NCBI GenBank assembly: GCA_914767715.1
Contig: OU612074.1
Location: forward strand, 23,920,062 to 23,984,061
DNA: 64,000 bases
Origin: Membranipora membranacea
Taxonomy: Eukaryota; Bryozoa; Gymnolaemata; Cheilostomatida; Membraniporidae
Direction: 5' to 3'
Shown here piece after piece: positions 1 to 64,000 of this stretch. Position 1 is the first letter of the stretch; each line of letters opens with the position of its first letter. The translations under genes were made by a program, and so were the position numbers. Under the pieces are notes generated by a model. The model made no database searches, was not told where the DNA came from, and worked only from the letters and a program-made list of their open reading frames with translations.

Positions 1-15
1 TCTCTCACATTGTAG

Positions 16-3000
16 CATCAGATCACTAGATAATCTAGAGGTGCTGAATTTAGATGAGAATAGCAGCCTCAGTACCTTAGAAAGCTGGATCAGGGAGATG
101 AAGAGTCTCAAGGAGTTAAATATAAGGCAATGTAGTCTAACTGAGAAACCAGAGAGGTAACTTATATAATGAAAAATCACTCAGGCTTTGACATTGCGAA
201 AATGACGGGAAGTCAGATGATTTACTTTCCGTGGAGCAAACCGCCTTCAGAAAGGCTATAAAAAGTGCCAGATAGCTGCATGGTATGAGAAATCCAAATA
301 ATACAGATTTCGTTGTTTGATAACTGAGTGAATGTATTTGGTCATGGCTGATTGGCAACGTCTATTTAGAGATGATTCACATAAATGTCTTTCGTTTTCT
401 TTATTTGGATGGTTTGAATGGTTTGGAAGTTTGGACCCTAGGTATATTTATGAGATGACAATTTTTGGTTTCAATTTCAAATACTGAAATACTCAGCCAT
501 GTATACACAGATATGAGTATTTAAAGTTAGTCATCCGAGTGAAAGAGACAAAAAATAATAGCACCTGATATGATCCACTGTCTTCACTCTTCAATCATAG
601 ACAGAAACCGTCCTCGTGTGTAGCAGGTCAACCTTTTTTCTGGATGCGATGGATGTGCAGATAGCATCAAGTACAATTTAAGGGTCGATCAACATATGAT
701 ACATATTAATATATCCCATTCATCACTGAAAAGAAATGTAGCTAATGTATTTTATACTCTTTCTATATGTAGCATCAGTTTATTAGCTAATATAGAAGTA
801 CTTGATTTATCAATTAATCGCTGTATCGGAGAACTGAAGAGTCTCAAGAAGTTGGGCATAAACAACTGTGATCTTACTGAGATACCTGAGAGGTAACTTA
901 ATATAGTATTGTTATTCAGTTTTTAATGCTGTCAGGTTATGTAGGGGTAGAAGTAGGCTGCATTATTGGAAATCTCAAAAATAGCATTGTTTCATAGTCT
1001 ATCCTTGCAGCACAGCGATTGTGGCACTACCTTCCACCAAGAAGGGCAACTTCTAGATTTAAAGGGTACGGCTACGGCTCTAAAGAAGACCAAATATTTC
1101 AAAATTAAGTGTTTCTATTGTTTCCCTAAAATAGTTACCCAGTCTAGTGGAATTAATTCATGTGCTCTGCTGCAGAGAACATCTACTGTAGATCAATAAG
1201 CAGACATTACTAGCCGGGGATTTCTAATCTGTTATTTCTGGGATGATGTTGATTTACACATTACTAGTGGGAGACATTACAGCTCAATTTCAAGAAATAA
1301 AGTTTCAGCACTGCTTTTGCAAATATTACGAAATTTTTGACCCTAGGGGCCTAGAATCTTGAGAGAGGACATTTAGTCAAATTCCTCATATTCTCTGTCT
1401 ATTCATAAAGAAATTATTATCTTGATTAGTTATTTGAATGTGTGTTAAGGTTCGATAATAACACAGACAGTATCAGAGTGAAGCAGGATTTTCTCGGTTC
1501 ACTCATCACTTAGATAATAACACAGACAGTATCAGAGTGAAGGAGGATTTTCTCAGTTCACTCATCACTTAGATAATAACACCGACAGTATCAGAGTGAA
1601 GCAGGATTTTCTCGGTTCACTCATCACTTACAAACTAATGTTATAATTGGTTTATTCTCTTTCTCTGAGAATAATGAGAAAATCCTAAATGTAGAATCTT
1701 GAGTTGTGCATCTATTATACGAGAGAAGATAAATACTAAAGTACACCTTTTCATATTGCTAGATAAGTACAAGCACAAAACAGCTGCTGCTTACAAAAAT
1801 TATGTGCTCATGTCAGGAGGGTAGACAACTGCCAATCCTATGAGTATTTGGTACTATACAACAATAATCCTATGATAATTAATCATAATATACCAGCGTG
1901 AGAGCAAGCAACTCCCTGAGATTAAATAAATGTTGTCAAAAATTATTACATTATTGATTTTTTATTGTTTTTTATTTTAACTATTCTATCGAGGTCGTTA
2001 ATATCGATAACAAATATGTTGTTACTCAGTTCATTAAAGTCAATTATGGCAAATCTTAGGCTAAGAAGTTGTCTTCTCTTATTGCTGGAATTTGGTGGCT
2101 CATTTGCAGTATAGAGTTATCACCCCATCTATCTATCTGTGTAAAACATTTTAGTTTCAAGCATGTGGATAGACTGCTTCACAGAGTAAACGGATTCAGA
2201 GTAAATTTTTTAACAATAGTCAAGGAAAGAGTTTTTTACTCCTTGGTCAAGGTACCTGCAAGCTTTGCGTCAAGGGGAAAGTTATGGGAAGCTTGATACC
2301 AAAAAACTCCTTTCATCTATTTGTCACAATATAGGGTTCTGGAGAATGAACTGAATTCAAAGTTTTTGATTACAGTAAAAAATAGAATATGCAGGCTCTC
2401 CCGTAAAAATTTCTCTTTGTACAGCCTTACTCCACAAATAGACATGAATTTTTATGCTTAAATTACACCTAACTATCCTAGCTAAATTGATACGGTGGGT
2501 ATAGCTAGGAAGGCAGTTTTGTGGCAGTTTTTTACAATAGGATTAACTATTAAACTCCTTGAATGATGCTGCCACAATGTACCCTTGGTCTGTGCAATCA
2601 TTGAACCTTAAATTTATCGAAAGGGCCTCATATCAAATGTATCTGCGGTCCATCGTCTACTGGGCTTTGGTTGGCACCCAGGTGTGCTCCGACCTGCCTG
2701 CAAACAGAGAGCAACCTGGCGCAGATATTGTGGCCTGGCCACTAAGGCAACAAATTTTGCCGCCTATGCTCTGGGATGTGGCTTGTGACAAGACATCTGA
2801 TTTAAATCAACCTTCAATTTTAATCAGTCTTGAGACACAAAGGTTATCCTCAGGTTTTGATATTCTAATATTACATTGCCTTTAAATCATTTGGAAAAGA
2901 TAAACAAGGCACAACAGTAACAAATTCTTTCCCTGTAATGAAACACAGAATCTGCAATACAACTGGTTGTTTACAAATAAGATTTTCTTGAGGGATTAGA

Positions 3001-6000
3001 AAATGTACTCTGAGAAAACAATGCACCCTCTACTTGATTGTGCAATAACTCCCAAAAGAAGGTTTACCCGGCTAACCAAGAGTGAAGTGATCGCAACCTT
3101 GTAAAACTTTTTAGAAGCATGGACCATGTTTTTGTTGAGTAAAGAGAGTGTGGATGATTGAATGTCGACAAGGTGTCATGGTCGATTGCAAAAATGTAAA
3201 TATATGAGTAGCCAGCCACTAGAGCCTATTGATTCAACATAATATGATATGATATTTTAGATGCAATAAAATTGGTATAAAAAAACAGGGCACTCAATAT
3301 GGGCTAAATTTTTTGTATCAGAACTGGGGTTTCGGGCTTGGAATGCTGGTTGGAAAATATATCTGGACTGAGCCTGAATTACAAATTATCTAGCACTGGG
3401 CTTTGGTTGGAACCCAGGTGTGCTCCGACCTGCCTGCAAACAGAGAGCAACCCGGCGCAGATATTGCGGCCTGGCCACTAAGGCAACAAATTTTGCCGCC
3501 TATGCTCCAGGATGTTGCTTGCGACAAGACATCTGATTTAATTCAACCTTCAATTTTAATCTGATGTAATAATGCTATAATACATAAATATCATAAGAAG
3601 CAACAAGTCTTGAGACACAAAGGTAATCCTCAGGTTTTGATATTCTAAGATTACATTGCCTTTAAATCCTTTGGAAAAGATAAACAAGGCACAACAGTAA
3701 CAAATTCTTTCCCTGTAATGAAACACTGAGACTGCAATACACTGGTTGTTTAAAAATAAGATTTACTTGAGGGATTAGAAAATTTACTCTGAGAAAAAAA
3801 TGTCTGTAATTGCTCTAACTGATATCTTCACTGCAAACTGAAACCTCCCTGCACTGGTTTGGCTTAGAGTATAAGCATGAGAGTGATGGGGCGAACATTG
3901 TTGCACTGAAACAATGAAGAGTTGGCAGCCTCCCTGGTTGAGCAACAGCGTAAACACACCAATTATGTCAAACCACCGAAACTTACAAAATGCACTGAGG
4001 GATCGATGAGATTGATTGAGATGCTCAGCAACACACAGGGGTGGCTTCATGCTGCTGGGGCCGGCCATGAGGAGGTTGTACTAGAGAAGGCCTCGTAACA
4101 GCGTTTGACTCATGGTTTCTAGCTGAAGACCTGTGTGTTGTGCAGTGGTACGCGCACCACTGTATGTTGTATCTTCATCCAGCAGAGGTCTCAATTGTAC
4201 TTGGATCGTTTCAATGCACTGCGTGAAGAATTGCTTCCAATATTGTTTGGAGGCCATCTCAGATTTGTTGCTTATTGAGGCAGCCCACATGTTTGGCTAA
4301 CCAAATCCTCAAAAGTAACAACATTATAACTTGTTGCAGTATAGATGCAGTCTCAGGGCACGATTTTAAAAAAAATGTACAAATTCAACCGTAACATGAA
4401 TGCTGTCAATGGTTATTTCAGGACTGCAATTCCTTAATGGTGATAAATGCACCAAGGTCGAACATACAGAAACCAGCTCACTGAAAATGCAGCAGAATAT
4501 TTCACATAGAATATCATGTGTGTTATTAAGGGTGAGCCCTCCAGACACACAGTTATTATAATCCTATACGCATCCAGCATAGTTACATTAGTGTTTTTCA
4601 ATAGTAAAAATATTGGGATGACATTCGAGTAAAATATAAGCTCAAACATTTGGGTGTAGTTTGAAAATGCTATCATTGAACAGTATCCACTGAAAAAGCC
4701 AAATCCAAACCATGTTTCGGAATATTAATAATATTAATTATTTTGAGGTCTATAGTCATTCTGATAGAATTTGATGGGTGACTGATGGGTCACCACGATC
4801 TATACTGAAAACTTATATCAACCAACAGAAATATTCTTTTGTTTAAGTTCAGTATAGCCTCCATTTTCATTTGTAAATTGCTCCACTCCTTTGATAAAAG
4901 GCAATTAGAATTTGTTTGAAACTGTACACAATGGCATAGAAACTACAAATATATAGGCTCTTTGCACTGCCTTGCGCAACATTGCCACTGCACTGATGGA
5001 TGAAATAAACACCGTAATGAAAAAATAAATCGCAATTTTAAATATGTTAAAAAAATATTTCAAACATGCCCTCAAAGCTCATTTAGATAATGCGATGAAC
5101 TGATGCTCCAAAAAAAACCAGATCTCTGTGAGTTACCATGTCGAAATGTAGTTCTGCCCAAGCAGAAAAACACGAACTTGGAGATTTTTTGTCAGATTTG
5201 GAGTTTTTTGCAGGAAAAGATAAATGAATAGTTGGCTGATTGACTAACGATCCAGGTGACCAAATGTGGTTACTCTGAATTAAAAACTGTAGGAAGGAGA
5301 TAGCTTATAGAAAAGTAAGGAGGAGATAACTACAACTGAGCATTTTTGACTTTAAATAACTGAGTAATGAAACCCATTCTACAGTAAATCAAACTAACAC
5401 AGATTTTATTGTTTGAGTTGAGAACTAAAAAAACAAATCTGGATATGGCTCCTCCCAAATACTCCTGCCTAGAATAACATTGCATGTGCAGTAAGCTATA
5501 CATAAATCGATTTCTTAGATTTTTTTAATCGGTTTCGCAGGTTGGATCACCTCTTCAAACTCTTATTATGTTGATATGTATCAAAGAATATTAAATCCTT
5601 TTAGATTGAGAAACATAAATCTCGTATGCCACAATCAAAAGCAATAATAATAATTCTCGCTATCAAAGAATCTCCTTGTTGTACAGGGAAGAGTAAGGAG
5701 TAAGTTTTTGCAGAGGTCAGGAAAAATGAAGGTATTTGGTTGGCGCAATACTGAAGTAAAAAGGAATCTTTTTCACCCTTGAACGAGTTACTACACTTGT
5801 CTCATAGGACCCTTTCTTGTGAGATAAAATCAGACAAGATTAATGGTTGTTTGGTCACAGAGTGAGATTAGGTTTGCCCAGGTATCCCGTGAATATGGGA
5901 TATTGGATTCACAAAAGAAAGAATTCACTCAAGCAAGAAATCTGAAAATCTTCTTTTTCTGGTCAAATTATATTTTACCCAAGTCCTAGTTCCGTTTTAG

Positions 6001-7001
6001 ATCACAAAGATCTGCTCGGCAATAGCAGCTCCAGATTATGCAGGTCAACATTTTTGTATTTTCCCTCATAGTTTATAATTTCATTACTTTTCCTTATTTT
6101 GTGATTATATATTCTTTCACTGAGATCAACAAATCTTGCATCTAGGTAAAATGTGATACATGGGTATGTACTTTGCTTTTTGAGGAGTTTCGGTGATTTT
6201 CTCATCTTCTCCTAGCTTGTTTTTTTGTGTGTTTTAATAGATATTTATATATTTCATTACAGTATCGGATCACTTACAAACTTAGTGAAGCTTGATTTTT
6301 ATTGGAATCAGAACATTCACACTTTACCGAGCAGTATAGGAGATCTGAAGAGTCTGAGGATGTTAGATCTAAGTGGTTGTGATCTTACAGAGAAACCTGA
6401 GAGGTGAATATAATATAATTATTCAGGATGAAATACTCATGATTTATTTGAACATCTTGCTATATAGAAAACTGTTAGGAGACAAAATAACTCTAAATCA
6501 ACCTGGAAAAGCAAAGCAATTAAAATTGTCATAGCTTTGAATGCCTAAAAATCATCTTGTGTTGCCGTACATCATATAGTATAATATTTCACACTTTATG
6601 TGTATTCAAATATTGCAGTATGCAGCATGCATGACAAGTTGGCGCTGGCCCTATAGCCAGTGGTGCATCACTTTGCAGGCTGGGTGGGTCGGGGGATCCT
6701 GAAAGACTCCCGCCGGCGGCCCAGGCAACACCCCAGTTGGCTGAAGGTCTTATAATTGACCAATCTTGCAAAGGCAAAATAAATCCTGAGCCATAGATCG
6801 TTCTGGTGAAGCAGCTTAGGTGATTTTGCCAACCTCTCCTTTGTTTTTATATTACAGTATCGAGTCACTTACAAACCTAGAGATACTTGAGTTATATAAT
6901 AATAAAAGGCTTCATACCTTACCTAATAATAGTATTGGAGAACTGAACGGCATCCGGAAGTTACATCTACGTGGTTGTGATCTAGCGGAGATACCTGAGA
7001 G
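16..7001 (+). CDS. LRR-array gene, partial (four exons seen)
   Basis: Exons at 16-156, 773-892, 6263-6403 and 6858-7001 each code about two leucine-rich repeats of 23-24 residues. Each begins just after a TAG or CAG acceptor with a base completing a split Ser codon (AG|T or AG|C) followed by Ile. Each ends in a Pro-Glu-Arg-type motif (EIPER or EKPER) and then a GT donor. Repeats read like LTNLxxLxL followed by IGELKSLxxLxLxxCDLTE. The 141-bp length and fixed phase let any exon be added or lost in frame. The exons closely resemble the minus-strand LRR exons at 57,362-57,502 and 63,355-63,495, so the two arrays are paralogous. No start, stop or effector domain of this array is visible here. It may continue to the left, and its 3' side runs into the 21-bp satellite. 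LRR arrays bind protein or other ligands; which ligand is unknown. It could be a functional Roco-type receptor gene or a stranded remnant. Confidence 0.75.
773..892 (+). CDS. LRR exon, shortened
   Basis: This is the same module as the neighbouring LRR exons, with the same acceptor and donor phase, but 120 bp instead of 141. The loss of seven codons falls at the junction between the two repeats, leaving IEVLDLSINR directly followed by IGELKSL. The reading frame is kept. The shortening could distort the solenoid or mark a decaying exon. Confidence 0.7.
1454..1630. repeat. 59-bp tandem repeat, 3 copies
   Basis: Three consecutive near-identical units start at 1454, 1513 and 1572, each opening with GATAATAACAC and ending with CACTCATCACTTA. 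Differences are single bases, for example GAAGCAGG against GAAGGAGG. The array lies in the intron of the LRR array. Confidence 0.9.
2664..3799. repeat. Direct repeat pair of about 360-400 bp (dispersed family)
   Basis: The segments 2664-3024 and 3398-3799 are direct copies about 735 bp apart. Both start with GCTTTGGTTGG, pass through a GTGTGCTCCGACCTGCCTGC core and end in a GGGATTAGAAAAT segment. The second copy has about 45 extra bases near 3560-3605. The core recurs at 38,985-39,065 and in the inverted pairs at 55,088-55,244 and 61,258-61,414. Its last part also recurs at 22,925-22,980. It is therefore a dispersed repeat of this genome, probably a non-autonomous element. Confidence 0.75.
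6858..7001 (+). CDS. LRR exon, last of the plus-strand array seen
   Basis: At 144 bp this exon is one codon longer than the standard module because NNSIGEL replaces the usual SSIGDL-type junction. The phase is unchanged. It ends in AEIPER before a GTAAGTG donor. The next downstream sequence is 360 bp of AT-rich DNA and then the 21-bp satellite, so the partner exon is not visible. Confidence 0.75.
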
Positions 7002-7362
7002 GTAAGTGCAATATATAATGTCATCAATTAAAATATGCATAACTAAAACAACCCATGGAATGTGGAATAATAATAAAATTCATAATAAAGGTTTTTCTAT
7101 AATGCTAACAAAAATAAGGTTATATTGGTTAAGTGACTGAAATAAGAAGATTGGTGAAATGAATGATTCTAAGTGTTTTATATAAGATGATATATTAAAA
7201 CTATAAGTAATCACTTTAGAAGTAAATCCGTGGCAGGTATAATAAACAAAATGAAATATAATTTTACTATTAATCAATAAGAAAAGTTGATCAGTTAAAA
7301 ATAATTAAATGTGTGGGTCGACCTAATGGTGGTAACTGTCTATTGTTGATAGTTTGTTAACT

Positions 7363-10300
7363 TTATCCCCATCCTGCTCTGTCTTATCCCCATCCTGCTC
7401 TGTCTTATCCCCATCCTACACTGTCTTATCCCCATCTTACTCTGTCTTATCCCCATCCTACTCTGTCTTATCCCCATCTTACTCTGTCTTATCCCCATCC
7501 TACTCAGTCTTATCCCCATCTTACTCTGTCTTATCCCCATCTTACTCTGTCTTATCCCCATCTTACTCTGTCTTATCCCCATCCTACTCTGTCTTATCGC
7601 CATCCTACTCTGTCTTATCCCCATCCTACTCTGTCTTATCCCCATCCTACACTGTCTTATCCACATCCTACTCTGTCTTATCCCCATCCTACTCTGTCTT
7701 ATCCCCATCCTACTCTGTCTTATCCCCATCCTACTCTGTCTTATCCCCATCCTACTCTGTCTTATCCCCATCCTACTCTGTCTTATCCCCATCCTACACT
7801 GTCTTATCCCCATCCTACTCTGTGTTATCCCCATCCTACTCTGTCTTATCGCCATCTTACTCTGTCTTATCCCCATCCTACTCTGTCTTATCCCCATCCT
7901 ACTCTGTCTTGTCCCCATCCTACTCTGTCTTTTCCCCATCCTACTCTGTCTTATCCCCATCCTACACTGTCTTATCCCCATCCTACTCTGTCTTATCCCC
8001 ATCCTACTCTGTCTTATCCCTATCCTACTCTGTCTTATCCCCATCTTACTCTGTCTTATCCCCATCCTACTCTGTCTTATCCCCATCTTACTCTGTCTTA
8101 TCGCCATCCTACTCTGTCTTATCCTCATCCTACTCTGTCTTATCCCCATCCTACTCTGTCTTATCCCCATCCTACTCTGTCTTATCCCCATCCTACTCTG
8201 TCTTATCCCCATCCTACTCTGTCTTATTGCCATCCTACTCTGTCTTATCCTCATCCTACTCTGTCTTATCCCCATCCTACACTGTCTTATCCCCATCCTA
8301 CTCTGTCTTATCCCCATCTTACACTGTCTTATCCCCATCCTACTCTGTCTTATCCCCATCTTACTCTGTCTTATCCCCATCCTACTCTGTCTTATCCCCA
8401 TCTTACTCTGTCTTATCCCCATCCTACTCTGTCTTATCCCCATCCTACTCTGTCTTATCCCCATCTACTCTGTCTTATCCCCATTCTACTCTGTCTTATC
8501 CCCATCCTACTCTGTCTTATCCCCATCCTACCCTGTCTTATCCCCATCCTACACTGTCTTATCCTCATCCTACTCTGTCTTATCCCCATCTTACTCTGTC
8601 TTATCCCCATCCTACTCTGTCTTATCCCCATCCTACTCTGTCTTATCCCCATCTTACACTGTCTTATCCCCATCTTACTCTGTCTTATCCCCATCCTACT
8701 CTGTCTTATCCCCATCCTACTCTGTCTTATCCCCATCCTACTCTGTCTTATCCCCATCTACTCTGTCTTATCCCCATCTTACTCTGTCTAATCCCCATCT
8801 TACTCTCTCTTATCCCCATATTACTCTGTCTTATCCCCATCCTACTCTGTCTTATCCCCATCCTACTCTGTCTTATCCCCATCTACTCTGTCTTATCCCC
8901 ATTCTACTCTGTGTTATCCCCATCCTACTCTGTCTTATCCCCATCCTACTCTGTCTTATCCCCATCCTACTCTGTCTTATCTCCATCTTACTCTGTCTTA
9001 TCCCCATCCTACTCTGTCTTATCCCCATCCTACTCTGTCTTATCCCCATCTACTCTGTCTTATCCCCATTCTACTCTGTGTTATCCCCATCCTACTCTGT
9101 CTTATCCCCATCCTACTCTGTCTTATCCCCATCCTACTCTGTCTTATCTCCATCTTACTCTGTCTTATCCCCATCCTACTCTGTCTTATCCCAATCCTAC
9201 TCTGTCTTATCCCCATCTACTCTGTCTTATCCCCATTCTACTCTGTGTTATCCCCATCCTACTCTGTCTTATCCCCATCCTACTCTGTCTTATCCCCATC
9301 CTACTCTGTCTTATCCCCATCTACTCTGTCTTATCCCCATTCTACTCTGTCTTATCTCCATCTTACTCTGTCTTATCCCCATCCTACTCTGTCTTATCCC
9401 CATCCTACTCTGTCTTATCCCCATCTTACACTGTCTTATCCCCATCTTATTCTGTCTTATCCCCATCCTACACTGTCTTATCCCCATCCTACTCTGTCTT
9501 ATCCCCATCCTACTCTGTCTTATCCCCATCCTACTCTGTCTTATCCCCATCCTACTCTGTCTTATCTCCATCCTACTCTGTCTTATCCCCATCCTACTCT
9601 GTCTTATCCCCATCCTACTCTGTCTTATCGCCATCCTACTCTGTCTTATCCCCATCCTACTCTGTCTTATCCCCATCCTACTCTGTCTTATCCCCATCCT
9701 ACTCTGTCTTATCCCCATCCTACTCTGTCTTATCGCCATCCTACTCTGTCTTATCGCCATCCTACTCTGTCTTATCGCCATCCTACTCTGTCTTATCCCC
9801 ATCTTACTCTGTCTTATCCCCATCCTACTCTGTCTTATCGCCATCCTACTCTGTCTTATCCCCATCCTACTCTGTCTTATCCCCATCCTACTCTGTCTTA
9901 TCCCCATCCTACTCTGTCTTATCCCCATCTTACTCTGTCTTATCCCCATCCTACTCAGTCTTATCCCCATCCTACTCTGTCTTATCCCCATCCGACTCTG
10001 TCTTATCCCCATCCTACTCTGTGTTATCCCCATCCTACTCTGTCTTATCCCCCATCCTACTCTGTCTTATCCCCATTCTACTCTGTCTTATCCCCATCCT
10101 AATTTGTCGTATCCCCATCCTACTCTGTCTTATCCCCATCCTACTCTGTCTTATCCCCATCCTACTCTGTCTTATCCCCATCCTACTCTGTCTTATCGCC
10201 ATCCTACTCTGTCTTATCCCCATCCTACTCTGTCTTATCCCCATCCTACTCTGTCTTTTCCCCATCCTACTCTGTCTTATCCCCATCCTACACTGTCTTA

Positions 10301-13252
10301 TCCCCATCCTACTCTGTCTTATCCCCATCCTACTCTGTCTTATCCCTATCCTACTCTGTCTTATCCCCATCTTACTCTGTCTTATCCCCATCCTACTCTG
10401 TCTTATCCCCATCTTACTCTGTCTTATCGCCATCCTACTCTGTCTTATCCTCATCCTACTCTGTCTTATCCCCATCCTACTCTGTCTTATCCCCATCCTA
10501 CTCTGTCTTATCCCCATCCTACTCTGTCTTATCCCCATCCTACTCTGTCTTATTGCCATCCTACTCTGTCTTATCCTCATCCTACTCTGTCTTATCCCCA
10601 TCCTACACTGTCTTATCCCCATCCTACTCTGTCTTATCCCCATCTTACACTGTCTTATCCCCATCCTACTCTGTCTTATCCCCATCTTACTCTGTCTTAT
10701 CCCCATCCTACTCTGTCTTATCCCCATCTTACTCTGTCTTATCCCCATCCTACTCTGTCTTATCCCCATCCTACTCTGTCTTATCCCCATCTACTCTGTC
10801 TTATCCCCATTCTACTCTGTCTTATCCCCATCCTAATCTGTCTTATCCCCATCCTACCCTGTCTTATCCCCATCCTACACTGTCTTATCCTCATCCTACT
10901 CTGTCTTATCCCCATCCTACTCTGTCTTATCCCCATCCTACTCTGTCTTATCCCCATCCTACTCTGTCTTATCCCCATCTTACACTGTCTTATCCCCATC
11001 TTACTCTGTCTTATCCCCATCCTACTCTGTCTTATCCCCATCCTACTCTGTCTTATCCCCATCCTACTCTGTCTTATCCCCATCTACTCTGTCTTATCCC
11101 CATCTTACTCTGTCTAATCCCCATCTTACTCTCTCTTATCCCCATCTTACTCTGTCTTATCCCCATCCTACTCTGTCTTATCCCCATCCTACTCTGTCTT
11201 ATCCCCATCTACTCTGTCTTATCCCCATTCTACTCTGTGTTATCCCCATCCTACTCTGTCTTATCCCCATCCTACTCTGTCTTATCCCCATCCTACTCTG
11301 TCTTATCTCCATCTTACTCTGTCTTATCCCCATCCTACTGTGTCTTATCCCCATCCTACTCTGTCTTATCCCCATCTACTCTGTCTTATCCCCATTCTAC
11401 TCTGTGTTATCCCCATCCTACTCTGTCTTATCCCCATCCTACTCTGTCTTATCCCCATCCTACTCTGTCTTATCTCCATCTTACTCTGTCTTATCCCCAT
11501 CCTACTCTGTCTTATCCCCATCCTACTCTGTCTTATCCCCATCTACTCTGTCTTATCCCCATTCTACTCTGTGTTATCCCCATCCTACTCTGTCTTATCC
11601 CCATCCTACTCTGTCTTATCCCCATCCTACTCTGTCTTATCCCCATCTACTCTGTCTTATCCCCATTCTACTCTGTCTTATCTCCATCTTACTCTGTCTT
11701 ATCCCCATCCTACTCTGTCTTATCCCCATCCTACTCTGTCTTATCCCCATCTTACACTGTCTTATCCCCATCTTATTCTGTCTTATCCCCATCCTACACT
11801 GTCTTATCCCCATCCTACTCTGTCTTATCCCCATCCTACTCTGTCTTATCCCCATCCTACTCTGTCTTATCCCCATCCTACTCTGTCTTATCTCCATCTT
11901 ACTCTGTCTTATCCCCATCCTACTCTGTCTTATCCCCATCCTACTCTGTCTTATCGCCATCCTACTCTGTCTTATCCCCATCCTACTCTGTCTTATCCCC
12001 ATCCTACTCTGTCTTATCCCCATCCTACTCTGTCTTATCCCCATCCTACTCTGTCTTATCGCCATCCTACTCTGTCTTATCGCCATCCTACTCTGTCTTA
12101 TCGCCATCCTACTCTGTCTTATCCCCATCTTACTCTGTCTTATCCCCATCCTACTCTGTCTTATCGCCATCCTACTCTGTCTTATCCCCATCCTACTCTG
12201 TCTTATCCCCATCCTACTCTGTCTTATCCCCATCCTACTCTGTCTTATCCCCATCTTACTCTGTCTTATCCCCATCCTACTCAGTCTTATCCCCATCCTA
12301 CTCTGTCTTATCCCCATCCGACTCTGTCTTATCCCCATCCTACTCTGTGTTATCCCCATCCTACTCTGTCTTATCCCCCATCCTACTCTGTCTTATCCCC
12401 ATTCTACTCTGTCTTATCCCCATCCTAATTTGTCGTATCCCCATCCTACTCTGTCTTATCCCCATCCTACTCTGTCTTATCCCCATCCTACTCTGTCTTA
12501 TCCCCATCCTACTCTGTCTTATCGCCATCCTACTCTGTCTTATCCCCATCCTACTCTGTCTTATCCCCATCCTACTCTGTCTTATCGCCATCCTACTCTG
12601 TCTTATCCCCATCCTACTCTGTCTTATCCCCATCCTACTCTGTCTTATCCCCATCCTACTCTGTCTTATCCCCATCCTACTCTGTCTTATCCCCATCCTA
12701 CTCTGTCTTATCGCCATCCTACTCTGTTTTATCCCCATCCTACTCAGTCTTATCCCCATCCTACTCTGTTTTATCCCCATCCTACTCTGTCTTATCCCCA
12801 TCCTACTCTGTCTTATCCCCATCCTACTCTGTCTTATCCCCATCCTACTCTGTCTTATCCCCATCTTACTCTGTCTTATCCCCATCCTTCTCTGTCTTAT
12901 CCCCATCCTACTCTGTCTTATCCCCATCCTACTCTGTCTTATCCCCATCCTACTCAGTCTTATCCCCATCCTACTCTGTCTTATCCCCATCCTACTCTGT
13001 CTTATCCCCATCCTACTCTGTCTTATCCCCATCCTACTCTGTCTTATCCCCATCCTACTCTGTCTTATCCCCATCCTACTCTGTCTTATCCCCATCCTAC
13101 TCTTGGTTATCCCCATCCTACTCTGTCTTATCCCCCATCCTACTCTGTCTTATCCCCATTCTACTCTGTCTTATCCCCATCCTAATCTGTCGTATCCCCA
13201 TCCTACTCTGTCTTATCCCCATCCTACTCTGTCTTATCCCCATCTTACTCTT
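7363..13252. repeat. 21-bp satellite array, about 280 units, with 2,326-bp higher-order repeat
   Basis: The basic unit is CTTATCCCCATCCTACTCTGT. Variants alternate CCTAC with CTTAC, CCCC with GCCC, and CTCT with CACT, and some units lose one base, for example at CCATCTACTC. Variant blocks recur at a fixed spacing: 8455-8757 matches 10781-11083, and 9311-10033 matches 11637-12359, both offset by 2,326 bp. Because 21 is divisible by three the array is open in several frames on both strands, giving frames of over 1,000 codons with a seven-residue period. These are by-products of the repeat, not proteins. The array ends abruptly at TTACTCTTAATATG. Confidence 0.95.
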
Positions 13253-13330
13253 AATATGCAACACAACCAGGGCTTCTGACGGGGAAGGGAGACAAGTGTC
13301 TAGGGGGCTCAGACATGGTGGTGGGCACAT

Positions 13331-15244
13331 AGGCCAGAAGCAGCTATAGCATAAGTTGTTATGGCACGGACAATATTTGATGGCAGGATATTGATCATGT
13401 TTTATACTTCATTGGTGTATGTTCTGTAAAATTCACTGGGTGTACCCAGTTGTAGTGGTCATATTTAGAAACTAAAAGGTGTTTTGTTTCGGCATTATAT
13501 GTGTGGGGAAATAACTCCTATTCTGTCTAGTCTAACTAATCTAATCATCAGGGAATTCCAGGTTGAAATTGCATTGTGGGATTTGTTGACATGGCAATCA
13601 ATTCACGAAGTAAACTTGTAGAGAAGTCTGCTTGTATCAGACCAGCACAAATTGAAAAATTTCAATTGAATTATGTCAAACTTCTTATGGGACTAGTATG
13701 ATATTGTATGGTCTTAAGACCACTGTCTTGGGCAATTACCAACAACATTTTTGATGTTTGATGATGATGATCTTATGTCATTTTCGGCTGGATATCTTTT
13801 GCATAACACATGAGCAAAGAGTTCAATGAGTGCCTCACTTTTCAGCAAAGAAGCCCACCTGTCAGAGTCTGAAAAACTTAGACATGCCAGCTTCGCACAC
13901 TTTCCTAACACGCTAATGACATGATATGGGGATATGCGGTAGCGCGGTCTCTCACCAACCACCTCATGATTTGATAAAACATATACAATGTAGAACCCAG
14001 GACTATAGTCTTGACTTGTGTCAACTGCATCAAACTCTTGACTTCCCACTAATCACATATCGATAGTGTGAATATTTAGGATATGCAGTAGTGCTGCGGC
14101 TGACCTCTTCAACTAGGTACACACTGTTTTCCTACATCAAATTTGTCTCACGTCTAGGCTGCTTTTTGTCTTGTTCTCATTGAGACGTAGTGCTGTCGCT
14201 GACCACCTTTTAAAATGATGTGATAGAATATCTTGTTAAAATCATACATATAGTCGTGTTTCCTGCTGATCACTTAACATTTCACTTACCTAACCGATTG
14301 TGAAGAAAATTGCAGGTATGCTGCCGCGCTGCCGCTGACATGATTGCTTCAACCGGGTACACTCTCAGTTTTAGATTCAGCACGTTGTTCTACCCTAGAT
14401 ATACCCTTGTTTAAAACTCGTAACAACTTATTATAAGTGATTTTGAGAAAAATTGCGATATGCTGCTGCGCTGCCGATCTTCCGCTGACATGATTGCTAC
14501 GACTGGGTACACTAGACCAAGTTTGGTCCATTTGCCTGCATTCCGAGTGGCTTCCAATCCCCTGGTCACGCCGCGGCGTGACCTATGGATCGGGAGCAAC
14601 AGGCATGCAGGCAATTGGATCAAACTTGTTCTAGGTTACACTCTTATTTCTTAATATTCAGCACGTTATTATACCCTTGAAACACCTTTTATTTAAACTC
14701 TTAATATTTCACTCATTAAAAGCAATTTTTAGAGGAAATGAGGATATGCTGCCGCGCTGCCGCTGACATGATCGCTACAACTGGGTACACCCTTAATATT
14801 GGATTCAGCATGTTGTTGTATGCAATTTTGAGAAATATTGTGGATATGCTGCCGCAAGACGGTATCATACTAACCTCATAAAGATCTGACATTATACTTA
14901 TTGAAAATTTTTAATTTGTCCTGATCCAACACGAGCAGAATTCTGCAAGTTTACTTGGTAAATAAATTGGCAAGTCAACAAAATCCCCACAATGCAATTT
15001 CAACCTGGAATTCCCTGATGATTAGATTAGTTAGACTACACAGAATAGGAGTTATTTCCCCACACATATAATGCAAAAACAAAACACCTTTTAATTTCTA
15101 AATATGACCACTACAACTGGGTACACCCAGTGAATTTTACAGAAGAAACATCAATGAAGTAAATTATGTGATCAGTTTCCTGCCATCAAAAGTTGTCCGT
15201 GCCATTTTTTTATAGAGCAGTTACAGCTAGGCTGCTTCTGGCCT
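13331..15244. mobile_element. Foldback-type element with about 300-bp inverted arms
   Basis: The left arm (13331 to about 13645) and right arm (about 14930 to 15244) are inverted copies. The outer ends read GGCCAGAAGCAGCTA and, inverted, TAGGCTGCTTCTGGCC. Inner landmarks such as GGGAATTCCAGGTTGAAATT at 13550 reappear inverted near 15000. A TA dinucleotide borders both ends, a possible target duplication. The 1.3-kb core repeats a CTGCCGCGCTGCCGCTGACA motif and holds one 111-codon minus-strand open frame (14049-13714) that I do not recognise. No transposase motif is seen, so this is probably a non-autonomous DNA transposon. Confidence 0.7.
14511..14637. repeat. Imperfect palindrome inside the foldback element
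   Basis: Arms of about 50 bp face each other, with TTTGCCTGCAT on the left and ATGCAGGCAA on the right. They centre on the perfect palindrome GTCACGCCGCGGCGTGAC at 14566-14583. It could be a smaller nested foldback element. Confidence 0.6.
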
Positions 15245-15499
15245 AACAGTCCACATTAGATAAATCTTTGAAATTAACTTACGATAAGAAGGGGTGCTGC
15301 TGCATCTTAATAGCCTAAGTAATCATCATTATTAATCTAAATATAGTGGCATTGCGTAACTATACGACTCCAATTGATTTCTCAGTATCAAAGCCTGGGC
15401 CACAAGCTAACATTGCATCAATTAATACAGTCATTATTGATTTTCAGACTTATGTCAATCATGAAATACACAACGGAATAACGTAATATAGTTTATCTG

Positions 15500-16515
15500 T
15501 TTTCATGTTTTTGTGTATCGGTTGGTTGGTTGGTTTATTTTGTCACAAATATTAGGTATGATGCGAGATTGAGTGTATATACTGTTACATGAGTAGGGAA
15601 TACCAAAAAGAAACATAAACAGAATGAGTAAAGTAAAGTATGACTTAGAGTGGATTAAAAAATATCTTGCAATATCAAAATCAAGTGTCTTAGGAATGAG
15701 TCTTTACCCCAGGCAGTTCTGTATTTAAGGCTGCGATATCTGCCTGAGGGGAGTTTCTCAAGAAAATTGTTTAAAAAATGTTCGTCATCATGTATTATCT
15801 TCAGGGCCAGGTTCTTTGTCCGTTTTGATATGACTGAATCTAGGTCCCCAATATCAAGACCTAGTCTGTCGCCTTGCTTAAAAAACTTTCTCAGAGCTTT
15901 CTTGTCTCGTGAATAAATACTGGTGAACAAAATAGGTAGGCAGTAGGTTAGAATGGATACAATAAAACTTTTAAATAACATGCAGGCTAAAGGCTTTGTA
16001 CTCTGATAATTAAAGGTTCTGATGACAAACATTCTCTGATTTGCTTTGGATACAACATTATTGACATGATCTTCGAAACGTAATTTGTGATCAAAGAGAA
16101 CTCCCAAATATTTAACATTGTCACAAAAATCTATTTTTACACCATTTAATTCGAGAGTAGGACTGTCAGGTTTATCTCTCTTAGTGGAGAAAAGCATCTC
16201 TTGGGTTTTAGAAGGATTAAGTAATAAGTCGAGTTCTTTGCATAGACCAGAGAATCTATTGATCTCATTAAAATAATTAGACAAGTCATTATTATCAGAG
16301 ATGCAACCGACTATACAAGTGTCATCAGCATATTTTAAAATAGTTATATTGCTCTGTTCTGACCTAATCCTATTTGTATACACTGAGAATAATAGAGGAC
16401 TGAGGACAGAACCCTGGGATGTTCCTGTGTTGGTGGTGATTGATGTTGAGAGAATATTGTTTACTATTGTTCTTTGTGTTCTGCCTCAGACCAGAGATTC
16501 TATGTATGCATGTTT
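15500..16515 (-). mobile_element. 5'-truncated LINE (RT C-terminal part and 3' end)
   Basis: On the minus strand a reverse-transcriptase segment begins near 16515 with motif B (TGTSQGSVLSPLLF). It passes through the catalytic box YADDTCIVG near 16,330 and runs open to a stop near 15655. The thumb and C-terminal segment includes KYLGVLFDHKLRFEDHV. About 130 bp further the element ends in a GGTTGGTTGGTT-rich 3' end. This order is typical of CR1/L2/Jockey-like non-LTR retrotransposons. Endonuclease and the N-terminal half of RT are absent, the normal result of incomplete reverse transcription. It is not autonomous. Confidence 0.8.
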
Positions 16516-16799
16516 CCCATAGTCTTATTGATAAAAGGAATTATTAAGCCTATACTGTTTCCACGTCTCTGGGTTTTTGCGTATCTGCTGAGGGTGGGTA
16601 GGTGGGTAGGTGTAGGAGGGGAGAGCACAATTTAGTCTCTGCAACATACAACACATTGAGGTTTATGTGTTTAGTAGACGTAAACAATGATGACCTTTTA
16701 TTATCTGATTGTATTGCCCCATCGCCTACATATTTTACAGGTTGTCTCTAAGGAGGTTATAATACAGATTAATCATAATTTGTACGGATAATAAAACGT

Positions 16800-17037
16800 A
16801 TGAAGATGGGCGACCCAGCACCGCCACCTCCTGCTCCAGTGGCTCCAGCAGGACCAGTCAATCCCTAATTACCGGAGGCAGCAGCTAAAGCCGTCACAGA
16901 GGCAGCAGCATCAGCAGTCAGCGGGTCAGACTCGGGATCTACAGATGGAGGAGGATCGGCCACAGCGGCGCCCATCGGGACTAAGATGAAGGAGAAAGCT
17001 GAGGAGATACTCGATGAGATGGCTGTTAAAATGCACA
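16800..17037 (+). pseudogene. Unrecognised exon-like block with internal stop
   Basis: From ATG at 16800 the frame reads 22 codons rich in Pro and Ala, meets TAA at 16866-16868, then stays open. It codes an Ala/Ser/Gly-rich stretch and a charged helix (MKEKAEEILDEMAVKMH) before a clean GTAAGT donor at 17038. The composition, GC-richness and donor look like a first coding exon, but the stop breaks it unless translation starts at a later ATG such as the one in TKMKEK. I do not recognise the protein. It lies on the same strand as CPT1 but does not resemble the CPT1 N terminus. Confidence 0.35.
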
Positions 17038-20000
17038 GTAAGTCTCTTTGTACTACCTAGTACTATCATAGTCTGGTGCACAGTATGTCTCCTGCTACTA
17101 CCTAGTATTATCTGTCTCATACACTATCATAGTCTGGTGCACAGTATGTCTCCTACTACTACCTAGTATTATCTGTCTCATACACTATCATAGTCTGGTG
17201 CACAGTATGTCTCCTACTACTACCTAGTATTATCTGTCTCATACACTATCATAGTCTGGTGCACAGTATGTCTCCTGCTACTACCTAGTATTATCTGTCT
17301 CATACACTATCATAGTCTGGTGCACAGTAAGTCTCCTACTACTACCTAGTATTATCTGTCTCATACACTATCATAGTCTGGTGCACAGTATGTCTCCTAC
17401 TACTACCTAGTATTATCTGTCTCATACACTATCATAGTCTGGTGCACAGTATGTCTCCTACTACTACCTAGTATTATCTGTCTCATACACTATCATAGTC
17501 TGGTGCACAGTATGTCTCCTACTACTACCTAGTATTATCTGTCTCATACACTATCATAGTCTGGTGCACAGTATGTCTCCTACTACTACCTAGTATTATC
17601 TGTCTCATACACTATCATAGTCTGGTGCACAGTATGTCTCCTACTACTACCTCGTATTATCTGTCTCATACACTATCATAGTCTGGTGCACAGTATGTCT
17701 CCTACTACTACCTAGTATTATCTGTCTCATACACTATCATAGTCTGGTGCACAGTATGTCTCCTACTACTACCTAGTATTATCTGTCTCATACACTATCA
17801 TAGTCTGGTGCACAGTATGTCTCCTACTACTACCTAGTATTATCTGTCTCATACACTATCATAGTCTGGTGCACAGTATGTCTCCTACTACTACCTCGTA
17901 TTATCTGTCTCATACACTATCATAGTCTGGTGCACAATATGTCTCCTACTACTACCTAGTATTATCTGTCTCATACACTATCATAGTCTGGTGCACAGTA
18001 TGTCTCCTACTACTACCTAGTATTATCTGTCTCATACACTATCATAGTCTGGTGCACAGTATGTCTCCTACTACTACCTAGTATTATCTGTCTCATACAC
18101 TATCATAGTCTGGTGCACAGTATGTCTCCTACTACTACCTATTATTATCTGTCTCATACACTATCATAGTCTGGTGCACGCAGTATGTCTCCTACTACTA
18201 CCTAGTATTATCTGTCTCATACACTATCATAGTCTGGTGCACAGTATGTCTCCTACTACTACCTAGTATTATCTGTCTCATACACTATCATAGTCTGGTG
18301 CACAGTATGTCTCCTACTACTACCTAGTATTATCTGTCTCATACACTATCATAGTCTGGTGCACAGTATGTCTCCTACTACTATCTAGTATTATCTGTCT
18401 CATACACTATCATAGTCTGGTGCACAGTATGTCTCCTACTACTACCTAGTATTATCTGTCTCATACACTATCATAGTCTGGTGCACAGTATGTCTCCTAC
18501 TACTACCTATTATTATCTGTCTCATACACTATCATAGTCTGGTGCACAGTATGTCTCCTACTACTACCTAGTATTATCTGTCTCATACACTATCATAGTC
18601 TGGTGCACAGTATGTCTCCTACTACTACCTAGTATTATCTGTCTCATACACTATCATAGTCTGGTGCACAGTATGTCTCCTACTACTACCTATTATTATC
18701 TGTCTCATACACTATCATAGTCTGGTGCACAGTAAGTCTCCTACTACTACCTAGTATTATCTGTCTCATACACTATCATAGTCTGGTGCACAGTATGTCT
18801 CCTACTACTACCTAGTATTATCTGTCTCATACACTATCATAGTCTGGTGCACAGTAAGTCTCCTACTACTACCTAGTATTATCTGTCTCATACACTATCA
18901 TAGTCTGGTGCACAGTATGTCTCCTACTACTACCTAGTATTATCTGTCTCATACACTATCATAGTCTGGTGCACAGTATGTCTCCTACTACTACCTATTA
19001 TTATCTGTCTCATACACTATCATAGTCTGGTGCACAGTATGTCTCCTACTACTACCTAGTATTATCTGTCTCATACACTATCATAGTCTGGTGCACAGTA
19101 TGTCTCCTACTACTACCTAGTATTATCTGTCTCATACACTATCATAGTCTGGTGCACAGTATGTCTCCTACTACTACCTAGTATTATCTGTCTCATACAC
19201 TATCATAGTCTGGTGCACAGTATGTCTCCTACTACTACCTTTTATTATCTGTCTCATACACTAACATAGTCTGGTGCACAGTATGTCTCCTACTACTACC
19301 TAGTATTATCTGTCTCATACACTATCATAGTCTGGTGCACAGTATGTCTCCTACTACTACCTATTATTATCTGTCTCATACACTATCATAGTCTGGTGCA
19401 CAGTATGTCTCCTACTACTACCTAGTATTATCTGTCTCATACACTATCATAGTCTGGTGCACAGTATGTCTCCTACTACTACCTAGTATTATCTGTCTCA
19501 TACACTATCATAGTCTGGTGCACAGTATGTCTCCTAGTACTACCTAGTATTATCTGTCTCATACACTATCATAGTCTGGTGCACAGTATGTCTCCTACTA
19601 CTACCTAGTATTATCTGTCTCATACACTATCATAGTCTGGTGCACAGTATGTCTCCTACTACTACCTAGTATTATCTGTCTCATACACTATCATAGTCTG
19701 GTGCACAGTATGTCTCCTGCTACTACCTATTATTGTCTGTCTCATACACTATCATAGTCTGGTGCACAGTATGTCTCCTACTACTACCTAGTATTATCTG
19801 TCTCATACACTATCATAGTCTGGTGCACAGTATGTCTCCTACTACTACCTAGTATTATCTGTCTCATACACTATCATAGTCTGGTGCACAGTATGTCTCC
19901 TACTACTACCTAGTATTATCTGTCTCATACACTATCATAGTCTGGTGCACAGTATGTCTCCTACTACTACCTAGTATTATCTGTCTCATACACTATCATA

Positions 20001-20549
20001 GTCTGGTGCACAGTATGTCTCCTACTACTACCTAGTATTATCTGTCTCATACACTATCATAGTCTGGTGCACAGTATGTCTCCTACTACTACCTAGTATT
20101 ATCTGTCTCATACACTATCATAGCCTGGTGCACAGTATGTCTCCTACTACTACCTAGTATTATCTGTCTCATACACTATCATAGTCTGGTGCACAGTATG
20201 TCTCCTAGTACTACCTAGTATTATCTGTCTCATACACTATCATAGTCTGGTGCACAGTATGTCTCCTACTACTACCTAGTATTATCTGTCTCATACACTA
20301 TCATAGTCTGGTGCACAGTATGTCTTCTACTACTACCTAGTATTATCTGTCTCATACACTATCATAGTCTGGTGCACAGTATGTCTCCTACTACTACCTA
20401 TTATTATCTGTCTCATACACTATCATAGTCTGGTGCACAGTATGTCTCCTACTACTACCTATTATTGTCTGTCTCATACACTATCATAGTCTGGTGCACA
20501 GTATGTCTCCTACTACTACCTAGTATTATCTGTCTCATACACTATCATT
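17038..20549. repeat. 61-bp minisatellite, about 57 units
   Basis: The unit runs from TATGTCTCCTACTACTACCT through TATTATCTGTCTCATACAC to ATAGTCTGGTGCACAG. Copies are nearly identical. The array starts at the donor of the preceding exon: exon end and donor read ATGCACAGTAAGTCTC, and each unit contains GTGCACAGTATGTCTC. A few units, near 17,326, 18,731 and 18,852, carry exact CAGTAAGT. The array thus appears seeded by an exon-intron junction. Confidence 0.95.
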
Positions 20550-20879
20550 ATCTGCTTATAATTAGATTAATTACTGAGTCTAAGTGGTCAGACCTTCTGC
20601 TCCGACCTTCCCCTGTTGATGTACTTACCTCTCAAAGTTGTAACTAGACTAGAAATGCCGTGATCATAAGTGCCACAAAACTTCAGGGGTGTGGATGATA
20701 GACACTCAGGTTGTCGATTGAGTTTACGATGGATGGACAATTGGCGACATCATTACAAGTGCCAACTAAAATGGCTGTCCTTTCCATGCAACCTATGAGG
20801 AAGGCAACCTGAATATCGTTGTCCTATTAGGTGGCCGAACTTCCCCCTCAAGTATTTCAGTGAGTACAGCCATAGAATA

Positions 20880-22020
20880 TAGCGCAACAGACATGTTATG
20901 ATTATGGTACAAACCACCAAGTAGTGAAAGAGATGATATGTAATAAAAAATCAGTTTTCACCGGGACTTGAACTCGGGCCTCCCGCGCAACAAACATGTT
21001 ATAATTGTGGTATAAACAACCCAGTAGTGAAAGGGATGATATGTACAAAAAAACTGTCTTCACCGGGATTTGAACTCAGGCCTCTCGCGCAACATACTTG
21101 TTATAAATGTGGTATAAACCAACAAATAGTGAAAGAGATGATATGAAAAAAAATCTGTTTTCACCGGGATTTGAACTTGGGCCTCCTGCGCAACAAACAT
21201 GTTATTATTGTGGTATAAACACCAAGTAGTGAAAGAGATGATATGTGAAAAAAAACTGTCTTCACCGGGATTTGAACTCTGGCCTCTCACGCAACAAACA
21301 TGTTATAATTGTGGTATAAACCACCAAGTAGCGAAAAAATTATATGTAGAAAAATCTGTTTTCACCGGGATTAGAACTTGGGCCTCCTGCGCAACAAACA
21401 TGTTATTATTGTGGTATAAACACCAAGTAGTGAAAGAGATGATATGTGAAAAAAAACTGTCTTCACCGGGAGTTGAACTCGGGCCTCTCGCGCAACAAAC
21501 ATGTTATAATTGTGGTATAAACCACCAAGTAGCGAAAAAATCATATGTAAAATAATCTGTTTTCACCGGGATTTGAACTCGGGCCTCTCGCGCAACAAAC
21601 ATGTTATAATTGTGGTATAAACCACCAAGTAGCAAAAAAATTATATGTTTAAAAATCTGTTTTCACCGGGATTTGAACTTGGGCCTCCTGCGCAACAAAC
21701 ATGTTATTATTGTGGTACGATCCAACAAGTAGTGAAAGAGATGAGATGTAAAAAAACCAAATGAGTCTTCACCGGGATTTGAACTCGGGCTTCCCGCGCA
21801 ACAAACATGTAATTATGGTATAAACTACCAAGTAGTGAAAGATATTATAAATGTAAAAAAAAGTTTGTCTTCACCGTGACTTGACCTTGGGCCTCCCGCG
21901 CAACAATTATTTTATTATTGTGGTATTAACCACCAAGTAGTGAAAGAGATTATAACGTAAAAAACAAAATTTGTCTTTATCGGGATTCGAACTCGGGCCT
22001 CTAGCGTATCACAAGCATGT
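20880..22020. repeat. Tandem array of about 102-bp units with tRNA-like B-box
   Basis: About eleven diverged units, spaced 99-107 bp, each carry CACCGGGATTTGAACTCGGG, then GCGCAACAAACATGTTAT, then ACCAAGTAGTGAAAGAGATG. Unit starts are near 20958, 21061, 21163, 21264, 21363, 21463, 21563, 21664, 21768 and 21872. On the minus strand the first block reads GAGTTCAAATCCCGG, which resembles a tRNA T-arm or internal B box. The array looks like tandem multiplication of a tRNA-derived repeat tail. Confidence 0.8.
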
Positions 22021-22082
22021 TCTAATTGTGGTGTATGTAAAAATATATTATTATCCACATGCACTCTTTGGCCCTTTTTTGG

Positions 22083-22170
22083 TCTCAACCGGGAATTGAA
22101 CCCGGAATCGACCCTGGGCCACTTGTTCTGCGATTGAGCACACAAGCCACTTGGCCACCCAAGCCGCTGA
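22083..22170 (-). repeat. tRNA-like sequence, probably SINE head
   Basis: Read on the minus strand it shows an A-box-like GGTGGCCAAGTGGCTTGTG and a B-box-like GGGTTCAATTCCCGG at about tRNA spacing. It borders the 102-bp array, whose units share the B-box-like part. I could not fold a full cloverleaf with a convincing acceptor stem, so a tRNA-derived SINE is more likely than a tRNA gene. Confidence 0.4.
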
Positions 22171-22476
22171 AGCTTACTGAATTCCATTGATATATGATGG
22201 AGATATAAGGGTAAAGTAGGCTGTTTTTTAATTTTTAATTAAATTCAAGCTTTCATGGCATAAATCAGACAAAAAAATATAAACAGCACACCCTCATCTG
22301 GTTTTACTACACATACGTGGTAGGACACAGGACTGTGATTCAGCTGTTTTTTCTATTTTCTTCAAAAAAACTTTTTGAAAAAGTGATATGAGGCACTGGT
22401 TATGGGTTTTAGTGTACACATGTGTTTATCATAAACACAAAACTTTCAGTTTTGTGGATTAGATTATGTATAACGG

Positions 22477-22866
22477 GTGATGCTACCCGCTAAGTATCAG
22501 TGATGCTACCCACTAAGTATCAGTGATGCTACCCACTAAGTATCAGTGATGCTACCCGCTAAGTATCAGTGATGCTACCCACTAAGTATCAGTGATGCTA
22601 CCCACTAAGTATCGGTGATGCTACCCACTAAGTATCAGTGATGCTACCCGCTAAGTATCAGTGATGCTACCCACTAAGTATCAGTGATGCTACCCACTAA
22701 GTATCAGTGATGCTACCCACTAAGTATCGGTGATGCTACCCGCTAAGTATCGGTGATGCTACCCGCTAAGTATCAGTGATGCTACCCACTAAGTATCGGT
22801 GATGCTACCCGCTAAGTATCAGTGATGCTACCCGCTAAGTATCAGTGATGCTACCCACTAAGTATC
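22477..22866. repeat. 23-bp minisatellite, about 17 units
   Basis: Units of GATGCTACCCACTAAGTATC plus AGT or GGT are repeated head to tail. Variants alternate CCCACT with CCCGCT. Confidence 0.95.
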
Positions 22867-22973
22867 GCCCCTCCCTTTATTTATATTAACTGATCTTGGA
22901 CAGCAGTGAGCGCAATCTGATTTTCAGCCTCGCGCTTAAGGCAACAAATATTTTGCCGTCCATGCCTCGGGAT

Positions 22974-23304
22974 GGTAAGTGTGATCAGGGACTATGGTGT
23001 GATGGTAAGTGTGATCAGGGACTATGGTGTGATGGTAAGTGTGATCAGGGAGAATGGTGAGATGGTAAGTGTGATCAGGGAGAATGGTGAGATGGTAAGT
23101 GTGATCAGGGAGAATGGTGTGATGGTAAGTGTGATCAGGGAGAATGGTGTGATGGTAAGTGTGATCAGGGAGAGTGGTGTGATGGTAAGTTTGATCAGGG
23201 AGAATGGTGAGATGGTAAGTGTGATCAGGGAGAATGGTGTGATGGTAAGTGTGATCAGGGAGAATGGTGTGATGGTAAGTGTGATCAGGGAGAGTGGTGT
23301 GATG
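22974..23304. repeat. 30-bp minisatellite, 11 units, each with a consensus donor
   Basis: The unit is GATGGTAAGTGTGATCAGGG followed by a ten-base tail such as AGAATGGTGT. Every copy contains GGTAAGT, a perfect 5' splice-site core. The array ends about 60 bp before the first CPT1 exon copy. It is open on both strands because the unit is divisible by three; those frames are not genes. The DNA just before it belongs to the dispersed repeat seen at 2,664. Confidence 0.95.
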
Positions 23305-23354
23305 TGACCATCTGATTTTAGTCAACAATTCATTTTAATCGACCATAATTTTAT

Positions 23355-24182
23355 TGTCTGTTGTAGAATGTTCCAGGAGATTATAGACGATAGATCAGAG
23401 TCGGTACAAGGGGAGGAGAATCTAGCGGCCCTTACTGCCGGTGAGCGTGTCCCGTGGGCTAAGGCTAGTAAAAGCCTACTTTAATACTGGAGTTAATAAA
23501 GCTTCTCTCTCTACTATAGAGAAGAGCTCGTTTGTTCTCGTCTTAGATAACGAAGAATTTAACTACTCAGCTGTAAGTTATGCCTATGACTATACCTGAT
23601 ATATGTAATCCTATACATGTAATAGCTAGCCCGTATCTAATCATAGCTTATCATCATACAATGCTGACGATTATTCGGGTTTAGAAAGATTATGACATCG
23701 AATTGCAACATCATATCATGAACCATTGATGATGCGGTTACAGATACTGGTTTAGATTATATAGTTAATGTCTGTTGTAGAATGTTCCAGGAGATTATAG
23801 ACGATAGATCAGAGTCGGTACAAGGGGAGGAGAATCTAGCGGCCCTTACTGCCGGTGAGCGTGTCCCGTGGGCTAAGGCTAGTAAAAGCCTACTTTAATA
23901 CTGGAGTTAATAAAGCTTCTCTCTCTACTATAGAGAAGAGCTCGTTTGTTCTCGTCTTAGATAACGAAGAATTTAACTACTCAGCTGTAAGTTATGCCTA
24001 TGACTATACCTGATATATGTAATCCTATACATGTAATAGCTAGCCCAGTATCTAATCATAGCTTATCATCATACAATGCTGACGATTATTCGGGTTTAGA
24101 AAGATTATGACATCGAATTGCAACATCATATCATGAACCATTGATGATGCGGTTACAGATACTGGTTTAGATTATATAGTGT
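23355..24182 (+). repeat. Tandem 414-bp duplication of a CPT1 exon
   Basis: The exon at 23367-23572, its acceptor (TGTCTGTTGTAG) and about 190 bp of following intron are repeated at 23781-23986 and beyond, almost base for base. In both copies the frame breaks at one extra T (23469 and 23883). Without it the text reads [15 protein letters not shown], as the family expects. The exon enters in phase 2 and leaves in phase 0, so the two copies cannot both be spliced in without losing frame. The shared insertion means it predates the duplication, or the duplication is an assembly artefact. Confidence 0.85.
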
Positions 24183-27100
24183 ATTGAAAGATTTTTTGGC
24201 AGAACAAGTATGCAAAGTGAGGGAATTGCAAACCTCAAAATTGTTTATTTATCTCTAAGAATATTGCTCTTTAAACAACACTAGTTTTCATGTTTCTGCC
24301 AACACCCCATCCCTTCCCAAGAGCCAGGTAACCTCCACCTTCACCCTTCAGGGTCTGCATCAGGTCTTCTTATTGATACACAACATTCGAAGGGGCGGAC
24401 ATGGCACAATAATATCGATGCTCGATTAGCTCTCTAGCATCACCATAAGTATACTTTTCCAGGTAGAAAAGCTTAGAACTGGCTGTTGGCCATTTTCGTT
24501 TAGATATAAAAGCATCAAATGAATTGGCCCAGCGATTGTACTTGAGCAAATCACCCTGAAATACTGATGGCTCCTCTAGAGGCATTTTACTAGCCTCTAT
24601 TGACTCTGCGATGGCATAATCCAACTCCTGTCTACGTGACATAGCATAATCTGATTCTATATTTGGAGTTGTGCCCCCTACTACATATGTACTAGAATGC
24701 CAGTTTGGTTCTGTTAACTGGGGTGATATACTGCTTTGATGCAAGTCCATGATAGGGGATGGGGGTCTGCGAATGTCATGTGGAGGTGAGCTAAAGTGAA
24801 CACCATGCGAAGGTACAGCAATACTAACATGTGACAACCATGGGTTACTATTGACAGCTGCTGCAACAGCAGTGGAAGCTACAGTCTGTGTATCGTGAGC
24901 AGCATTATTACGAACATGCATGCACAATAATATCGATGATGTCATCATGCTTACTAATATAGTCAAATCATGAAATGATAATAATTTAATATTTTATGCT
25001 AGTCCAGAGCTTTTGGGGGTTTGGAAACTAAGGTAACTAAATATATGACTACAGTTATTGTTTTAATATTATATTATAATAATGTTTACTTTGTTTACCG
25101 ATACATAGTCATTTATAGTTTGTAGCTTTAGTGTTATCATCACACTTAGCCTGAACACTGCTAGCTAGAATGTATATTGTATTTAGAGTGCACCGTTCTC
25201 ACTGAGTTTGTCACTTACTTCTATATATATTTTGTTCATCCAGCAAATAGAGCTTTAAATGTCGCATGCTTCGATATATATATACAGCTGGCAGTAAATA
25301 TTGGACATGTACTTTCTTCAGAATGCTATAGTGTTGTTGAATTTTGTACTTGCTCAAAGACTCCCCTCCCTCTCAACTTATATGACATACCAGATTCGAC
25401 CTGCTTTGATTTATAATAATTACCAACTATCGGCTAATGCATAGATAACTCTACCATAAGAAGCCGATTCATTTTGTTTTATTTGATCACGCCAGGGAGT
25501 TTGGGCGTCCCAAACACCTGACCTGACCACACTAGGGCATTTCATCTAACTTTGGTATGAAGTAACATTATCCCTGAGGACAACTCCTATATAATGTGAT
25601 GATTTGCCTAGTTTCACTAAGGGGGGGGGGGGGGTATAATCACTGCTGATATTAGCTCCGACTCTGATTGTAGGATGATTGTGATTCCCTGAATCACTTT
25701 GCTAAGTCGATGCTTCACGGTAACTGTCGTAATCGATGGTTTGATAAAAGCTTCACCCTCGTCGTCTCTACTAACGCTCGAGTCGGATTTAACGGAGAAC
25801 ATTCCTGGTAAGTTATCTCCACTCACTCACCCACTCACTATCGAATTTTGCATAAAAAGAGCATATACCTAAAATCATATGAGTCAGCGATACCTGCTAG
25901 GCTCTCGCTTTCAAATCACTCAGTCATTGATGGAACTATATACATTCTGAGTGAGCGATTTGGGAGCAATATTGTCTAATTGAAAGGCCAAGTGAGTGAT
26001 AATTTTAAGCTATGTGATAGCGATAACTTGCCTTAGTAAAGCATGGCTCTTTCTAATTGAAAGACCCCCTGACTCACATAGTTAAAGTGCTCAAGCGCTA
26101 CCTGGATTGTTGTTGTGGCAAGTCATTATCAACTTACAAGTGTGGTAGACAACGAAATGCCCATACCAGCAACCCAGGTGGGTCAGCGTTCGACAAACCG
26201 AACAATGTATGATGTCATGACAGCCTTGAAAAAATTGGGACTTTTTTCAAAACACAGATATATATTTGGTTGACTTGAGTAATGCAGACATCGTGAAGTC
26301 AGACTTGAAACCAGCTTCCAAATTGAGGGTTAGTCTGTACATCAGTTTATACTATATGTATATATGTGCTGTATCGTCCCAAGCCTGAGCTTAGACCCTA
26401 ATGAATATAGGCCCTATAGTGTGCCTGGTGGCAGATACTGGTGTATTATACACTTTACCTGTTATCTAAGCATTCACACAAGGCCACTAACTGAGCAGTG
26501 TAACGATCTCTCGAGTCTCCTCCTTACCAGCTGACGTATAAAAGAACTATATTATTATATAATATTTATATATATCATATTATATATTATATTATTACAT
26601 AATCAGGGCCGACGCTCCAATCATGGCACAAGTGTGGGAGCATGGTTTTGCCTTTGATTCTATTCAACAAGGGTAAGATGGGTGTTGTTGACCCGCCCAC
26701 AAGAGCAGCTGGTTACTATAGCCTGAGTTCCTATTCGTTATCAGGCTATTCTAACTAACTACTGCACGAGTTGGAGTGGTCTCCTGTCCCACCCTCAAAC
26801 TGGCTACCGACTGCTGCTGAGTGCTTCACTTTGCGGTGGCTCACTGTTGTAACAGTTACGCAACGTAACAGTCGTTACGCAATCAAACGTCAACTCCGCT
26901 ACTCCACCCACAATCATTTCAGCATACTGATGGCAACGTGATCAATTTGAATGGTTTTGGCTGACATTTTTGTCCTTGTCAATCCGAAACCTTATTCATA
27001 AGATGAGTGATGTGGTGTAGTTATGGAGTTGACCAGTGAATGTGTATTCGGAGCTTAAACCTTTTCTGTTTTATAACGACCCTCACTGACGACGTTCATC

Positions 27101-30100
27101 TATTCCACAGGGCGGACGCTCCTATCATAGCCCAAGTATGGGAACATTATGTCGACTATGACCTGGAATCTGGATTAGGGTATAAATATCATCTCCAGTT
27201 TTTATTAGGATGAGTCACGACTCCCCCGCCCCCCTCCTCTGCTATAATAACCATGATAGTATACCTCCAGTCCTGAGGCTAGGTATCCCTTTAGTGGGTT
27301 GTGGATCTCAGCTACAGTTAACACCTGATATATATGCTATATGGTTTCTGGTAGGGGGAAAGTTAATATTGATAAGTAGCCCCCCCCCCCCCCCCCACTC
27401 CATACATGGTTGTGCTTTTGGTGGCTCGCCTCATTTGTGCAGTTGTTCGAGCAGCTATATGGTGATGAGGTGATGAGGTATACTCTTGGTTATTATAACA
27501 GTTAATCAGTTTTGACTCATATAACCACACACAGTCAGGTTCTGATTTATCCCCCCGTTTGTCCCCCCTGTCTGTCTGTCTGTGATCTTAACTGGTGACG
27601 TTGTGTAGCTTGGTAAGATGCTGCTGATACCCACCAATCGTGTCACAAAGATTCCAGTGTTTTATCTATGATTATTTGTGGACCAACTGATCTCTGCACT
27701 CACATCTTACTAACTTAACTGGACAACCTCCTCTCCTCCTTCCAAAGCCCTGAGAATATAAATTATGTATTTGAATTCATGCAAAGTTTTATCAAATCTA
27801 GAAATTAGCCGAATTAACGTAGCAAACTTTCAGGGGAAAAGATTGTTTAATATTTTTGGAGATGGAGAATAGAACGGGTCATATCTAGATAGCAAATAAG
27901 ACCAAGGGCACAGACAGTTATGATTTAAGTTCACTTTATTCACTCTGACCCCGTCCTGTCCAGGCTTGAACTAAATAGAATATACAGAGTGATTCTTTTC
28001 TTTAATTTTTATTGTAATGAGGCATGAGGCTGGTCTGTAAATCATTGTAACACAAACACTGGAATCTGATATGACACAGTTTGCATGTTGTGTAGATTAT
28101 TAATGTCTTCAAATTGTTTAAAAAAATAACGGCCAGCAAATGTGAGATACAATTGATATCTAAGAGATCAGGTGTTTCTATTCTCATTCCTAATTTTGAT
28201 CTCACGTTAATTTGCCAATATTTGTTTACTGATTTTGACATGAGTAGTTTAGGGCTCTATGTTTGTGACACTTTGCTGACCTTCCTATCTTTTACTCGAC
28301 TCCTCAGCTTCGACGCTCCGATATTCTCTCAGATATGGGAGGAGTATGTGAACTTCGACCTTGAGCGTGACCTCTCAGGGTAACTTATCCTACAGCTGGT
28401 GTTTAGATTAGAGATCACAGATTACCACCACAGATTTCAGCCAGTTTTACTCAGTTAGTCGTTTGATTTGGAGCCAAATATAAATTACTTTTCCTGCAAA
28501 CATTCTAGTTTAAAATGAATATAAAATGTTCCTTAGTAACATTAATGATGGTCACAAATTTCTCGATTTTAAACAAAGAGGTTCCCAACTCCTCCTGTAG
28601 CTGTGTGTTATCTCCCCTGGCTGTGGGTTATCTCCCCGGCTGTGGGATATCTCCCCTGGCTGTGGGTTATCTCCCCTGGCTGTGGGTTATCTCTTCTGGC
28701 TGTGGTATTTTCTTACTTTCTATGCTCACTGGTACCCTTATTATGATTCACACAGCTGATTGCTTGGTTTGACTGTATACTAACTAATACTAACATACTG
28801 CTAACGCTTATACAGCAGCTTATCGTCATTATTGAGCAGCTTGTTTGCTTTTTCTATTTTATTGCAACTCAATCATACTTGTGATGATCAAAGGCTTAAT
28901 GTTAAACAATTTATTGACTAGTGCTTCAAGCCAAGGAGACAAATTCATACTTTAACTGTGAATGTTTAAGCAAGGAATTAACTCCTTGGTTTAACTTTTT
29001 AACTCCTTGGTTTAAGTGAAGAGAAAAGCATTATATTGATTACCTTCCTTGCTCAGCTACCCTCCCTATGAAATATGAATTTAATGTTTAAAAGTTGCAT
29101 GTCAGTGTCTGTAGCCTGAGATTTCTGCTTACAGATACACTGAGGAGGGTAACTGTAAAGGCCCCGTATCACAGAGAGAACTTAGGCCTATAAGATTACA
29201 GTGGGACATACCTAACGCGTGCCTCGATGTTATGGAGTCCAGTCTACGAGTGGCTCAGGCTATCGCTGCTGATGTAGATCTTCATATTCAGGTTTGCCCT
29301 TCATGCGATTCGATTAATTATCATATATCTCACATTTCAAAGATTTATTTGGTTTATACTGGGGAGGTTTCAGATAAAGTCTGCTTTGATGCTGGTATAG
29401 GACAGTTTGATACTCTTAGCCAAGCGTGTTGCATAATTTGATGCTCAACATCCTCAGAAATAGCTAGATCAACCTTGCTCCTATTTGCCTGTGGAATTCC
29501 CCCCCCTCCCATGAGAGCCGCGGGCTATGCAAGCGGATTGGATTAAATTTGATCCAGGTAGAAGTATGCTGTATGTTAGAGTTTTATATTGTTATCTCGT
29601 ATCACATTACGAGGTGCCTGTAACAGGTGATGATGCCTATACTTATAGGTACATTCTGAGTTTGGTAAAGGAATAATAAAGAAATGTAGGATATCTCCAG
29701 ATGCCTTCATACAGATGGCTCTACAGCTAGCTTATTATAGGGTAAATAAGTTTAGGAGTTACATTAGCCTTAGGTTACATAATATATACCGTAGTGCGGG
29801 CCCCTGTGTAGGACCTCTCACATCACACTCATAACAGGGTATGGTACATGAGGCACACTGATTTATATTTCTATGTATGATTTCTTGCTGCCGTTATACT
29901 CTTGGCACCAAACTCTATTGGGCCAGGCTGATGCTGCCTCATGCTGGTTTATATTCTTGTGCTGCTTCTTCAAACTTGACGTAACACCAGCAATCTCCAA
30001 ATTTTACTCTGTGTAGTCACTCTAAATCACATCCCAGCCCTCTCCATCTCTTTATATTATTATTGATAATCAAACTTGGTAAATTAAAATTTGATTTATA

Positions 30101-33100
30101 TGTATCAGAGAAAGTTTTATATTGTCACTAGCTTATTCAATAAGCAGCATTACGACACTTTGGATGTCACTCAATTATATAAGACGCACCACTCTCTCCT
30201 GCTTATCATCAATATTATATGGTGGATGTGAGATGATAATTTTTATCATTATATTATTGTTATAATGAATATTTTATTATTTGTCTTACGCTTATAATTA
30301 TAATTATCAGGACGCCGGTAAGTTCTGTCTGACCTATGAGGCGTCTATGACCCGATTATTCCGTGAAGGTTGTACAGAGACTGTTAGGTCGTGTACTATC
30401 GAATCTGCTGACTTCTGTAAAGCTGTCGAGTCGGCAGATAAAACAGACTCTGCTCAGCTAAAGAAACTTTTACAACTTGCGTGTGAGCGGCATCAGAACG
30501 GATATCGAGACTCTATGACTGGTAAAGGTATGTGTGTCCTGTACCCTAAATAAGTATCAGTACAAGTGGGTCTGCTCCAAACACTTAATATACTTTGTAT
30601 ATTAAGTCTATGGTCTGCTCTCAGACTACCACTTAGTCACTAGGCTAAAGTTACATCGTGAGTGTACTAATAGCAATGACTATAACATGACACTCCCGCT
30701 GTTCCCAGTCCACAGTAACTCAAGCGTGAAAACGAGTGTTTTCATTTTAGGCTGCTGCGCTCCGCTTGCTCTGTTTATATAAGATTACAATGGAGCAATG
30801 GTTTCTTTCTGCAGACATAGCCGTCCTTATTTCAGATTTACCCAAGAATGGTTCATGCAAACCTCTTGATTTTTTTCATGTGTGTTACAAGGACATATGG
30901 GCCACAGTCTAGGCATTTATTCATATAGTCAGTCAATGGATTTTGCAGATATATTTGATTTAGTGGCTAACATTGCTTTGTGAGATGATTAAGACAAGGT
31001 ACACACAATACTAGATAGCCCTTACATCAAACAAAGTTTCCTATGACCAACAGTCATTCTAAGCTGACCAAAGGAAGGTGTCAGATTTATGAACTTTGTC
31101 ATTCACAAGCTGAAAACTAGATAAAAACAGCCCAAAAACAGCCTTCTTTTCTCCCTCCCCTCCGACAAAATTCTTTTTGTGAACCATGAAAATAATCATT
31201 ATTACCAATCACTAGCCCTGTTCACGCGGCCACGGGTTTTGTTTTATTTTGGTTTTGTAAACAAAACCCGTGGCCGTGTGAACAGGGCTAACCAATCACC
31301 TCAATCAAGATATTGACTTGAGAACAATTGCTCCAATTTAAGAGGTAAATGTGGCTATAGAGACTGCCCAAAAAGTTTCCAGTTCATAGCGCCATATGGA
31401 CATATCTCTTCTATACATATGCTAAGCAAAAATTACCCAACCATCTGCATGAATGATGGGGCCTGTATTTTAGATTGAGCTTAGCGTTATAACATGAAAA
31501 CTCAGGTCCATACTCTAGTACTCAACTACATCAGTGAAACTCCACCCATAATCTCAGCTATCATATAGTTAACCTACCAGCCGTTTAGTCGCTGGCAAAA
31601 CAGTAAGTGGTAAGATCACCACAGTTGCATTTATATCACCTTCCCTTGGTAGTCAAACTATCGTTAGTCATGTTTCCCCTCAAACGCTATGATAAGGCCA
31701 ATGTCACTTAGTTGATCCTACAGTGTACTTTATAGTTTTTTACAAAATCTTGAAATAAGATCCTACGCTATCCTCTCGAGTAAGATCCTACTAAATCGAT
31801 ACTCAAAAATTTGAATTCATTTTCAAAGAAACTGATCTGTGCATTGACATAGACGGCACTTATTCAGTAATATTGATAGTCCATGTTTAGATGTGCTAAG
31901 TGACTGTGGTGCACAAATGGACAAGATTTGATGCCACAAAACAGAAAGCTTCTCCAAGTCACCCACTGCTAACACATTTCAATACTACTCTCTAGGAGGC
32001 CGTCAAATTCATTTGGATTTTTTATCACCCTGAAGACTGAAATAACTAGATAACACATTTATTTACATGGATCTACTTTAAGACATGTAAATACTAGTTT
32101 TTGATGTAAAGAGAACAGTTTATCTGAGGAAGTCTTGTGTGTCAAAACATCTTAAAGTTTGTAAATATTGCTAAAAAAAATCCTCAAAACTCAAAATCAC
32201 TTGTTAGTAATCATCACATGATTTTGATTTTTACATCATTGAGATGCCTGAAATGTCTAGATCTAAAATATTTTTATTTGAAGTTTCAGTGAAATTTGGA
32301 AATACATAATTTCATAAAAAACAAACAGGCCACCTGTGTAAATTTTGAATTTCCTATTGAAATTCTATTGAAAGCCACAAATCATAAAGCTCATAATTGA
32401 AGCGTAACACTTGTTTTCATGCGGCCAGCGCTTGCCTATTCAACTGAAGACCGCAGTTTGATAGGAGTGTCATCTTAGTATTTATAATCTTTGCTAGTAG
32501 GTTTCTAATGGTTTTAGTGTCTGGATAGTACACTTCAGCATATTCACTGTAGGCTGTAGAAAGTTTTGTTGACATAAGTAAGTTTTGTGTAGCTAGACAA
32601 TCAAACATATTGTTATATAAGTTAATCGCTTGATAAAATTATCCAATGTAAGCTGCGTATAGTTCTTTGCATCAATCTGGAGTAAATGCGGCAGCTGAGC
32701 AGCAGCAACAGCTTCTCATGAGGATACAACATCACGAATTGCTCAAACCACGGCCTTACAACCCCACCCCCCTCTCTCTTATTAAGGACGAATGTTATTT
32801 ATATTATACAGGTATTGATCGTCACATGTTCTGTCTGTATGTGGTATCTAAGTATCTGGGTAACGAGTCTCCTTTCCTCAAAGAAGTGCTCAGTGAGCCA
32901 TGGAGACTTAGTACCAGTCAGGTAATTATCTCCCCCGATTAGTCACACTTTACAAGTACCCGTTACACCTTACTATCTTATATTATATTGAGTTTAAGAA
33001 TATTGATAAAATGCTTAAACTTCCGCCTACCATCCATTTAGATCTTTCCAACGCAGCCTAGTTTTGCCGCGAAGCAAGGCTAACGACAAAAATTGAAATC

Positions 33101-34147
33101 AAAATTATATTCTGAATATATGCAGCATGTTCTAACCAATATGCCATAGGGTATGGTTCTATAAGTATATTATTTTGTGTAATGTTTATTTTTGTGGCAA
33201 TTGTTGAGGAACCGTGATTACTGGATGATTTTGATATCATCATCATCATCATCTGTAACGTTCTATTCTAAATTCATAGCTCATCAAAAATTAAGATTTC
33301 TAGTTTTTGTTTTTTGACAGACCCCTCACTCACAGATGAATAAGATAAACTTAGCTAAGTACCCAGACCATGTGTGTACGGGCGGTGGGTTCGGCCCCGT
33401 CTCAGAAGATGGATACGGAGTCTCTTATATAATAGCTGGCGAGGATATGATATTCTTCCATGTGTCGAGTAAAATCTCATGTCAAAATACGGTAAGTAAG
33501 AATATCTAACGTCAAAATACGGTAAGTGAGAATATCTAACGTCAGAAAACGGTAAGTATGAAAATCTCATGTCAGAAAACGGTGAGTAAGAATATCTAAC
33601 GGCAAAATACGTTGAGTAAGAAAATCTCATGTCAAAATACGCTAAGTAAGAAAGTCTTTTGTCTAAGTAAGATAAGTAATAAAATGTCATGTGTTTATAA
33701 AGTAAGTTATGACGTCATGTCATAATGAAGAAGATAGTAAACTATTATAATGAGGTAGATAGTACTACAGCCAGAAGTTATCCTGTGACAGATTCATGAT
33801 AGAATAGAGGGACTAAGACTTTATATAGTTACACACAAATAGACACCTGACCCTGACTACCTCTTGTTGTGTTGACCTATCTTATCCTCACTGTGACTTG
33901 ACTGTTGTTATTTACTACGCCTGTACTATGCTAGAGATCTAGTGAGAAGAGTCCATGATGACTGAATATCTTTTCTATTAAACATAACATCATCAGTATG
34001 AACTCTCATCAAACTAAATGAGCTTATTGATTATTATATATATTTGTAGAGCTCGTTGATTATTATTTATATTTGTAGAGCTCAAAGGAGTTTGGGAGAA
34101 AGATCACACAGGCTATGGCTGATGTACGACAAATCTGCGGACAATAA
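23367..34147 (+). CDS. CPT1: Carnitine O-palmitoyltransferase 1, C-terminal half
   Basis: CPT1 moves long-chain acyl groups from CoA to carnitine at the outer mitochondrial membrane, the gate to beta-oxidation. Exons: 23367-23572 (or copy 23781-23986), 25674-25807, one of 26607-26672 / 27111-27179 / 28308-28379, 29135-29291, 29649-29741, 30311-30527, 32812-32921, 33321-33491, and 34079-34147 with stop TAA. Family signatures in order are [27 protein letters not shown] with the catalytic His at 25800-25802, [79 protein letters not shown], and [16 protein letters not shown]. About 406 residues are present of a usual 770 or so. The N-terminal half with its membrane segments is not found upstream. 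The first exon carries a frameshift in both copies. A possible poly(A) signal AATAAA lies at 34397. Family assignment is certain; whether this locus makes a full enzyme is not. Confidence 0.9.
24370..24966 (-). mobile_element. BEL/Pao-like gag fragment
   Basis: A 198-codon minus-strand frame ends in a segment of the type found in BEL/Pao LTR-retrotransposon gag proteins (DUF1759-like). It has a small hydrophobic/Phe motif before [13 protein letters not shown] and a later [18 protein letters not shown] block. No zinc knuckle, protease, RT or LTR is seen nearby. It is a broken remnant lying in the first visible CPT1 intron, in antisense to the host gene. Confidence 0.6.
25621..25634. repeat. 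Poly-G tract
   Basis: Fourteen consecutive G lie about 40 bp upstream of the CPT1 exon that starts at 25674. A similar poly-C tract of 17 bases is at 27380-27396. Such runs are length-unstable and prone to sequencing error. Confidence 0.9.
25674..25807 (+). CDS. CPT1: CPT1 exon with catalytic histidine
   Basis: This exon enters in phase 0 and leaves in phase 2 (TCC TG|GTAAGT). It codes [20 protein letters not shown], then [17 protein letters not shown]. The CAT codon at 25800-25802 aligns with the catalytic His of the carnitine acyltransferase family. The next residue, normally Trp of the HSWADAP motif, is completed by whichever of the three following exons is used. Confidence 0.9.
26607..26672 (+). 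CDS. CPT1: CPT1 alternative exon 1 of 3
   Basis: This 66-bp exon (phase 2 in, phase 2 out) follows ATAATCAG and precedes GTAAGATGG. Joined to the catalytic exon it gives [21 protein letters not shown] and an Ile-Gln-Gln-Gly end. This is the closest of the three to the standard CPT1 length of 22 residues in this segment. Two homologous exons follow in tandem. Confidence 0.85.
27111..27179 (+). CDS. CPT1: CPT1 alternative exon 2 of 3
   Basis: This 69-bp exon has the same phase, after TTCCACAG and before GTATAAAT. It codes [18 protein letters not shown] followed by ESGLG, one residue longer than exon 1 of the set. It keeps Trp in HSWADAP. The start of the exon matches the first alternative almost exactly; the end differs. 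Confidence 0.85.
28308..28379 (+). CDS. CPT1: CPT1 alternative exon 3 of 3
   Basis: This 72-bp exon has the same phase, after CTCCTCAG and before GTAACTT. It codes [18 protein letters not shown] followed by ERDLSG. Its first base is C, so the residue after the catalytic His-Ser becomes Cys instead of Trp, and Ala of ADAP becomes Phe. This would be the most divergent active-site variant, or a decaying copy. Confidence 0.8.
28598..28705. repeat. 20-bp tandem repeat, about 5 units
   Basis: Units of GGCTGTGGGTTATCTCCCCT repeat with small losses in the intron after the third alternative CPT1 exon. Confidence 0.85.
30528..32811 (+). other. CPT1 intron
   Basis: No exon is recognised here. The intron contains a 78-bp hairpin element at 31213-31290. 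A short minus-strand open frame (32608-32417) resembles nothing known to me. The remainder shows no clear structure. Confidence 0.6.
31213..31290. mobile_element. 78-bp hairpin MITE with 9-bp target duplication
   Basis: The two arms are inverted copies for about 32 bp with one mismatch, from TAGCCCTGTTCAC on the left to GTGAACAGGGCTA on the right, joined by a short T-rich loop. ACCAATCAC stands directly on both outer sides (31204-31212 and 31291-31299), a clean 9-bp direct repeat. Together these mark a miniature inverted-repeat transposon. A 9-bp duplication fits Mutator-like elements, but that class is inference. Confidence 0.85.
33481..33690. repeat. 30-bp repeat duplicating a CPT1 5' splice site
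   Basis: The exon end and donor GTCAAAATACGGTAAGTAAG is repeated about six to seven times with drift, each unit followed by AATATCTAAC or AAAATCTCAT. Several units keep an exact GGTAAGT at 33491, 33521 and 33551; others read GGTGAGT. The first copy is the true exon end by frame and family homology. Confidence 0.85.
34024..34080 (+). repeat. Duplicated 3' splice site before last CPT1 exon
   Basis: A segment of the form TTGATTATTAT...TTTGTAGAGCTC occurs twice in a row, giving two TTTGTAG|AGCTC acceptors about 28 bp apart. Only the second continues into [13 protein letters not shown]. Use of the first would add codons or shift frame. Confidence 0.7.
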
Positions 34148-36000
34148 CCACACTTCTCTCTATGGACAGTATACATTGGTATCTTAGTAACATGGACTGA
34201 TAACTGGTATCTTAGTACATATAAGTGATTCCAACTGTCTGCGGTCTTGTGTATCACCTGCATTTCACTCACACACCAGTGAAGAGAGTCGCCAGTGGAG
34301 TGACTCACCAGAGTTGTGACTCACCAGTGGAGTATTGCTATCGTTGGCTGGTTATGTCATTCTCTGCTGGAATCGAGGTTCACCAAGTTATTAGGAAATA
34401 AAAGAGACCTAGAAGAGTAGGATTCTAGTACCCTACATTTTCAAAGCTTGAATATGGGCTTTTTTGTCAATGCACAATATATTCCAAACAATATAACTCA
34501 GTAATATATATGCCAGTTAAATAATTGCCTGTGTCTGTCTGTGCCATGACATTGTAAAATGGCCGCCATGTGAGTCGACATGAAGCACCAGTTACCATGG
34601 AAATAATTGATATAGTATCTTTATCTTTTTTTAGTTCCGTTTTTGATGCCGTAGAACATCTTCCCAAAGTTTTATTGATTGTAGCCTTTGGTAGAATTGG
34701 CCACTAACCAACAAACCACTGTCAAAGGAGAAATAGGACATTCTACACAATATAATAAGTACCATATGTTCCCTACGGATAGACAATATAATAGGTACCA
34801 TATATCCCCTACGGATAGACCATGACATCATTTCAGTTATAATATCGTTCATCTACTTCATAGTTTTGCCATGCCGTGTTTTCTGCTGAATGTAACCAAA
34901 GAATTACTTCGCTATGGGGTATAAATAATATTATATTATAATACTCTGGGGTATAATATAATAATATGGTGTATAATATTATATAATACAGTACTATTGT
35001 GTATAAGTGATATAATACTGATCACTAATAGATGACTTGTGACTGTTTGCTGAGTAGATCTCTATTATCACACTGAATAGCCTCCTGCCGCTCTCAGAGG
35101 CCCCTCCCCCTCCACGGGGTCTGTATGTATAACCAGAAGTAAGAGGGGTAACTCCTTCTAACTAATCCGCTCATTTCACTTCATTATTGTGATTCTGTGT
35201 TCGTTTTTTGCATCAGTTTGTGTAAAATCAAGGTTTTTCTATGAAACACTTTATAAGAATATGATCCAATAAAATTTGGTTGATGGATGAGGTTTTATCC
35301 TGTATTTTTTGTTTGCAGTCAAGATATGAACTGCAATGTTTAGTTAGGTGAACAAACAAACACACAGAGTACTGACAGTGTGCTTAGTCAATAGGCATTC
35401 CAAAATGTCCTAAATAATTACTCGGCTTTTTCAATGCACTTAATATTTCTATTGAGGTTTCTTTGACAAACATTGCTAGTGAAAGCACCCTTTTGTTCTA
35501 TGGCTGAGCTGTATGGCAAGCTTAACTAGCTAGATGAAGGATGAGTAACTGGTCTTTGGTCTTTGTCTGTAAGTTTAGTTAGCAGTTTGTCATCCTACAC
35601 TGCCGGGCTAACATCTCCTCTCCTCTTCGCTGTGCTCTCTACTACACTACTTGTGTAAGTCTTTCAGGCAAATAATTGTTCATTTTCATCTTTTCGTCTG
35701 TTGACGGCTTGTTGTGTGGGAAAGTTGTGCTTGTTAATACCAGCTTAGCCTAATTAGCTTATTCAATGAATTTTTTATTATGGTACCAAACTTATCCTAT
35801 TCAATTATCAGATTGCAGTAAAGTAAATGTGATAGGAGTTCAAATCCCGCTATATTTTATTCTAGTTAGAGAGGATTGCTACTGGTTTCTACTTCTAAAT
35901 TAAACATTGAATAGACTAGGGGATACGGCATTATATCAGCACTGCAAATCGGGACCGCAACCTGACCATTTTTACCATATTATTTGTGATTTGTTTTCAG
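34148..36000 (+). other. Intergenic spacer between CPT1 and the nucleoplasmin-like gene
   Basis: I see no exons of known families. It holds an AATAAA at 34397 that could end CPT1 and an AT-rich microsatellite-like patch near 34,920-35,010. The promoter or first noncoding exon of the next gene probably lies in its right part. Confidence 0.5.
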
Positions 36001-36041
36001 GTTTGTCTCCCCCATTTATCCAAACAAACTCGACAGTAACA

Positions 36042-38488
36042 ATGGTACAGGATAAGAAAGAGAGGAAATCAGCAGCAGAGTCATCAGCTGACGACAGCAT
36101 AGAGTCGGCAGCTAGTAATGATGATTATGACTCTGATATGGACGACAGCATGCTGGTTGTAGAACCTCCACACATTTACTTCTTTGGTAAGCTTTCACAA
36201 TTTGGAATAATATGTCGGGTCAGGGAGCAGCACACTAGCTAGCTACGACTCATGATGGTGGATTCGAAGCCAAATGTTTCCACTTGCTTTGCATGATACA
36301 CTGGCTGGGTTGCTTTTACTATCAGACTGTGGATATTAAAAACATTGGGATAAGGTATAATTGTGTGTAAATTATGACGCCACTGCGACGAAAAAAACTT
36401 CAACATTTAATATAATAGTTTATGCAATTTTTTACTAAGAACTTGATGTAGAACTTGATGTAGAACTCGATGTAGAACTTGATGTAGAACTCGATGTAGA
36501 ACACCTTGATGTAGAACTTGATGTAGAACTCGATGTAGAACTCGATGTAGAACTCGATGTAGAACTCGATGTAGAACTCGATGTAGAACTCGATGTATAA
36601 CTTGATATAATCTTCTGATGTACATCAGGTGCCGAGTTGACTAAGGAGAGCCCAGAGTTCACCTGGGAGGTCTCCACCACCTCAGCTGATGGTAATGATG
36701 AGTCAATATTAACTGGTGATGATGATGACGCTATGAAACATATCCTCAAACTGAGACAGGTAAGTCTACGTCTAATTTAGAAGATTAAATGTAAGGTTTT
36801 GGTTTGTTAAGTGTCCCTCAATGTTAGCTAGCACCAATTTTCATTAGCTAAGGCCCGAGTTTGACCTCGGTTTGACTAAGGGTTGACTGTTTTATATCAC
36901 ATTAGCTTCCACCTTCTGACCTTGCCAGCTCATTGAACAGCTAAGTAAAACTGCTACACTGTCTCATCAAAGAGTAATAACCCAGCTCGGCTTCACTAAC
37001 ACTGGGTACCACTGTCTGTTATATCTCACAATTGATTGGCTGACTGGAGCTCACATTTGATTGGCTGACTGCATCTCACATTTGATTGGCTGACTGTATC
37101 TCACATTTGATTGGCTGACTGGAGCTCACATTTGATTGGCTGACTGTATCTCACATTTGATTGGCTCCCTCAGGTAGCCATGAGATCTCTCTGGAGTATG
37201 AGTTAGAGGATAATGGTGAGTTAGACGCCACTACAGATAATATAGAAGAACTGTCCGAGGCTGAGGATATCAAGTCTAAACGAGCTGCTAAACGTCAGAA
37301 AGTCAGCAACAAGGTGAGACATTGAGTGATAAAACAATATCTTCAGCAGACTGACTATCGGGTATCGGGCACAGTGCTGACTCAAGGCACATGCAATGAG
37401 GATGCCCCAGAATTAATTAAGTCGACTGGTTTAAAAAGAAATTTGCCAAAAAAACTGTTTAAAGTATCCTTTGGATGTTTACTTGGTGTTAGGGGGACTT
37501 TAGGATTAGGGAGAGGAACATATTGTTGTACTGTACCAGATAAGAATGACTTAACGTCATATCATTTATAATCAGAAGTCAGATAAGAAACCAGCTGCTG
37601 CTGCTGCTTCTGAGAGTGAAGATGAGAGTGAGGAGGGGGCGGAGCCTGGACAGGAAGAGGAGGAGATGGAGGAGGATGATCATCAGAGTGATGATGATGA
37701 GGACAGCCCTAAACCTAAAGAGAAAAAACAGGTACTTAGAGTTACCTGTGACCTATCTCTGTCTTGTGTTATATCCTGCTTTACAACGCCACCGTGAACA
37801 AGAAGCACTTGTTCCTTCAATTGCACATTATTCGTAGTTCATCATAACCAAGGAATGAGACTTACCTTTCCTTATTGGAGCACTCGTTCTGCCATCAATA
37901 ATACCAGCCAAGTAGAGCATTGAATTTTTTACCATGCAAACTGTATCATTTGTAACTGTCTGACTTTTGGGTATTATTTTGGAAGCTATATAGTAAATAT
38001 TATCCTTCCCTTTTTGTCACACACACACATATATAATATATATATATATATACAGGCCCGTAGTTCTAGGGGAGGCACTGCCTCCACTAGAAAGCTAAAT
38101 ACAGTGGCCTAAAAACACTATAATTGAATAATCCATAGTTGAATCAGTTTCCGGGGATTTCCATTTGCTTATTACATGCCTCAGATTTCTCGGGAAGGAG
38201 CTTACTGGGGATGCTTCTGACTTGCCTCAGGCTTTGCCTCTCCTACCTTTTTTCTAAGCATTGGCCATGATATATATATATATATATATATATAAAGTGT
38301 ACGCAGTATAATATTGTAAAATTCGTCGTCGGTGAAATGAGTCTGTTGCTACTTTACAGGATGTTAACCAGAAGAAAGTGATGAATGGTGGTGGAAAGGC
38401 TGGAGGAAAAAGTCCTAAAGATCTGATGAAAGCAAAGATGAAGGCCAAAAAACAGATGGTTAAAAAATCCAAAAAGTTATCCGCATAA
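36042..38488 (+). CDS. Nucleoplasmin/nucleophosmin-family histone chaperone
   Basis: Six exons (36042-36186, 36629-36759, 36929-37005, 37178-37313, 37576-37731, 38360-38488) give 257 codons and a stop with all phases consistent. An acceptor at 36000 and 41 bp of leader precede the ATG, so a noncoding first exon lies upstream. After an acidic Ser/Asp N terminus comes the nucleoplasmin core: PPHIYFFGAELTKESPEFTW, then a Gly-Asp-rich loop with an Asp run, then MKHILKLRQ and GHEISLEYEL. Then come a basic cluster KSKRAAKRQKV (likely nuclear import), a long Glu/Asp tract (EEEEMEEDD), and a Lys-rich tail (KAKMKAKKQMVKKSKK). Family members are pentameric acidic chaperones of histones and ribosomal proteins in the nucleus or nucleolus. 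Exon 3 is weaker than the rest. A poly(A) signal AATAAA is at 38559-38564. Confidence 0.8.
36430..36606. repeat. 12-bp minisatellite, about 15 units
   Basis: Units of GAACTTGATGTA or GAACTCGATGTA repeat in the first coding intron of the nucleoplasmin-like gene, ending 23 bp before exon 2. Minus-strand open frames over it are by-products of a unit divisible by three. Confidence 0.95.
37024..37166. repeat. 25-bp tandem repeat next to an acceptor
   Basis: About six units of CTCACATTTGATTGGCTGAC plus TGTAT or TGGAG. The last unit runs into TTGGCTCCCTCAG, the pyrimidine tract before exon 4 of the nucleoplasmin-like gene. Confidence 0.9.
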
Positions 38489-38984
38489 TCTTTGTAGCCT
38501 TGGATTTGTACAAGACGCTTTTTTATTTTTATAATTTGTGTATTACGATGAATGACCAAATAAAACCTTGTTGGGTTTCAGTATAAAAAATATCACAGTT
38601 GTCTCAGTAGTTGTGTGTGGGTGTGTCTCGGTGACCGCAAACCTCAGTAATTATATTTGTAATTCCTGTTTTTAAATGACACAAAATTGAGATTTAGCAG
38701 AAGTTACAAAGTTTTGCAGCAATGCATAAATGGGTAGTAAAGAATGTGCTACACAGCATCAGCTTTGTGCATGACGCAATGCAAAATTGTTGCTGTCTCT
38801 AAGCGGAGTAAGACTTCAGTTTAGGGGAGGGTTCCAAGATATTGCTGTTATAATGATACGTGGAGCACAGGCTAAAAATAACAGAACAGGAAACTGCTCT
38901 GTTGGTTAAAAAAATGATGGTTAAAGTCTCAAGGTGTTATCACTCACAGCATCCTGAAGAAAGGGTGGCGAGATAGGGGTGCTT

Positions 38985-39170
38985 TAGGGGCTAGGCCACA
39001 ATGTCTGCGCTGATTTGATCTCAGTTTGTAGGCAGGTCCAAGCTCACCTGGGGGTCCAACAATCCCCATTAGGCGGTGGACTACAGTGGAATTAAACCCT
39101 CAACCTTCAACACTTGCGTGCTGAGGACCGGCGCTCTCACCAACTGAGCCACCTCCTATTCCTACTCCTT
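38985..39170 (-). repeat. tRNA-like SINE joined to the dispersed repeat core
   Basis: Read on the minus strand, 39,165-39,085 has an A-box-like GGTGGCTCAGTTGGTGAGAG and a B-box-like GAGGGTTTAATTCCAC. Just downstream, at 39,065-38,985, lies the core also found at 2,664 and 55,088 (GACCTGCCTACAAACTGAGA on this strand). This suggests the core is the body of a tRNA-derived SINE family. Confidence 0.55.
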
Positions 39171-40137
39171 TTCTGTGTGGTTCTATTTTAGCCGGAGTTT
39201 AGCAACGTTTGAGACGCCAATGGATGAAATGTTTTACAAGGACTTTCACTGAATAATCATCCGATTTAGCTCTGATCCTTTCCCCTATGCATATGGTGTT
39301 TGGAACCCTGTTTGCGAATTACTCACATTATTCATGTCATTGTTACTTTATCAGCTGAGTAGGGGGTGTGAATGGTCAGAGCATCAGATGAGTTGTAATT
39401 ACATGATCAAATTCTTCAGGTGTCAAAGGTCAAAATGATGGATAAGAATAATATTTTAAAACTGTTAGTTCACAGAGGTCACAAAAATCTCACGGAGGTC
39501 GAAGCTCACAGAGGTCTGGAGACAAGAACAACAGAAGATGTTAAACTGTGCAATATGTTGGATTCGGCTTGCAAAATGCTGATCTGATGTGCAAACACTT
39601 GTTGACTGCCACGTAGTGTGACTACATACAAATTAAAGTGACAGTGTCTTACATAGCTTTTGACTGAAGGATTTTACTTGTGTTGTACTCAAGATTCTAT
39701 GATTGATCGTTATCTGTATAAATATATGAATTGTATTGTTATTTATTATCTTTATTTGGGTGATTATCAGACAGAGTATGTATTTATAAATATGGGGAGG
39801 TAAAATCTAATAAAGAACTTCTAAAAATGAGCCACAAATCTATAGCTTCATGTTACTAGATCATATTATCAAAGTAAAATAAAACATTCAATGGCGCTTA
39901 AAAGAGATCTAAATACAGAGGAAATAAAACGACACATTGTTGTGTGTAGCTGATACATCTACATCTCGCCTTTTATAATTCAGTATAAATAGTAGATAGA
40001 TGATGTATGATAGATAGACATGTGATGTCATGTCATGTGATGACACAATGTCAGTGAGCTCTCTTATCAAACTGGGAGTAGCCTTCTCTCGTCTCTCTTC
40101 TTGTCTGATTATAGTAGATGAGTTAGACTCTGTATGA

Positions 40138-41800
40138 TCAGTGATTACTTCTTACTAACCACTTATAGTAAGTTACATGTCTCACATTCTGTCCATTTCT
40201 TGTACTGACTGTCACATCTAAATAAACAGCAATGAGGGAATCAACAAGCAGGATCAGGAGTAATTAAATAACTCAAACTGTTCAAGCAGCCTGCTCATAT
40301 GTGAAGAGAAGTATTCAGTATCTCCAGTCATTAATTTCCAATAAAAATATCAGTTTGACAAATTCATCTTCGAACTGAACCTTGAAACAAAAAAGATCAC
40401 ATAATATAATAAGTTTGTTACTCACCTGGTTGTTGGTCGATCCTAGTAGCTGTATTGGGTAGTACTGGATTTCTCAGTGAGTCTGGGTGATTCTCTATTC
40501 TTATAGGTTCTAAGAAGAACTTATACCCTAGAAATGTGCATCTAGTCTGAGGCATAGAGGCTACATAAGCTCTCTCTGGATTATCTCTGTGTCTTCCGGT
40601 ATTCAGCAAGTATTCTGTCCTTTGTACTCCAATCTTAGCCACTAACTGCATTATCTACAATGTATATATATATATATGTCTAAAAGTACACCTCAAACAT
40701 TCACAAAGTTGTGATCATCTGTTGAGTTTTGCACTTAAGATGTAAACTCAAGATTTACTGTGCCAGGAGCTGGAATAATAATTTGGGCGTGAAGATCAGG
40801 AAAGTATCGATGCTAATAGCCTGAGTAGTAGTTGTTGTTTGAATCTGCTACAGAAAGGAGGAGAGGTATACTCTCGAGAGGGCTGGAGCTGGACAATCAA
40901 CCTTTGAATGCTTCCTCAGTGGGCTTTGAACCCACCACTCCAACGGGACTAATCGCGTGGCAGTGAATAGCAAGCAAGCTAACCGATTGCGCAATCTCAA
41001 GATGGGTTGGACTACATACGCTAAAAGTATTCACGTTAAAACGAGGCTGAGTTTACCAAGACGATCCAAGCAATCTTATAAAATGCAGTTGAACTCATGA
41101 GAAAGTTGTGTCACATGTATCAAGGCACAAAACATTAAGTGTGACAACAGTAGTATAGATATTTTATCATTACTTACATAGTCTGCCAGCTCTTTTATAT
41201 CTAGTAGATGGGCACATCTGTAAAACATGGTGACCAGTGTCCGGATGAACGGCGATCCTACAGTAGCTTTTCTCGTAGAAAGAAATGCTACAAGTAGAAT
41301 GGTACAGAGTCTAAACTTGCATGGTGTTCAGCACTTGAATAAGTGACAGATTATACAGTACCGTTAGCAGCCAATTCTATGTAGGATATATCTGGTTGGA
41401 TAGGCAATCTATCTCCCAACCCGATGATACTAGCATTGTGCATGCACCATGTTGTCTTTATCCATTAAGGTGTTTATCAATTGGCAAGTCAAGATGAACC
41501 AATGATTCTACTGCATTTTTTCTTAAAATTCTATCGCTACTATGATAATAGTAGAAAAAATAGTATGAAAATAGTGAATTCTTACACGTGAAAACTCTGT
41601 GTTGTATGTAAGTTCAATTTAAAACTTACACTCAAAGCTCGACTGCATAATGATCAAGTCAGCAGTGGAAATATCTTTATCAGCCAGATCTACTAAGTCA
41701 TCATCAGCACCAGGAGGCTGCTGGGGGTGACCTGCTCCAGGCTGATTCTGAATGGCTGGAGCTTGAGGGGGTGTGGCTGTTAGCAGCATTTCTCTTCTGC
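40138..41800 (-). CDS. Caspase inter-subunit linker, p10 and C-terminal tail
   Basis: Exon 41800-41630 codes a Pro/Gln-rich linker (PPQAPAIQ, HPQQPPG) with an Asp cluster (ADDDLVDLADKD), plausible sites of maturation cleavage. It then starts p10 with ADLIIMQSSFE. Exon 41287-41178 continues SFLSTRKATVGSPFIRTLV; STR stands where caspases have SWR, keeping the S1 Arg. Exon 40654-40426 has ERAYVASMPQTRCTFLGYKF, the normal p10 end, and a 30-residue extension. Exon 40217-40138 adds 25 residues and TGA. Confidence 0.85.
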
Positions 41801-44800
41801 CTGAAATGAGAAGAGTAAATCACTGAACAAGCTGTGTATAAATCATCAGAGGGGAATCTAAGATAAGGTGTGGTGAGAATCACACCATCTCATCCTGGCT
41901 TTTCTTAATTTGGTAGTTCTTTCCTCCTTACCAAGATATATGATTTGGGAAAAATATTATGTTGTAAATGACCTATCCCATTTAGCAAAGCCTCAAGGCC
42001 ATTGCTCACTTACTTCCTGCGCAAGCTTGAATAATGACAATCTTCGGCTTCCCTCTCATAGCAGGGAAGTTCTTAGGGGAGAGTAGATCAATTATCTCCA
42101 TGATCTTGACTTGTTTTCCATCTGATCCACCTACAGATCCTTCATCACCATGACTTGTTATGACTAAGATAAACGATCTGAGATCTTTGTGTACAGATTC
42201 TCCTGTCTGAGCATCAACCAGCTGAGTCTCCTTATGGATCTCTGTGATCATTTCCTGCAGTAAAGAAGTTATACGTGTTGAACGTATTTTGAAAGAAACC
42301 TTAGGAGAGCATAAAAATCAGCCTTATCTTAAGCTCCAATTAGATTTTGTTTTCAAAAAGAAAAACCAACAACATGACATTTGAGATAGTTATAAAAGAT
42401 GGGTCGGTCTTGTAGTAAGCTGCAGGCCTGCTGATCATGTGATCTCTGTTCAATTCTCACTGTTTGGAGCGACTAGTTGAACAAGGTGTTAGTGTTTGAG
42501 AGTATGAGAGTTAAAACTAATTAGGCGTGAGAGGGTAATGACAAAGCTAAATACGGACCAGTCCCTAATATTATACTTCGGTGAAATACCCAATCCTACA
42601 CCCTATGAGGTCGTACATCTCTATAAGGTAGGAGCATATATTGACTGAATTATAGGTCTGGACTTGCTGAGCAACAGCTAATGTTACTTTTAGATTGCAT
42701 TTGCATTTAAAATTCATACATTTGCCGGATAGTTCCTGTGACCTCCTACAGTGATATATCCGAGCCAGTCTAACATCCTCTTCATATTATCATAATCATA
42801 TTCAGAGCCTTGTCTGTGACCGTTGTAAGAGTTTGAGATAATTAGAGCTCTGCCGCGTGTGTCAGACATATGATAATCTCCCTAGCAAAGTAATAAAGTT
42901 TGATCATAAATTATACATCAAACTTCTAGCATATCAGGCTGGGTGTTTCTCACATTTTTACTGTGAAAAATAATTCATATTATCATGATTTCATTGAAAA
43001 GGATATAATACATATATCACTGCATATATGACAAGTTTGACAGACTCCATATCTGGTAGTGTATGAGTCACCCAATCATTTCGGTGTTCCGGAAAAACCT
43101 ATACAAGCCTCTCATGGCAATGCCTGAGCCGCCGTTGCAGAATGTGGTATATACTGTGTGACCAAGGAGCAATTAGATGAGTGTAAGTGAGGTCATATGG
43201 TATCGTAGGGTAACTAGCTCAAATATCTGGTGTTACTCTAAAAAGTTTAGTAAAAGTTACTTGTAATATGTGTTCATTGGCAAGGCTGATCTCTTAGGGG
43301 ACTGAATACGGAGGGATGACTGTATTGTTACACATCTATAACCTTCTCTTCACTCAACTCACTTTGTTTCCTGAGACGAAGAGATCAGGATCTGCTATCT
43401 CTGGATCTATCTGTGCTCTATCAGAGTTCACAATCCTAACAATCTCTTCTAGCTGAGCTGTCTGTAAGACCGGAGGAGGTACACAACCAGACTGGGATGA
43501 TGTAGGAACTGAATCTACAAAATACAAAATAAAAGACTTTGATTGTTTGATTATTTTTCACAACAGAAAATTGTTAGATAGAATGGATAGACTGAAAAGA
43601 AAGATTTTGAATTCTGTGACACCGAATGATCTTATTATTATGGAAAATGAACAAAATGGTCATTATTCATGTTGTCAAGCGAATACTTGCCTCACTTGTT
43701 CTGTGATAAATATTTCTGATTATTAACTAATGGCTCAATTCTTTTTCTCACCTTCTCTTGACTCCACACTCTGCAAGTAACCCTCCAAAACTTTAACTCC
43801 TCTCTCTGTGATACTATCACCTGGATGATAAAAAGTATAAAATAAAATATGCAGTTTGTCTTAGTCATCTTCACTTTCTCTGTGTAGCATTTTAAAATCT
43901 GTTCATGAAAACATAAACTTAAAATATAATGTTGTGATAGTTGAATTTCTTATTATTATGAATGATTACTGCGTTGAAAGGCATTTAAGCAAGCTATGAT
44001 ACTATAAGAGCGTTAACTCACATGGATACCGAAGAGGATGGGGTACAGAGGGGTCTCTGTCACATGATCGTGTCTGACTGCCGTTGAAGGAGATGTTAGA
44101 TCCGGTTTTCCACGATGGATCAACATTTATGGTCGGCTTACTTTGCTTGGTGAGCAGACAGTGAGAGCAGTAGAAGACAGTATCAAAGTGTGCTCCTTTC
44201 CAAACTGTATCTAGTTCTGATGTGAGGTGTTGTAGTGTAGAAATCTGACTATTCCATGATTCCGCAACAAACTCTGGTTTCGTTAATGCTAGTAATGTAA
44301 CGACTCTCTCTGCATGGTTGTGGAAAAAGTATTCCAGTGTGCCGTTGTCAGCTTGAACACTAGCACCATTCATCCCGGCTTCGACATGAACAAATTCTGT
44401 GATATGGAGATCAAGATATATTGCAGTCAGCAGGTGATACACGTGACCTGGTAACGGTAGGCCATTGAAGCGAAGTTCTATCTTCATCGGAATATAGCTC
44501 CCGGTTTCCTGAACAGATATCACTTTCTTACTGAAGTAGGGGATGATATAGTGGGTCTCATTAGCCTCCTTGATCGGACCACATATCAGATTGAAGACTT
44601 TCAGCACTTCTGTTGCGATCTCATGGTCTAACTTAGACTCTTCTTTTATCAGGTAGGACAGGAGTGTGGAGGTCATTACCCCGGTGGTGTGAAACTTCTC
44701 AACCATTGCCTCATACTTTCGCGTGGTGATTACCTGATCATCGCACGTAAACGGAATGAAGTTGACTAAACGTCTGCGCCAGGCCTCCTGGCTAGAATGA

Positions 44801-47800
44801 TCGAAGAGTAACTCAACCAGTTTGGTGAGTAAGTCAATTCTATGAAATACAATGTTTGCCAGTTTTCCTCTGCTTTTGTACCACATCACTTTTCCAATCT
44901 CGTGGAAGTATTGAAGAATAATATTATCCTTGTCTTCCGGGAACCACATCTGTATTTCTTCAAGTGTCAAACAAGGCCGATCTTTCTGCTCTGTGCATCT
45001 ATCCATGAATTCAATCCAGTTCTCAGGTAGCTCTGTGAGAAGTGACAATCCTAAATGGAGCAGTATTGATTTGAGATTAGCGATGACATTTGTTCCAGTT
45101 CCTTTATGAATAACCATCGGCTTGTTTCTTTTGAGCAGAGGTTCTGCTGTATCTGTGTCACAGAAACTTTTCATCAAATGGAATGGACTTGATTTGGGTG
45201 ACATAGCCTTCTCTTCGTTTATTATTCTCTTGCGCAAATTCTCTGTCTCCTTTATCAACTGACTTTGTCTTTCTTTAAACACTTTGGCATCATTGATATC
45301 ATCACGGTGGGTCAGGACTAGGAGGGGAGGGCCAGCTTGAGGACAGGAGAGGTATAGATGGCACAACCAGTCAAAGCATAACTTCTGACAAGCAGCCTCT
45401 GCACCAATCCCACCTACAAGTCTATCAAACTCAGCTATGTCTACGACAAGTAGTGGTACAAACTGATGTCTGGTTGAGAGTGGGTAAGTGAAGTGATAGA
45501 TAACATGACCTCCAAAGTCATGAAATACTAGTGTGGACTTCTCATTGATTTTAGCCTCACTCACTTTGAACACTTTGGTAGCCATATCTAGCTTGCTATC
45601 AGTAGAGCGCTTGGTCAGGTATCTCTTACCATCTTGTAGAGACTTTACAAGGCTAGTCTTCCCAGCCATAGTTTCACCAATGACAGTTACCGGAATGAAT
45701 TGAAATTTCTTGTCACCACATTTGTCAAGATCAGTCCAGTATTTGTGTAGAGCCGTCATCCCTAGTTTACAGACCGCATATGGAGGATATGAAATCGTTG
45801 CAGGCACTTTTAAGGTAGCCAGTTTGGTGAGTTTAATGAGCCCTGCAGGTAATCTGGTCAGAGATTCGTTTTTCCTGACATCTAGCTCCTGTAGATTTGA
45901 TAGGTCCGATATACTATGGGAAAAGAAGGAAAGAATAAGTAACCTTTGAGCATGACTCAGGGGATTTTCTCTGGCCTTTCCCTATATTCTAAACCACATT
46001 ACAATGGAGAGCGTTACAAAACTATCATAAAATCACATACTCAACCTTATCATGTACATAATGACTAGTATGAACACCCTTCCCACGTCAACGATGTGTT
46101 GTTTATTTGAGATGAAAGCTACGGAATCAGATACATTTGTTTCTAGTATCACGCCAACGACCAAGAAGAGAAACTGTTAATTCCTGGACATTAGCAAGGA
46201 TGAAATTTAGAGATGTGAATTCTAATACATAGGTAATTTCTCAACAATCTGCTCAATTCAGAAAACATTTGATGCTGACCAACTATAGCGATCCACAGAT
46301 GAATTGCACATCCAAATTGACAAAAATTTGTAGAGTAGCTCAAGGTTAATTTCCCCATGGGAGCTATTATCACAAGAGCTAATACTTTCATTTAATTTAA
46401 TTAACATTATGTGTGACAAATCAGGTAACTTGTAGTGAGCCATCAAAACAAGCAAATAACAATATTATGAATTGTCCAGTACGAATACTTAAATATCATT
46501 GATCATTATTGTTGGAGTTTTATTATCGCATTTACAACAGGTTACAATTATAATTTAAGTGCTTTACCACACAATAAGTCAAAAAATAATTGTTTTTGTG
46601 AACATTACAGAAAGGTTCTGATATCTTTTCAGGACCCTTCAAGATCCTTTAATCTTCTCCATTTGTCACAGCTTGCAAGTCATTTCTCTGCCATTTATGG
46701 CTTTAAGATACTCATTAATGTTGGCACCAGCAATGGACATCCTCTCCCCCAGAAAGAACAACATTAATACTGGGTTTGGTGTGAGGTGATGTCCTAGACA
46801 AAAGACCATTTTTAAATAACTTCCTTTTAAATTGAGATTATTCTACAGACCCATAGAAGATAATGAATAACCAATGAGCATTGAGCATTTCTATCTTCTC
46901 TAGGTGAAAGCATAAATACTGAACTCTCATTGGCTCACCATCAAATCAGAGCATTCTTTTGATAGTGTACCATCAAGAATATAGGGGTTGTCAGCTATTA
47001 TGGGCACACTCATTCTGTGAATTAAATGTGTTCTCAACAGATCAAAGAAACCACATGCTTACCACCCACCCATACTTATGTCTCCCCGAGGCGAGTTGGA
47101 TCAACCCGGAGAAGAAGTCTCTAGATGCAATGTGACTGGAGATATTCATTGTTGAATTTTTGCTTTTTCAAAATATTCTGAATAAATTATTTGCTGGTGA
47201 GGCTTGCTACCCCTTCACCTAGGTTATTGTTTTGGTAAATTGAACCGTGGGATTAGACCTACAACATGTGCCCTATTAGATGGGCATGGTTTAGCTAAAC
47301 CATGCCCATCTTATAGGGCACATGTTGTAGGTCCAATCCCATGTTTGGACCAGCTCATCGTCTTTAGCTATTAAAGGATTATGCAATGAAATACACTCAT
47401 GCATTGATATTCACAAAGTCAATAGGATGATTACCATGAATCCCAGGCAGTTGATGAAGTTGAAGGATGCTAGCCGTAGATATTTACTTGTGATACCACT
47501 AAAAGTTATGGGCACATCAATTTGGAACAACAGATTATTAGCCATTTTCTTTCAAAGGTGCATTAATGATTTCATCACTTGGCGGCCATTTTTATTTTCA
47601 GAAATGTTCCAGACATCACACAAGCAACCCTGGTTGCTGATTGGTCAATTTCGCCCTTTTGTTCTTCCTGGGGTGAGGGAGTTCTCTGGCTCCAGACTAT
47701 ATTATTGAGCAGTTTTCTTTTCCAATACATCGATTTTCGATGAGAGACACTCATTTCCTGAAACCTCCATCAAATACTTTTCTTTACAATCTTTCAAATG

Positions 47801-50800
47801 TATCTAATAGCCTTCGATCAGGTCTTTAAACAATTTGTAGGCATTTAAGCAACACACACACATTCATCTATTTCACGTCCAAGACATGATCATTTTCTAT
47901 TTAATCAGCGTAGCGTCTACGGCTTCCATTTTTCTTCTTTTATTTTAATTTTTGTTGCTTGCTCAGGCAGCATTTTAATGATGTATATTGTTGTCAATAT
48001 ATGTTAAAAAAATGTTTTTAAACAGGGGAGGACGACTTTGGATGATATATCAAAAACTATCTGATTCGCTGTTATGATTTGGCCTTCTCTCATAGGCTAG
48101 TTGTATTGAACTTGACTCTTTCCATAGAACGCAATCAATGACTATAATAATATTCACACCACAATTTCATCTGCCAAGCAGATAAAGGCCAGTTAGTGCA
48201 ATTTCATATTTCTTCCACATCAATAAGCGCACATGTGTTTGTTTGTTTGTTTGTTTAATTTATACTCTTTGTCCAAAGATGTTTACATCGAGATAAAAAG
48301 CCCCCTTGGAGAGAGAAAATAATAAATAATAAATTGTAAAAACAGAAACAATTTAAACTTGTTAGGCTAGATAGTCTTTGTTTTTTAAGATTGTCGAAAG
48401 CCTTGCTAAAATCATACAAGATCAGTTGAGCCCCGTGATTGTCAGTATCATCGAGCACAGTAGTCACATCATCCAACAAGTAAACCAAAGCATCTGTGCA
48501 GCCTACACCTTTTCTGTACGCAAACTGATTAGTGTCTAGTTTAATTTGAAGTTCATCTTGGAGTTGTCGGTTCATAAAGGACTCTATAAGTTTCCCAATG
48601 TGCCAGAGTAGTGAGATAGGGCGATAGTCCTTACAAGATGATGCGGATTTAGTCTTTGCTATTGGTGATATCTCGGCCGTTTTATAGAGTGATGGAAATC
48701 TGCAGGAGTGGAGTGTCAGATTTACGATTCTGGTTACAGGTACACAAAGGTCTTCGTGACACGCTTTACTTATCCATGATGGATAATCTTGGCTGTGTGT
48801 GGCTTTCTGTGTGTTGATTCTTCTCAGCGCACATTTCACCTGTCCTATAGATATCTCAGCATGTTTACTATGTGAAGAGTACGGATGAGGTGGTGTTGGC
48901 GTCTGCTCTCCAGCTATAGTACCATAGTGTAGGTTGAGCTTGTCGACGAACTGCTGCGGGGTGTAGAGATTGTCATCTAGGACATAGTGAGATGGCTGAT
49001 TGCTACTGCTTGCCGATGGGCTTAAACATTTAATGCTGCGCCACCAGTTTACAGTTCCTGCTTTCAGTTGGTTTACTTTGCCATCATAGTATCTCTGTTT
49101 GGCCTTGGATATGAATCGCTCCAGGGTAGCCCTTAGGTAAACATATGTGGGGTTTCCCGTGTTGAACGCTTTTTCCTTGGCTCTTCTCAGCTTTATGATG
49201 AGGGGGGCTTCCCAAGCTGGATTGCTAACTAGTTTCATAGGTATGCGCTTGAGTGGACAATGTTTGTGATATATGTCAGTCAGGATGGTTTGGTAGCTTT
49301 CGGTGAGCATATCAAGATCAGATATATGCGATAGTAACGACCAGTCTGTTTTGGTTACATCGAGCATTATGGCGTTCCTAGCATTAGAGGTGACAGTTCG
49401 TTTATAAATAGTTCTATACTCACATTTCTGTAAAAAGGCACTATTAATGATAACACTAGCATGATCGGATTTTCCAAGGGGGGCACTTTTAGCACAATTA
49501 GCTTTCAGATATGATAAATCATTAGTAAAAATATTGTCTAAATACGAATCTTGTCTGGTTGGGAAGTTGACAATATTAGTGAGGCCAAATATATCTATCA
49601 GGATTGTACAATCTAGCGTGTTGAAATCACCACCAAGCACGATAGAGTGGTTAGGGTGTTTGACAAGGATATCAGTGAGCGTGCTTGAGAGATAGTTGAG
49701 AGTAGTCTCGTCTTTGGCACTAGGAGGATGGTATAGGCAGCCGTAGATTATACTAGGAGCAGCTGTTGTCGATGTCACCTTGATCCAGGTTGCTGATACT
49801 GCGTCATCGTTGAAAGTATACTTCTGCATCTGCTGAGTAGGAATGCTGTTCTTCACATATATTGCTGTACCGCCACCTCAGTAGTAAGCGCATTTCAGGG
49901 GGTCTCCTTTCTGTTTATAGAGTGGTGTTATCCGACTCTTCCTCCATGCAGCTGGTATGCCTGTCTTCTGTATATCCCTCAAAACTGATGTCATCCAACT
50001 CACTCCGGTATCTCCTAATCTCTTGACTATCTCAATAGGGAACTCATCCGGTCCGGCTGCTTTTCCTTTCTTCATTTTCTCGAGCTGTGTTTTCACTTCC
50101 TCCGCACTAATCAGAGCAATTGGCCATTCTACTTGCTGGACTTCTTCTAATTCCTCTTTTCTATTCCTGGTGTTGAGTAGTTGATCGAAAAACTCCTGCC
50201 ATCTCCTCTTGATATCTCCATCTTCCGATAATATAAGGCCATCTCCATCTCTCACAAACTTCATCCTATCTATGTCCAATGATCTTCGCTTTCTCGTTTT
50301 GGCCAGCTTGTTTAAGTTCTTTGCTCCATTCTCTTCAAGGTCTTTGTACACCTCTTCATACGCCTTCTTTTTTGCTTTCACTACTTCGACTTTTGCCTCC
50401 TTATTCTTCGTTCGATATTCCTCCTCAACTATCCTTTCTTGGTCTTGATCTTGGGCTTCATCTCTCCTCGCTGTTTTCCATTGCTTGAAAGCTTCCTTTT
50501 TCTCCCTTACAACTTCCTGGAACTCTGAACTCCACCACCAGGACTGTTTTTCTAGATATTTACCTCCCCTTGAGACTCCTAGCTCTTCCTTCGCTATCCT
50601 GACTGCATCCACACATGTGTTCTCCCTCGTCGCTTCCTCCATTTCTACTTTTTTCATGATGTTCTCCATCAACTTCATCTCAAACTCATCCCCTTCTGTC
50701 TCCTTCATTTTCCACCATCTTATTCTCTCAGGTCTTTCCCTTCTCTTCTCCTTCTGCATTTTTATGTTCAAGTCTGCGACCAGCAATCTATGTTGGGCAG

Positions 50801-53800
50801 CTATCGATTCTCCTGGTATTATCTTTCCATTCTTTACCTTTCTCATCATAGATCTCCGAACTAGTATGTAATCGATCACCGAAAAGTATCGACCACTCAT
50901 GCATGTTACCAAATGCTCATCCTTCTTTTCAAAGAAGGTATTGACTAGCACTAGGTCGTACATCTGAGCAAATTCAAGGATCCTCTCTACTAACTCATTC
51001 CTCTGTCCTAAGGTCTGTCCTCCATGCCATCTTTCATACCCTGTTCTATCCATGCAAACATGTCCATTTAGATCTCCTGCAACAACAACTTCCTCCGTAC
51101 CTGGTATCCTACTAATCGCATTCTCCAGTTGGTTCCAAAACTGCTCTTTCTCCTATTGTTCACATCCTTGCTGAGGTGCGTAGGCGCTTACAATGTTATA
51201 GTTCCTCCCTGGTGTTACTAATTTCATTGTCATCATTCTCTCTGATACTCTCTGTACATCTATCATCTTATCCTGCCAGTAGCTGCTGAGACAAATCCCA
51301 ACTCCATTCCTTGGTCGTTTCCCTCCACAATTATACAGCTTGCATCCCTCACCAAGATTTCGGGCCTTTCCTGTCTATCTTGTTTCCTGCAGGCAAAGAA
51401 TATCAATTCTCCTGGCTGTCATCACTGCCGCTATCTCTCTGCTTTTACTAGTTAGCGTCCCTAAATTTAACAAAGCTATCCGCACCTGTCGGTTTTGCCC
51501 CTCTCTCTTATTTGTCACAGCGTCGGGGCAAACATGGTTCCGCTGCATGCCGCATAACACGGGCGGCCTCCTAGCATAGTCTGATTGTCTACTTGCATAA
51601 TCCCTGTTGTGGCGGGGGTTTCCACGGCCGGATGCCCTTCCCGTCGCCAACCCTCTGTGTTTATCAGGGCTTGGGACCGGCTGCCGGTATGCTGGCTTGC
51701 AAACCAACAGGCCACAAGAAACATATATATGATGAAGAAACATAGTTTGCAGAAATTAATTAAATTTTCACAGACAGATGCCAACACCAATGAATCTCAA
51801 TGCATAGTCCTATAGTCTAGTAAAACTTCTAAAATCTCTACCAAATGATAATCAAGGATAATTCTAGGGTTTAGACAGTGAAAGTTTCTTATACTAAATG
51901 AACAACAGAGCTAAAATATCTGACTCTAGTTTCATCCTCATATGTCTTACTGTCTTTTACCCTATCGTACTACCATATACATTTAAAGTTATCTTGGTCA
52001 TTTTATGACTATACATCATCTAAGATATTAGCTCTTTAGACATTGTTAGGAACAACTGCTTTATCCGAAAAATATTTTAGAGTGTTTTCTAACCATCTAA
52101 TATTTTCAAACTGGTTTTCTTAAATATTTATTTCGACCTTCTGTACAGTGTAGTTTATCGTGAATCTGCCCGCATCTGTATTTGGTTGGATGAGCAAGAA
52201 TTGTTTCAGCAAAGAAAGAGGCTTTACCGTAATTTCTATCAAAGTAGTTGCTGTAATATGAAGGGGTGGAATTTTGAGTTAATTTACATGATACATGAAC
52301 ATGCAGCTAGGTCAGCTATCAAATTTCTGTATGGTATGAGGCTGAGTCGGCATCAACTGTGGGAGTTGCGCTTGGCGTTAGGGGTCTGGTAATCGGTGTC
52401 ATAGCTTTGACAAAGCCCACTTTTGTTCTAAAACTGCGTTCATGATATATTTACTGCTTTATCTAATAAGCTTTCTTTCTAAATGTGAATCATTGCTTTC
52501 CATACAATGGTGAAAGCTCTTTCATCCATTTACCCATTCAAAGCTTTTCACCTTTTCACCCATTTAGTTTCACTAGTCACCCAGACAATGGAAAGGATAT
52601 ATCTTTCAGCCAAGAGCTCTAATCAATATTGTAAGTGGTTCTTACTTTTAATATTCCTACAGTTTAATAACTTACTGATTTAGGCAAAACATTTCATCAC
52701 ATTACACTACACTAAACGTCGACATTGTTTTCTGTGGCCTCAGATATTCATTTTCAGTTGCATTTTTCAGACATATTATTATTATTTTCGGCATTCTTCT
52801 TTTAGCTAGATGTGATCCCGACTAGCCAACATTTATAATTGCTCATTTACTATCGGATTTTCTATTCCCAATAATGTGTGAGTTTTGTATCAATCGTAAT
52901 GTTCAATGTGAATTTTTTATGAGCAATTTCATTTATCAGTAGTTGTTATATAGTTAAGAGTTGTGTCATCTTGATCTTTTGGAAGACAACTCCAAAAGTC
53001 AAGCACATGATATATATTTTGTCAGCCATCTTGTTTATTCTATCTTATTGTACAAGAATACAATTATTAACTCTCAGCAATATAAAAGAGACTTGTAAGA
53101 ACATAATAGTAGTGATATAATAAAGGTACATAGTAAATAGTAATTTTGCAGCCATTTGTTGATGGTCATAAGGGGACGTTGTTGCGAACTTTAGATAGAA
53201 CAGTTAAAACATCATATCATTTAAACAAGGAATGGGACTTAAACTGCGTTTTTTAACAAAGTAGATTTTGTTGTATGACAGGGAGGAATTTTGAGTGTTG
53301 ATGTAAATCAACATGATAATCTGAGGGGGGAGGGGGGGAAAGGGGTGGACTTACTCGACTATCATTGAGATACCAATTGTGAAAAAAAAAACATTTTCAC
53401 CTTAATACTACCCGATAAACAACTTAATTAATCAATCAGATGGGTGCAGTTCTTATGAGTAAAATAAAGGATCAATTTAGTTACAGTGTAACAGTGTTTT
53501 GAAAACAACTATACTATACTTACCTCTCAGTTATCTCCGTTAAGTGGTTGCAAAGTTTCCAATGTTAACATATATTAGGGTTTTCAAGAATAAATGATAG
53601 CTGATAATTTTGCTTGTTTAACTATTCTTGGCCCGGTCTCTAAATTTAAATCCTTGTACATTTCCAACCTGCAGGGTATTTTGGACGTGGGTTTAGGTAG
53701 CCTGTCTTGACTAGGTTTGTTGTGGCATATGTTTGCCCCTTCCCACTGCAAAGCTTGTCAAGACAGGCTCGGATATAGGGTGCGATATGCAAAATAATGA

Positions 53801-56800
53801 GTACTAGCAGCTGGACTTAAATGGCTGTCTGTTGATTCTGTTTTATGATGCCCTGTATATCGATTGCGGATTGTTTGAGTTACCGGAGCTTATTAGTTTA
53901 TAATGTTGATTTTGTGTGTTTGATAATTGTGTGGATTTACATGTAGCAGACATTATTATGTAATGATTTTGAATGAACCTAGATTGTGCAGGCACTTAGT
54001 GTGCCTTCTTTGATGAATTGAGAGCAGAGCAGTGTTCGACTTGAGAGAGAGTGGACCTGCACCAGCGTGAATAATGATCTTTTATCCTTTAAGTACGAGC
54101 TAGTGAATATGTAGACAGCAATATATAAATGTTTTTAAGACTTTCACCATGAACCTCCCTGCCTAAGACGGTGCGCCCTGCTCGACAGCACAGAGTTTGA
54201 GGAACATTAAAAGAAACAACCTTTAGTCGTTACATCCCCATATCTATAATTAAAGAGTGAAGACATCGGATCATATCAGGTGTGATTATTATTATTATTT
54301 GGACGCCTAACTCTAAACTCTTGTCTGATTTTATTTTTGACCTGAGCAAGAGACATTTTAATAAGATAGCGAGTGATCGAGAACATCCACTTTTTAGTAG
54401 AGTAATACGAAACAATAACAGAACATCCTCTTGCTTAAATACTACTTTCCGACCCAAGACCTGCAAGACTCAAAAACATGCCAAATCTTTTTCCCAACCT
54501 TAATGTCTTATTTTAACAACATACAACCTTAACCTTTCTTAGTCCATATATTAATTAATGCACACATTCAATTTTATCATTCTCATGATACCGAATGTAC
54601 AAATAAACTGAAACTGAAACTGTAGTGTGTGGTACGTCACAACAGTCATACTTAATATGAGTTATTACACTAATAATCACACAGATATGATCATGATCAA
54701 AATTCAGACCTAGATGGGTCTCGAACCCAGGTCCGAATGCAATGCAGGCAATGCCGCTAACGCTGAGCCTAGTGGCGAGATGGTAGCGTCGTTGCCTGCA
54801 GGTATGTGGACCTAGATTAGAGTCCCAGCCAGGTCTGAATTTTGATCATCATCTTATCTGTGTGATTATTAGTGTAATAACTCATAAAAAGTATGACAGT
54901 CGTGACGTACCACAGAGGAAACATCCGCTTATTCCCTATGCCGATTGAAGGTGATCACCCTGGAAGTTTGAGAGGCCATAACTTCCTCAATATCTGGATT
55001 CTTAAACTTGAATTCGCTCATATGATAGAATAAAATATGGAGAATAAGATGTGATACAAAATAGCAGCCTCAAACTAAGTCTTTAATGGCAAGGCTGCAA
55101 TGTCTGCGCCAGTTTTGCTCTCTGTTTGCAGGCAGATCAGAGCACACCTGGGGGCCAACCAAATCCTACTGCAGTTGGCCTCCAGGCGTGCTCCGACCTG
55201 CCTGCAAACAGAGAGCAAACTGGCGGAGACATTGCGGCCTTGCCATTAAGGCAAAATAATTTTCGCCGCCATGCTTCGGGATGTGGCGCTTGATATGACA
55301 TCCGATTTTAATCAACCTTGAACCAGTTTTTCGTTGACATCGCCGGAACTTTGTCTGATATCAACCTCCAATCTGCTCTAACCGATCTACCATATGACAG
55401 TACACATTGGGCAAGTAAAACACTGGCTGCGTAAAATAGACACATCGAAGTCAACATGTGCATCAGACTTTCCCTCATAAGTCTCAAAGTTTTGTTGTGA
55501 GGATTGGTGCATACCAATGTGGGATCTAAATAAACAAATGGACAGAAATGATAGATGAAAAGAACTGTCACGCTGATCCTACCGCTTTCCTGGACATGTC
55601 AAAGGCTTTTGACAGAATGGAAAAAAATAAAAGTAATAGAGAAGCATTCATCAAGAAAATTTGACAAGAATCTAATCTCCATTGTGCATGCTTCTTGGAT
55701 GGCAGAGAGCGAAGAGTAAGGTTAGGCAACTCCATCTAACCTTGAAAACGAAAAATGGAACACCTCAGGGAACTCTCCTAGGACCAATTTTCTGGTTACT
55801 GTATATCGACTCATGGTCAACCAAGCACGGGACCATTGACAAGTATGGGGATGACCTCACCAAAACACCCAAGGTCAGCAGTGCTGCTAGGGACTATAGA
55901 TGATATTACCAACTGGTGTGATAACCACAATATGCCAGCCATCGCGATCGCACATCATAGATCAGACTAAATTTCTCGTCTGACATAGAGAAATGCGCCA
56001 TACTGGTGGAATCTAGGGTGCCTGGTGACACAATGCCTATACAAAGGATATAATTGAAAATAATTCCCAGTGGTAGTAGGCTTAGATGAAGATGCTGTAG
56101 ATCAGCTATCAATTTCGAGAATTGTGTTTTCAGACAAAGAACACAAACAAGCAATAAAAAGAGTAGTATAAGTACTAAACTGAGAGGAGTAAGTGATCAG
56201 CTCCTTGGGTACTCAGGGTATTAGGTTGAGTTGGGATTGTGGCTCCAATACCCGCAAAAAAGATCACTCCAAAGGTGTCCTATAAAGATTTTCAGGCAAA
56301 AACAGAACGAAAATAGTAATTTTGCAGCCATTTGTTGGTGGTCATAAGGGGACGTTGTAGCGGACTTTAGATAGAACAGTTGAAACATCATATCATTTAA
56401 AGAAGAAATGGGACTTAAACTGCGTTTTTTAACAAAGTAGATTTTGTTGTATGACAGGGAGGAATTTTGAGTGTTGATGTAAATCAACATGATAATCTGA
56501 TGGGGGGGGGGGGGGTAGGACTTAAGCTGTAGCTCCACGTAACGATGTAATCACAGACCGATGGCATGTCTAGACATGCTCGGCCGATCTCACACTGCTA
56601 CACAGGCCTATGAGTTAGTATACGATGGTCTAGTGAGTCATAGCGGCTCATAAATCAGGTGCCTTGATTGACCAATGAACTCCCTCAGTTCAATCGATTG
56701 ACCAATGATATTTAATGGGCGTGTTAACAAATGACCGGATATAGATTGTCACTTTGAATCTTCACCAAATAAAATTTCAGTCTTCTATAAAATTGATTTT

Positions 56801-59800
56801 CCTATGCTATACTATGGATGTCATGTCAGGACAGCTTCCATTTCCAAGTGATACAGCTATTACCTTCCATATTTTCACTTCAGCACCACTCCTATCTTTG
56901 TAGTTATGGTCTTTTTATCATAAATAGGAGGATGTGATTTTACTACAGATATTATCAACTCCTCCATTTTTGAAAGTTGTCACGATTTGATAGATGACGT
57001 GTTTAACCGCGTAATTATTGAAGCAAGCAATCAACAACCGATCAGCATAGAGGATCGTCCAGATCACTCGGGCAAAAGACCAACAAGTTCGATGTCCACT
57101 TAACACGAGTAATCACTCGTGCAGATCCACCGATTAACCACCCGTGACCCCAAATCGATGTAAAAATCGTGTCATGTAGCCATGGCTTTACTCGACTATC
57201 ATTGACATACCAATTGTGAAAGAAAGAAAAACAATTTCACCTTAATACTACCCGATAAACAACTTAATTAATCAATCAGATGGGTGCAGTTCTTTTGAGT
57301 AAAATAAAGGATTAATTTAGTTACAATAACAGTGTTTTGAAAACAACTATACTGTACTTACCTCTCAGGTATCTCCGTTAGGTCACAATTGCTCAGCTCT
57401 AGCTTTTTGAGACACTTCAGATCCCCTATCCGGCTGGGTAAGGTATGAAGGTTCTTATTTCCACATAAGTACAGCTCCTCTAGGTTTGTAAGTGATCCAA
57501 TACTGTAATGAAAGTTATTAGATCTGTCAGTATGTACCCAGTTTTAAAGGAGCAGCAAAGCAGAAGATAATACAACAGTGCACCAATCTAATAGCAAAGT
57601 ACATATGCAGGTACTGATCTTACTTTTGCAGGATAGGTGGTATTTAGTGACAATAAAACACATAATAAATAAATAAAGAAATAACAAATATGATGGAAAA
57701 AAGCTAATGTATAATAACGTCAACTTGCAGTTCTTGAGACTGCAGCTATTATAAAGATCTATGTGATCTCAAACTGAGTTAAGAATTGGGTATTATATGA
57801 TTAGATCATAACTTTGCATTGTCATATACTTCGCATGGGCTATTCTTTCTTTGGGGAATCACAGAACCATCGTTCTGGCCAAAAAAACAAGAGTGATTTT
57901 TGGTGTTGATCAAAATTCAATCTACATAACATTTCTATCTCATTTAAATTAATATCTAGTGACCTTGAGGTCAGGTTATATATGGTTTAGTGGTTGTCTG
58001 CTCTGCAACTGTTATCAGGTCCAATCACAGCTGTATTGAGGATGACCCATAGGAAAAGAGCCAAGGTTTGGTGCTTTCTTATCCGCTTGATGACTCTATA
58101 TCACCTATCATATTAAATTAATTAGATACTGTGTAACACCCGACTGAGGCTGTTATGGTTCAGGTCATGTGATACAGGAGGCAGCAGCGGAAAATTTTGA
58201 GAGTGAACATCTTGATACGACTATGAATCAGTTTAAACATGATATTCAGCTCTGTAGTGAATAATATTCTGTTCCAAAGAGCTGATTTCCTTACTGGCTA
58301 TTCATTTAACATTTATAAATGGGTTGCCAGGGTTGTCTGTAACTTTAACAAGCACTATTTTATACCCGTCCTTTTAGCAGAATAATAATAAAAAAAAACT
58401 CAGCTAACATACCAGTAACCAATTTTATGTTGCCAATCCAACAAAAGAAATATTCACTATGGTTCCATGGATCGATTATGTAAGGATTTCGGTAGTAATC
58501 GCCCCATGGAAATGGCATTAAAGTCAAATTCCGATTGTGACGAATGACTTTATGGACGTGAATATCCAAACCGTGTTTATTCGACCTTATTACTAATTGG
58601 CGGCGTGGCTGAATGGTTAGCGGCGCTTGCACACAATGCCTTCAAAGTGAATTAACGCGGGAGGCCGGGTTCAAGTCTCGGCCGCGGCAGATTCTTTTCA
58701 TGTTTTTCCCATCATGGGAATGGTTAGAATCCACTGGATTCTAACCATTCGAAATTGGAGTGAACCACAAAATTGACCCACGGAACCATAGTGATTCTGT
58801 CGATCAATACCACTCATGCATTTACCATCAGCCAAAAATCTTTATTTAGTAACTTCATTTATGCCAAACCAGTACAGTCTGTCCGCCCAGCTATTTTGAA
58901 AATTGGCACACCTCCGCGAGATAGCTTCAATCTATGTATGTATGTATGTATATGATGCTCAAATAATGGTGTGGGAGAGAAGTTATTCATCAGTTGAAAT
59001 GAAGGTAAAGAACTGACTTAGAACGCCAACCACCCTCTACCTTTTTTAAATTAGATTTAAGTCCCTGGCCAATTTACGAGATACGAAAATGATTTGCTTC
59101 CATAGACTTTACCTTTAGGTCTATTTTTGATACACAGCTTTCTAAGTATCCCTCGGAATATCGTCTCGGAAAAGATTGTATACACAAAAGGAGCCTAAGT
59201 TTCTTTAAATTATTTTGGTTGATTGATTATAGCTTGTAATTATACAACAAAATTTACCAAAAGCCATGAGGATCATTACACATTGGTAAGCTTAATTTTG
59301 TAGAGTGTTTTGTCAATAACCTTCAAATTGTGTAGTGACAAGATCACTTTTGGGGAAATGTCTAGTCTCCACAATTTAGGTTCTGTTCATTGGTCTGTTA
59401 TATGTTTGGTTACGCTATAAAATCCCACAGCGTTCATTGATCAGGACAGAACACTACTGATTTAAACTCGTGAGAAAGAAGATAGAAAGACATGGAGATA
59501 TCTAAAACTTGGGTGACAAATATTCTGAGTCTCTACACTATTTTAAGTCCACTGACCAACTTAAGAATTAAAACTAAAGGCCTTCATTATTCCTGACTTC
59601 TCTTCAAACTTACCCTTACTCACTCTCCCCTATGTAACGAGGCAATTTTGTGTCATATTATAAACATTTCTGAATCTGAATTATTGTCATTACTTTCTAA
59701 TGAATCAAGATTTCCCTTTTTACATTTCAAGAATTTAACAGTAGGGTCTAATGATCCGAAAACTTGTTAAACGAAAACAAAAGATAGCCATTCAATTATA

Positions 59801-62800
59801 TGCACCTAGAAGTTGCAAGGCATTTAGTTATCTTTGGAGGAGCCATGTCCAAATCCCTTATCTCAGCTCTAAAAAAAGCTGTGTACTTTGGATTTCTTAT
59901 ATCTGTATGATGTGATGATGCAGTTTAATAAAATTTTTTGTAGCCAACCAGTAATTGAATCAAACACCTGAGTACTAGCAGCTGGACTTAAATGGCTCTC
60001 TGTTGATTCTGTTTTATGATGCCCTGTATATTGATTGCAGATTGTTTGAGTTACCGGAGCTTATTAGTTTATATTGTTGATTTTGTGTGTTTGATAATTG
60101 TGTGGATTTACATGTAGCAGACATTATTATGTAATGATTTTGAATTAACCTTAATTGTGCAGGCACTTAGTGTGCCTTCTTTGATGAATTGAGAGCAGAG
60201 CAGTGTTCGACTTGAGAGAGAGTGGACCTGCACCAGCGTGAATAAAGATCTTTTATCCTTTAAGTACGAGCTAGTGAATATGTAGACAGCATTATATAAA
60301 TGTTTTTAAGACTTTCACCATGAACCTCCCTGCCTAAGACGGTGTGCCCTGCTCGACAGCACAGAGGTTGAGGAACATTAAAAGAAACAACCTTTAGTCG
60401 TTACATCCCCATATCTATAATTAAAGAGTGAAGACATCGGATCATATCAGGTGTGATTATTATTATTATTTGGACGCCTAACTCTAAACTCTTATCTGAT
60501 TTTATTTTTGACCTGAGCAAGACACATTTTAATAAGATAGCGAGTGATCGAGAACATCCCCTTTTTAGTAGAGTAATACGAAACAATAACAGAACATCCT
60601 CTTGCTTAAATACTACTTTCCAACCCTAGACCTGCAAGACTCAAAAACATGCCAAATCTTTTTCCCAACCTTGATGTCTTATTTTAACAACATACAACCT
60701 TAACCTTTCTTAGTCCATATATTAATTAATGTACACATTCAATTTATCATTCTCATGATACCGAATGTACAAATAAACTGAAACTGAAACTGTAGTGTGT
60801 GGTACGTCACAACAGTCATACTTAATATGAGTTATTACACTAATAATCACACAGATAAGATGATGATCAAAAATCAGACCTAGATGGGTCTCGAACCCAG
60901 GTCCAAATGCAATGCAGGCAATGCCGCTGACGCTGAGCCTAGTGGCGCAATGGTAGCATCGTTGCCTGCAGGTATGTGGACCCAGATTCGAGTCCCAGCC
61001 AGGTCTAAATTTTGATCATCATCTTATCTGTGTGATTATTAGTGTAATAACTCTTAAAAAGTATGACAGTTGTGACGTACCACAGGGGAAACATCCGCTT
61101 ATTCCCTATGCCGATTGAAGGTGATCACCCTGGAAGTTTGAGAGGCCATAACTTCCTCAATATCTGGATTCTTAAACTTGAATTCACTCATATGATAGAA
61201 TAAAATATGGAGAATAAGATGTGATACAAAATAGCAGCCTCAAATTAAGTCTTTAATGGCAAGGCTGCAATGTCTGCGCCAGTTTTGCTCTCTGTTTGCA
61301 GGCAGATCAGAGCACACCTGGGGGACAACCAAATCCTACTGCAGTTGGCCTCCAGGCGTGCTCCGACCTGCCTGCAAACAGAGAGCAAACTGGCAGAGAC
61401 ATTGCGGCCTTGCCATTAAGGCAAAATAATTTTCGCCGCCCATGCTTCGGGATGTGGCGCGTGATATGACATCCGATTTTAATCAACCTTGAACCAGTTT
61501 TTTGTTGACATCGCCGGAACTTTGTCTGATACCAACCTCCAATCTGCTCTAACCGATCTACCATATGACAGTACACATTGCGCAAGTAAAACGCTGGCTG
61601 CGTAATATAGACACATCAAAGTCAACATGTGCATCAGACTTTCCCTCATAAGTCTCAAAGTATTGTTGTGAGGATTGGTGCATACCAATGTGGGATCTAA
61701 ATAAACAAATGGACAGAAATGGTAGATGAAAAGAACTGTCACGCTGATCCTACTTTCTGGTTACTGTATATCGACTCACGGTCAACCAAGCACGGGACCA
61801 TTGACAAGTATGGGGATGACCTCACCAAAACACCCGAGGTCAGCAGTGCTGCTAGGGACTATAGATGATATTACCAACTGGTGTGATAACCACAATATGC
61901 CAGCCATCGCGATCGCACATCATAGATCAGACTAAATTTCTGATCTGACATAGAGAAATGCGCCATACTGGTGGAATCTAGGGTGCCTGGTGAAACAATG
62001 CCTATACAAAGGATATAATTGAAAATAATTCCCAGTGGAAGTAGGCTTAGATGAAGATGCGGTAGATCAGCTATCAATTTCGAGAATTGTGTTTTCAGAC
62101 AAAGAACACAAACAAGCAATAAAAAGAGTAGTATAAGTACTAAACTGAGAGGAGTAAGTGATCAGCTCCTTGGGTACTCAGGGTATTAGGTTGAGTTGGG
62201 ATTGTGGCTCCAATACCCGCAAAAAAGATCACTCCAAAGGTGTCCTATGAAGATTTTCAGGCAAAAACAGAACGATAATAGTAATTTTGCAGCCATTTGT
62301 TGGTGGTCATAAGGGGACGTTGTAGCGGACTTTAGATAGAACAGTTGAAACATCATATCATTTAAAGAAGAAATGGGACTTAAACTGCGTTTTTTAACAA
62401 AGTAGATTTTGTTGTATGACAGGGAGGAATTTTGAGTGTTGATGTAAATCAACATGATAATCTGATGGGGGGGGGGTAGGACTTAAGCTGTAGCTCCACG
62501 TAACGATGTAATCACAGACCGATGGCATGTCTAGACATGCTCGGCCGATCTCACACTGCTACACAGGCCTATGAGTTAGTATACAATGGTCTAGTGAGTC
62601 ATAGCGGCTCATAAATCAGGTGCCTTGATTGACCAATGAACTCCCTCAGTTCAATCGATTGACCAATGATATTTAATGGGCGTGTTAACAAATGACCGGA
62701 TATAGATGTCATATTAAATCCGGGTCTTTGTCACTTTGAATCTTCACCAAATAAAATTTCAGTCTTCTATAAAATTGATTTTCCTATGCTATACTATGGA

Positions 62801-63495
62801 TGTCATGTCAGGACAGCTTCCATTTCCAAGTGATACAGCTATTACCTTCCATATTTTCACTTCAGCACCACTCCTATCTTTGTAGTTATGGTCTTTTTAT
62901 CATAAATAGGAGGATGTGATTTTACTACAGATATTATCAACTCCTCCATTTTTGATAGCCTGTCACGATTTGATAGATGACGTGTTTAACCGCGTAATTA
63001 TTGAAGCAAGCAATCAACAACCGATCAGCATAGAGGATCGTCCAGATCACTCGGGCAAAAGACCAACAAGTTCGATGTCCACTTAACACGAGTAATCACT
63101 CGTGCAGATCCACCGATTAACCACCCGTGACCCCAAATCGATGTAAAAATCGTGTCATGTAGCCATGGCTTTACTCGACTATCATTGACATACCAATTGT
63201 GAAAGAAAGAAAAACAATTTCACCTTAATACTACCCGATAAACAACTTAATTAATCAATCAGATGGGTGCAGTTCTTTTGAGTAAAATAAAGGATTAATT
63301 TAGTTACAATAACAGTGTTTTGAAAACAACTATACTGTACTTACCTCTCAGGTATCTCCGTTAGGTCACAATTGCTCAGCTCTAGCTTTTTGAGACACTT
63401 CAGATCCCCTATCCGGCTGGGTAAGGTATGAAGGTTCTTATTTCCAAATAAGTACAGCTCCTCTAGGTTTGTAAGTGATCCAATACTGTAATGAA
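40138..63495 (-). CDS. LRR-ROC-COR-caspase fusion gene, 5' end outside window
   Basis: Exons in reading order: 63495-63355, 57502-57362, 45913-44022, 43820-43752, 43514-43363, 42881-42720, 42254-42014, 41800-41630, 41287-41178, 40654-40426, 40217-40138 (stop TGA). Every junction has GT and AG and matching phase, giving 1,128 residues in the window. Domain order: LRR doublets; a ROC GTPase with GETMAGKTSL, DFGGH and THRD; a COR domain; a linker; then a full caspase with SHGDEG and QACAG. Roco proteins are GTP-regulated dimers; caspases are Asp-specific cysteine proteases activated by proximity. Read as one chain, this suggests a receptor that senses through LRRs and fires its own protease. The strongest support for one gene is that the ROC-COR exon has no convincing stop of its own: its frame runs only through a GTGAGT donor, and the next exon fits it. 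Two adjacent genes remain possible until a transcript is seen. Confidence 0.8.
40915..40997 (-). repeat. tRNA-like sequence, probably SINE
   Basis: On the minus strand it has an A-box-like TTGCGCAATCGGTTAGCTTG and a B-box-like GGTGGGTTCAAAGCCCACTG. The spacing is near that of a class II tRNA, but the acceptor ends do not pair well. It sits in the caspase gene intron between the p10 exons. Confidence 0.45.
42014..42254 (-). CDS. Caspase p20 catalytic exon
   Basis: This exon enters in phase 0 after CTGCAG and leaves in phase 1 (GGA A|GTAAGT). It codes SFILVITSHGDEGSVGG, with the catalytic His at 42152-42150, and GKPKIVIIQACAGS, with the catalytic Cys codon at 42023-42021. Both positions of the Cys-His dyad are intact. 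The usual QACRG or QACQG is QACAG here. Confidence 0.92.
42720..43820 (-). CDS. Linker exons and start of caspase p20
   Basis: Exon 43820-43752 (phase 1 in and out) and exon 43514-43363 code a Ser/Pro-containing linker with two short amphipathic stretches (ERGVKVLEGYLQSV; LEEIVRIV). I cannot call a CARD or death domain in it. Exon 42881-42720 begins the protease fold with DTRGRALIISNSYNG, then HRQGSEYDYDNMKRML and DWLGY. The Arg of HRQGS matches the conserved S1-pocket Arg of caspase p20. Confidence 0.85.
44022..45913 (-). CDS. Exon coding last LRR plus ROC and COR domains
   Basis: This single 1,892-bp exon enters in the LRR phase (AG|T) with ISDLSNLQELDVRKNESL and LTRLPAGLIKL. It then has the Roco linker SYPPYAVCKLGMTAL. 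The P-loop GETMAGKTS lies at 45678-45652, the switch-II-like DFGGH follows, and THRD stands where NKxD is usual. The COR part follows (LTELPENWIEFMDRC, then LTLEEIQMWF, LQYFHEIGKVMWY, VFHRIDLLTKLVELL). It ends at CCA T|GTGAGT. ROC binds GTP and COR dimerises. No kinase domain follows, unlike LRRK proteins. Confidence 0.9.
45914..48240 (-). other. Intron 5' to the ROC-COR exon
   Basis: No exon is seen. The only clear structure is the 94-bp palindrome at 47248-47341. The left end near 48,241 borders the 3' end of a LINE. Confidence 0.6.
47248..47341. repeat. 94-bp near-perfect palindrome without loop
   Basis: Two 47-bp arms meet at an AGCT centre (47293-47296) and differ at only two positions. 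The left arm starts TGGGATTAGACC and the right arm ends GGTCCAATCCCA. No convincing target duplication flanks it. It could be a MITE-like foldback, or the template of a long hairpin RNA because it lies in an intron. Confidence 0.9.
48241..49876 (-). mobile_element. CR1/L2/Jockey-like LINE, RT interrupted
   Basis: The minus-strand frame 49856-48255 codes the end of an apurinic-like endonuclease (VLGGDFNTLD, then LGKSDHASVII). It continues into the N-terminal RT region (DYRPISLLWHIGKLIE, NQFAYRKGVGCTDAL, LILYDFSKAFDNL, motif A). It then breaks into what looks like 3' UTR, ending in a TTTG repeat at 48,241. RT motifs B to E are missing, so it is a deletion derivative. It abuts a different LINE at 49,876. 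Confidence 0.8.
49878..51745 (-). mobile_element. RTE-like LINE, truncated, two nonsense codons
   Basis: Reading down from about 51,743 the endonuclease begins with ALLNLGTLTSKSREIA and DILCLQETR. It continues through GVGICLSSYW, IVSAYAPQQG, VVVAGDLNGHV and SVIDYILVRR, then a Lys/Glu-rich linker, then the RT start KKGKAAGPDEFPIEIVKRLG and TPLYKQKGDP. The frame meets stops just after LQETR and within the GCEQ-EKEQFW region. RT ends at 49,878 where the neighbouring LINE starts, so most of the polymerase is gone. Plus-strand frames here are shadows. Confidence 0.8.
51746..53149 (-). other. Intron sequence with no recognised feature
   Basis: This AT-rich DNA lies between the RTE-like element and the decayed duplication copy. 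A 68-codon plus-strand open frame at 52186-52392 has no recognisable domain. Confidence 0.5.
53150..53545 (-). repeat. Decayed partial copy of the 6-kb unit with LRR exon remnant
   Basis: Bases 53150-53365 match 56325-56515, and 53340-53545 match about 57,185-57,380, with the sequence between deleted. It ends in the last ~20 bp of an LRR exon plus its donor (minus strand GGAGATAACTGAGAG|GTAAG). The rest of that exon is lost. It shows an older round of the same duplication. Confidence 0.75.
54250..54622 (+). mobile_element. LINE 3' end (unit 1)
   Basis: A short plus-strand frame ends in HFNKIASDREHPLFSRVI, like the last residues of CR1/Jockey-type RT proteins. A 3' UTR follows, ending in tandem TGAAAC units (ACTGAAACTGAAACTG). 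The copy in unit 2 is at 60430-60792. Confidence 0.6.
54628..54914. mobile_element. 287-bp foldback element with inverted tRNA-like halves (unit 1)
   Basis: Ends TGTGGTACGTCAC and GTGACGTACCACA are exact inverted repeats, and the complementarity runs on for over 100 bp per arm. The inner part of each arm contains a tRNA-like B box: GGTCTCGAACCCAGG inverted on the left, AGAGTCCCAGCC on the right. AGTGGCGAGATGGTAGCG in the centre resembles an A box. It inserted next to the LINE tail. Confidence 0.75.
55088..55244. repeat. Inverted pair of the dispersed repeat core (unit 1)
   Basis: Two arms of about 70 bp (from GGCAAGGCTGCAATGTCTGC to GACATTGCGGCCTTGCC) face each other across about 15 bp. Each arm is the core found singly at 2,664, 3,402 and 38,985. 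Confidence 0.85.
55558..55915 (+). mobile_element. Degraded reverse-transcriptase fragment (unit 1)
   Basis: In broken plus-strand frames it shows motif A-like TAFLDMSKAFDR, motif B-like NGTPQGTLLGPIFWLLYI and motif C-like KYGDDLT. Stops and frame changes separate them. In unit 2 the part from motif A to motif B is deleted (205 bp) and only the motif C end remains at 61,745-61,880. Confidence 0.7.
57362..57502 (-). CDS. LRR exon (unit 1)
   Basis: This 141-bp exon lies between CATTACAG and GTAAGTAC and codes IGSLTNLEELYL, NKNLHTLPSRIGDL, KCLKKLELSNCDL, ending TEIPER. Phase and length are the same as in the plus-strand LRR exons at the left edge. It splices in frame to the ROC-COR exon at 45913. 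Confidence 0.88.
57503..59971 (-). other. Intron between the two duplicated LRR exons
   Basis: No exon is seen. It holds a tRNA-like repeat at 58599-58690, a short perfect hairpin at 58718-58750 (GAATGGTTAGAATCCA and its complement around one base) and a GTAT microsatellite near 58,935. Confidence 0.55.
58599..58690 (+). tRNA. tRNA-like sequence, class II size; SINE more likely
   Basis: It has an A-box-like TGGCTGAATGGTTAGCGGCG and a T-arm GCCGGGTTCAAGTCTCGGC that pairs well. The length of about 90 nt would require a long variable arm. I could not place a confident anticodon loop, and the acceptor ends pair only partly. Flanking sequence includes a hairpin at 58718, so it may be the head of a tRNA-derived SINE. 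Confidence 0.35.
60430..60792 (+). mobile_element. LINE 3' end (unit 2)
   Basis: This is the duplicate of the element at 54250-54622, with a few substitutions and the same ACTGAAACTG tail. It arose by segmental duplication, not by a new insertion. Confidence 0.6.
60798..61084. mobile_element. 287-bp foldback element (unit 2)
   Basis: This is the duplicate of the element at 54628-54914. Here the right-arm B box reads GATTCGAGTCCCAGCC, closer to a tRNA consensus than the unit 1 copy. Confidence 0.75.
61258..61414. repeat. Inverted pair of the dispersed repeat core (unit 2)
   Basis: This is the duplicate of the foldback at 55088-55244, offset by 6,170 bp, with single-base differences. Confidence 0.85.
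63355..63495 (-). CDS. LRR exon (unit 2)
   Basis: This is a near-identical copy of 57502-57362. The visible coding change is at one position (CATAAG against AATAAG in the plus-strand text near 63,448, altering Cys to Phe in LYLCGN). It precedes the other LRR exon in the transcript. Confidence 0.88.
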
Positions 63496-64000
63496 AGTTA
63501 TTAGATCTGTCAGTATGTACCCAGTTTTAAAGGAGCAGCAAAGCAGAAGATAATACAACAGTGCACCAATCTAATAGCAAAGTACATATGCAGGTACTGA
63601 TCTTACTTTTGCAGGATAGGTGGTATTTAGTGACAATAAAACACATAATAAATAAATAAAGAAATAACAAATATGATGGAAAAAAGCTAATGTATAATAA
63701 CGTCAACTTGCAGTTCTTGAGACTGCAGCTATTATAAAGATCTATGTGATCTCAAACTGAGTTAAGAATTGGGTAATATATGATTAGATCATAACTTTGC
63801 ATTGTCATATACTTCGCATGGGCTATTCTTTCTTTGGGGAATCACAGAACCATCGTTCTGGCCAAAAAAACAAGAGTGATTTTTGGTGTTGATCAAAATT
63901 CAATCTACATAACATTTCTATCTCATTTAAATTAATATCTAGTGACCTTGAGGTCAGGTTATATATGGTTTAGTGGTTGTCTGCTCTGCAACTGTTATCA

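Follow-up and report, generated by a model that had tools for sequence, protein, structure and literature searches.

The locus studied here raises the question whether a ROC-COR exon and the caspase exons that follow it on the same strand are parts of one animal gene. The window, i.e., the whole stretch of DNA that was analyzed, comprises 64 kb; the 5′ end of the putative LRR-Roc-COR-caspase gene falls outside of it, and all statements on domains cover the in-window part. According to the original prediction, the minus-strand ROC-COR exon 45913-44022 meets a GTGAGT donor and the downstream exons continue in phase through a full caspase, p20 and p10, to a stop. Between 46 kb and 40 kb of the minus strand, we read the sequence and placed the exon borders both manually and with a script, and this part of the prediction was borne out. 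The ROC-COR exon is an open frame with the 3′ border CCAT/GTGAGT, and nine exons lead from 45913 to the stop at 40138 over eight GT..AG junctions, all of them in frame. The two junctions that had been named, 44022/43820 and 42720/42254, were right at the sequence level. Most introns have a GTRAGT donor, and the 1034-aa product contains, in this order, the end of an LRR region, Roc, the likely COR, and the caspase. The features of this part of the window are as follows:

44022..45913, minus strand: exon 1, with the last LRR, the Roc GTPase, the likely COR and a Cys cluster (frame, Pfam, alignment)
43752..43820, minus strand: exon 2, predicted to carry the Roco protein on with DSITERGVKVLEGYLQSVESRE (acceptor ranked first of 2449 in the comparison with the bryozoan protein P0019)
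43363..43514, minus strand: exon 3, linker to the caspase with no in-frame Met (conserved in P0026, coding codon usage)
42720..42881, minus strand: exon 4, start of the caspase p20 with a presumed S1-pocket Arg, codon 42815-42813 (frame, alignment)
42014..42254, minus strand: exon 5, p20 core with the presumed catalytic His (SHG, 42152-42150) and Cys (QACAG, 42023-42021) (frame, alignment)
41630..41800, minus strand: exon 6, inter-subunit linker with the Asp-rich stretch GADDDLVDLADKD from 41711, and start of p10 (frame, alignment)
41178..41287, minus strand: exon 7, p10 with a presumed S1-pocket Arg (STR, 41273-41271) (frame, alignment)
40426..40654, minus strand: exon 8, end of p10 and C-terminal extension (frame, alignment with P0026-P0029)
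40138..40217, minus strand: exon 9, C-terminus YKWLVRSNH and stop (frame, alignment with P0026-P0029)
39742..39756, minus strand: first AATAAA signals 3′ of ROC-COR, at 39756 and 39747 (motif scan)

Codon usage alone leaves exons 2 and 9 unproven: scores as high occur in 109 of 884 open intron windows for exon 2 and in 106 of 699 for exon 9.

The caspase and Roco halves

In the 1034-aa model, the Pfam profile Peptidase_C14 (PF00656) scored 98 bits (cut-off 21.4) at residues 713-943, covering positions 1-213 of the 233 positions of the profile. Neither a CARD, DED or death domain nor a NACHT or NB-ARC domain was found by Pfam in the 1034 residues up to E = 1. With the spliced linker plus caspase (403 aa) as query for the caspase side, five proteins were obtained at E ≤ 0.01. 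P0026 (JGI, metagenome; 405 aa, contig of 1731 nt) was 65% identical over 93% of the query, the match extending to the C-terminal YKWLVR, and P0027 (metagenome; 369 aa, contig of 1325 nt) was 43% identical over 79% of it. Both proteins run uninterrupted across the window introns between exons 4 and 9. Judged from their protein sequences, they are probably derived from transcripts, and they confirm the predicted caspase exons 4-9. The assumption that the caspase exons are chance frames was rejected in view of the identity to P0026, the absence of a break at the intron sites, and the codon usage.

The best matches of the caspase domain among solved structures were CED-3 (60 bits) and caspase-9 (56 bits), and the caspase-1 structure was also found by sequence search with this domain. 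The alignment with CED-3 includes the H and C of the catalytic site as well as the Q and the two R of the pocket; that with caspase-9 includes H, C, Q and the second R and stops short of the first R. We take the respective residues of SHG, QACAG, HRQGS and STR to be the His and Cys of the active site and the R, Q and R that make up an Asp-specific S1 pocket, and all of them are invariant between the window protein and P0026-P0029. The linker between p20 and p10 holds the Asp-rich stretch, and further residues are present behind p10. By these sequence features, the domain is a predicted animal-type caspase with complete p20 and p10 and with predicted Asp specificity. Alternatively, it might serve as a non-catalytic or regulatory module and not as a protease, as could be suspected from the changes of QACRG to QACAG and of SWR to STR. 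We regard this as rather improbable, because the H, the C, the Gln and both pocket Arg are kept in all five sequences and because the fourth position of QACxG is variable, with R, Q or G, although not Ala, among the residues given in PMC2575513.

On the Roco side, Pfam recognized Roc with 28.7 bits in the 1034-aa model and with 29.6 bits in exon 1 alone (cut-off 27). The GTP motifs of Roc are intact, with the P-loop GETMAGKT at 45678, DFGG at 45519 and THRD at 45312, which we take to be G1, G3 and G4. When the ROC-COR exon was used as query, 25 proteins were found at E ≤ 1e-10 among 8000 candidates scored. Eighteen of these were 41-56% identical, without family name, and located on contigs of 1.6 to 7.8 kb; the sole family-named match was P0019, an MFHAS1 homologue of the bryozoan Watersipora, with 31% identity over 99% of the exon. 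A set of 18 sequences, termed A2, was formed from the window and 17 relatives, leaving out P0005 and P0019-P0025. At E ≤ 0.01, Roc was matched by 15 of the A2 members and COR-A by 14, including the window (best E 6.6e-7). COR-A follows Roc in the expected place of the window protein, with 20.5 bits in the 1034-aa model and 22.3 bits (E 1.3e-4) for the ROC-COR exon alone, both under the Pfam cut-off of 35.3. Compared with solved structures, the A2 profile matched the CtRoco-type structure 3dpu with 52.5 bits, almost the whole score coming from Roc, with 4.9 bits for the COR part. Thus, the product is, by its predicted Roc and LRR, a Roco protein, and a COR domain likely follows Roc, beneath the Pfam cut-off in the window protein. 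Of the domains expected in the spliced protein by the original prediction, Peptidase_C14 and Roc exceeded their cut-offs and COR-A did not.

The end of the ROC-COR exon (44169-44022) shows a Cys pattern, CSHC at 44169, C at 44064 and a final PC, which is kept in many of the ROC-COR relatives and looks like a small putative zinc site. The codon of its last Cys is split across 44022/43820 by the intron before exon 2.

The predicted junction between Roc-COR and caspase

For the end of exon 1, the window sequence was aligned with 24 of the 25 relatives (P0025 was left out). The ROC-COR homology of the relatives stops at one residue, the Cys of '..PC', which is reached in 20 of the 24. Four sequences lack the '..PC' end, one stops at the Cys, and the annotated P0019 continues; in the remaining 18, the next residue is E (10), K (6), R (1) or M (1). 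An E or K after the Cys suggests TGT GAG or TGT AAG, as mostly results from an unspliced donor T/GTRAG, this being deduced from the relatives' protein sequences only. The ROC-COR family therefore seems to splice at this Cys, and as the relatives share the apparent splice donor, the window Roco is not expected to end at the stop of the ORF. A Roco protein ending at the stop behind 44022 (RYPCELTLL) was rejected on account of the relatives reaching the same Cys and of the continuation of P0019.

Past the shared Cys, P0019 continues with CGNLTLEDKQVVEKYLEDNES. We compared this stretch with the translations behind all AG of both window strands that had the required phase and at least 15 open codons, in total 2449 sites. 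Acceptor 43820, with which exon 2 starts, ranked first with a score of 38 (runner-up 22), and this score was matched by 17 of 100000 shuffles of exon 2; the match rests on one bryozoan protein and comprises 21 residues, 8 of which are identical including the Cys. The acceptor test ties the predicted exon 2 to the Roco gene independently of the caspase. Exon 3 was coding as judged by its codon usage (LLR 13.4, reached by 0 of 64 open intron windows of equal length) and was conserved in P0026 (0 of 20000 shuffles as good). Its frame contains no Met from the in-frame stop at 43560 through to exon 4. Being coding and conserved without a Met, exon 3 must be entered from an upstream exon in phase 1, and exon 2 fits. 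Three ATG exons that could likewise feed phase 1 were found in 44021-43515, with the donors GTGAAG, GTCAAG and GTCACA, which are off the GTRAGT consensus.

These data bear on the alternative of two genes on the same strand, with a Roco gene ending in or soon after exon 2, which when unspliced reads to a stop after REGEKKN, and a separate downstream caspase gene with its own promoter and first exon. This arrangement would agree with the 29 residues of P0026 ahead of the exon 3 match, which are unlike exon 2 (local score 17, a value that 18% of the shuffles attain), and with P0027, which begins at the Met of exon 4, but it leaves the phase 1 entry into exon 3 to an ATG exon with an off-consensus donor. 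There is also no canonical poly(A) signal between the halves, as neither AATAAA nor ATTAAA occurs on the minus strand between 45223 and 39756. This absence fits weakly with a single transcription unit, since the signals are likewise missing from 33 of 2000 shuffles and from 95 of 1196 stretches of the window. A further point in favor of two genes is that no relative with both halves was found, in searches of little power: a length- and word-limited protein search yielded no fused relatives of the right length at E ≤ 0.001 among 3828 candidates, and alignments of ROC-COR and caspase against bacterial and archaeal genomes and viral contigs, in which one would not expect an animal gene, gave pattern matches, no relatives and none with both halves. 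Taken together, we consider two separate genes improbable.

The deviating start of P0026 allows several explanations. This protein may differ in its 5′ exon or retain an intron; its contig, with a first residue other than Met, probably starts inside a longer frame, and it could alternatively be a caspase with another first exon. Compatible with a fused gene is the scenario in which alternative promoters or splicing yield, besides the fusion, a Roco that lacks the caspase and a caspase that lacks the Roco part. We see this as somewhat unlikely but worth consideration: the 5′ part of P0026 may be an alternative or a retained one, exon 4 has a Met where the caspase domain begins, and brown-algal ROCO genes are described as alternatively spliced in their LRR exons (PMC11378527), whereas P0026 derives from another gene or species. 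As the preferred reading, homology, phase and coding signal make it very probable that Roc-COR and a full caspase are encoded by a single gene.

Upstream LRR exons and other features of the window

Upstream of the ROC-COR exon, the minus strand contains the following LRR exons:

63345..63485, minus strand: LRR exon, upstream copy, phase 2 to phase 2, about two repeats (sequence and HMM)
57362..57502, minus strand: LRR exon, second near-identical copy (sequence and HMM)
53523..53545, minus strand: third LRR exon copy, a 23-nt remnant, probably dead (blastn)

The two complete exons, 63485-63345 and 57502-57362, have 141 bp each, are 99.3% identical over a stretch of 150 bp, start and end in phase 2, and encode SIGSLTNLEEL..CDLTEIPER. 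The ROC-COR exon itself starts in phase 2 inside an LRR module (SISDLSNLQEL), and the joined modules scored 82.4 bits with LRR_14. Hence the predicted phase agreement of the LRR exons was found, while their joining to the ROC-COR exon, across a gap of 11.4 kb with retroelement sequence inside, is what we infer: strand, phase and module type suggest that the two exons belong to the Roco-caspase gene.

The LRR exons are part of a tandem duplication at 53135-63983 with a spacing of about 6 kb and one LRR exon per copy. Two pieces of 2.2 and 1.8 kb could be aligned between its copies, with 97-98% identity, and about 4 kb around the exon 57362..57502 align with the upstream copy. The near identity of the LRR copies could reflect a real duplication or alleles misassembled in tandem. 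Together with the retroelement sequence in the gap that separates the LRR exons from ROC-COR and with the truncation of the third LRR exon, the duplication might also point to a decaying gene whose LRR array is broken by repeats and from which a fragment or nothing is made. This is very improbable in our view, as the nine exons are open over 1034 codons with conserved motifs and the ROC-COR exon has the 18 relatives of 41-56% identity described above.

On the plus strand, the same module type recurs in four LRR exons within 1-7002 (about 16-156, 773-892, 6263-6403 and 6858-7001). They point into a minisatellite, and one of the four copies has a deletion; we read them as a putative second LRR or Roco gene that is convergent with the first. 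A second ROC-COR or caspase was not found in the window by tblastn at E ≤ 1 with a draft query whose last two exons were out of frame. The minisatellite (7300-13350, about 6 kb) is strongly strand-skewed, with a GC skew to -0.77, and by repetition is open in several frames, up to 1254 codons. A tandem repeat array on the plus strand at 18050-20520 consists of many copies of one frame of about 50 aa (SGAQYVSYYYLVLSVSYT). Carnitine acyltransferase exons lie on the plus strand between 23308 and 30550, PF00755 scoring 82.7 bits at 30269-30550 and 17.5 bits, under the cut-off of 22.3, at 23308-23481, a frame with a near copy at 23722-23895. Two reverse-transcriptase ORFs on the minus strand, 48258-49877 and 15658-16485, matched RVT_1 above cut-off and are probably of LINE type; the former sits in the gap between the LRR and ROC-COR exons and has endonuclease matches under the cut-off. 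Scans of the window for tRNAs and Rfam families gave no matches.

Proposed mechanism and comparison with known systems

Initiator caspases are activated by induced proximity. We think it likely that this animal gene encodes a single-chain LRR-Roc-COR-caspase that works by a switch of the following kind. On binding of a trigger by the LRRs, the Roc-COR unit would shift its nucleotide state and the way in which it dimerizes, whereupon two caspase domains would meet. The paired caspases might undergo self-cleavage within the Asp-rich p20/p10 linker, perhaps also at Asp sites before p20 (QIDPEIADPD), and release an active Asp-specific protease that would kill or alarm the cell. With LRR exons that are duplicated and matched in phase, the sensing part could change fast. 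The 'on' state may be the GTP or the GDP state; the bacterial CtRoco, whose active state is described as GTP-bound and monomeric with a large movement at the LRR-Roc hinge, is driven to the monomer by GTP (PMC11052575). More tentatively, the gene may represent a family of one-chain death receptors, specific to its lineage, in a marine invertebrate. Recognition would rest on exchangeable LRR modules, a Roc-COR dimer would do the switching that is otherwise done by a STAND ATPase, and the caspase would be built in, which would amount to an adaptor-free, GTP-driven apoptosome in one polypeptide.

To our knowledge, animal cell-death platforms are ATP-driven oligomers that recruit caspases via adaptor domains. 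The apoptosome and the inflammasome share with the window product the logic of an NTP switch, repeats and a caspase, but here there would be one chain with a Roc GTPase and no NACHT or NB-ARC. For the one-chain sensor, switch and protease of the original prediction, homology, phase and coding signal thus speak for the Roc-COR/caspase join, and the likeness to apoptosome or inflammasome is one of analogy. The initiator caspases CED-3 and caspase-9 match the caspase domain, whereas none of the CARD, DED or death prodomains was found by Pfam in the window protein.

C-terminal peptidase domains of Rocos include IPR009003, which we take to be a trypsin-like peptidase. It is this domain, and not a caspase, that is described for group 3 of the brown-algal ROCO proteins, which belong to algae and not to animals (PMC11378527). 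The same source describes single LRR motifs on separate, shuffled exons before ROC-COR, in contrast to the LRR exon modules of the window gene with about two repeats each. MFHAS1-type Rocos (group 1) have the same LRR-Roc-COR order, and P0019 is similar past the shared Cys; MFHAS1 is described as LRR plus RocCOR only (PMC6337361), to which the window gene would add a caspase. Amphioxus has LRR-caspase and TNFR-caspase hybrids, in which a sensor is fused directly to a caspase and which were interpreted as a direct link between recognition and apoptosis (PMC2575513). The term GTPase is absent from the main text of that paper, and its passages on the hybrids describe no switch domain.

Rocos with CARD, death or TIR domains and the amphioxus LRR-caspase hybrids are in print (PMC8195603, PMC7159879, PMC2575513, PMC4104024, PMC9334734, PMC6337361, PMC5094078, PMC11378527). 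In agreement with the prediction that no such chimera had been described, no Roco-caspase appeared among the matches listed for Roco and caspase terms in the open-licence literature, nor among those listed on Rocos or caspases of sponges and invertebrates and on Roco mechanism, as far as these texts go, although a 2024 survey speaks of up to forty combinations of Roco domains in animals (PMC11378527). The best reading is that Roco-caspase is a novel combination, Roco-CARD, Roco-TIR and LRR-caspase genes being already published. If it is true, one molecule would unite an LRR sensor, a GTP switch and a death protease and would do work that is normally shared among a sensor, adaptors and a caspase as distinct molecules. 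LRR-GTPase-COR-TIR genes are described from sea anemones (PMC5094078), and Aplysia has two TLRs with Roc and COR (PMC9334734). Whereas these and other immune Rocos of placozoans, cnidarians and molluscs carry adaptor or TIR domains, the window gene would carry the protease itself, and the Roco domain shuffling of these animals would be extended to the executioner.
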